From: Pseudomonadota bacterium
Lineage (GTDB): Bacteria; Pseudomonadota; Alphaproteobacteria; Rhizobiales; Pleomorphomonadaceae
Assembly (NCBI GenBank): GCA_018262505.1
Contig: JAGSYV010000046.1
Location: 1-40,126 of the forward strand
Direction of reading: 5' to 3'
DNA length: 40,126 nt
How positions within the stretch are numbered: position 1 is the first letter of the stretch; each line of letters starts with the position of its first letter. Positions 1-40,126 of the stretch are shown here, piece after piece. Position numbers and translations under genes: made by a program. The notes under the pieces were generated by a model. That model ran no database searches, was not told where the DNA came from, and was given only the letters and a program-made list of their open reading frames with translations.

Positions 1-1
1 C

Positions 2-60
2 CTCGACGGTGCCACGGCAACCGAGGAGTCCATTCTGAGCGTCGCAATGAGGGACGGCAA

Positions 61-64
<4 letters not shown>
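2..64 (+). CDS. alsA: Sugar ABC transporter ATP-binding protein, C-terminal end (partial, AlsA-like)
   Basis: Only the last 20 codons are in the window. The frame reads through to a TGA that overlaps the next ATG by four bases (ATGA at 61-64). The tail contains TEESIL followed by VAMRDGK, like the C-terminus of RbsA/AlsA-type double ATPases of ribose-family importers. The following gene is the matching permease, so the energising subunit of the D-allose importer is the natural reading. The gene name rests on context only, because the nucleotide-binding domains lie outside the window. Confidence 0.6.
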
Positions 65-1011
<947 letters not shown>

Positions 1012-1042
1012 TGCAGGTTTGACGGATAGCGTATGAAGACCC

Positions 1043-1102
1043 CCGTCCCGCCGCCCTCCCCGGCGGGGCGGCCCGCTCCCGCCACTCCTCCCACGGCGGG
1101 GG
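1043..1102 (+). ncRNA. Tandem hairpins with anti-Shine-Dalgarno loops (cuckoo/CcsR-like element A)
   Basis: Two adjacent hairpins fill the gap between alsC and alsE. The first pairs 1043-1053 with 1061-1071 (11 bp, one G-U) around the 7-nt loop CCCTCCC. The second pairs 1076-1083 with 1095-1102 around the loop ACTCCTCCCAC. Both loops expose CCTCC, the complement of the ribosome-binding site, and the second contains CTCCTCCC. Alphaproteobacterial small RNAs of the CcsR/cuckoo group are built from such hairpins and often sit inside operons. Whether this is a processed RNA or an mRNA-stabilising or expression-tuning element is not shown by sequence. Confidence 0.55.
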
Positions 1103-1140
1103 GCTTGCCGGACAGTACCGGCCCAGACCAGGACGACCCG

Positions 1141-1824
1141 ATGAAGATCAAGATCTCCCCCTCCCTGATGTGCATGGACCTCCTGCGCTTCAAGGAGCAG
1201 CTTACCTTCCTCGACAGCCATGCCGACTTTCTGCACATCGACATCATGGACGGCCATTACGTGCCGAACCTGACGCTGTCGCCCTTCTTCATGGAGAATG
1301 TCGCCAAGGTCTCGAAGCTGCCGATGGATTGCCACCTGATGACCACGGACCCGTGGATGTGGGTGCCGATCATGGCCAAGGCGGGCGCAGGTTTCATCTC
1401 GCCGCAGGCCGAAACCATCAACGCGATCGCCTTCCGCATCATCGCCAAGATCCGCGAACTCGGCTGCAGGCCCGGTGTTGTCCTCAATCCGTCGACGCCA
1501 CTCGACACGCTGCGCCACTACATTCACCTCGTCGACAAGATCACCATCATGACGGTCGATCCCGGCTATGCCGGCCAGCCGTTCATCGAGGAGATGCTGG
1601 AGAAGATCAGCGAGGCCAAGCGTCTGCGCGAGGAACGCGGCCTCAACTTCCTGATCGAGATCGATGGCTCATGCAACAAGCGCACCTATGCGCGCCTGGC
1701 GGCTGCCGGCGCCGATGTGTTCATCGTCGGCACCTCGGGCCTCTTCCACAATCACGAGGACATTACTGAAGCCTGGAAGATCATGACCGCCGACATCAAG
1801 GCGGCCCTCGGAGCGGCAGCATGA
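1141..1824 (+). CDS. alsE: D-allulose-6-phosphate 3-epimerase AlsE
   Basis: Converts D-allulose 6-phosphate to D-fructose 6-phosphate, feeding allose carbon into glycolysis. The 227-residue TIM-barrel protein begins like E. coli AlsE (ISPSLMCMDLL) and keeps the metal ligands of the ribulose-phosphate epimerase family: His32 and Asp34 (HIDIMDGH), His65 (CHLM) and Asp175 (EIDGSCN). It also shares MTVDPGYAGQPFI and VFIVGTSGLF. The ATG at 1141 is preferred over an in-frame ATG at 1033, because the earlier one would add 36 proline-rich residues encoded by the hairpin region. Its stop overlaps alsK (ATGA). One oddity is FISPQAE near residues 85-91, where family members usually have a His-x-Glu. Confidence 0.9.
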   Translation: MKIKISPSLMCMDLLRFKEQLTFLDSHADFLHIDIMDGHYVPNLTLSPFFMENVAKVSKLPMDCHLMTTDPWMWVPIMAKAGAGFISPQAETINAIAFRIIAKIRELGCRPGVVLNPSTPLDTLRHYIHLVDKITIMTVDPGYAGQPFIEEMLEKISEAKRLREERGLNFLIEIDGSCNKRTYARLAAAGADVFIVGTSGLFHNHEDITEAWKIMTADIKAALGAAA

Positions 1825-2714
1825 GCGTTTTCGCCGGCATAGACCTCGGTGGCACGCACACTCGTTTCGCTGTGATGTCCGACGACGCGTTCGTGCTGTC
1901 GGAAAAATACGTGACCGCCGATTTGATGGCGGCCGGCCCCAAGCTTGCCGGTGTCATCAGCCGCTATCATGACGTAATCGGTCGTGCCGGCCTCAAGCCT
2001 GAGGCGGTGGGCATCGGCCTGCCGGCGACGCTGGACGCCGACCGCCGCGTTGTCCTGTCGGCGCCCAACGTCGACGGCCTCGACGGCCTCGACGTGGTGT
2101 CCCTTCTCGAAGGCGCCTTCGCGGTCCCGATCACTGCGGAGCGGGACGTCAACTTTCAGTTCTTCCACGACATGAAGGCCAGCGGCCGGACGCCGAAGGT
2201 GGCGCTCGGCGTCTATATCGGCACCGGCGTTGGCAATGCGGTGTGGATCAACGGTTTCTATACCGGCGCTCACGGCTCGGCTGCCGAACTCGGCCACATT
2301 CCCGTACCCGGCGCAACCGGCACATGCGGCTGCGGCAAGGTCGGTTGTCTCGAAACGGTGTGCTGCGGCCGCTGGCTGAAAGGCTGGCAGGAGCGGAACG
2401 CGCCGGAAACGCCAATCAGCCAGATCTTTGCCTGCCATGGCGACCATCCCGACATCCGTAACTTTGTCGAGACGGCGGCGATGGGCATCGCCACCGCCGT
2501 CAACATCATCGACCCCGAGTTGGTATTCCTCGGCGGTGGCGTTCTCGAAATGCCAAACTTCCCTTTCGACACCCTCAAGACACGGCTCCTCGCCCATGCC
2601 CGCGCGCCTTTCCCACGCGACGTGCTCGAGGTGCGGCTTGCCTCCAATCTCGGCGATAGCGGTGCGCGCGGCGCCTGCCTTTATGTCGCCGGCAAATTCG
2701 GAACGGTACAATGA
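1821..2714 (+). CDS. alsK: D-allose kinase AlsK (ROK family)
   Basis: ATP-dependent sugar kinase that phosphorylates D-allose to allose 6-phosphate in the cytoplasm; 297 residues against about 309 in E. coli. The N-terminal phosphate-binding motif is GIDLGGTHTR (residues 6-15). The catalytic Asp is Asp109 in ERDVNF. The ROK zinc site is intact, with Glu156 and His159 (AELGH) and Cys169, Cys171 and Cys176 (CGCGKVGC). It is coupled by four-base overlaps to alsE upstream and rpiB downstream. The ROK family is broad, so substrate rests mainly on the operon; a glucokinase-like activity cannot be excluded. Confidence 0.8.
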   Translation: MSVFAGIDLGGTHTRFAVMSDDAFVLSEKYVTADLMAAGPKLAGVISRYHDVIGRAGLKPEAVGIGLPATLDADRRVVLSAPNVDGLDGLDVVSLLEGAFAVPITAERDVNFQFFHDMKASGRTPKVALGVYIGTGVGNAVWINGFYTGAHGSAAELGHIPVPGATGTCGCGKVGCLETVCCGRWLKGWQERNAPETPISQIFACHGDHPDIRNFVETAAMGIATAVNIIDPELVFLGGGVLEMPNFPFDTLKTRLLAHARAPFPRDVLEVRLASNLGDSGARGACLYVAGKFGTVQ

Positions 2715-3175
2715 CCGGCAAACTCAAGATCGTCATCTCGTCCGACCATGTCGGCATCGACCTGCGCAAGACCGTGGCCGCCCATCTCGCGGCGCTTGGT
2801 CACACGGTTGAAGATGTCGGCCCGGTCACGGCTGAGCGGACCGACTATCCGAAATGGGGCGAGAAGGCCGCCCGCATCGTCCAGGCTGGTGGCGCCGACT
2901 TTGGCGTCGTCATCTGCGGCACCGGCTTCGGCATCTCGCTTGCCGCCAACAAGCTCAAGGGTATCCGCTGCGTTGTCTGCTCGGAGCCCTACACGGCCCG
3001 CCTGTCACGCCAGCACAACAACGCCAACATGCTGGCCTTTGGCGCCCGCGTGGTCGGACAGGATTTGGCGCTGATGATCGTCGATGAGTTCTTCGCCGCC
3101 GAGTTCGAGGGTGGGCGTCATGCGCGCCGCGTCGACATGATCGGCGAACTCGAGGCCCGCGAAAGCGCCGACTGA
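2711..3175 (+). CDS. rpiB: Ribose-5-phosphate / allose-6-phosphate isomerase RpiB
   Basis: RpiB-family aldose-ketose isomerase, 154 residues. In this operon it would turn allose 6-phosphate into allulose 6-phosphate, the substrate of AlsE; the family also interconverts ribose 5-phosphate and ribulose 5-phosphate. Visible active-site features are SSDHVG near the N-terminus, the catalytic Cys69 in ICGTGFGIS, and His102 within RQHNNANM. The start overlaps the alsK stop (ATGA). It is the last gene of the als operon and is followed by a strong intrinsic terminator. Confidence 0.9.
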   Translation: MTGKLKIVISSDHVGIDLRKTVAAHLAALGHTVEDVGPVTAERTDYPKWGEKAARIVQAGGADFGVVICGTGFGISLAANKLKGIRCVVCSEPYTARLSRQHNNANMLAFGARVVGQDLALMIVDEFFAAEFEGGRHARRVDMIGELEARESAD

Positions 3176-3205
3176 TCCGCATCCCGCTTGTCGGCGGACG
3201 AATTG

Positions 3206-3239
3206 AAAACCGCGCGCTCTTCAGGGTGCGCGGTTTTTT
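3206..3239 (+). terminator. Intrinsic terminator of the als operon
   Basis: Ten-base perfect stem AAAACCGCGC (3206-3215) pairs with GCGCGGTTTT (3228-3237), with a 12-nt loop and a run of six T at 3234-3239. It lies 31 bases after the rpiB stop. The remaining gap to 3422 holds only a weak candidate promoter for the next gene. Confidence 0.9.
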
Positions 3240-3338
3240 GCCGCCGGCTTCGGGCCGGAACATTTGCTCGGGGTAGCTATCGGGCGGATGCAAATGTCTG
3301 GGTTGAACCGGTAGAGTAATGCCTAACTTCTTGAGCTT

Positions 3339-3366
3339 TTGACCGGCATCGTTGTATCGCTAGGGT
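3339..3366 (+). promoter_or_regulatory. Candidate promoter for the ROK repressor gene at 3423
   Basis: TTGACC (3339-3344) is followed after 16 bases by TAGGGT (3361-3366), a fair -35 and a poor -10, ending 56 bases before the ATG. It is the best sigma-70-like match in the gap after the als terminator. Confidence 0.3.
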
Positions 3367-3422
3367 ATCCACCCGGATAGCGGCATTTCGAACGGGCGGC
3401 GGCGAAGACCGAGGACAAGGCG

Positions 3423-4562
3423 ATGACGGGAATTCCCAGGCCGATGACGACGCGCCTTCGGCGAACGCCGTCGCCGGCCAAGGACGGTCCGGGCATCAAC
3501 CATGGCGACATCGCCGATCACAATTCCCGCATCGTGCTGGAACTGCTGCGCGTGTTGGGAGCTCTCACGCGCCGCGATCTCTCCCAGCGCCTCGGACTGA
3601 CCGAGCCGGCGATCACCGGGATCCTCAGGCGTCTCGAAGGGCGTGGCCTCGTCACATCGCGCCGGCAAGCCGACGCCAGTCGCTATCCGGTTACCGAGTT
3701 CATGATCCGGCCGCAGGGTTGCGTGGCGCTCGGGCTGAGGCTGGCCCGCCGAGCAGCGGCGGCGGTCCTGATCGACGCGGCCGGCAACGTCATTGCCCAA
3801 CGGCGCGACGTACCTGCCGAGGATCTGATCGCCGTCGGCAAGGCGCTGCTCGCCCTGAAACCGGCTGAGGCAGAAGTGCTGGGCGTCGGCGCCGCCCTAT
3901 CGCCCGACGACGGTCTCAGCATCGAGGCGGTGCGTGAATCCTTCGCGCCACTCACCGTGCTGGCCAATGCCGACAGCGCCACCGCCGCCACCGCCGAGCG
4001 GCTGATCGGCGCCGGCGACCGCGACGGCGGCTTCGTCAGCATTCTGGTCACCCGATCCGGCGTCCGAGCCGGACTGTCGATCGGCGGTCGCCCCTTCCAT
4101 GGCATGCATGGGTTTGCCGGCGGTATCGGCGCCATGCGCACCGGCCAGGACCGCGCACCGCTGGCCGAGGGACTGTCGCCGGATCGGCTCGACGCAGCCA
4201 TCGCTACGGGCAGCGATCGCGAGACGGCCATCGCCGAATGGGCCCGCGACGCTGCCGACCACTTGCTCGATGCGGTGGTGGCGATTTCCGGCGTGGTGGT
4301 ACCGGGCCTCATCGTCATCGGCGGCGACCTGCCGGATGCGGCGATCGACGCCCTGGTCACCGAGATCCTGGCGGCACCGGTGGCCATCGGCGGCCGGCCG
4401 ACAACCACATCCTGGATGCCGCCGCTCCACCGTTCGTCGTTGCCGACAGCCGGAGTCACCGAGGGCGCGGCGTTGCTGCCGATCGTTGAATTCTTGCTGC
4501 CAGATCCCAAACGGCTTCGGGAGACGCCGGCTCAAGCCGAGAGTGTGGCAGCGCGGGCGTGA
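3423..4562 (+). CDS. ROK-family transcriptional repressor with a degenerate sugar-kinase fold
   Basis: A 379-residue NagC/XylR-type regulator. A winged helix-turn-helix covers about residues 36-82 (LTRRDLSQRLGLTEPAITGI, then LRRLEGRGLV). The rest is a ROK domain that has lost most functional motifs: no CxCG zinc cluster, GGIGAM where GEIGH is usual, and no clear phosphate-binding loop. It probably binds DNA and may sense a sugar, but should not be a kinase. AGGACAAGG upstream supports the ATG at 3423; an ATG at 3444 is a weaker option. It stands alone after the als terminator, so it may control als or the mannosidase block. Its 3' end overlaps the convergent ROK gene by 31 bases. Confidence 0.75.
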   Translation: MTGIPRPMTTRLRRTPSPAKDGPGINHGDIADHNSRIVLELLRVLGALTRRDLSQRLGLTEPAITGILRRLEGRGLVTSRRQADASRYPVTEFMIRPQGCVALGLRLARRAAAAVLIDAAGNVIAQRRDVPAEDLIAVGKALLALKPAEAEVLGVGAALSPDDGLSIEAVRESFAPLTVLANADSATAATAERLIGAGDRDGGFVSILVTRSGVRAGLSIGGRPFHGMHGFAGGIGAMRTGQDRAPLAEGLSPDRLDAAIATGSDRETAIAEWARDAADHLLDAVVAISGVVVPGLIVIGGDLPDAAIDALVTEILAAPVAIGGRPTTTSWMPPLHRSSLPTAGVTEGAALLPIVEFLLPDPKRLRETPAQAESVAARA

Positions 4563-5752
4563 TCGATCCGCAGCGGCACGCGCTTGAGCTGGCCCGCGTC
4601 GGCGGATGGCAAGCCCAGCCGGTGCGCCAGCGGCATGGCCGCCGCGCCGAGGGCCGCTGCATCCTCTGAACAAACCGCGCGGTGCAAGGTCACCGGCGGC
4701 AGGCTGGCGCGTAGAAATTCCTTCTGCGCCTCGACAATGAGTTCATCGATGAGACGCACCGGCATGCGGCCGCCGATCAGCACCGCCTCGGGATCGGCGA
4801 TCAGGGCGATATGCGACACCGCCTCGGCCAGCCAGCCGGCGGCTCGGACAATCCAGGCAGACACCAGCGCCCGACCACGTCCATCCAACGCGGCGAGTTC
4901 GGCAGGGGTGCGTACGACGATGCCATGGGCGCGGAGATGGTCATAGAGCAGGAACATCGAGAACAGCTCGCCGAGCTGGCGGATGCGCCCGGAGCCGCTC
5001 GCATCGACTTCTCGCACCGGCAGGCAACCGATCTCGCCATTGATGCCGCCCGCCCCCTTGTGGCGAACGCCGTCGATGACGAGGGCCCCGCCGACACAGG
5101 CATTGGCGAGGACATAAAAGAAACTGCCGATCTCCGTACCAAGACCGTAGTCGATTTCGCCAAGCGCGGCGGCGTTGGCGTCGTTGTCGATGAAGACGGG
5201 ATGCGGCGTTATCGCCTCGACGGCACCGCGCAGATCGAAGTCGGTCCAGGCGTCATAGGCATCCGGTCGGCCGATGACATCGATCTCGCCCAGCCAATCG
5301 GGAACGGCGAGCCCGACGCCGGCGAGGCGGCCCTCGTCCACCAGCTTGCGGCGACGGAAGGTCGACAGTGCGTCCGAGAACAGTGCCATGAACTCATCAG
5401 GCAGGAAGAAGCTCTTCTCGTGATGGACACGCCCCCGCACCGTACCGGTGGCATCGACCACCACCACGGTGAGATGGTCTCGGTCGATATTGGCGCCAAC
5501 CGAGAACATGCCTTCCGGATCGATCTCCAGCTCGATGGCCGGTTGCCCCCTGAGACCATGGCGGCGGCGCGCTTCCATGACCAGGCCTTCGTCGACCAGA
5601 CGATCGACGATACGGGCGATGGCCTGCTTGGTCAGGCCGCAGCGCGCGGCAAGCTCGGTGCGCGAGATCGGCGCACCACGATGGATGGTCGCCAAAACAA
5701 GCTGACGATTCTTCACGGCCGCCTGTTCGGCGTTCGATCCGAGAAAACTCAC
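4532..5752 (-). CDS. ROK-family transcriptional repressor (mannosidase operon)
   Basis: NagC/XylR-type regulator of 406 residues. The N-terminal winged helix-turn-helix contains ISRTELAARCGLTKQAIARI, followed by a ROK sensor domain with better-kept motifs than its convergent neighbour: VFIDNDANAAALGE and a remnant NGEIGC, though no full zinc cluster. I place the start at the GTG at 5752, because GGGAGG lies a few bases upstream. A TTG at 5824 would give a longer protein but overlaps the mannosidase gene and has no ribosome site. It lies directly behind the alpha-mannosidase on the same strand, so it is probably the local repressor of that operon, released by mannose or a mannoside (inference). 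Confidence 0.75.
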   Translation of the reverse strand: MSFLGSNAEQAAVKNRQLVLATIHRGAPISRTELAARCGLTKQAIARIVDRLVDEGLVMEARRRHGLRGQPAIELEIDPEGMFSVGANIDRDHLTVVVVDATGTVRGRVHHEKSFFLPDEFMALFSDALSTFRRRKLVDEGRLAGVGLAVPDWLGEIDVIGRPDAYDAWTDFDLRGAVEAITPHPVFIDNDANAAALGEIDYGLGTEIGSFFYVLANACVGGALVIDGVRHKGAGGINGEIGCLPVREVDASGSGRIRQLGELFSMFLLYDHLRAHGIVVRTPAELAALDGRGRALVSAWIVRAAGWLAEAVSHIALIADPEAVLIGGRMPVRLIDELIVEAQKEFLRASLPPVTLHRAVCSEDAAALGAAAMPLAHRLGLPSADAGQLKRVPLRIDHARAATLSA

Positions 5753-5811
5753 CGGCGCTCCCTCCCCATCCGCCGGAAGACCGGCGGATGTCAAGAGATT
5801 AGCGCGGGGCC

Positions 5812-8800
5812 TCACGCCTTGCAAAGCCGCCAGCTCTTGACCTCGAAGGGCTTCAGACCACGTGCCGGCACGTCCATCGGCTCTTCAAGAATGGTGACAG
5901 GCTGATCGACGGTCCAATCGTCCTTGAGCGACAACCCGAAGTCACCGCGTCGGCCGGCCGGCTCCCAAACACGCAGGACTAGGCCATCGCCCTCCTCGGC
6001 CGGCTTCAGGACCGAGAGTGCCGCCGGAATACCTTCAGTCACAACGGGCTGGAAGACGCCTGCGGCCAGTCCGCTGACCCGACAGGCCAACAGCGGCTGA
6101 TTGAGGTCATCGGCCTCCTCGCGAACGCCGCCGTCATGCCAGGGACCGGCATGCGGCATCAGCGCATAGGTGAAGGTCTGCTCACCCTCGTCGGCCATCG
6201 GATCGGGGTAGATCGGCGACCGCAACAGGCTCAACCCGAGCACGTTCTCGTGGACGCTATGGCCGTATTTGGCATCGTTGAGCAGGGCAACGCCGAAGTC
6301 TGGCTCGGACAGATCGAGGAAGCGATGGGCCGCCGCCTCGAACATCGCCGCATCCCACGAGGTGTTGGTATGGGTCGGGCGCGTGACGACGCCATAGGCG
6401 CATTCGGCCGTGGCATTGCGGCTCTTGGCGTTCACAGCGGTCAGCGTCCGGAGGAACACGCGGCGATCATGCCAGTCGAGCGTCGTCCTGATATCAAGGC
6501 GACGGGCACCGGCGGCGAGGCTCAGAACCTGAGTGATGGTCGACGAGCGGAAGCGGCGCACCAGCTTGACGGCGATGCGATGCGCCCCTTGCTCGATGAC
6601 CTCAAGGCTCTGGAGATCCGTGACCTCCTCACCCCGCTCGGTGTAGTCACCCTCGATGTCCCATGCGTCCCAGTTGCGCGGCTTGTCGACGGGATAGGCC
6701 ATCAGGCGGTTGCCATAGCCATCGAGCGCCTCGCGGCCGGTCTGCTTGTGCAGGATCGACGCGATGGAACCATCGGCAGCCAACGTCACCCGCAAAACAT
6801 CATTTTCGAGGTGCGTGCGGCTGACCGAAAGCGTGCCGGCTGGTTTGAGATCGGCAGGATCAATGACGGCAACCGCGAGCGGCGGCACGGTCTCCGCCGA
6901 GGAAATCACCGTTCCATCCTCCAACGTCACGCGGACCTGCCGCGTATCGAGGGATGGGTTTGCGACGAGGATGCTCTCGCCGGCCGCCTTGAGCAGCACG
7001 CCGGCGATGGCATCGAGCGCTGCGGCCTGAGCCTTGAGGCCCGTGTCGATCACGTCACCGAGTTCCTGAGCAGCGTCCACATAGACTTCGTGGATCGAGG
7101 ACCCCGGCAGGATGTCGTGGAACTCGTTCTTCAGCACGGTCCGCCAGGCGGGTTCCAGGCTTTCGGGCTTCGGCGCGCCGAGGAGATGGGCGAGCGAGGC
7201 GGTCGTCTCGGCGGTGATCAGCGCACGCTCGGCCTTACGGTGCAGCCGCTTGACGACGCTCTGGCTGGTCAGCGTGCCGCGATGCAGTTCGAGATAGATC
7301 TCGCCCTGCCAGACCGACAGCTTCTTGTCCTTCGCCGTCTGATGGGCCCGTTCGAAGAAATCCTTGACCTTGGTCCAGCGCGCCCTCGGCAGCGTCGGGA
7401 AGGCGCGCAGCTGCTTCTCGCGCGTCACCATTTCCGGCGTCGGGCCGCCGCCGCCGTCACCATAGCCGACGCACAGCAGCGTTTCCGGATGCAGCGCCTT
7501 CTCGCGGAAATTCCGCCAGGTCGGGACGTGGCAATCCGGGCGGACGAAGCCGTTGTAGCCCTGCATCGGGTTGTCAAAGGTGTGAGCCAGCACGCGGCTG
7601 CCATCGAGGCCTTCCCACCAGAACAGGTCGGACGGGATATGGTTAGTCTCCGACCAGTTGACCTTGATGGTGAAGAAGCTGCGGATGCCGGCTTGGCTCA
7701 GAAGCTGCGGCAGAGCGCCGGTAAAGCCGAAGCAGTCCGGCTGCCAGCAAATGTCATGACGAATGCCGAAGGTCTTCTGGAAGAAGCGCTGGCCATAGAG
7801 ATATTGGCGCGTGAGACTCTCGCCGGTGGGCATGTTGGTGTCCGGCTCCACCCAGCTGCCGCCGAGCGTTTCCCATTCACCGGAGCGGACGCGGGCGGCG
7901 ATCTTCTCAAACAGCGCCGGGTCATCCTCGGCCACCTGGGCGTAATAATGGGCCGTCGACTGGTTGAAGCGGAAATCCTTCGACGTTTCCATCAGCGACA
8001 CAGCCGTCGAGAAGGTGCGGCGGGTCTTGCGGCGGGTCTCGCCATAGGGCCACAGCCAGGCAAGATCGATGTGGGCATGGCCGGTCAGGCCAATCTCGCC
8101 TTCCGGCGGGAAGCGCTGCTGCAAGGCTTCCAGACGGGCGATCAGCGCGTCATAGGCGGCAACGACCGTTGCCCGTTCAGCCTGGTTGAGGGCGGCGGGC
8201 GCCTCGATCAGCTCGGGAAGCTGCCAGATTTTCTGCTGGCTTTCGCTCACGGCGGTACGGGCGACATAGTCGGCCGTCGAGGATGGCCAGTCGAGGCCGC
8301 GCAGAGTGTCTTCGGCGGCGGCGATCAGATGCGGCACCACATCATGACCCTCGAGAACATCGACCGCTTCGATCACCTGGGTCACCAGCAGCCACAGCGC
8401 CTCGACGGACGGCTCGGACAACCTGAGTTCGGCACGATTGACGTGCGGACGGCGCACCGGCTCGCCGAACGGCAGGCGGGCGACAGTCTCAGTCGTGACC
8501 GCGAAGGCGCGGCCGGTGAGCGGGAAGCTCTGATGGTAGGGGTCGAGGCCGTAGGACACCGGTTCGCCGCCATCGCAGGCAATGGCGATCAGGCTTTCAC
8601 CGCCAAGATCGAGGCTGAGGACGGTTTCGGCAAGCGGCCAACCGATCGGAACAGACCCCTCGAGCGCGAAATGGACGACGCCGTCCTTGCGCGGCCAGGG
8701 CGCGCCAATCTCGATGGCCGTGCCTTCGAAGGCGATGGCGGAAAGCGGGGCCGTCTCGCGCACCTTCCAGAACTCCAGTTCGGCGACACGGACTTTGAGG

Positions 8801-8832
8801 CGATCAAGACGTTGGGCAAGAGTGAGGGACAT
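5812..8832 (-). CDS. Alpha-mannosidase, glycoside hydrolase family 38
   Basis: Large cytoplasmic hydrolase of about 1006 residues that removes alpha-linked mannose from glycosides. The catalytic zinc ligands of GH38 are seen as HID with His254 and Asp256 (GHAHIDLAWLWPYGET). The nucleophile is Asp366 in QPDCFGF. The C-terminal half is the usual all-beta domain, with WHDRRVFLR and DFGVALLNDAKYG as family signatures. There is no signal peptide, so the substrate must be imported by the ABC transporter encoded just upstream. Start choice is between ATG 8832 (used) and ATG 8841; neither has a strong ribosome site. A small hairpin (8847-8865) lies in the 44-base gap after the permease gene. Confidence 0.9.
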   Translation of the reverse strand: MSLTLAQRLDRLKVRVAELEFWKVRETAPLSAIAFEGTAIEIGAPWPRKDGVVHFALEGSVPIGWPLAETVLSLDLGGESLIAIACDGGEPVSYGLDPYHQSFPLTGRAFAVTTETVARLPFGEPVRRPHVNRAELRLSEPSVEALWLLVTQVIEAVDVLEGHDVVPHLIAAAEDTLRGLDWPSSTADYVARTAVSESQQKIWQLPELIEAPAALNQAERATVVAAYDALIARLEALQQRFPPEGEIGLTGHAHIDLAWLWPYGETRRKTRRTFSTAVSLMETSKDFRFNQSTAHYYAQVAEDDPALFEKIAARVRSGEWETLGGSWVEPDTNMPTGESLTRQYLYGQRFFQKTFGIRHDICWQPDCFGFTGALPQLLSQAGIRSFFTIKVNWSETNHIPSDLFWWEGLDGSRVLAHTFDNPMQGYNGFVRPDCHVPTWRNFREKALHPETLLCVGYGDGGGGPTPEMVTREKQLRAFPTLPRARWTKVKDFFERAHQTAKDKKLSVWQGEIYLELHRGTLTSQSVVKRLHRKAERALITAETTASLAHLLGAPKPESLEPAWRTVLKNEFHDILPGSSIHEVYVDAAQELGDVIDTGLKAQAAALDAIAGVLLKAAGESILVANPSLDTRQVRVTLEDGTVISSAETVPPLAVAVIDPADLKPAGTLSVSRTHLENDVLRVTLAADGSIASILHKQTGREALDGYGNRLMAYPVDKPRNWDAWDIEGDYTERGEEVTDLQSLEVIEQGAHRIAVKLVRRFRSSTITQVLSLAAGARRLDIRTTLDWHDRRVFLRTLTAVNAKSRNATAECAYGVVTRPTHTNTSWDAAMFEAAAHRFLDLSEPDFGVALLNDAKYGHSVHENVLGLSLLRSPIYPDPMADEGEQTFTYALMPHAGPWHDGGVREEADDLNQPLLACRVSGLAAGVFQPVVTEGIPAALSVLKPAEEGDGLVLRVWEPAGRRGDFGLSLKDDWTVDQPVTILEEPMDVPARGLKPFEVKSWRLCKA

Positions 8833-8876
8833 GGGAAACATCCAATTCAAACTGGGAGCGTTTGAGCCTTGTGCGC

Positions 8877-9719
8877 CTAACCCTTGACGGCGCCAGCCGT
8901 CATGGCGCTCAGGATGAGCCGCTGCAGGGCAAGGAAGGCGATGATGGCCGGCACCACCGAGATCAGGCAAGCGGCGGCGAGGATCTGGATGGTGCTGGCA
9001 TTTTGCGTGCCGGCGTACTGAAAGATGCCGACGCCGATGGGAACGAGCGAATCCTTGGTGATCAACAGGAAGGGCACCAGGAACTGCGACCAGCCGGCGA
9101 TCACCGTGATGATGAAGGCGGAGGCCACGCCGGGTGTCGACAACGGCAGGATGATGCGGATGAACACGGAGAGACGGTTGCAACCGTCAATCAGCGCCGC
9201 CTCGTCGAGACTTTTCGGAATGCCGTCCATGTAGCCCTTGAGCAGCCAGGTGACCATGGGCACGCCGAGGGCGATGTAGACCATGATGGCCCCGAAGTGG
9301 CTGTCGATCAGACCGAGCCGAGCCATGTAGCGATAGAGCGGCACCATGATGACCAGCGGCGAAATCATCTGGAAGGCGAGGATGCCGAGCATCCAGACCC
9401 CCTTGCTCTTGAACTCGAAGCGGGAGAAGGCGTAGGCGGCTGGAGCGGCGATGATCAGGCAGCCGACGGCGGACAGGCAGGACAGCTTCAGCGCGTTGAT
9501 CAGGTAGACCGGGAATTGGCTGGAGGTCAGCACCGCCACGAAGTTGTCGAGCGTCGGGTATTTCGGGATCAGCCTGCTGACGCCGAGGAACACCTCCTTG
9601 CGGGTGCGCAGTGCCATGGACAGCAGCCAGATCAGCGGCCAGGCAAAGAAGACGAACATCACCGCCATGAAAGCGTAGCTCAGGATGTCGCCAAGACGGT
9701 CGCGGGTGCGGAGTTTCAT
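8877..9719 (-). CDS. Carbohydrate ABC transporter permease (MalG family)
   Basis: Inner-membrane permease of a CUT1-type importer, 280 residues, normal for the family. It has about six membrane segments, the first near residues 14-36. The cytoplasmic EAA loop contains DEAALIDGCNRLSVF followed by ILPLSTPG, where the ATPase docks. It overlaps the preceding permease by four bases (ATGA) and is followed by the alpha-mannosidase. Mannoside or manno-oligosaccharide transport is inferred from that neighbour only. Confidence 0.88.
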   Translation of the reverse strand: MKLRTRDRLGDILSYAFMAVMFVFFAWPLIWLLSMALRTRKEVFLGVSRLIPKYPTLDNFVAVLTSSQFPVYLINALKLSCLSAVGCLIIAAPAAYAFSRFEFKSKGVWMLGILAFQMISPLVIMVPLYRYMARLGLIDSHFGAIMVYIALGVPMVTWLLKGYMDGIPKSLDEAALIDGCNRLSVFIRIILPLSTPGVASAFIITVIAGWSQFLVPFLLITKDSLVPIGVGIFQYAGTQNASTIQILAAACLISVVPAIIAFLALQRLILSAMTAGAVKG

Positions 9720-10645
9720 GCCTTTTCATCCTTCGGCAGGAAGGAAGCGTAGATGAGCGCCAGGCCAAGGCTGATGACCAGCATCACGATCGACAGCACG
9801 CTGCCGGCCGCGAGGTCATAGTTTCGGAAGACGACGTTGAAGGTATAGAGCGACAGCACCTCGGTGGCGCGACCCGGGCCGCCGCCGGTCAGCGAAATGA
9901 TGGCGTCGAAGGTGTTGAGCGTCTGGATGGTGATCAGGATCATGTTGACCAGAATGGCCGGGCGGAGCTGCGGCAGCGTCACGAAGAACAGCTTCTGCCG
10001 CGCGGTGGCGCCGTCGACCTCGGCCGCCTCGTAGAGCGAGGGATCGATGGCTTTCAGCGCCGCGTACATCACGACCATCGAGAAGGCCGTGCCGCGCCAG
10101 ACGTTGGACAGCACCACCGACCACATGACGACGTCGGGATCCGACAACCATTGCACCGGCGCCATGCCGAGGAGGCGCAACAACGAGTTTAGACCGCCGA
10201 ACGGAGCCTCGTTGAACAGCATCTTCCAGATGATGCCGCCGGCAATGCCAGGCACCACCCAGGCGATCAGCGCGGTGGTTCTGAGAATGGTGGTGCCGAA
10301 CAGATGGCGCTTTTCCGAGCGGACCACGACCAGCGCCATGGCAAGGCCGATCACCTGCTGGCCGATCACCGATCCGGCCGTGAAGACGAAGGTCACCCAG
10401 AGGATCTGCAGCAGTTCAGGACGCGTCAGAACATTGGCAAAGGTCGAAAGCGTGTAGTGCCCCTCGCCACCCAACAGCGTCAGGTCGGTGAAGGCGTAAC
10501 GGAAAACATCAACCACCGGATAGAGATAGAACAGCCCCATCACCAGGATCACCGGCATCAGCCAGGGATAGGGAGATGGAACGCGGTTGTGCCGGCCTGC
10601 CATCCCGAGGAAGGACAGTTTCGACGTCACGGCGCGTGCGGACAT
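9716..10645 (-). CDS. Carbohydrate ABC transporter permease (MalF/UgpA family)
   Basis: First inner-membrane permease of the CUT1 importer, 309 residues, with a hydrophobic segment at about residues 29-47 and five more. The EAA loop reads YEAAEVDGATARQKLFFVTL. The ATG at 10645 is chosen because GAGG lies a few bases upstream; a GTG two codons earlier is possible. It is separated from the binding-protein gene by 145 bases filled with hairpins, which probably lowers permease expression relative to the binding protein. Confidence 0.88.
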   Translation of the reverse strand: MSARAVTSKLSFLGMAGRHNRVPSPYPWLMPVILVMGLFYLYPVVDVFRYAFTDLTLLGGEGHYTLSTFANVLTRPELLQILWVTFVFTAGSVIGQQVIGLAMALVVVRSEKRHLFGTTILRTTALIAWVVPGIAGGIIWKMLFNEAPFGGLNSLLRLLGMAPVQWLSDPDVVMWSVVLSNVWRGTAFSMVVMYAALKAIDPSLYEAAEVDGATARQKLFFVTLPQLRPAILVNMILITIQTLNTFDAIISLTGGGPGRATEVLSLYTFNVVFRNYDLAAGSVLSIVMLVISLGLALIYASFLPKDEKA

Positions 10646-10680
10646 GAGCACCTCGGTATCAGGGGTTCGGCGAAGCGAAA

Positions 10681-10783
10681 GCGGCCGCCAAGCTGGACGG
10701 CCGCCCGCGGCGGGTCGGCTCCGAAGGGTTTATCGGAGCCAGGATCCTGCCGGAAGCCGCCCGTCGGGAGGAACGACGGGCGG
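10681..10783 (-). ncRNA. Intergenic hairpin cluster with an anti-Shine-Dalgarno loop (element C)
   Basis: Three hairpins lie between the binding-protein gene and the first permease gene. Read on the minus strand, the first pairs 10783-10774 with 10766-10757 (10 bp, perfect) around the loop TTCCTCC. The second pairs 10740-10733 with 10724-10717 (8 bp) around TAAACCCT. The third is a GC-rich stem, 10704-10699 with 10686-10681, with inner pairing. Only the first exposes CCTCC. The position after a binding-protein gene fits differential expression within the operon. Confidence 0.5.
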
Positions 10784-10790
10784 AGCGTTC

Positions 10791-12086
10791 TCAGAGCCGG
10801 CCGTAGGCGTCCAGCGTGGCCTTGTAGGCCTCGTCGACGGCGGCGTCGGTGGTCGCGGCGCCGGTCAGCACCTTGCCCATCATGATCTGGATCTGGTTGG
10901 AGATCTCCGGATAGACCAGCACGCCGGGACGAGCCTGGCCGACTTTCAGCGCCTTGGCGAAGGTCTGGTTGGCCTCGCTCTTGAAGACATCGTACTTGTC
11001 ATAGAGGTCGGTGCGGGTCGGCAACTGCTCCTGCAGGGCATTGGCCGGGCCCATATAGACTTCGCGGGCAAGCGCGGCGCACATCTCGACCTTTTCCGGT
11101 TCCGACGAGAAGGCGGCAACCGTCCAGCCGCCGGTGCCGGTCGACCGCTGGTCGGCGGTAATGCCCGGCAGCATCGAGAAGGTCCACTTGGCGAACTCTG
11201 CCGGATCCATCGAGTTCTGCAGCTGGCGATACTGCCAGTTGCCGCCGACGAACATGGCCGTCGTGCCGGCCGCGGCGGCGGCGTTGAAGTCATCGTAATT
11301 GCCGATGGTGGCGACGCGCTTGGGGGCGGCGCCGGATTCAACGAGGTCGCGGTAGTAGTTAACGGCCTTGACGAACTTGTCGCGGTTGGCAGCGTCGGCG
11401 AAGATCGGCTTGCCGGCGTCATCGACCAGCTTGCCACCCTGGCCCCAGAAATTGCCCAGCCAGTCGAAGCCCGTGCCCTCGTAACGGCTACCGTTGAACA
11501 GCATGCCTTCCATGCCGGCCTTGACCGACGCGAGCGCGGCCGCCTTGGCATCAGCCCAGGTTTCCGGCGCGTTCGGCACGATTTCCTTGTTGCGATAGAG
11601 CACACGGAGGTCGGTCGACCACCACCAGGCATAGATCTGGCCGTCCTTGCCGGTGACGCCATCGCGCACGAACGGGAAGAGCTGGTCGATTTCTTCCTTC
11701 TTGAAATAGGGCGACAGCGACTTCAACACGCCGGCCTGCTTGAACAGCGGCAGCACGAAGCTGTCGATGGCGGCGCAGTCAGGGGCATGGCCGGCCTTGG
11801 CCTGCTCCAGCATGCGCGCCTGTTCCTGGCTAATGTCGCCGGTCATCATCTGCAGCTCAAGCTGCCAGCCAGGATGGTTGTTGATGAAATCGGTATAAAG
11901 CTTGGTGTAGCCGGCCGCCCAAGTCGGGTCGGTGCTGGACGGACCGTCGCCGGTCATCCGGAACACCATCTTTTTCGGAGCGTCGGAGGGACCGACGCGA
12001 TCGCTGGTGATCAGGTTTTCGGCGGCGACAGGCAGACAGCCGAGCGCCGTCGCGGCGGCAAGCGCCGCCAGCAGAGATTTCTTCAT
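10791..12086 (-). CDS. Extracellular solute-binding protein, family 1 (mannoside importer)
   Basis: Periplasmic sugar-binding subunit of a CUT1 ABC importer, 431 residues. The precursor begins MKKSLLAALAAATALG with a clear Sec signal peptide and probable cleavage after VAA near residue 23. The mature part shows the family-1 pattern, including YAWWWSTDLRVLYRNK and the aromatic-rich FVGGNWQYRQL. GGGAGGAG precedes the ATG by about eight bases, ruling out the longer reading that starts upstream. It is the first gene of the minus-strand operon, with a good promoter 72-99 bases upstream, and is followed by hairpins. Confidence 0.9.
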   Translation of the reverse strand: MKKSLLAALAAATALGCLPVAAENLITSDRVGPSDAPKKMVFRMTGDGPSSTDPTWAAGYTKLYTDFINNHPGWQLELQMMTGDISQEQARMLEQAKAGHAPDCAAIDSFVLPLFKQAGVLKSLSPYFKKEEIDQLFPFVRDGVTGKDGQIYAWWWSTDLRVLYRNKEIVPNAPETWADAKAAALASVKAGMEGMLFNGSRYEGTGFDWLGNFWGQGGKLVDDAGKPIFADAANRDKFVKAVNYYRDLVESGAAPKRVATIGNYDDFNAAAAAGTTAMFVGGNWQYRQLQNSMDPAEFAKWTFSMLPGITADQRSTGTGGWTVAAFSSEPEKVEMCAALAREVYMGPANALQEQLPTRTDLYDKYDVFKSEANQTFAKALKVGQARPGVLVYPEISNQIQIMMGKVLTGAATTDAAVDEAYKATLDAYGRL

Positions 12087-12157
12087 CGCTTTCTCCTCCC
12101 AGGATAAGCGGAAGCCGTTTGTTGCAAAAAAATCGGCTTCCCAAACCAACGCCAATT

Positions 12158-12185
12158 AGATTAAATCACTTTGTTTTGTTGTCAA
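12158..12185 (-). promoter_or_regulatory. Sigma-70-type promoter of the mannoside transporter operon
   Basis: On the minus strand TTGACA (12185-12180) is followed after 16 bases by TAATCT (12163-12158). The surrounding 35 bases are clearly AT-rich. The small palindrome GATTAAATC (12159-12167) overlaps the -10 region and could be a repressor site. The divergent ATPase gene begins at 12208, so the region may control both directions. Confidence 0.6.
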
Positions 12186-12207
12186 GCCGGTGTCTGGGAG
12201 GGTTTGC

Positions 12208-13206
12208 ATGGCCACCGTCGAAATCAGGAATCTGCGCAAGGCCTATGGCGTGCTGGAGGTGTTGCACGACATCTCGATCGACATTGCCGACGGTGAATTC
12301 GTGGCTCTCGTCGGCCCGTCAGGCTGCGGCAAGTCGACGCTGTTGCGCTCCATCGCCGGTCTCGAGACCATCAACGGCGGCGAGATCCACATCGACGGCA
12401 GGATCGTCAACGATCTCGCCCCCAAGGATCGGGACATCGCCATGGTGTTCCAGAACTACGCGCTCTATCCGCACATGGATGTCGCCGCCAACATGGGCTT
12501 TGCCTTGAAGCTGTCCGGGCGCCCCAAGGCGGAGATCGACGAGCGCGTCGGCAAGGCGGCCGCCATTCTGGATCTGACGCGCCAGCTCGCTCGCAAGCCG
12601 GTGGCGCTGTCCGGCGGTCAAAGGCAGCGCGTCGCCATGGGGCGAGCCATCGTCCGCGACCCCAAGGTTTTCCTGTTCGACGAACCGCTTTCTAATCTCG
12701 ACGCCAAGCTGCGCGTACAGATGCGCGCCGAAATCCGCGAGCTGCAGCAACGGCTCGGCACGACGACGATCTATGTAACGCACGACCAGACCGAGGCCAT
12801 GACCATGGCCGACAAGATCGCCGTGCTCAACGCCGGCCGCCTTGAGCAGGTCGGCGCGCCGCTGGACCTTTATCGCGCGCCGGCCAATCTGTTCGTCGCC
12901 GGTTTCATCGGCTCGCCGCAGATGAACTTGATCACCGGCAGTCTTGCGCAGAAGGCTGGCGCCGACACCATCGGCGTCCGTCCGGAGCATCTTGTCGTCA
13001 GCCGCGACGGCGATGGCTGGCGCGGCCGGGTGATCTCTGCCGAGCATCTCGGCAGTGATACTTTCATTCACGTCGAGGTCGCAGAGGCCGGTCGCCTTAC
13101 TGCCCGTACCGTCGGCGATATGCCGGTGGCGGCCGGGGACGACGTCGTATTGACGCCGGCCGAGGGACACTTGCATCGCTTCGGTGCCGACGGCAAAGCC
13201 CTCTGA
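12208..13206 (+). CDS. Sugar ABC transporter ATP-binding protein (MalK/UgpC family)
   Basis: Cytoplasmic ATPase of CUT1 importers, 332 residues. Walker A is GPSGCGKST at residues 36-44, the ABC signature is LSGGQRQR, Walker B is [12 protein letters not shown], and the switch His lies in [10 protein letters not shown]-terminal MalK-type regulatory domain follows ([10 protein letters not shown]). ATG 12208 has GGGAGGG about seven bases upstream. It is divergent from the mannoside binding protein and 28 bases ahead of the Mak-type kinase. It is the only intact CUT1 ATPase in the window, so it may serve both CUT1 systems. Confidence 0.92.
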
Positions 13207-13234
13207 TTCACTATACCGACGAGGAGACGGCAGG

Positions 13235-14224
13235 ATGTATATCGGGATCGACTGGGGCGGCACGAAGATGGAGGTGGTGGGCCTCGATGCCGGTGGCGTC
13301 GAGCTTTGCCGGCACCGCATCCCGACGCCACGCGAGGATTATGACGCCTCGATCCGGGCGGTGGTCGATCTGGTGGAGCACGTGGAAAAGGCGACCTGCC
13401 AAAGCGGCAGCGTCGGTATCGGCCTGCCCGGCAGTCCCAATCCGCTCACCGGCCTCATCCGCAACTCCAACACCTTCTGGCTGAACGGTCAGCCGCTCGG
13501 CCGCGATCTCGAAGCCGCGCTTGGTCGACCAGTGCGGTTGGCCAACGACGGCAATTGCCTCGCCGTCTCCGAGGCGATCGACGGCGCCGGCGCCGGGCTC
13601 GATGTGGTGGTCGGCATCATCCTCGGCACCGGCCATGGCGGCGGCATCGCCCTCAAGGGCAAGAGCCACGCCGGCTTTCAAGGGCTGGCCGGCGAGATAG
13701 GCCACTACTCTCTGCCCTGGCCGAAAGAGGGCGAGTATCCCGGCCCCAAGTGCTGGTGCGGCCGCAGCGGTTGCCTGGAGATGTTCTGCTCGGGCACCGG
13801 CTTCGAGCTCGACTACAAGACGACGACCGGCATCGCCCGCAAGGCGTCGGAAGTGATCGACCTCAAGCGAGCCGGCGATCCCACGGCCACAGCGGTCTAC
13901 GGCCGCTATGTCGATCGGCTTGCCCGGTCGCTGGCCCTGATCATCGACCTCATCGATCCCGACGTGTTCGTCTTGGGTGGCGGCATGAGCAATGTCGACG
14001 AGCTCTACACCGACGTGCCGAAGCTGCTGTCGACGCGCACCAATCTTTGGGACGGTGAGGCGGCCGGATCGGGCGATGGCCGGCTGGTGTTCTCCGACAG
14101 CGTGGCGACGCCGATTCGCAAGGCCAAACATGGCGACAGCTCTGGCGTCAGAGGCGCCGCCTTCCTCTGGAAAGAGGACGGCGAGAAGTCATCAAATAAA
14201 CGCTCCTTCCTTCAAAGGGCGTAG
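13235..14224 (+). CDS. mak: Manno(fructo)kinase, ROK family (Mak-like)
   Basis: ATP-dependent hexokinase of 329 residues that resembles E. coli Mak along its length: RHRLP-like start (RHRIPTPREDY), WLNGQP, NDGNCLAVSEA, LDPDVIVLGGGMSNVD-like (IDPDVFVLGGGMSNVD) and AKHGDSSGVRGAA near the end. Phosphate loop DWGGTK is at residues 6-11, catalytic Asp is Asp105, and the zinc site is His157 with Cys173, Cys175 and Cys180. Mak acts on fructose and mannose, which fits its place between the mannosidase operon and the fructosidase operon. GAGGAGAC upstream supports the ATG at 13235. Confidence 0.85.
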   Translation: MYIGIDWGGTKMEVVGLDAGGVELCRHRIPTPREDYDASIRAVVDLVEHVEKATCQSGSVGIGLPGSPNPLTGLIRNSNTFWLNGQPLGRDLEAALGRPVRLANDGNCLAVSEAIDGAGAGLDVVVGIILGTGHGGGIALKGKSHAGFQGLAGEIGHYSLPWPKEGEYPGPKCWCGRSGCLEMFCSGTGFELDYKTTTGIARKASEVIDLKRAGDPTATAVYGRYVDRLARSLALIIDLIDPDVFVLGGGMSNVDELYTDVPKLLSTRTNLWDGEAAGSGDGRLVFSDSVATPIRKAKHGDSSGVRGAAFLWKEDGEKSSNKRSFLQRA

Positions 14225-14234
14225 CGCGAATGCC

Positions 14235-14275
14235 TTGACAACAGTTCTCGGCGATGGCATTGGGTAAACGATAAC
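14235..14275 (+). promoter_or_regulatory. Candidate lacI promoter with LacI-type operator (site 1)
   Basis: A perfect TTGACA lies at 14235-14240, with only a weak -10 (CATTGG, 14258-14263) behind it. The operator-like GTAAACGATAAC at 14264-14275 would cover the transcription start. It has the central CG and imperfect dyad symmetry typical of LacI/PurR operators, and matches the second site at 15388-15399 in 11 of 12 bases when read on the other strand. Autoregulation by the LacI protein encoded 72 bases downstream is likely. Confidence 0.5.
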
Positions 14276-14346
14276 TCACGGCGCAAACCGAGCGCGGGCG
14301 AGGAGCCGTATCGGGAAGCGCCGACACCCTGGGAGGGGAACTACCC

Positions 14347-15345
14347 GTGACCGTTTCGCTGCAGGATATCGCCAGCGTCGCCGGGGTGTCGGTCAAGACC
14401 GTCTCTGGCGCATTGCACGGCGGTTCAGCCCGCATGGCCGACGAGACGCGCGATCGGATCCGCAAGATTGCCGAGGAACTCGGCTATGTCACCAATTTCG
14501 CCGCGCGCAGCATGCGGCAGGGCTGGATGCCGCTGATCGCTATCATCGGCGATGAGTTGCTCACCTCGCCCTTTGCTACCGAGATCATCCGCGGTCTCGA
14601 TAACTCCGCCCGTAAAGCCGATCTCTCGGTGTTCTTCACCACCATCGGCGGCGACCGCGACATCGCCAAGGTCTATGACGATGTCAGCCGCTTCCGGCCG
14701 CGCGCCATCGGTTATGCGGCGATGTATCACAAGGAAGTCGTTCTCCCTCCCGAACTCGCCGATCGTATCGGGGTGATGATCAACTGCCGCGACGCCGCCG
14801 GACGCGTGACGTCGCTGGTGCCCGACGAGGAGACGGCCGGCCACACCATCGCCAGCCACCTGATCGACGCCGGCCGGCGCAAGATCGCCTTCATCAACCT
14901 GCCGGGCCTTCTGGCCGGCGAGCTGCGCGAACGCGGCTTCCGGGCGGCTCTCAGTGAAGCCGGGCTGGAGCCGATAGCCGTGCTTCCAGCGGTCAAGCGC
15001 GCCATTTATGCCGACCGAGCGCGCAGCCTGGTCGCCCAACACGTCGCCGAGCTGATGGCCGGGCCAGATCGGCCGGACGCCATTCTCTGCGGCAACGATC
15101 GCGTCGCCATGGAGGTCTACTCCGCGCTCCGCAGGGTGGGCGCCGGTATACCCGATGACGTCGCCGTGGCGGGCTTCGACAATCAGATCGACATCGTCAC
15201 GCGACTCGACCCGCCGCTCACCACCATGGCCCTGCCCCATCGGGCAATGGGCCGGATGGCGGCGGAGATACTTCAGGCGGCCGAACCGCCGGAGAGGGGG
15301 CTGAAACTGCTCCCATTCCAGCTTGTCGAGAGGGCTTCCGTCTGA
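14347..15345 (+). CDS. LacI-family transcriptional regulator
   Basis: Repressor of 332 residues with the LacI helix-turn-helix at the N-terminus (SLQDIASVAGVSVKTVSGAL, residues 3-22), a hinge region, then a periplasmic-binding-like sensor domain. It ends with the conserved pattern DVAVAGFDN and TTMALPHRAMGRMAAEIL. The GTG start at 14347 is preceded by GGGAGGGG. It sits directly ahead of the fructoside transporter genes and probably controls them; fructose or a fructoside is the likely effector (inference). Two matching operator-like sites flank the gene. Confidence 0.9.
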   Translation: MTVSLQDIASVAGVSVKTVSGALHGGSARMADETRDRIRKIAEELGYVTNFAARSMRQGWMPLIAIIGDELLTSPFATEIIRGLDNSARKADLSVFFTTIGGDRDIAKVYDDVSRFRPRAIGYAAMYHKEVVLPPELADRIGVMINCRDAAGRVTSLVPDEETAGHTIASHLIDAGRRKIAFINLPGLLAGELRERGFRAALSEAGLEPIAVLPAVKRAIYADRARSLVAQHVAELMAGPDRPDAILCGNDRVAMEVYSALRRVGAGIPDDVAVAGFDNQIDIVTRLDPPLTTMALPHRAMGRMAAEILQAAEPPERGLKLLPFQLVERASV

Positions 15346-15383
15346 GCTGGTGAGGAACCCAACGAGTGGAGGAGATTCTTACA

Positions 15384-16673
15384 ATGGGTAATCGTTTACT
15401 TAAGGCTCTTGTTGCCACCACCGCGCTGATGGCGATCGCCACGGCCGCCGATGCCAAGACCGTTGTGCGGATGATGCACCAGGGCGATCCTGGCTGGGTG
15501 GCGCTGTACGGCAAGGTCGCCGAGCGCTTTGAGGCAGCCAATCCGGACGTCGATATCGAGCTGATCTACGCGCCGCACGACGCCTACAATGAGAAGTTCT
15601 CGTCGGCGGTGATGTCCAAGCAGTTGCCGGACATCATGGAACTCGATGCGCCCTTCCTCGCCAACTACGTCTGGTCGGGCTACCTCAAGCCGCTCAAGAG
15701 CTACGTCGACAAGGACCTTCTCGACGACATGACGGCGTCCAACATCGCTCAGGGCACCTACCCGATCGACAAGGAGCTCTATGCCATCGGCCTGACCGAC
15801 AGCTCGGTCGTGCTCTACGGCAACAAGAAATATCTCGAGAAGATCGGCGCCCGCATCCCGAAGTCGGTGGACGACGCCTGGACACGCGCCGAATTCGAGG
15901 ACTATCTCGGCAAACTGGCCAAGGTGGACGGCGTCAAGTGGCCGATCGATACCTTCCGCGGCTATGGCATCAAGACCGAGTGGGTGACCTATGCCTACCA
16001 GCCGATCCTCAACTCCTTCGGCTGCGACCTGATCGACCGCACGGCCTGGAAGGCCGAGGGCACATTGGACAGCCAGCCTTGCGTCGATGCGCTCACCATG
16101 ATGCAGACCTGGGTGAAGAACGGCTGGGTCGTGCCGATGTCGTCGGGCACCAACCAGTTCTACGCCGACGGTCAGCCGGCAGCGCTTGCCTGGGGCGGCC
16201 ACTGGTTCTACGCCGAAGCCGCCGCCAAGATGAAGGACGACGTGGTGGTGATGCCGCTGCCGAAGTTCGGCGACAAGAGCGCCAGCCCCGACGGCACCTG
16301 GATCTGGGCGATTACCACCCAATCCGAGCATCCCGATATCGCCGGCAAGTTCCTGAGCTTCCTCCTGAAGGACAAGGACTATCGCGACTACGCGGTGAGC
16401 CAGAGCGCCTACCCGGGCCTCAAGAGCGTTGCTGCCCAGTCGCCGCTCTATGCGGAAGGCGGACCGATGGCCGTTGCCTTCGAGCAGGCATCGAAGGTCG
16501 CCGTGCCGCGCCCACCACACCCGGCCTATCCGACCATCACCTCTGCCTTCATGCAGGCCGTCGACCAGATCTTCAACGGCGAGGACGCCAAGAAGGCACT
16601 GACCGCCGCCGCTCAGAAGATCGACGAGGACATTGCCGACAACGACGGTTATCCGCCGTTCAGCGGCAACTGA
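15384..16673 (+). CDS. Extracellular solute-binding protein, family 1 (fructoside importer)
   Basis: Periplasmic binding subunit of the second CUT1 importer, 429 residues. The Sec signal peptide is residues 1-24 with cleavage after ADA. Family features include MELDAPFLANYVWSGYLKPL and the aromatic run AWGGHWFYAE. The ATG at 15384 is preferred because GGAGGAG lies 9 bases upstream; an earlier in-frame codon at 15366 would be inside that ribosome site. A LacI-type operator covers codons 2-6. The substrate is inferred to be sucrose or a short fructan from the downstream GH32 enzyme. Confidence 0.9.
   Translation: MGNRLLKALVATTALMAIATAADAKTVVRMMHQGDPGWVALYGKVAERFEAANPDVDIELIYAPHDAYNEKFSSAVMSKQLPDIMELDAPFLANYVWSGYLKPLKSYVDKDLLDDMTASNIAQGTYPIDKELYAIGLTDSSVVLYGNKKYLEKIGARIPKSVDDAWTRAEFEDYLGKLAKVDGVKWPIDTFRGYGIKTEWVTYAYQPILNSFGCDLIDRTAWKAEGTLDSQPCVDALTMMQTWVKNGWVVPMSSGTNQFYADGQPAALAWGGHWFYAEAAAKMKDDVVVMPLPKFGDKSASPDGTWIWAITTQSEHPDIAGKFLSFLLKDKDYRDYAVSQSAYPGLKSVAAQSPLYAEGGPMAVAFEQASKVAVPRPPHPAYPTITSAFMQAVDQIFNGEDAKKALTAAAQKIDEDIADNDGYPPFSGN
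15388..15399. promoter_or_regulatory. LacI-type operator (site 2) inside the start of the binding-protein gene
   Basis: GTAATCGTTTAC; the reverse complement GTAAACGATTAC differs from site 1 (14264-14275) by one base. It has a central CG and 5 of 6 symmetric half-site positions. It begins one base after the ATG's following G, so a bound repressor would block elongation rather than initiation, or loop to site 1 about 1.1 kb away. Confidence 0.5.
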
Positions 16674-16683
16674 TATCCGTCCT

Positions 16684-16804
16684 GCATGCGTCTCGTTCCC
16701 TCCGAAACGAGATGCATGCCGTCGGAACAACCGGGGGGGCACGAACTCGCGCTTCCCCGGTACGGCCTGCCGGCGCGCGCCCGCCCTCCCTTCGGGCGCG
16801 CGCC
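16684..16804 (+). ncRNA. Paired hairpins with anti-Shine-Dalgarno loops (element B)
   Basis: Two strong hairpins fill the gap between the fructoside binding protein and its first permease. The first pairs 16684-16697 with 16706-16719 (14 bp, one G-U) around CCCTCCGA. The second pairs 16772-16783 with 16793-16804 (12 bp, perfect) around CCCTCCCTT. The loops share CCCTCC with element A. Stem sequences are unrelated to each other, so the common loop is not explained by simple duplication. Confidence 0.55.
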
Positions 16805-16838
16805 GCCCTCCTGCCACCCATCGCCCGGCGAGGGGCCC

Positions 16839-17774
16839 ATGTCCACACTGACAATCCTTCCGAAGCGGCGTCGCCGTTCCATCATCGCCCGTGTCGGCTG
16901 GCCGCGCTTCCTGCAGGAAATCGGCATGCTGGCGCCGGCGGTCGTGTTGATGACCGTTTTTCTGATCACGCCCTTCCTGCTGTCGTTCTGGACGGCCATG
17001 ACCAACCAGCCGTTGGTGCCCCGGCCGACGCCGGTGCGCTTCGTCGGCCTCAACAATTTCCTGCGCATCCTGAGCGACGATCTGTTCTGGACGTCGCTCT
17101 GGAACGTCACGCGCTTCACCCTCTGGGTGTTGCCGGTGCAATGCGGACTGGCCTTCCTGACGGCGCTGATCCTCAACCAGAAACTACCGTTCCGGAACCT
17201 GTTCCGCGGCATGTTCTTCCTGCCGGCCATTACGTCGATGGTGGTCGTCTGCGTCATCTGGGGCACGCTGTTCCAGTACCCGACCGGTCCGCTCAACCAG
17301 ATTCTGGCATCGCTGTCGGGCGGATACATCCAGCCGATCGACTGGCTGGGCGATCCGAACTGGGCGATGTTTTCGATCGTGCTGCTTTCGGCCTGGCAGG
17401 CCTACGGCTTCCAGATGATCATCTACCTCGCCGGCATGCAGGGCATCCCCGACGAACTCTACGACGCGGCACGCATCGACGGCGCCGGCCGTTGGGGCCG
17501 CTTCTGGCACGTCACCATGCCGGGCCTGAGGCCGACCCATGTGTTCGTGCTGGTCATCACCACCATCCAGGCCTTCAAGCTTTACACGCAGGTGGCAATC
17601 CTGACGCAGGGCGGGCCGAAATCGTCGACCGAGACCGTCGTCCACTACATGGTGCGCGCCGGCTTCGAGGAGCAGAAGCTCGGCTACGCTTCGGCGGTGT
17701 CGGTGATCCTGTTCCTGATCGTCCTGGTCATCGCGCTGATCCAGCGCAGGCTCATGAGGCGCTTCGATGTCTGA
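16839..17774 (+). CDS. Carbohydrate ABC transporter permease (MalF/UgpA family)
   Basis: Inner-membrane permease of the fructoside CUT1 importer, 311 residues, with a basic N-terminus (KRRRRS), a first membrane segment near residues 29-49 and five more. The EAA loop is YDAARIDGAGRWGRFWHVTM. ATG 16839 has GAGGGG just upstream; earlier in-frame starts would fall in the hairpin region. It overlaps the next permease gene by eight bases. It looks intact, unlike its partner. Confidence 0.88.
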   Translation: MSTLTILPKRRRRSIIARVGWPRFLQEIGMLAPAVVLMTVFLITPFLLSFWTAMTNQPLVPRPTPVRFVGLNNFLRILSDDLFWTSLWNVTRFTLWVLPVQCGLAFLTALILNQKLPFRNLFRGMFFLPAITSMVVVCVIWGTLFQYPTGPLNQILASLSGGYIQPIDWLGDPNWAMFSIVLLSAWQAYGFQMIIYLAGMQGIPDELYDAARIDGAGRWGRFWHVTMPGLRPTHVFVLVITTIQAFKLYTQVAILTQGGPKSSTETVVHYMVRAGFEEQKLGYASAVSVILFLIVLVIALIQRRLMRRFDV

Positions 17775-18559
17775 TCTCGCCCTTTCTCCCCGCAAGCCGG
17801 CAGCGCCTCTCAATGGCTACCGCATCGTCCAGTCGATCTCGGTGTTCATCATCGCGCTGGTGGTGATCTCGCCGCTGTTCATGCTGTTCATCGCCTCGCT
17901 GAAGGACGAACTTCGCCGGCGAACTCGCCTTCGGCCGCTATCTCGGCAATTCGCTGTTGATCCTGTTCTCGACCGTCAGCCTCGGCCTGATCATCAACTC
18001 GATGGCCGGCTTCATTCTCGCCTGGGGCAGCCTGCCGGGACGGGCGCTGATCCTGTCGCTGATCATCGCGCTCTACGTGATCCCGCAGGAGAGCATCATC
18101 ATGCCGCTGCTGATCATCGTGTCGCGTGCCGGGCTCTCCGACACCTTCACCGCCCAGATCCTGCCCTTCGTGGCGAGCCCCCTCTACACCTTCCTGTTCT
18201 ACCAATTCTTTGCGCAGTTACCGAAGGAGCTCTACGAGGCGGCTTCCATCGACGGCGCCTCGATCTTCCGCACCTGGTGGTCGATCTTCATGCCGCTCAG
18301 CCTGCCGGCGCTCGCCACCGTCTCCATCCTGATGGGGATCGAGGCCTGGAACCAGTATCTTTGGCCGATCCTGATCACCCAGACCGACTATGCCCGGCCG
18401 ATCTCGGTGGCAATCGCCACATTCTTCGGCCAGGACAGCATCTTCTGGGACCGGGCCATGGCCGCCTCGGTGCTGATGATGATCCCCATTCTCGTGTTCT
18501 ATCTCGCCTTCCAACGCTGGTTCATCAGCTCCTTTGTTGGCTCAGCGGTGAAAGGTTGA
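17767..18559 (+). pseudogene. Carbohydrate ABC transporter permease (MalG family), frame-broken by a deletion
   Basis: The first 48 codons encode a normal start with a membrane segment ending in FIASLKDE (to 17910). The homologous sequence then resumes in another frame as FAGELAFGRYLGNSLL and runs to the TGA at 18557-18559, including the EAA loop YEAASIDGASIFRTWWSIFM. Compared with the related permease at 8877-9719, about 24 residues are missing at the junction; the frame change requires a loss of 3n+2 bases, so roughly 70-80. A functional protein cannot be made from this sequence without frameshifting. A real mutation and an assembly error are both possible. Confidence 0.8.
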
Positions 18560-18561
18560 CC

Positions 18562-20262
18562 ATGTCCCAGGCACTTTCTTCGGCCGATCAGTCGGGCTGG
18601 GAAGCGATATCCTTTGCCCCGGTGGCCGCAGGCCACACCATCGAACTCTTCCTGATGGCCAAGGGGACGGAACCGGCAAACGTCGCGCTGACCGGAGCGG
18701 GCGAAGTGATCACCGGACGAACCGACGCCTTCGAACGGCGGCCCCTCGTTGCCGCGGCGCCGGTCGATCGCCTCAGCTACAACCCCGCGACCACCTTGCT
18801 GTCGGCCGTCTACGCCTATGATCCGGCTACTGTGCTCGACACCGGCATTCGGGTGCTGCACGCCGGACCGGCACCAATCCCGCCCGAGCTGGCAGGCGGT
18901 TATCATTTCCGACCGCCCTTCGGCTGGATGAACGACCCCAATGGCTTCGGCCGCTTCGACGGCCGGGTCCACCTCTGCTACCAGCACTATCCGCACCGTC
19001 TCCGCTGGCATGCCATGCACTGGGGCCATGCCGTCTCCGACGATCTCCTGCACTGGCGCCATCTGCCCGTCTTTCTTGAGCCCGGGGATGCGGTCTACGC
19101 GGCGAACGGGGCCGGCGGCATTTTTTCCGGCTCGGCAATCGCTGTGCCGGGAGAGCCTGGCTTTCGTGCTTTCTTCACCGATCATATCGAGGGCCGGAAG
19201 CCGGAAATGGAAGTGCAGTGCACAGTGCGGAGCAGCGACAGCGTCACACTCGACAGCCCGCCGGGGACTGTGCTGGCCGGTCGTCCCGAAGGGCTCGGCC
19301 TCGGTGAGGACAACCGCGATCCCTATGTCTTCCGTGGGCCCGATGGGCGTCTCAAGATGCTGCTCGGTGGCCGCGATACCGAAGGCGGCGTCGTCATGCT
19401 CAATGAGACAGACGATCCGACCGGAGCGTCCGGCTGGCGCTTCGTCGGCCTTGTCCACCGCGAGCGCGAATATGGCCGCACCGTCGGCGAATGTCCGGCC
19501 ATGCTGCCGCTCGACGGCCCGGCGGAAGATCCCAATACCCGTTGGCTGCTGATCGTCGGCCTGCTGATGAGCCGCGATCCGGCGACGCGCCGGCGCAACC
19601 TCACTTTCGGCATCGTCGGCCGCTTCGACGGCCGGGCGTTTACGCCGGAATTCCGGCAGGAACTCGATTTCGGCACCGATGCCTACGGCTTCCAGGCCTT
19701 TGCCGACCGTGACGGCCCAGTCGGCATCGCCTGGCTCGCCAACTGGACGGACATCGTCAGGACCGCCGACTGTCCGACCGCGATGACCCTGCCGCGCCGG
19801 CTGCAGCTCAAAGACGGCGTGCTGCTCACGCCACCGATCGAGGCCGTCACCACACTCCGGCAGACGCTTGTCGACGATCACGAACTGCTCAAGGGCGAGA
19901 CGGTCAGCCTCGATGACGGAGCCGCCGAGATCGTCATCGAGTTCGATCAGACGGGCGTGCCGTTCGAACTCGTGCTGTCGCATCCGGCGCTGAAGCTCGC
20001 CATCACGGGTGGCGCGGATGGCCTCGCCATCCTTCACGAAGCTGCCAGTACCGGACCGGCCTCGCCGCACTATCTCGCCGTCGGCGCGCAGGTGCGCTCC
20101 GTCCGCGTCTTCCTCGACCGGGGATCGATCGAGGTGTTTGCCGATGACGGCCGCTATGCCGGCACCAAGCGGCTCGCCGATCCCGCCCCGATAACTGCCA
20201 TTCGCCTCGCAGCCCCCCAGGAACGCATCGCCAGCGCGCGCGTCTGGCGGCTCGGCCTCTGA
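18562..20262 (+). CDS. Beta-fructosidase, glycoside hydrolase family 32
   Basis: Hydrolyses sucrose or beta-fructan ends to release fructose. The 566-residue protein carries the GH32 catalytic triad: nucleophile Asp125 in WMNDPNG, transition-state stabiliser Asp254 in RDP, and acid/base Glu311 in GECPAM. A beta-sandwich follows, with [17 protein letters not shown] near the C-terminus. About 110 extra residues precede the catalytic domain, longer than simple invertases. There is no signal peptide, so it acts in the cytoplasm on imported sugar. The ATG at 18562 lies two bases after the permease stop. Mak upstream can phosphorylate the released fructose. Invertase and exo-fructanase activities cannot be told apart here. 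Confidence 0.9.
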
Positions 20263-20284
20263 ACACGATCAAGGGAGGAACACC

Positions 20285-21217
20285 ATGGCCAGCGTTTCCA
20301 TCGACAACGTCGCCAAGTTCTACGGCGGTCATCAGGTCGACGCTGCTCAGGATGATCGCCGGCCTCGAGGAAATCTCGGACGGAGACATCCGCATCGGCG
20401 ACCGTCTCGTCAACGACGTGCCGCCGAAGGAGCGGGACATCGCCATGGTGTTCCAGAATTATGCGCTCTATCCGCACATGACCGTGGCGCAGAACATGGG
20501 CTTTGCGCTGAAGCTGAAGGGCGAAAGCCGCGCCGCCATCGACGCCCGTGTCAAGGAGGCGGCGGCCGTTCTGGCACTCGAGCCCTATCTCGATCGGCTG
20601 CCCAAGCAGTTGTCGGGCGGACAGCGCCAGCGTGTGGCCATGGGCCGGGCGATCGTGCGCAGCCCGCAAGTGTTCCTGTTCGACGAGCCGCTTTCCAATC
20701 TCGATGCCAAGCTGCGCGTGCAGATGCGCGCCGAGATCAAGGATCTGCACCAGCGCCTCGGCACCACCACCGTCTACGTCACCCATGATCAGATCGAAGC
20801 GATGACCATGGCCGACAGATCGGCCGGCCGCTCGAACTCTATGATCGGCCGGCCAACCTGTTCGTCGCCACCTTCATCGGCTCGCCGGCCATGAACCTTA
20901 TCAAGGGCAAGACCGGCAGCGGCGGCTTCGTCACCGAGGATGGCGTCGTGTTGCCGCTGCCCGCCGGGGCCGCCAGCGATGCTATCACCTACGGCGTCCG
21001 CCCCGAGCATCTGACGCTCGACGAAGCCGGCTTCCGTGCGGAGGTGGTGGTGGTCGAACCAACCGGCGCCGAAACGCAGGTGCTGGTCCGGTGCGGCGGG
21101 CAGACACTGGTCGCCGTGTTGCGCGAACGGGTCGAACTCAACCCCGGCGACAATATCGGTCTTAAGCCGGACCTCTCGGCTATCCATCTGTTCGGGGAGG
21201 ATGGGCAGCGGCTCTAG
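20285..21217 (+). pseudogene. Sugar ABC transporter ATP-binding protein (MalK/UgpC family), broken by two deletions
   Basis: Three frames must be joined to rebuild the protein. Codons 1-18 end in YGGHQV at about 20338, then sequence resumes with [12 protein letters not shown]. Aligned to the intact ATPase at 12208, some 24 residues are gone (about 74 bases), including the GPSGCGK of Walker A. The middle part keeps [17 protein letters not shown] and VTHDQIEA. A second break at about 20816 joins TMAD to QIGRPLELY, losing about 11 residues (34 bases). The C-terminal regulatory domain is intact. As written it cannot bind ATP normally. GGGAGG upstream of the ATG is well formed. Confidence 0.82.
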
Positions 21218-21229
21218 CCGCGACAACTC

Positions 21230-22132
21230 TCAGGCGGCGGCGCGCGTCTTGCCGCGTCCGCCCGCTCGTCGCTCGGCCCGGAAGGCGGATGGCGTACGGC
21301 CGATCAACCGCAGGAAGTTGCGATTGAAGGTCGACAGCGTCTCGTAGCCGACATCCATGGCGATCGAGGTCACCATGACCTCGGTCTCCGACAGCAACTG
21401 GCAAGCCTTGTAGATCCTGAGATGGTTGATGTACTCGGCACAGGAGCAGCGCAGATGCCGCTCGAAGAGGCGCGAGAAGGCAGGCAAGCCCATGCCTTCC
21501 GTCGCCGCCACTTCGCGACAGGTAAGACCCGGCCGGTTGAAGTTGGCAGCAATGTAGGCCAGCATGCGCTCAAGCCGACGCGGCTGGGCGCATTGATGTT
21601 CCATGCCTTTCAGTGACAGCGATCGACGATTGCCATCTTGCTCCAAGACGCGCATCAGCTTGAAGAACAAGGCTATGCGCTCGAACCCGTCCGCACGGAG
21701 CAACGCTTCCATAAGGCTTGCTGCCTCGGCGGCGGCGGAAGGCGAAAATTCGATGCCCGCTCGTGTCGCGTCCAAGAGCGCGGAAAGGCCGGAACAGTCG
21801 GAAAACTCGGCCATGCAACGCTCGGCGAAGCCGGCACCCATCTGAAGCACCAGGTCACGATCGCGAATGCGCCCCTCTCCGTCGCGGTCGAAGCCGTCCG
21901 ACACCCACATATGCGGCAGGTTGGGACCGGTCATGACGAGGTTGCCCGGGCCAAACTCGCCGGCATAGGTGCCGACATAGAACTGGCCGGAACTGCGGCG
22001 GATCAGATGCAGTTCGTATTCCGGATGGTGGTGCCAACCGGAATAGGCGAAGGGGTAGTCGTGCGAATAGACGCGGAACGTGCGCTCAAGCGGCGCTTCG
22101 ATCACTTCCAAAACGGGCTTTGTCTGACCCAC
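21230..22132 (-). CDS. AraC-family transcriptional regulator
   Basis: Regulator of 300 residues with an N-terminal cupin-type sensor (WHHHPEYELHLI, then FGPGNLVMTGPNLPHMW) and a C-terminal double helix-turn-helix of AraC type (GLPAFSRLFERHLRCS and VTSIAMDVGYETLSTFNRNF, with GRTPSAFR). I place the start at GTG 22132, because GGGAGG lies six bases upstream; a TTG at 22174 lacks a ribosome site. It converges on the broken ATPase gene, with 12 bases between the stops. It probably senses a sugar and controls the adjacent cluster, but the target is not shown. Confidence 0.85.
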   Translation of the reverse strand: MGQTKPVLEVIEAPLERTFRVYSHDYPFAYSGWHHHPEYELHLIRRSSGQFYVGTYAGEFGPGNLVMTGPNLPHMWVSDGFDRDGEGRIRDRDLVLQMGAGFAERCMAEFSDCSGLSALLDATRAGIEFSPSAAAEAASLMEALLRADGFERIALFFKLMRVLEQDGNRRSLSLKGMEHQCAQPRRLERMLAYIAANFNRPGLTCREVAATEGMGLPAFSRLFERHLRCSCAEYINHLRIYKACQLLSETEVMVTSIAMDVGYETLSTFNRNFLRLIGRTPSAFRAERRAGGRGKTRAAA

Positions 22133-22616
22133 CTTCGCCTCCCTTTGGTGGATAGCGGGACCGTTCGTGGCCAACCGACCTTACCAGACATGGTCGGAAA
22201 CACCGAGACTGGTTTTCCCGACCTCAGACGCCGGAAGCCGACCAGACGGCTTCGCGCGTGGCCTTTCCCTCAGAACGACCTGAACTCTGACATCCGCTTC
22301 GCGTCGGCTCGGCGCGGGGTGCCCCGATTTCCCGTCCGGTGTTGGCCAAGAGCATACCCGTTGCCGCCGATCCCAGCAAAGCGTCGACAGCCAGAGTGTA
22401 TGCAGGGTTTTACATCTGGCCTTCTGAACATCACTCCGGCAGGCATTCCATGCCATCTTTGAGTGCGCAGGTGGCTTTCATCATGATATAAGGATCTCTT
22501 TATGTCGCGATTGCGCTGGGCGTCGACATCTCCTATAAGGCGCTTACCGGCGGCCGTTTGCCGCCCCCGTTGGCTTTCAACCAGCATACCCCTCCCTCGC
22601 ACTCGGAGATCCGTCG
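22133..22616. other. Intergenic region between the AraC gene and ahcY
   Basis: This 484-base gap holds the upstream regions of two divergent genes. No gene is supported in 22133-22440. Closer to ahcY there is a near-palindrome (22488-22503) and a short hairpin, GGCGGC (22549-22554) with GCCGCC (22560-22565). I could not fit any known SAH or SAM riboswitch to it. Confidence 0.6.
22488..22503. promoter_or_regulatory. Near-palindrome upstream of ahcY, possible SahR-type operator
   Basis: ATAAGGATCTCTTTAT is an inverted repeat with one mismatch between half-sites (ATAAGGA against ATAAAGA). It lies 114 bases before the ahcY ATG. ArsR-type SahR repressors control ahcY and methionine-cycle genes in many proteobacteria. 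Assignment to SahR is inference from position and symmetry. Confidence 0.4.
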
Positions 22617-24014
22617 ATGGTCGCCAAGGAATATATCGTCAAGGACATCTCGCTCGCCGACTGGGGCCGCACCGAACTCGACATGGCCGAGATCGAGATG
22701 CCCGGCCTGATGTCGGTGCGCGCCGAATACGCCGCCGCCCAGCCGCTCAAGGGCGCCCGCATCGCCGGCTCGCTGCACATGACCATCCAGACCGCCGTAC
22801 TGATCGAGACGCTGAAGGCGCTCGGCGCCGACGTCCGCTGGGCCTCCTGCAATATTTTCTCGACGCAGGACCACGCCGCCGCCGCCATCGCCGCCGCCGG
22901 AACCCCGGTGTTCGCGGTGAAAGGCGAGACCCTGAAGGAATACTGGACCTACACCGACCGTATCCTCGACTGGGGCAATGGCCAGACCGCCAACATGATC
23001 CTCGACGATGGCGGCGACGCCACACTCCTGGTGACGCTGGGCTCCAAGGCCGAGAGCGATCCGTCCGTTCTCGCCGATCCGAAGTCCGAGGAAGAGGAAG
23101 AACTCTTCGCGACCATCAAAGCGCGCCTTGCCAAAGATCCGACCTTCTATTCGCGCGCCAAGGCAAGCATCCGTGGCGTGTCCGAAGAGACGACGACCGG
23201 CGTCATGCGCCTCTACCAGATGGAAGCGCGCGGTGAGCTGCCCTGGCCGGCCTTCAACGTCAACGACAGCGTCACCAAGTCGAAGTTCGACAACAAGTAC
23301 GGCTGCCGCGAGAGCCTAGTCGACGCCATCCGTCGTGGCACCGACGTGATGATGGCCGGCAAGGTCGCCATCGTCTGCGGTTATGGCGACGTCGGCAAGG
23401 GTTCGGCCCAGTCGCTGCACGGCGCCGGTGCTCGCGTGCTAGTCACCGAAGTCGACCCGATCTGCGCTCTGCAGGCCGCCATGGACGGCTTCGAGGTGGT
23501 CACGCTGGAGGACGATATCCATCGCGCCGACATCATCGTTACCTGCACCGGTAACCTTCACGTCGTCACCGTCGATGACATGCGCAAGCTGAAGAACATG
23601 GCCATCGTCTGCAACATTGGCCATTTCGACAATGAGATCGACGTCGCCGGTCTTCGGAACTTCAAGTGGAAGAACGTCAAGCCGCAGGTCGACCTCGTCG
23701 AATTCCCCGACGGCAAGAAGATCGTCCTGCTGTCCGAAGGTCGCCTCGTCAACCTCGGCAACGCCACCGGACATCCGAGCTTCGTGATGAGTGCCTCCTT
23801 CTCCAACCAGACGCTGGCCCAGATCGAACTTTGGACCCGTGGCGACAAGTATGAGAAGAAGGTGAATGTGCTGCCCAAGCACCTCGACGAGAAGGTGGCC
23901 CAACTGCATCTCGCCAAGCTTGGCGCCAAGCTTTCCAAGCTGACGCCGGAGCAGGCCGACTATATCGGCGTCAAGTCGACCGGTCCGTTCAAGTCGGCGA
24001 TGTACCGCTACTGA
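22617..24014 (+). CDS. ahcY: S-adenosylhomocysteine hydrolase (adenosylhomocysteinase)
   Basis: Cytoplasmic NAD-dependent enzyme that splits S-adenosylhomocysteine into adenosine and homocysteine, removing the inhibitor of methyltransferases. The 465-residue protein has the long bacterial form. Key features are [20 protein letters not shown], the NAD-binding [10 protein letters not shown] near residue 258, [10 protein letters not shown], and the C-terminal Lys-Tyr tail (SAMYRY) that closes the neighbouring NAD site. GGAG lies nine bases before the ATG. It is a single-gene unit with its own terminator. Confidence 0.97.
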
Positions 24015-24055
24015 CCTGCCCATGCTCGGGCGAAAAAGCCGCCTGGGATGAATTC

Positions 24056-24095
24056 AAACCCGCCCGTGCGCTCAGATGAGTGCGGGCGGGTTTTT
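24056..24095 (+). terminator. Intrinsic terminator of ahcY
   Basis: An 11-bp perfect stem, AAACCCGCCCG (24056-24066) with CGGGCGGGTTT (24083-24093), encloses a 16-nt loop with its own small stem (CTC/GAG) and ends in five T. It lies 42 bases after the ahcY stop. Confidence 0.92.
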
Positions 24096-24110
24096 CTTGC
24101 CGGCAAAGCC

Positions 24111-24119
24111 TTATCCACA
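24111..24119 (+). promoter_or_regulatory. Single DnaA-box-like sequence
   Basis: TTATCCACA is a perfect match to the bacterial DnaA-box consensus. Only one copy is seen and there is no AT-rich unwinding region next to it, so it is not evidence for an origin. Confidence 0.25.
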
Positions 24120-24288
24120 GCTGTTCCACACATGCGGATTTTTCCGGGGGACATTGCCGCCCTGCGCGAGGGATCGAGAAAGGGAAGGCGGCCGAACCGC
24201 ATAAGACGAGTCCGGTCAACCCTCTGGCCACCCCCCGCCGTTAATTATCGACTCTTCCCCCATGGCAAGCCGGCCGCACGGGATCACT

Positions 24289-24303
24289 GAACGTTCCGTG
24301 AAC
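24289..24303. promoter_or_regulatory. LexA-box-like direct repeat upstream of divL
   Basis: GAAC, seven bases, GAAC. This direct repeat (GTTC-N7-GTTC on the other strand) is the form used by alphaproteobacterial LexA, unlike the palindromic E. coli SOS box. It lies 189 bases before the divL ATG, in the only gap where a divL promoter could be. The pattern has eight fixed bases and could occur by chance. Confidence 0.35.
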
Positions 24304-24342
24304 ATCGGGGCCGGTTGGACTCGCTTGTCACCGATGGGCCAA

Positions 24343-24365
24343 TCGAGGCTTCCTCGACTCTTTTT
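24343..24365 (+). terminator. Weak terminator- or attenuator-like hairpin before divL
   Basis: TCGAGG (24343-24348) pairs with CCTCGA (24352-24357) around a 3-nt loop, followed by CTC and five T. The stem is short. Because it lies between the LexA-like site and divL, it could attenuate divL transcription or be incidental. The rest of 24096-24491 shows no gene. Confidence 0.3.
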
Positions 24366-24491
24366 GCACCCCCTGAAAGGCGGTATTTTGGGGTGATTCG
24401 GATCGGCGGTGGGGCACGCGCCGGTCCGGGACGGGGCCTCTCCTCGATGAGCGGAACCGTTTTCCGAGTGCGGCCGAAAGGGGATAAATAC

Positions 24492-26984
24492 ATGCCGGGG
24501 TTGAACCGGACACGATCGCCGTTTGCAGGGCACGTCGGGAAGATCGCCCTGCTCTCGACCATCCTGTCGCCGGTCGGTGCTAGCCCGGCTTTTGCCCAGG
24601 CCATCAAGTTCGGTTCCGACGGCTCGGTGTATTTCGAGCCGCTTCAGGTGGCCGCGCTTTCCGCCTTCGTATCGGCCATCTGCATCGCCGTTGTATCGGC
24701 CGCCGCCCTGATCCGGGCGCGCCGCATGGCCGAAGACGACCGCGAGCGCCTGCTGCGCGAAAATGCCGACCTGAAGCTGGCCGCCGATCGAACCGAAGCC
24801 GCCCTCAACGCCGATGATCAACGCACCGTCATCTGGGGGGCTCGTGACGAAGCGCCAAAGGTAATGGGCTCGCTGCCGGAAGCCTCGGGCGTGCCGCGCA
24901 GCCAGGTCGGCTTCCTTGCCTTCGGTCAATGGCTGGAGCCAGCCTCGGCCCAGCTTCTGGAAGCCCGCACCCGCGCTTTGCGCGCCGAAGGCGAGGCCTT
25001 CCTGGACGTGCTGACCACCACCAGCGGCGTCCATATCGAGGCGGCTGGCCGGGTCAACGGTTCGCGCTGCTTCATCCGCTTTCGCAATCTGACGCTGGAA
25101 CGGCAGCAGTATGCCGAGCTGGCCGAGCGTTTCGAGCGGCAAAGGACGCTGGTCGAAACCTTCGAAGGCTTGATCGGCAAAACGCCCATGCCGGCCTGGA
25201 CGCGCGACAAGACCGGCCGGCTCGTTTGGGTCAACGCGGCCTATGCGCGCGCTGTCGAGGTTGCAAGTTCGACGCAGGCCGTGGCCATTGGCGCCGAGTT
25301 CCTCGATACAGCCGCCCGCAAGGCGATCGCCGATAGCCGGCAGGATGCGCCAGCTTTCGAAAAGCGGCTGTCATTGGTGGTGGGCGGCGCCCGCCGGGTG
25401 TTCGACGTCATCGACGTCGAGACGGCATCCGGCAGCGCCGGCATTGCCACCGACGTGTCCGAACTCGAACAGGCGCAGGTGGAACTGCGCCGCACCATCG
25501 AAAGCCACGCCCGCACACTCGACCAGCTCGCCACCGCCGTCGCCATTTTCGGCGCCGACAAGCGGCTCAAGTTCTACAACGCCGCCTATCGTGCGCTGTT
25601 CGACCTCGATACCGCTTTTCTCGAGGCCGGTCCGGACGACGCGGCAATTCTCGATCAACTGCGCGTTTCCCGCAAGCTGCCCGAGCAGGCCGACTTCCGT
25701 AGTTGGAAGCGCGAGCAGCTTTCCGCCTATCAGGCGATGGAGGCCCACGAGAGCTGGTGGCACCTGCCGACCGGACAGACGTTGCGCGTCATCGCCAACC
25801 CGCATCCGCAGGGCGGCGTTACCTATGTCTACGAGAACGTCACCGAGCAGATCGAGCTCAAGAGCCGCTACAACGCGCTGACACGCGTCCAGGGCGAGAC
25901 GCTCGATCACCTCTCCGAGGGCGTCGCGGTGTTCGGTTCGGACGGCCGGCTGCGTCTCTACAACCCGGCCTTCGGCAGCCTCTGGAAGCTTTCCGAGGAG
26001 CTGCTGGCCAGCCGTCCGCACATCAACGACGTTGTCGGCCACTGCATGGCCGCCCACGGCAACCGAGATGCCTGGGATCAGGTGCGCCTTGCCGTCGCCG
26101 GTCTCGCCGACAGCCGCAACCGCCTCACCGGCCGGCTCGACCGGCGCGATGGTGGTGTCATCGACTTCACCACCGTGCCGCTGCCAGATGGCGCGACGCT
26201 GATCACCTTCGTCAATGTCACCGACTCGGTAAACGTCGAACGGGCGCTCACCGAGAAGAACGAAGCGCTCGAAGAAGCCGACCAGCTGAAAAATGCCTTC
26301 ATCCAGCACGTCTCCTACGAGCTGCGCTCGCCACTCACCAACATCCTTGGCTTTGCCCAATTGCTCGCCGACGACAACGCTGGTCCGCTCAACATCAAGC
26401 AGCGGGAATACACCGGCTACATCATGGACTCGTCGACGGCGCTGCTCGCCATCATCAACGATATCCTCGATCTCGCCACCGTCGACGCCGGCATCATGGA
26501 ACTCGACCTCGGCGACGTGGACATTCCGCTGACCGTCGGGGCGGCGACCGCCGGTCTTCGCGATCGCATCGCCGAGGCGCACATCGACCTGAAGCTCGAT
26601 GTGCCCAGCGACATCGGCTCCTTCGTCGCCGACGAAAAGCGCATTCGCCAGGTGCTCTACAACCTGTTGTCCAACGCCATCGCCTTCTCCGACGATGGTG
26701 GCGTCGTGTCGCTGTCCTGCCGGCGGACCGATGAGGAGATCTCATTCACCGTCGAGGACCACGGCCGTGGCATTCCCGACGAATATCTTCAAGTCGTCTT
26801 CGAGCGTTTTGAAAGCCGCACCAACGGCGCCCGCCGGCGCGGCCCGGGCCTCGGCCTTTCCATCGTCAAGAGCTTCGTCGAGTTGCACAAGGGTAGCGTC
26901 GAAATCACCTCCAAGATGGACGTCGGCACGCGCGTCGTCTGCAGGCTACCGATAAACCCCAGCATCGCTCAAGCGGCCGAGTGA
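24492..26984 (+). CDS. divL: DivL-type cell-polarity pseudokinase (multi-PAS, Tyr in place of phospho-acceptor His)
   Basis: An 830-residue membrane-linked histidine-kinase homologue. An N-terminal signal-like hydrophobic stretch ends near residue 36, followed by a membrane segment at about 55-75. Three PAS-like regions start near residues 226, 342 and 469. The dimerisation helix contains HVSYELRSPL, where the usual SHELRTPL His is Tyr609, the hallmark of Caulobacter DivL. The ATPase domain has NLLSNA (about 723) and GPGLGLSIVK (about 784). DivL binds DivK and controls CckA and so CtrA in asymmetric division. ATG 24492 follows GGGGA. It overlaps the next gene by four bases (GTGA). Confidence 0.85.
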   Translation: MPGLNRTRSPFAGHVGKIALLSTILSPVGASPAFAQAIKFGSDGSVYFEPLQVAALSAFVSAICIAVVSAAALIRARRMAEDDRERLLRENADLKLAADRTEAALNADDQRTVIWGARDEAPKVMGSLPEASGVPRSQVGFLAFGQWLEPASAQLLEARTRALRAEGEAFLDVLTTTSGVHIEAAGRVNGSRCFIRFRNLTLERQQYAELAERFERQRTLVETFEGLIGKTPMPAWTRDKTGRLVWVNAAYARAVEVASSTQAVAIGAEFLDTAARKAIADSRQDAPAFEKRLSLVVGGARRVFDVIDVETASGSAGIATDVSELEQAQVELRRTIESHARTLDQLATAVAIFGADKRLKFYNAAYRALFDLDTAFLEAGPDDAAILDQLRVSRKLPEQADFRSWKREQLSAYQAMEAHESWWHLPTGQTLRVIANPHPQGGVTYVYENVTEQIELKSRYNALTRVQGETLDHLSEGVAVFGSDGRLRLYNPAFGSLWKLSEELLASRPHINDVVGHCMAAHGNRDAWDQVRLAVAGLADSRNRLTGRLDRRDGGVIDFTTVPLPDGATLITFVNVTDSVNVERALTEKNEALEEADQLKNAFIQHVSYELRSPLTNILGFAQLLADDNAGPLNIKQREYTGYIMDSSTALLAIINDILDLATVDAGIMELDLGDVDIPLTVGAATAGLRDRIAEAHIDLKLDVPSDIGSFVADEKRIRQVLYNLLSNAIAFSDDGGVVSLSCRRTDEEISFTVEDHGRGIPDEYLQVVFERFESRTNGARRRGPGLGLSIVKSFVELHKGSVEITSKMDVGTRVVCRLPINPSIAQAAE

Positions 26985-28507
26985 GCGGCGCCGCGATGAG
27001 CCTCCCGTTCCGCCGCACCGTCAGCGTTGCCGACGAAGCCGGCACGCTCCGTCTGGCCGACGATATCGCCGCCATTGCTCGGCCGGGGGATGTCATTGCG
27101 CTCCACGGCGATCTAGGCATGGGCAAGAGCGCCTTTGCGCGCGCCGTCGTCCGGCGCCTTGCCGGCAATCCGAACCTCGAAGTGCCGAGCCCTACCTTCA
27201 CGCTCCTGCAAAGCTACGAGACGGCGCGCTTTCCGGTTCATCATTTCGATCTCTATCGTCTCGCAGATCCGGACGAACTGATCGAGATCGGCTTCTCCGA
27301 AGCCGTCGGCGAAGGCCTTTCGTTGATCGAATGGCCCGATCGGGCGGGCAGTGAACTGCCGGTCGAGCGGCTTGACCTCGTCATTTCGGAAGGCGATGGC
27401 CTTAACGGCCGCCACTTCCTGCTGGAAGCGCAGGGCAGCGGCTGGGCCGATCGGCTCGATGAGACGTTTGCCATACGCGACCTTCTGGACCGAGCCGGCT
27501 TTGCAGGCGCCGAACGGCAATATCTGCACGGCGATGCCTCGACGCGCAGCTTCGAGCGAGCGATGGCTGGCGGCAATGGCGCGGTGGTAATGCGCTGGCC
27601 GGCCTGGCGCGCCTACCTGAAGCGGGCCGACGACGACCGTTATGAGGAAATTGTCCACCTCGCTGATAGCCTCACCGCCTTTTCCGCCATCGCCGACACG
27701 CTGCGCCGTCACGGCTTCCGCAGCCCGCGCGTTCTCGATTGCGATACCGAGCGGCGTCTCATGCTGGTCGAGGATCTTGGCTCCGAGGGCATCGTGCGCG
27801 ACGGGGTTCCAATCGCCGAGCGCTACCTTGTTTCCGCACAACGGCTCGCCGACCTCGCAGTCGTGGATTGGCCAGAGATTGCCACCGATGACGCCGGTGG
27901 GCGCTGGCCAATGCCGCGCTACGATCGGCGGGCGCTGGCCACCGAAGTCGGCTTGTTCGCCGCTTGGTACGTACCGCATATCGCCGGAACACCGCTTGCG
28001 CCCGATGCCCGAGCCGAGTGGGATAGCCTTTGGGACGGCCTTCTTGCTCGCTTCGACGATGACCAGCGGCGGCTGGTGCTACGCGATTACCATTCGCCCA
28101 ATATCCTATGGCAGGCTTCGGGCGACCCTATTGGGATCATCGACTTCCAGGATGGCCTGCTCGGTTCGCCGGCCTACGACTTCGCGGCTCTTGTCACCGA
28201 TGCGCGCGTCGACATTCCCGACGAGCTCGCCGCTGCGATGACCGCCACCTATGTTGATCGTCGCCGGGCTCACTGCTCCGGCTTCGACGCCGCCGATTTT
28301 GCAGAACGCGTGGCGATCCTTGGCGCTCAGCGCAACGCCAAGATTCTCGGCCGCTTTGTCGAGTATGCGGCACGCACCGGCCGCACCCATCACCTCCGCT
28401 TCCTGCCGCGCGTCCGTCATAACTTTGAAAAAGCGCTGGGCAACAAGGTTCTCGCCGGGGTCAAGCTCTGGTATGAACGGCTCGCATCGCCGGCTAGCCG
28501 GCCGTGA
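26981..28507 (+). CDS. Fusion of TsaE (tRNA t6A ATPase) and AmgK (anomeric MurNAc/GlcNAc kinase)
   Basis: Two proteins in one chain of 508 residues. Residues 1 to about 145 are TsaE, the ATPase partner of TsaB-TsaD in tRNA t6A synthesis: Walker A GDLGMGKS (43-50), VPSPTFTLLQ, HFDLYRL and LIEWPDR. From about 170 the chain is an aminoglycoside-phosphotransferase fold like AmgK, which phosphorylates cell-wall MurNAc at C1: GDASTRSFER, catalytic Asp369 in LRDYHSPN, and the metal-binding DFQDG. The next gene, murU, is AmgK's pathway partner. The start is GTG 26981 (GTGA overlap with divL); ATG 26996 is a good alternative. Confidence 0.88.
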   Translation: MSGAAMSLPFRRTVSVADEAGTLRLADDIAAIARPGDVIALHGDLGMGKSAFARAVVRRLAGNPNLEVPSPTFTLLQSYETARFPVHHFDLYRLADPDELIEIGFSEAVGEGLSLIEWPDRAGSELPVERLDLVISEGDGLNGRHFLLEAQGSGWADRLDETFAIRDLLDRAGFAGAERQYLHGDASTRSFERAMAGGNGAVVMRWPAWRAYLKRADDDRYEEIVHLADSLTAFSAIADTLRRHGFRSPRVLDCDTERRLMLVEDLGSEGIVRDGVPIAERYLVSAQRLADLAVVDWPEIATDDAGGRWPMPRYDRRALATEVGLFAAWYVPHIAGTPLAPDARAEWDSLWDGLLARFDDDQRRLVLRDYHSPNILWQASGDPIGIIDFQDGLLGSPAYDFAALVTDARVDIPDELAAAMTATYVDRRRAHCSGFDAADFAERVAILGAQRNAKILGRFVEYAARTGRTHHLRFLPRVRHNFEKALGNKVLAGVKLWYERLASPASRP

Positions 28508-28543
28508 GCCTTTTTCCGACCGCCGAGATCCCGATCGTTCCAG

Positions 28544-29287
28544 ATGACTGATGCTGCTTTTCTCCCCGCCTTTCACCCTCGTCGGGCCATGGTGCTGGCC
28601 GCCGGCCGTGGCAAGCGCATGCGCCCGATCACGGCAACTACGCCGAAGCCATTGGTGGAAGTGCTCGGCCGCAGCCTGATCGACCGGGTGTTCGACCGGC
28701 TGACCGAGGCCTGTGTCGAGACGGCGGTCGTCAACGTCCATTACCTCGCCGATCTCGTCGAGGTGCACGTCAGCAAACGGCGCGATCTTTCCGTCATCGT
28801 CTCCGACGAACGCACTCAGTTGCTCGATACCGGCGGTGGCGTCGTCAAGGCACTGCCGCACCTCGGCGACGAGCCCTTCTATCATCTCAACTCCGATTCC
28901 ATCTGGATCGAGGGCGTGTCGGCCAATCTGCCATCGCTGGCCCGGGCCTGGGACGGCGGACGCATGGATGGTCTGCTGCTGCTCGCCCCGACCGTCGGCT
29001 CGATCGGCTATTCAGGCGTCGGCGACTTCGAGATGGCCGGCGATGGTCGCCTGACGCGGCGACGCGAACGTACCGTCGCCCCCTTCGTCTATGCTGGCGC
29101 AGCCATCTTCAAGCCAAACGTGTTTGCCGATCGTCCGCTTGCGCCTTTTTCGCTCAATCGCATCTTCGATGAACTGATCGACAAAGGTCGCCTGCATGGC
29201 GTGCGGCTCGAAGGGACTTGGCTGCACGTCGGGACGCCCGAGTCGATCAGGCAGGCGGAGCGGACCATCCAGTTGTCAGCGGAGTAG
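28544..29287 (+). CDS. murU: N-acetylmuramate alpha-1-phosphate uridylyltransferase MurU
   Basis: Nucleotidyltransferase of 247 residues that would make UDP-MurNAc from MurNAc 1-phosphate produced by AmgK, bypassing de novo MurA/MurB synthesis in peptidoglycan recycling. The sugar-nucleotidyltransferase signature is LAAGRGKRMRPIT with TPKPL, followed by NVHYLADLVEVH and YHLNSDSIW, where the Asp binds the metal. It resembles mannose-1-phosphate guanylyltransferases, but the size and the AmgK neighbour favour MurU. It starts 36 bases after the fusion gene and ends three bases before addB. In other bacteria this route gives intrinsic fosfomycin tolerance. Confidence 0.82.
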   Translation: MTDAAFLPAFHPRRAMVLAAGRGKRMRPITATTPKPLVEVLGRSLIDRVFDRLTEACVETAVVNVHYLADLVEVHVSKRRDLSVIVSDERTQLLDTGGGVVKALPHLGDEPFYHLNSDSIWIEGVSANLPSLARAWDGGRMDGLLLLAPTVGSIGYSGVGDFEMAGDGRLTRRRERTVAPFVYAGAAIFKPNVFADRPLAPFSLNRIFDELIDKGRLHGVRLEGTWLHVGTPESIRQAERTIQLSAE

Positions 29288-29290
29288 GCG

Positions 29291-32200
29291 ATGGCCGGGC
29301 GCGTCTTCACCATTTCTCCCGGTGCGCCCTTCCTTGCCACGCTGGCCGAAGCGCTTCTCGACGGCCGCCTGATTGCCGGCCGCATCTATCGTGCTCGTCC
29401 ACTCGATCTTGCCGACGTCAGCATCTACCTGCCGACCCGCCGGGCCGGCGCGGCGCTGAGGCAGGCGTTCCGGGATGCGTTTGGCGGCGGATCGGCGATG
29501 CTGCCGCGCATCCTCTCCATATCCGACGTGCTGGAAGCGGAAGACGACCTGCTGGCACCCGAAGCGCTCGATCTGCCACCGGTGATCGCCGCCGCCGAGC
29601 GACGGCTGATGCTGGCCCGGCTCGTCGGCCGCTGGCGCGAGCGCGTGACGAGCGATCAGTTGCTCACGCCCTCCGGTCAACCGGTGGCCGTGCCGGGCTC
29701 GCCGGCCGAAGCGCTCAATCTGTCCGCGGACCTGCTGGCACTCCTCGACCAGGCCGAACTTGAGGGCGTCGACTGGAGCAAGCTCGACGCCCTGGTGCCC
29801 GACGATTATGCCGCCTGGTGGCAGCTGTCGCTCAACTTCCTCAGGATCGCCACCGAGGCACTGCCAGCTGCCATTGCCGAGCGTGGCCAGATCGGTGCCG
29901 GCGCCTTCCACCGCGCGATGGTCGAGGCCACCATTGCCCGCTGGCAGACCCGTCCACCGCCCGGCCCGGTGATCATCGCCGGTTCGACCGGCTCTGTGCC
30001 GAGCACCGCCGATCTGATGGCCGCGGTGCTGTCTCTTCCCGAAGGGGCGCTGGTGCTGCCGGGCCTCGACATAACCGCGCCAAGCGACACGGTTGCCGCC
30101 AGTGTTTTCGATTGCGCCCACCCCGAGCACACCATGAACCGCCTCATCGAGCGGCTTGGCGTGGAGCGGGAGGAAATTGACGAACTGGGCGCGCCTAAAC
30201 CGGCGCTGGCCGCTCGCATCGATATTGTCCGACGAGCCCTGGTGCCGGCCGCCGTTACCGATCAATGGCCCCAACATGCTGCCGTTCTTGACGCCGATGC
30301 CGCCGGTACCGAGGCGGCGCTTGCCGGTGTTTCTCTGACCGTCGCAGCCAACGAGGCCGAGGAGGCGTTGGCCGCTGCGATCGCTCTTCGCCAGTGTCTC
30401 GAAAATCCCGAGGCACGATCGATCCTCGTCACGCCCGATCGCACCATCATCCGCCGCGTGGCGGCCGAACTCGACCGGTTCGGCATTGAAGTAGAGGACA
30501 CCGCCGGCCAGCCACTCCCACAGACGCCCTATGGCCAGCTTGCTCTGCTCCTCACGGAAGTGGCGACCGAAGATTTTCCCCCGGTGAAAGTGGCGGCCAT
30601 CCTCGGCCATCCAGAGACGCGCTTCGGCTGGTCTTCGGCACGGATCCGGCCAGCCGGACGCCTGATCTCCCGCAAGATACTGCGCGGGCCGCGCCTTGCC
30701 GGCGGTATCGCAGCCATCTCGAATGCCTTGCGAGCGCTCGAAAACCGCACCGAGACGAGAGATGACGAGGAGCGCTTCCTTCTTTCAGATGCGCTGACCG
30801 TCGCAGATGCCTTCGGCGAGGCCATGGCGCCGTTTGTTGCGGCAGCGTCCCTGGCGGTGCCGACGCTTGCCGATTTTGTCATCGCCTTGCGTGAGACGCT
30901 GGGCCACATCACCCGCCGCCCCGAGGAGGACACCGAAGAGCCGACCCGGGCGGAGCGACAGCTTCTATCGATCCTCAACGACCACGCCGGCGCAGCCGAT
31001 GCCGGCCTCGCGCTCAACAACGGCGATTTCGCGCCGGTGCTGCGGGCGCTGATCGGCAACGTGCTGGTGCTGACGCCGAGCCGCCACGCGCGCGTCATGG
31101 CCACAGGCCCGATCGAGGCGCGTCTGCTGCCGACCGACCGGCTGGTGCTGGTCGGCCTCGACGAGGGCGTCTTCCCGCCGGTCACCGACACGGGCGCCTG
31201 GCTGTCGCGACCGATGCGCGCCGGCCTCGGCCTCAGCCCGCCGGAAGTTCGCATCGGTCTGTCGGCCCATGACTTTTCCGCCGCTCTCGGCGTGCCGGAT
31301 ACCGTGCTGATCCGCTCGGCCCGGCGCGGCGGTGCGCCGACCGTGCCGACCCGCTTCCTGCAACGGCTGACCAGCCTCATCGGCCCGGCGCGAACGGAGG
31401 CGATGGAGGTGCGTGGCAACTGTTTCCTCGACTGGGCGCGCCGGCTCGATGACCGGCCGGCCTTGCCGCGCGCTACGCGCCCCAATCCGGCACCGCCGCT
31501 CACGGCACGACCGCGCATGCTGCCGGTCACCGACATCGAAACGCTGATCCGCGATCCCTATGCCATCTATGCCAAGCGCATCCTGAAGCTCCGCCCGCTC
31601 GACGGCTTTGGCGAGACACCCGACTTCGGCACGCGTGGCACGCTCGTGCACGATGTCCTCGCCGACTTCGTGGCGACCTGGACGGGTCCGTGGGACGAGA
31701 CGGCCGTCGTCGCCCTGATTGAGTTTGGCCGAGGTCGGTTTTCGGAGGCGCTCTCCGCCTATCCGGAGGTGCGCGCGCTGTGGTGGCCACGCTTTCAGGC
31801 GCTTGCCCGGTTCATCGTGCTGGAGTTCGAGGCCAAACGCGCGCCGCTCGCCCGGCACACGGAAATCGAAGGCCGTCTTGAGCTGACGGATCGCTTCACG
31901 CTGACCGGTCGAGCCGACCGCATCGACATCGAAAAAGACGGTCGCGTCACCGTCATCGATTTCAAGACCGGACGCGCGCCGACGGCGGCGCAGATTGCCG
32001 CCCAGCTGACGCCACAGCTGCCGCTCGAAGCGGTGATTGCCCGCCATGGCGGCTTTTCGCGTCTGTCGGGTCCGCGTGAGGCGGCGGAACTGGTGCATGT
32101 AGTGCTGCGCGGTCTGGAAGGCCGCGACGAGATCGAAAGCTATAGCGGCCACACACCGCGTGGCGGCGACCCGGTGACACTGGAGCAAACAATTGCCGAG

Positions 32201-32359
32201 GCGGAAGCCCGCCTGCGCGGTCTGGTGCGCGCCTATGCCGATCCGAACCGCGGCTACCTTTCGCGTGCCCGGCCATTTCGCAAGACCGATCATGGCGACT
32301 ACGATCACCTTGCGCGGGTGAGCGAGTGGAGCATCGAGGACGATGGAGGCGAGGAATGA
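29291..32359 (+). CDS. addB: Double-strand break repair protein AddB
   Basis: Subunit of the AddAB helicase-nuclease, the alphaproteobacterial counterpart of RecBCD. The 1022-residue protein opens with AddB-type FTISPGAPFLATLAEALL and YLPTRRAGAALRQAF, has an inactive helicase-like core, and ends in a RecB-family nuclease domain with VIDFKTG near residue 888. It lacks the four-Cys iron-sulphur signature of Bacillus AddB, as usual in alphaproteobacteria. It begins three bases after murU and overlaps addA by four bases (ATGA), so the two subunits are probably translated together. Confidence 0.93.
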   Translation: MAGRVFTISPGAPFLATLAEALLDGRLIAGRIYRARPLDLADVSIYLPTRRAGAALRQAFRDAFGGGSAMLPRILSISDVLEAEDDLLAPEALDLPPVIAAAERRLMLARLVGRWRERVTSDQLLTPSGQPVAVPGSPAEALNLSADLLALLDQAELEGVDWSKLDALVPDDYAAWWQLSLNFLRIATEALPAAIAERGQIGAGAFHRAMVEATIARWQTRPPPGPVIIAGSTGSVPSTADLMAAVLSLPEGALVLPGLDITAPSDTVAASVFDCAHPEHTMNRLIERLGVEREEIDELGAPKPALAARIDIVRRALVPAAVTDQWPQHAAVLDADAAGTEAALAGVSLTVAANEAEEALAAAIALRQCLENPEARSILVTPDRTIIRRVAAELDRFGIEVEDTAGQPLPQTPYGQLALLLTEVATEDFPPVKVAAILGHPETRFGWSSARIRPAGRLISRKILRGPRLAGGIAAISNALRALENRTETRDDEERFLLSDALTVADAFGEAMAPFVAAASLAVPTLADFVIALRETLGHITRRPEEDTEEPTRAERQLLSILNDHAGAADAGLALNNGDFAPVLRALIGNVLVLTPSRHARVMATGPIEARLLPTDRLVLVGLDEGVFPPVTDTGAWLSRPMRAGLGLSPPEVRIGLSAHDFSAALGVPDTVLIRSARRGGAPTVPTRFLQRLTSLIGPARTEAMEVRGNCFLDWARRLDDRPALPRATRPNPAPPLTARPRMLPVTDIETLIRDPYAIYAKRILKLRPLDGFGETPDFGTRGTLVHDVLADFVATWTGPWDETAVVALIEFGRGRFSEALSAYPEVRALWWPRFQALARFIVLEFEAKRAPLARHTEIEGRLELTDRFTLTGRADRIDIEKDGRVTVIDFKTGRAPTAAQIAAQLTPQLPLEAVIARHGGFSRLSGPREAAELVHVVLRGLEGRDEIESYSGHTPRGGDPVTLEQTIAEAEARLRGLVRAYADPNRGYLSRARPFRKTDHGDYDHLARVSEWSIEDDGGEE

Positions 32360-35300
32360 AAATTCCAGCCGCCACCCGTCAGACCCAGCTCCTTGCCACC
32401 GATCCCAAGGCCTCCGCCTTCGTGTCGGCCAACGCCGGTTCGGGCAAGACCTGGGTGCTGACGCGACGGGTGATCCGCCTGCTGCTCGACGGCGTCGATC
32501 CCGGCCGCATCCTCTGCCTCACGTTCACCAAGGCGGCGGCAGCGGAAATGTCTGGCCGCATCTTCGAGGAGCTCGGCCGCTGGGCCGGCCTCACCGACGA
32601 GGAATTGACCCGCGTCCTGTCCGAGCTCGAGGGCAAGCCTGTGCGGCCCGACCGCCTGGCGCCGGCGCGGCGACTATTCGCGCGTGCCATCGAGACGCCA
32701 GGTGGCCTGAAGATCCAAACGATCCACGCCTTTGCCGAGGCGCTGTTGCAGCGCTTTCCGCTCGAGGCCAGTCTCGACGGCCGTTTCCGCGTGCTTGACG
32801 ATGCGCGCGCGACCGATCTCTACACCGAGGCAAGGGCCGAACTACTCGCGGCTTGCGCCGCCCACCCCGACAGTCCGGAGGGTCGGGCCCTTGCCGACTT
32901 GGTGGCAATTGCCGGCGACGAAGCACTCGACCGGGCGCTTCGCGCCGTCGTTTCTGCCCGCGACGATCTCGCCGCCTTCTTCAGCGGCAACCTTTCGATC
33001 GATGAAGCACTGACCACCCTGCCGCAGGCGCTCGGCGCCCCGGCGGGGGCGACCAGGGAAAAGCTTCTCGAGGCGATCTCGACTTCCGAGGACTTCTCCG
33101 GTCCGTTCCTGAGCCGGCTCATCGACGTGCTCGACGCCTCGAAATCCAAGTCGATGCCGGCGCTTGCCGATGGGTTCCGGGCCGCGCTGGCGACCACCGA
33201 TCCTGAAATGCGGCGACTTCAGTGGCGTGGGCTGTTCTTGACGGGCAAAGGTGAGCCGCGCAAGCGCCCTTTCACCAAAGATGTCGTCGACGTGCTGCCG
33301 GAAGCCAACGAGCGCTTCGAACGGGAGGCTCAGCGACTTCTCGACCTTGAACGCGCCCTGTCGGCAACGCTTTGGGGGACGCGCAGCGCGGCTCTCCTTC
33401 GCCTCGCCGACCGACTGATCGGCCTCATCGAAGCAAAAAAGGCGCGGCTCGGTTTTCTCGACTTCGACGATCTGATCGAACGGGCCGCCGCGCTGCTGTC
33501 CCGTTCGGATGCCACCGAATGGGTGCAATACAAGCTCGACGAAGGGCTTGACCACGTGCTGGTCGACGAGGCGCAGGATACCTCGCCGCGACAGTGGCAG
33601 ATCGTCGAGGCGCTGACCGGGGAATTCTCAGCCGGTGAAGGCGCGCGTTCCGGACGCACCCGTACCGTGTTCGCGGTGGGTGACGAAAAGCAGTCGATCT
33701 ACTCCTTCCAGGGCGCGGCACCGCACCTGTTCGGCCTGACGCGCCAGACGCTCGGACGGCGCCTCGCCGAGGCGGGGCTGCCGGTTCACGACCTTCGCCT
33801 CACCCTGTCCTTCCGCTCGACGGCGGCGGTGGTCGGCGCCGTCGACGCGGTGTTCCGCAATCCGGGCGCGCATGCCGGCCTTTCGACCGACGCCGGCCCA
33901 ACCGTTCATGAGACGGTGCGGGGCCGCGAGCCCGGTGTTGTCGAATTATGGCCGGCGGTCGAGAAGCTGCCAGCGCCACCGCCTGGCAACTGGGAGGATC
34001 CGGTCGACGCAACCGCGACCGCCAGTCCGGCCGTTCGCCTTGCCGGGCGGATCGCCGACGAGATCGCCGGCTGGCTGCGTGCGGGCACCCGTCTTGAGGC
34101 CACCGGTGCTCCCATCCGACCCGGTGACGTACTGGTGCTCGTTCGCAAGCGCGGCACCTTCGTTGAAGCGGTCAACCGGGCGCTGAAACAACGCGGGGTG
34201 GCTGTGGCCGGCGCCGATCGGCTCGACGTGGTCGGCCACATCGTCACGCAGGATCTACTGGCGGCCGCCCGCATCGCGCTTTTGCCCGAGGACGACCTGA
34301 CGCTCGCCACCGTCGCAAAATCGCCGCTTGTCGGTCTCTCCGAGGACGCGCTGTTCCGCCTCGCCCATGGCCGGCCCGGCCTCCTGTGGGATGCCGTCAG
34401 GCAACGGGCAACGGAGGGCGACGCCGACGCCGAGACGCTGCGCGCCACCGTTGCGCTGTGGATGAGCCGCGCCGATCGGAGTGAACCCTTCGTCTTTCTG
34501 TCGCGCCTTGTCGGGCCGGATGGCGGACGAGCCGCCTATCGCGCGCGCTTCGGTCGCGAAGCCGACGAGGTCATCGATGAACTTCTGACGCTGGCCCTCT
34601 CCTATGAGGGCGAAGAAACGGCCGGGCTCAATGGCTTCATCGATCGGCTCGCCAAAGGGGGCGAGCTGATCCGACGCGAACTCGACGCTGAGCGCGACGA
34701 GGTGCGCGTCATGACGGTGCATGGCTCGAAAGGCCTCGAGGCGCCGGTGGTGTTTCTGATCGATCCCGGCGACAAGCCGGCCAGCGAGAAGAACCTGCCC
34801 GACATCCTGGCGGTGAGTGATGGTCCGAATCCACCGATCGTCTGGCGTCAGGGCGGCGGCTTCCGCCCGAAGCCCGTCGAGACGGCGGCAGAAGCTTTCA
34901 TCGCCGCGCAGGAAGAGGAATACCGCCGTCTGCTCTACGTCGGGCTGACCCGTGCCCGTGACCGGTTGATCGTCGCCGGACTCAAGGGCGCCGATGACGG
35001 GGCCGACCGCCGCTGGCACGGGCTCGTTGAAGCGGCACTCGGCAGCGGTGCCGAGACGGTGAAGGACGCGGACGACACCCTCCTCGCATGGCGTTGGCAC
35101 GCGCAGAACGAAGACCCGCCGGCGCCCGCCCAGCCGGCCCGAACCGTTGTGAGCGAGCCGGCGCCGTTGCCCGAATGGCTGACCCGCAAGGTGGCCGACG
35201 CGGTCTCGGAACCTGCCAGCCTCGCGCCATCGCGGGCTGTCACCGCCGATCAGACCGGAGCGCCAGCCACCACGTTCGATCCGGAAGCCGCAGCGCGCGG

Positions 35301-35853
35301 CACGGTGCTGCATCGTCTCTTCGAGCTATTGCCGGATGTCGAACCGGCAGTCCGTGCCTCGGCGGCCAGTAACTACCTCGCTCGCCTTCTTCCCGGTCTC
35401 CCACAGGATGATCGGGGACACCTCGCCGAGGACATTGTCGCCCTTATGGCCCGACCGGATCTGGCCCTTCTGTTCTCGCCGGCCGCTCGCGCCGAGGCCG
35501 CGATTGCCGGCAGCGTCACGACGCCGGCCGGCCGGCAAATCGCCGTCAGCGGCAGCGTCGACCGATTGCTGGTCGAGCCCGAAGCCGTGATGATCGTCGA
35601 TTACAAGACGGCAGCACATCCCCCACGCTCGGTGCCGCAGAGATATATCCTGCAGCTCGCCCTTTACCGGGCGGTCCTTCGTCGGCTCTGGCCAGACCGG
35701 CCGGTGCGTGCGGCCATCCTGTGGACCGCGGCGGCGCGGTTCGACGAGGTGGCAGCGACAACGCTGGATGCGGCTCTTGCGGCTTATCTCGCTGTCTTGG
35801 ACGCCGGCGCCGCGCCCAGCGATCACGAAAATGAAACCGACGAACCGTTCTAG
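32356..35853 (+). CDS. addA: Double-strand break repair helicase AddA
   Basis: UvrD-like helicase and nuclease of 1165 residues, partner of AddB. Walker A is ANAGSGKT (about residue 25-32). Other helicase motifs are CLTFTKAAAAEM, VDEAQDTS (about 402-409), VMTVHGSKGLEAPVVF and YVGLTRARDRL. The C-terminal RecB nuclease motif is IVDYKTA (about 1079-1085). GAGG before ATG 32356 and the overlap with the addB stop favour this start over an in-frame codon at 32326. A promoter for trxA begins just after its stop. Confidence 0.95.
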   Translation: MKIPAATRQTQLLATDPKASAFVSANAGSGKTWVLTRRVIRLLLDGVDPGRILCLTFTKAAAAEMSGRIFEELGRWAGLTDEELTRVLSELEGKPVRPDRLAPARRLFARAIETPGGLKIQTIHAFAEALLQRFPLEASLDGRFRVLDDARATDLYTEARAELLAACAAHPDSPEGRALADLVAIAGDEALDRALRAVVSARDDLAAFFSGNLSIDEALTTLPQALGAPAGATREKLLEAISTSEDFSGPFLSRLIDVLDASKSKSMPALADGFRAALATTDPEMRRLQWRGLFLTGKGEPRKRPFTKDVVDVLPEANERFEREAQRLLDLERALSATLWGTRSAALLRLADRLIGLIEAKKARLGFLDFDDLIERAAALLSRSDATEWVQYKLDEGLDHVLVDEAQDTSPRQWQIVEALTGEFSAGEGARSGRTRTVFAVGDEKQSIYSFQGAAPHLFGLTRQTLGRRLAEAGLPVHDLRLTLSFRSTAAVVGAVDAVFRNPGAHAGLSTDAGPTVHETVRGREPGVVELWPAVEKLPAPPPGNWEDPVDATATASPAVRLAGRIADEIAGWLRAGTRLEATGAPIRPGDVLVLVRKRGTFVEAVNRALKQRGVAVAGADRLDVVGHIVTQDLLAAARIALLPEDDLTLATVAKSPLVGLSEDALFRLAHGRPGLLWDAVRQRATEGDADAETLRATVALWMSRADRSEPFVFLSRLVGPDGGRAAYRARFGREADEVIDELLTLALSYEGEETAGLNGFIDRLAKGGELIRRELDAERDEVRVMTVHGSKGLEAPVVFLIDPGDKPASEKNLPDILAVSDGPNPPIVWRQGGGFRPKPVETAAEAFIAAQEEEYRRLLYVGLTRARDRLIVAGLKGADDGADRRWHGLVEAALGSGAETVKDADDTLLAWRWHAQNEDPPAPAQPARTVVSEPAPLPEWLTRKVADAVSEPASLAPSRAVTADQTGAPATTFDPEAAARGTVLHRLFELLPDVEPAVRASAASNYLARLLPGLPQDDRGHLAEDIVALMARPDLALLFSPAARAEAAIAGSVTTPAGRQIAVSGSVDRLLVEPEAVMIVDYKTAAHPPRSVPQRYILQLALYRAVLRRLWPDRPVRAAILWTAAARFDEVAATTLDAALAAYLAVLDAGAAPSDHENETDEPF

Positions 35854-35873
35854 AGCAAAAGTCCGTGCTGACT

Positions 35874-35902
35874 TTGGCCTAAGCTCTTGTTTTTCCTATA
35901 CT
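35874..35902 (+). promoter_or_regulatory. Sigma-70-type promoter of trxA
   Basis: TTGGCC (35874-35879), an exact 17-base spacer, then TATACT (35897-35902). It lies 141 bases before the trxA ATG in an otherwise empty gap. An imperfect hairpin (AAAGTC/GACTTT, about 35858-35875) precedes it and may end addA transcription, though it lacks a direct T run. Confidence 0.55.
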
Positions 35903-36043
35903 GCTTGTCCGAGCGAGCTGACGGCTGTCCTCGCTTATGCTTCAGCCATGCTTGACGCTGCGGGGTCGGCTCCTTAGCTTTCGGGCAACAGGCGCGGCCC
36001 GGCCATGAGTCGGTGCCGCGTTGCTCATCTCGCGAGGTCCGCC

Positions 36044-36364
36044 ATGTCGACCAAGAAAGTCACCGACCAGTCGTTTCCCACCGACGTGCTTGCCTCGTCG
36101 ACCCCTGTCCTCGTCGACTTCTGGGCCGAGTGGTGCGGTCCCTGCCGGATGATTGCTCCGGCGCTTGACGAGATCGCCAGCGAGCTCAATGGCAAGATCA
36201 CCATCGCCAAGCTCAATGTCGACGAGAACGGCAATACGGCGATGAAATACGGCGTCCGCTCGATCCCTACGCTGATCATCTTCAAGGATGGCGAGCCGGC
36301 TGCCATGAAGGTTGGCGCCGCTGCGAAGAGCGATCTTGCCGCCTGGATCAAGGCCGCCATCTGA
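36044..36364 (+). CDS. trxA: Thioredoxin
   Basis: Cytoplasmic disulphide reductase of 106 residues, the size of E. coli TrxA. The redox site is Trp30-Cys31-Gly-Pro-Cys34 in [14 protein letters not shown], followed by the cis-proline region VRSIPTL and IFKDGE. GAGG lies eight bases before the ATG at 36044; the upstream in-frame ATG at 36005 would add 13 residues with no homology to thioredoxin. It stands after addA, as in many alphaproteobacteria, with its own promoter and terminator. Confidence 0.97.
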
Positions 36365-36383
36365 CGACTTTTGCTTCTTCTGA

Positions 36384-36420
36384 AAAAACCCCGGTTCCGC
36401 GTGGCGGAGCCGGGGTTTTT
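36384..36420. terminator. Bidirectional intrinsic terminator between trxA and feoC
   Basis: An almost perfect 17-bp stem (36384-36400 with 36404-36420) with a 3-nt loop. An A run on the left and a T run on the right let it end transcription from both convergent units. It starts 19 bases after trxA and ends 14 bases before feoC. Confidence 0.92.
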
Positions 36421-36434
36421 GTTTGCCCGAGGGG

Positions 36435-36686
36435 TCAGCCTGCCAGTTGCGTCTGCCCGACCCACTCGAAGATGTCCTCGACCTTGCACGCGCAGCCGCA
36501 GGAGCCGGCCTTCGAGCAGCCGGCGCCGGCCGCCAAGGCGCGCACCCTGCCCTTGGCAATCCAGAGGTCGAGAACGGCGCGAACGGCATCCTCGCCGGCA
36601 TCGAAGTGCAGCGCGACGTCGGAGAGAGGCGCACTGCCCCGCTCCTTCAGATAGTCGCGGACGGTTGACGGCGTCATCATAGGCAT
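36435..36686 (-). CDS. feoC: FeoC-like [Fe-S]-type winged-helix protein
   Basis: Small protein of 83 residues. The N-terminal winged helix (STVRDYLKERGSAPLSDVAL, HFDAGEDAVRAVLD) is followed by a cysteine loop, Cys-x5-Cys-x-Cys-x-Cys (CSKAGSCGCAC), then a C-terminal WVGQTQLAG. FeoC proteins of this kind bind an oxygen-sensitive iron-sulphur cluster and regulate FeoB stability or feo expression. The ATG shares its last base of context with the feoB stop (TAATG), so translation is coupled. Longer in-frame readings upstream would overlap feoB and were rejected. Confidence 0.8.
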   Translation of the reverse strand: MPMMTPSTVRDYLKERGSAPLSDVALHFDAGEDAVRAVLDLWIAKGRVRALAAGAGCSKAGSCGCACKVEDIFEWVGQTQLAG

Positions 36687-39028
36687 TACTCCGCCGGCTG
36701 CGCGGCGAGCGAGCGGCCACGCGCCCGGCCACCCATCCACATGGCGGCAATGCCGGCTGCAAAAATAGCGGCGGCCATCACAAGCCAACGGATAGAGCTG
36801 ACCGGGTGGGTGGCAAAGGTTGCCGCTTGATAGAACGACACAGCGGCGAGATAGCCAACGGCGGTGGTCCACACGGCCGCGAACGCCGTCCACTTGCCGC
36901 CGATCTCGTGGCGCATGGCGCCGAGAGCTGCAACGCAAGGCGTGTAGAGCAGGATCAGCAGCATGTAGGCAAAGGCGGCGGGGGTTCCGCCGAAATGCGA
37001 CTGCATGGCGCCGAACACCGAACCATTGACCTGCAACTCCTGGGCGGCGGCGGCGCTGTCATCGACGTAACCGACGTTGAGCCCGAGCGGGTCAGTCAGG
37101 CTGCTGCCGAGGGCTCCGAGATTTTCCGGGATAGTGGCAAGCGCGCCGAGAAGTTTGCTACCCACGCCTGCCTCCGCGGCAGATGCGACCGCTCCCGCGG
37201 CGGGAACTCCTTGCTGGCCGACCTGCTCGTAGAGGGCGTTGAGCGTGCCGATCACCGCTTCCTTGGCGAAGATGCCGGTGAACAGCCCGACCGCCGCCGG
37301 CCAGTTGTCCTGGGTGACGCCCATCGGCTCGAACACCGGCACCAGTTCCTGACTCACCACCGCCAACACGCTGTCGCGGCTGTTATCGCGGCCGATGCTG
37401 CCGTCGGTACCGATGGCCGACAGGAAGGACAGCACCATGACGATCGGCACGATCACCTGCCCGGCACGGATGATGAACTCGCGGAGACGCTGCCAGGCTT
37501 GGACGACAACCGAACGGATGGTCGGAATGTGATAGGGCGGCAGCTCCATGACGAAGCGAGTGGGCTCGCCATCCAGCAGCGTCGACTTCAGGACGAGCCC
37601 CGTCAGCACGGCGAACGCGAGACCGATGATGTAAAGGCCGAAGATGATGTTCTGGCCGCTCACCGGGAAGAAGGCGGCGGCAAACAGCGCGAACACCGGC
37701 AGGCGGGCCCCGCAGGACATGAAGGGCGCCATCAGCGAAGTCATGATGCGGTCGCGACGGCTTTCCAGGGTGCGTGTCGCCATGATGGCCGGCACGTTGC
37801 AACCGAAGCCGACGATCAGCGGCACGAAGGATTTGCCCGGCAACCCGATCGCCCGCATGGCCCGGTCCATGACGAAAGCGGCGCGGGCCATGTAGCCGGA
37901 GTCCTCGAGGAAGGACAGGAACAGGAACAGGCAGGCGATGATCGGCACGAAGGTGGACACCGTCCGGATACCCGAGCCGAAGCCGACCAAGGCTGCCTCG
38001 ACAATGGGCGGTGTGCCGAGAGCGGAGAGCAAGTGGTCCAGGCCATCGACGAAGACGGCGCCAAACGCCTGATCGAAGAAATCGATGAAGGCCCCGCCCA
38101 CCGAGATGGTGAACAGGAACATCAGATACATGGCGAAGAGGAAGATCGGCACGCCCAAGACGCGATTGAGCACGACGCGGTCGATCATCTGCGACAGCGG
38201 AGCGGACAACCGCGTGGTCTGGCGGCAGACACCGGCCATCAGTTCGCCGACGAAGGTATAGCGGCCATCGGCGATGACGATGTCGGCTTCTTCGCCGGCA
38301 GCCTCCTCGATCGCCCGGCGGGCGGAAATGACGGTCGCGGAGAGCGCCGGACCGGCGAGGCTTTCGGCCAGCGTATCTCCCTCGATCAGCTTCAGCGCCA
38401 ACCAGTTGGGGTCAGCCTTGGCAGCGCGGGCGGCATCGGCAAGGTGGGGGACCAGGCCCGCAACGGCGGCGGCAACAGCCACGTGCTGCACAGGCCTGGC
38501 AACCGGTGCCTGCCTGAGCGCAGCAGCCTCAAGGATGGCCGCCTTGACCGCCTCGCGACCGGAAGCGCGGCTGGCAACCGTCGGCACCACCGGGCAGCCA
38601 AGCCGTTCCGACAGCGCCGTCACGTCGATCTCCACGCCGGCGGTCTTTGCCATATCCATCATGTTGAGGACGATCAGCATCGGCACGCCGAGTTCGATCA
38701 GCTGGGTGGTGAGGTAGAGGTTGCGCTCGAGATTGGAGGCGTCGACGATGTTGAGAACGAGGTCCGCTTCGCCAGACAGGGTGAAGTCGCGGGCAACGCG
38801 CTCGTCCTGCGAACCGGCGTCGGCGCTGCCAATCAGGTACACGCCGGGAAGATCGACCAGATCGACCGTCCGGCCGGCGTGAACGAAGCGGCCGACGCGC
38901 TTCTCGACGGTGACGCCCGGCCAGTTGCCGACCCTTTGCGTCGCGCCGGTCAAAGCATTGAACAGGGTGGATTTGCCACAGTTGGGATTGCCGACAACGG
39001 CGACGACGAGGGGCTGTTCAGCGGCCAT
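36686..39028 (-). CDS. feoB: Ferrous iron transporter FeoB
   Basis: Inner-membrane Fe(II) importer of 780 residues with a cytoplasmic GTPase. G1 is GNPNCGKS (residues 13-20), G3 is DLPG, and NMMD is the G4 region. After the helical spacer come about ten membrane segments with the two Gate motifs, including LIVGFGCNVPAIMATRTL and MSCGARLPVF, where conserved Cys residues lie in the iron path. The C-terminus reaches normal length. It is coupled to feoA and feoC by TAATG junctions on both sides. Confidence 0.96.
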   Translation of the reverse strand: MAAEQPLVVAVVGNPNCGKSTLFNALTGATQRVGNWPGVTVEKRVGRFVHAGRTVDLVDLPGVYLIGSADAGSQDERVARDFTLSGEADLVLNIVDASNLERNLYLTTQLIELGVPMLIVLNMMDMAKTAGVEIDVTALSERLGCPVVPTVASRASGREAVKAAILEAAALRQAPVARPVQHVAVAAAVAGLVPHLADAARAAKADPNWLALKLIEGDTLAESLAGPALSATVISARRAIEEAAGEEADIVIADGRYTFVGELMAGVCRQTTRLSAPLSQMIDRVVLNRVLGVPIFLFAMYLMFLFTISVGGAFIDFFDQAFGAVFVDGLDHLLSALGTPPIVEAALVGFGSGIRTVSTFVPIIACLFLFLSFLEDSGYMARAAFVMDRAMRAIGLPGKSFVPLIVGFGCNVPAIMATRTLESRRDRIMTSLMAPFMSCGARLPVFALFAAAFFPVSGQNIIFGLYIIGLAFAVLTGLVLKSTLLDGEPTRFVMELPPYHIPTIRSVVVQAWQRLREFIIRAGQVIVPIVMVLSFLSAIGTDGSIGRDNSRDSVLAVVSQELVPVFEPMGVTQDNWPAAVGLFTGIFAKEAVIGTLNALYEQVGQQGVPAAGAVASAAEAGVGSKLLGALATIPENLGALGSSLTDPLGLNVGYVDDSAAAAQELQVNGSVFGAMQSHFGGTPAAFAYMLLILLYTPCVAALGAMRHEIGGKWTAFAAVWTTAVGYLAAVSFYQAATFATHPVSSIRWLVMAAAIFAAGIAAMWMGGRARGRSLAAQPAE

Positions 39029-39261
39029 TACACGGCCTCCAGCTCAAGAATGGCCGCTTCGGACTTGCGTAGGGTCAGTGTGAAATTGCGAATTGAGATC
39101 TCGATCGGATCGCCAAGCGGCGCCTTGCGCCGCACTTGAAAAATGGCCCCCGGGGTAAGCCCCATGGCAAGCAGGCGCTGACGATAGCCGCGATCGCCGG
39201 CCAGCAGGCCCGTGATGCGGGCGCTATCTCCCGGCTTCATCATTTCGATAGAAAGACCCAT
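39028..39261 (-). CDS. feoA: Ferrous iron transport protein A (FeoA)
   Basis: Small SH3-like cytoplasmic protein of 77 residues needed for FeoB function. It shows the FeoA core MKPGDSARITGL, RLLAMGLTPGA and the C-terminal NFTLTLRKSEAAILE. I use ATG 39261, with GGAG nine bases upstream. An ATG at 39315 would add 18 residues of atypical sequence, and an ATG at 39243 would give a shorter form. It is the first gene of feoABC; its stop overlaps the feoB start by one base. Confidence 0.9.
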   Translation of the reverse strand: MGLSIEMMKPGDSARITGLLAGDRGYRQRLLAMGLTPGAIFQVRRKAPLGDPIEISIRNFTLTLRKSEAAILELEAV

Positions 39262-39679
39262 CCTCGCGCACTCCGGCAAGCGATACACCCAGCCAGATGG
39301 TCGGGTCTGCAGCATCGATACTGCAACTCAGTCTCAACTGGTATATGCCCGGCTGCATATGCCTCTCAATTCGTATTCGACCTTAGGCTAACGATTGTTA
39401 CGGAGAGCTGCAGACGGACGCTCGGCATTCCGCGGGTAAGTCATTAAAAAAACTGCAGTACAAATAGCCCTCGACTGACGGAGCGACCGTCCCTCGCCGC
39501 CGTAGATAGTCGGAATGATGTCGAATCTGCGCTGGAAAACAAAAACCACGCGGATTAAACTTTCCTAGCAGGGTCGACTTTGAATTCCGACGCCAAGGAA
39601 CGCGTCGCCGCTGAACAATACCGCATAGATAAACCGATTAATCTGCCGGCGAATACTGTCTGGTCTTGGGTGAAAGAAA
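39262..39679. other. feo upstream region and gene-poor spacer
   Basis: This gap must hold the feoA promoter (minus strand). A perfect 6-bp inverted repeat, ATATGC (39343-39348) with GCATAT (39355-39360) six bases apart, lies 82-99 bases before the feoA start and could be a regulator site. I could not match it to a Fur, Irr or RirA consensus. No gene is supported, and base composition becomes clearly more AT-rich to the right. Confidence 0.4.
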
Positions 39680-40126
39680 TCAGCGTGTACCGATCCGGGA
39701 CGCCCGGGAGAAGTCGGCTACAACGCCGGTTCGCTGGAATTCCTGTTTTAAGAGCAGCAGGTTGCTCAAAATGGCAACAAGTTGGAACGGAAGCGGCGGA
39801 GGGAAGGTGCCCTGCAAAAAACGCATAGCAGTAAAACCTTCGCAGTTCCACGTAGTCCTCGGTTGAGTACTTACGACAAACTTCAGCGGTGCTTCTATAA
39901 CGACAGAAGGGCCTATCGGTAACAACACCGAAGCCCAAGTAAGTTTCGTATAGTTTTGACTGAAATCAAGGTCAAAACTCCATCGGCAGCTGAACATCGG
40001 CGTATCGCTATCCAAACCTCCGCCAGTGACTAATTGGACGGGGCGGACAGGAACACCAGATGCAGCAGGACGGATGCAGCAAATGAGCGCGAAATATCCA
40101 GGTCTTCCCACGGTCATCAACGGCAA
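39680..40126 (-). CDS. Hypothetical open frame in a low-GC tail, open to the window edge
   Basis: An uninterrupted minus-strand frame of 148 codons runs in from the right edge and stops at 39680-39682. Its codons show no third-position GC preference, unlike every other gene here, and I recognise no domain; a hydrophobic stretch (FQLVAILSNLLLL) lies near the C-terminus. The plus strand over the same bases reads almost open in one frame, with three stops at 39867, 39951 and 39957, and also looks protein-like (LTTNFSGASITTEGP; PVTNWTGRTGTPDAAGR). Either could be a decayed or foreign gene. This is a weak call. Confidence 0.2.
   Translation of the reverse strand: MPLMTVGRPGYFALICCIRPAASGVPVRPVQLVTGGGLDSDTPMFSCRWSFDLDFSQNYTKLTWASVLLPIGPSVVIEAPLKFVVSTQPRTTWNCEGFTAMRFLQGTFPPPLPFQLVAILSNLLLLKQEFQRTGVVADFSRASRIGTR

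Follow-up and report, generated by a model that had tools for sequence, protein, structure and literature searches.

Conserved CCTCC-loop hairpins between genes of sugar-uptake operons in a genome that appears to be Pleomorphomonas, and their possible anti-Shine-Dalgarno role

Four hairpins in the window (the whole analysed stretch of DNA, 40,126 nt in length), designated A1, A2, B3, and C1, lie between genes of sugar-uptake operons, carry CCTCC in their loops, and look as though they have been kept by selection in the genus. Our preferred reading, to which we give a probability of roughly 0.38, is that they are protective intercistronic hairpins that also present an anti-Shine-Dalgarno (anti-SD) loop; the regulatory step in this reading is inferred. 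Judging from its named relatives, the genome appears to belong to Pleomorphomonas. The host is a soil bacterium.

All five CCTCC-loop hairpins listed by the sequence-only reading were confirmed, each in sense orientation relative to its flanking genes. On the plus strand, A1 (positions 1043–1071; 11 bp, loop CCCTCCC) and A2 (1076–1102; 8 bp, loop ACTCCTCCCAC, which includes CTCCTCCC) occupy a gap with a sugar ABC permease gene upstream (61–1011; D-allose ABC transporter permease by its best NCBIfam model) and a gene of the ribulose-phosphate 3-epimerase family downstream (1141–1824), so element A does not lie 3′ of a binding-protein gene. Gaps B and C each lead from a binding-protein gene to a permease gene. 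In operon C, on the minus strand, the SBP_bac_8 sugar-binding protein gene (10791–12086; SD CTGGGAGGAG) precedes the permease gene (9716–10651; the frame opens with GTG at 10651, with an ATG two codons further), and C1 (10757–10783; 10 bp, loop TTCCTCC) is the first hairpin 3′ of the binding-protein gene. Two further hairpins of this gap served as internal controls: C2 (10716–10741), whose loop, TAAACCCT, drifts, and C3 (10681–10704), whose loop, CAGCTT, varies freely on a stem that is kept. In operon B, on the plus strand, B1 (16684–16719; 14 bp, loop CCCTCCGA) and B3 (16771–16805; 13 bp, loop CCCTCCCTT) lie between the gene of a sugar-binding protein (SBP_bac_8/SBP_bac_1; 15384–16673, SD GTGGAGGAG) and a permease gene (16839–17774; SD GGCGAGGGG). 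A coding extension of the epimerase gene through element A was also considered and rejected: the upstream frame is open, yet the A1 loop lengths differ by non-multiples of three, and some relatives have ATATAAG at the position of the upstream ATG of this genome.

Comparison across the genus provided independent support for A1, A2, B3, and C1, and none for B1. Among 12 distinct loci, the CCTCC loop was present in 10 for A1 (lost in JP5/L085) and in 10 for A2 (lost in G001), with both elements absent from G008, the most divergent member of the genus by its A and B proteins. For C1, the automatic caller found it in 7/12 loci, rising to 10/12 once three loci were read by hand in a register that has one mismatch, and a column-wise count gave 8/11; for B3, the corresponding counts were 8/12 (caller) and 10/11 (column-wise). 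The core of B1 occurred in 1/11, that is, in its own genome only, and is not conserved. Column identity of the cores was 0.77–0.89 for A1, A2, B3, and C1, compared with 0.39–0.49 for B1, C2, and C3. The proposal of selection on the loops is supported for these four hairpins, whose loops are under more constraint than their neighbours in those gaps, but not for B1. The loop core stays while the flanking loop letters and the loop length change, the A1 loop ranging from 6 to 11 nt across the genus; because the stems and flanks of element A are well kept too (mean identity 0.83), the A cores are unremarkable within their own gap (percentiles 0.19 and 0.31). Stems differ and loops share CCTCC when the elements are compared with one another, whereas across species the stems of any one element are well conserved too. 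Compensatory changes were discarded as proof for C1 and B3: no signal exceeded that of shuffled alignments, the observed values being reached by 54 to 252 of 500 shuffles for C1 and by 188 of 500 for B3 (stem counts were made on alignment A3 less rows G004 and G008, and on alignment A4 less G010, which is in another register, G005 and G006, which duplicate the letters of rows already present, and G008). Covariation of the C1 or B3 loop with the SD sites of their own binding-protein genes was uninformative, since the SD core is near-invariant. Among the genus genomes other than G013, G002 and G007 yielded no epimerase; G001 and G007 yielded neither the B nor the C protein.

The sequence-only reading had also noted such hairpins in every sugar operon of the window and suggested a shared layer of control over sugar uptake. 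An extension to every sugar ABC operon was not supported in a wider sample: of the SBP_bac_8 gaps of three genomes, 81/94 had a hairpin of 7 bp or more and only 6/94 a CCTCC loop, and most sugar-uptake gene sets examined do not carry the motif, so that such control would not be general. A motif that is striking within a window may be uncommon genome-wide, as the CCTCC loops illustrate. The own-genome sample comprised the window and 40 stretches selected around SBP genes (628 kb of 5.28 Mb); 47 of its 48 SBP_bac_8 matches were taken up, 4 of these were left out, and another 2 lacked a usable gene or neighbour, giving 41 gaps, 36 of them codirectional and at least 20 bases long. G012 was sampled at even spacing in 40 stretches, which total 800 kb of its 5.48 Mb, and SBP loci were sampled at 30/52 matches in G012 and 30/43 in G010, with gaps at these loci read to 220 bases. 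Genes were called with a home-made codon-usage caller. In the codirectional gaps of the window, CCTCC occurred in 5/17 hairpin loops, where the loop composition of the own genome's other stretches predicts 0.12 (none of 20,000 draws gave as many). This chance figure is post hoc, the window having been chosen on account of these loops.

The own genome outside the window held 4 CCTCC loops against 1.4 expected (P = 0.054), and G012 without its cuckoo gap held 6 against 2.1 (P = 0.016), both modest excesses; among the SBP_bac_8 gaps of G012 other than the ortholog of B, two gaps together held 3 where 0.38 were expected (P = 0.005). There was no excess in the SBP gaps of the own genome outside the window (1 against 0.55 expected) or of G010 (0 against 0.46). 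Binding-protein gaps carried CCTCC loops more often than codirectional gaps of the G012 sample (6/94 vs 6/319, Fisher P = 0.033; hairpin settings differed slightly between the two sides), but this enrichment was not retained when the window and its ortholog were removed and locus L150 was moved to the binding-protein side (4/92 vs 5/318, P = 0.12). That locus, from the evenly spaced sample, has one more CCTCC loop between an SBP_bac_5 gene and a permease gene. In another binding-protein gap (the L023 family), a CCTCC loop was found in 4/6 genomes (CTCCTCC in three, TTCCTCC in one), the own genome and G010 being without it. The L008 hairpin, with an ATCCTCC loop, was rejected as a further conserved case: its letters are identical in G002 (L195), and it is absent from the other 5/7 loci.

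A protective hairpin has been described 3′ of malE and in other operons (PMC5927463), and gaps B and C, unlike A, likewise hold a stable hairpin 3′ of the binding-protein gene and ahead of the permease gene. By analogy with malEFG, the intercistronic hairpins A1, A2, B3, and C1 of the Pleomorphomonas sugar-uptake operons, as probably most hairpins that follow binding-protein genes, would block 3′-to-5′ exonucleases and thereby set the ratio of gene products, and in these few hairpins, selection would additionally retain an exposed CCUCC(C) loop. A rival account, rather unlikely in our estimation, is that they are plain protective hairpins, with CCUCC arising from descent and C-rich composition and the conservation reflecting short divergence times. 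The low share of CCTCC loops among the many binding-protein gaps with hairpins agrees with it, as do the modest excess outside the window and the fact that other loops are sometimes conserved too (10/42 ortholog pairs of non-CCTCC loops are identical, and 4/12 for loops of at least 5 nt). However, the loops of C2, C3, and B1 drifted in the same genomes in which the CCTCC cores mostly stayed, and the divergent G008 bears CTCCTCC in its C1 loop and a further CCTCC loop within gap B, both in other stems.

If the loops are used, their likeliest use would be pairing with strong GGAGG SD sites, for example those of binding-protein mRNAs; either the whole mRNA or a hairpin fragment released by processing could do the pairing, by analogy with the CCUCCUCCC loops of NfeR1 and the cuckoo RNAs. 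Binding-protein genes do have the stronger SD sites: GGAGGAG preceded 8/40 of them vs 5/530 other genes. Among 570 sites, the SD of the operon C binding-protein gene ranked 3rd for the A2 loop and 20th for the C1 loop, and the B3 loop ranked the SD of its own binding-protein gene only 105th. Because control loops with permuted or reversed C/T order favoured binding-protein SDs about equally (AUC 0.74–0.76; cuckoo loop 0.77, 16S tail 0.72), targeting by the CCTCC loops is not specific. The window loops may act in trans by titration or silencing. Pairing in cis, in which a loop would bind the SD of the next gene and reduce its translation, is very improbable: the B3 loop is able to form CCCUC/GAGGG with the permease SD, but the next gene ranked 482nd (A1), 490th (A2), 229th (C1), and 82nd (B3) of the 570 sites. 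These ranks do not support masking of the downstream SD by the A and C loops, and the proposed masking of ribosome-binding sites has weak backing in operon B.

Of the likeness to cuckoo and CcsR RNAs noted from sequence, the occurrence of cuckoo-type arrays in the genus was supported and a full cuckoo architecture of the window hairpins was not. The arrays, mostly of nine CTCCTCCC motifs each, occur elsewhere in the genus genomes: DUF1127 proteins are encoded in 14/14 genus genomes, and in 13 of these, one such gene directly precedes the array. In the own genome, DUF1127 matches lie on contigs C248 and C220 and the window on C158, so no DUF1127 gene is directly upstream of the elements. That the window hairpins genuinely belong to the cuckoo RNA family and are matured into stable small RNAs is very unlikely. 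This family has two to four adjacent hairpins, and element A has two with CCTCC loops; by contrast, C1 is the lone hairpin of this kind in its gap, and of the two in B, B3 alone is conserved. The full CCUCCUCCC motif is in no window loop (A2 has CTCCTCCC, the other four CCTCC only), and among the loops listed for elements A, B, and C of the relatives, the A1 loop of G004, exactly CCTCCTCCC, alone has it. The covariance model R1, built from cuckoo-type hairpins of the genus, gave up to 36.6 bits on the genus arrays; in the window, it gave 14.9 bits for A2, 14.5 for C1, and 11.8 for A1 (E = 0.1–0.85 per 40 kb), and neither B1 nor B3 was among its matches at E up to 10. In the genus scan with an RNA model, which scored 150 candidates per genome out of 1152–2648, G004 A1 (18.9 bits) and G010 A2 (19.0 bits) barely appeared at E of about 0.9, and no window match was obtained at E up to 1 (150/1744 own-genome candidates scored). 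An Rfam search of the window at E up to 1 returned three matches, each scoring below the gathering cutoff and located away from the elements.

The linkage of DUF1127 genes to the arrays invites another explanation, in which the loop would be a binding site of an RNA-binding protein such as a CcaF1-like DUF1127 protein whose action extends to the cuckoo-type array. CcaF1 is a small RNA-binding DUF1127 protein that promotes CcsR RNA maturation and affects many other RNAs (PMC10253847). This putative role is distinctly unlikely; in the literature examined, DUF1127 proteins were not described as favouring CCUCC loops.

The preferred reading, protective hairpins with an anti-SD loop, has a broader and more speculative extension that we consider unlikely: a second, operon-embedded set of anti-SD hairpins in a few Pleomorphomonas sugar operons, cuckoo-derived or convergent, would dampen translation of the strong-SD binding-protein mRNAs of competing sugars. 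If true, a post-transcriptional sugar hierarchy would be encoded within the operons, with the protected hairpins acting upon operon transcription. Hairpin loops of the anti-SD kind are known in alphaproteobacteria as small RNAs, and some of these RNAs silence mRNAs of ABC transporters; counterparts with conserved loops within a few transporter operons would place a regulator and its target on a single transcript. Among the papers listed, none was seen to describe anti-SD loops within ABC operons, which is a weak negative. For studies of cuckoo RNAs, the genus offers a convenient extreme case in its DUF1127-linked array, which has nine motifs in most members.

Among known systems, malE-malF type hairpins resemble the present ones in that a strong hairpin follows the binding-protein gene; they have, to our knowledge, no loop sequence requirement, and element A differs from them, sitting 3′ of a permease gene. 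The cuckoo/alpha-r14 RNAs (SmelA075, SmelA099, and NfeR1) and CcsR1–4 of Rhodobacter sphaeroides resemble the window hairpins in their anti-SD loops and, when the elements are compared with one another, in variable stems. CCUCCUCCC-like loops cap three hairpins in SmelA075 and four in SmelA099 (PMC3927594), whereas here there are one or two with shorter CCUCC loops. NfeR1 controls two ABC binding-protein mRNAs and ntrB through CCUCCUCCC anti-SD motifs (PMC10746234), and its predicted targets are mostly ABC transport mRNAs, the two binding-protein mRNAs being confirmed (PMC10746234, PMC3927594, PMC7143759). AbcR1 and AbcR2 likewise have anti-SD motifs and predicted ABC transporter targets (PMC7143759), but they are free-standing, Hfq-binding small RNAs of another structure. 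Unlike NfeR1, which has its own promoter, and the CcsR RNAs, which share an operon with a DUF1127 gene, the window hairpins lie inside sugar operons.

All five hairpins with CCTCC in the loop that the sequence-only reading had claimed for the three sugar ABC operons were found, each on the strand of the surrounding genes. A1 (positions 1043–1071, plus strand) and A2 (1076–1102, plus strand) share an intergenic stretch of 129 bases, with a sugar ABC permease gene upstream, for which D-allose permease was the best NCBIfam model, and a gene of the ribulose-phosphate 3-epimerase family downstream. C1 (10757–10783, minus strand) follows a sugar-binding protein gene and precedes the cognate permease gene, and B1 (16684–16719) and B3 (16771–16805, both plus strand) lie in the binding-protein/permease gap of another operon, with the permease and a GH32 frame downstream. 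Judged by named relatives with epimerase identities of 93–97%, the window belongs to Pleomorphomonas or close to it. The GH32 domain ends a single 831-aa frame (17767–20262), whose first ~47 residues resemble a membrane permease by eye and are followed by an Arg/His-rich stretch with no Pfam match; this is perhaps a frameshifted second permease fused into the GH32 gene, either really or through a sequencing error.

When the orthologous gaps were gathered from the genus and counted as distinct loci, CCTCC was kept in 10/12 loci for the A1 loop, which varied from 6 to 11 bases with differing letters around the core, and likewise in 10/12 for the A2 loop. For B3, the automatic hairpin caller found it in 8/12 loci, and the core was kept column-wise in 10/11 aligned genomes; gap B of G008 lacked B3 but contained a different hairpin with a CCTCC loop. 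The C1 loop retained it in 7/12 by the caller and 8/11 column-wise, the former rising to 10/12 with three loci hand-read in a one-mismatch register. The mean column identity of the CCTCC cores was 0.77 (A1), 0.85 (A2), 0.89 (B3), and 0.83 (C1), versus 0.39 for the B1 loop and 0.49 and 0.40 for C2 and C3, further hairpins of gap C; C3, with a free loop and a kept stem, is the cleanest control. From these alignments, the proposed selection on the loop is likely for four hairpins, but not for B1. The element A cores did not stand out within their own gap (percentiles 0.19 and 0.31), because element A is well conserved throughout. Stem covariation was not above that of shuffles, and no CCTCC loop occurred in the few orthologous gaps examined outside the genus (B: G041, G018, and G019; C: G041; A: L092 and L093).

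The codirectional gaps of the window have 17 hairpin loops, and 5 of them contain CCTCC. At the loop composition seen in the other own-genome stretches, 0.12 would be expected, and 0/20,000 draws reached five in this post hoc test. Own stretches outside the window had CCTCC in 4/282 loops (1.4 expected, P = 0.054), and an evenly spaced 800-kb sample of the one-contig relative G012 had it in 11/569 (2.3 expected), or in 6/562 (2.1 expected, P = 0.016) without the gap containing a cuckoo-type array. The loops exceeded composition two- to threefold in both samples, a modest excess that comes from few loops, including one paralogous repeat counted twice. That repeat (L165, 18623–18703; L169, 15275–15373) is the same hairpin, with the loop AGAGACCTCCC, between tandem paralogous genes for small proteins with signal-like starts. 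An identical 29-base CCTCC-loop palindrome in two genomes (L008, 1769–1987; L195), absent from five other loci, is mobile-repeat-like.

A shared control layer in every sugar operon was not borne out. Three genus genomes provided 94 codirectional gaps following SBP_bac_8 genes. Hairpins of 7 bp or more were present in 81 of these gaps, but a CCTCC loop in only 6 (own 3/36, G012 3/30, G010 0/28); therefore, the hairpins after binding-protein genes look like the ordinary malEFG kind, with short, mostly drifting loops. PMC5927463 describes such hairpins after the malEFG binding-protein gene. CCTCC loops also occurred in 4/6 genomes of the L023 gap family, the own genome not among these, and in a gap between an SBP_bac_5 gene and a permease gene in the G012 sample (L150). 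Once the window was set aside, binding-protein gaps gave a mixed picture of excess: 1 versus 0.55 expected in the own genome, 0 versus 0.46 in G010, and 3 loops in 2 gaps versus 0.38 in G012 (P = 0.005). Binding-protein gaps as a whole, compared with other gaps, gave a Fisher P of 0.12.

The Shine-Dalgarno sites (SDs) of binding-protein genes are stronger than those of other genes: GGAGGAG preceded 8/40 binding-protein genes versus 5/530 others. The extended SD GGAGGA preceded 15/40 versus 29/530 in the sampled stretches of the own genome. Of 570 sites, the operon C binding-protein SD ranked 3rd for the A2 loop, and the own binding-protein SD ranked 20th for C1 and 105th for B3. Reversed or permuted C/T loops performed nearly as well (AUC 0.74–0.76 versus 0.77), so the ranking reflects strong SDs rather than specific targeting. 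The SD of the following gene was not a preferred partner of A1, A2, and C1 (ranks 482, 490, and 229) and only moderately preferred by B3 (rank 82). The main rival is plain protection, with the loops inherited; conserved loops also occurred among other hairpins (10/42 ortholog pairs). Given the strong binding-protein SDs, the unfavoured downstream genes, and NfeR1, which PMC10746234 reports to regulate binding-protein mRNAs via the same kind of loop, our tentative preference is for intercistronic hairpins that are protective and also carry an anti-SD loop (probability about 0.38). The hairpin would protect the message between cistrons, and its loop would target strong SDs, either in trans or within its own transcript.

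The window hairpins had been likened to cuckoo/CcsR RNAs, alphaproteobacterial hairpins with anti-SD loops. A run of CTCCTCCC motifs directly followed a DUF1127 gene in 13/14 genus genomes, with nine motifs in 11 loci (L202–L212) and eight in L213; L209 had one additional motif far upstream. By the caller, 4 to 7 motifs per array fell within the loops of hairpins with 6 bp or more. The arrays match the hairpins with CCUCCUCCC loops described in PMC3927594 and PMC10746234. The own copy (L069, contig C248, about 528–830) had only four motifs and looks shortened, by deletion or an assembly effect; the 3' end of the DUF1127 gene enters the middle of this array. In G012 (L185, 4317–5562), a tandem pair of DUF1127-type genes and a small ORF precede a 9-bp hairpin with the loop CCCGCCTCCCT. 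A covariance model built from 18 array hairpins matched in 14/14 genomes at up to 36.6 bits, with 150 candidates per genome scored, and found two hairpins on contig C8 of G011 that the DUF1127 search had missed. Relatives' A hairpins reached 18.9 (A1, G004) and 19.0 bits (A2, G010) at E about 0.9 in that scan. On the window, A2, C1, and A1 scored 14.9, 14.5, and 11.8 bits, B1 and B3 were not among the matches, and no Rfam family matched the elements with E up to 1; an IRES_Bip match inside a binding-protein gene (16090–16262, 27.8 bits, cut-off 40) is most likely spurious. These scores do not place the window elements among the cuckoo RNAs, but the elements may resemble them in how they work. 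Cuckoo/CIN1 loci have two to four hairpins. The DUF1127 arrays of the genus carry more motifs than these (nine or eight, 4 to 7 as hairpin loops).
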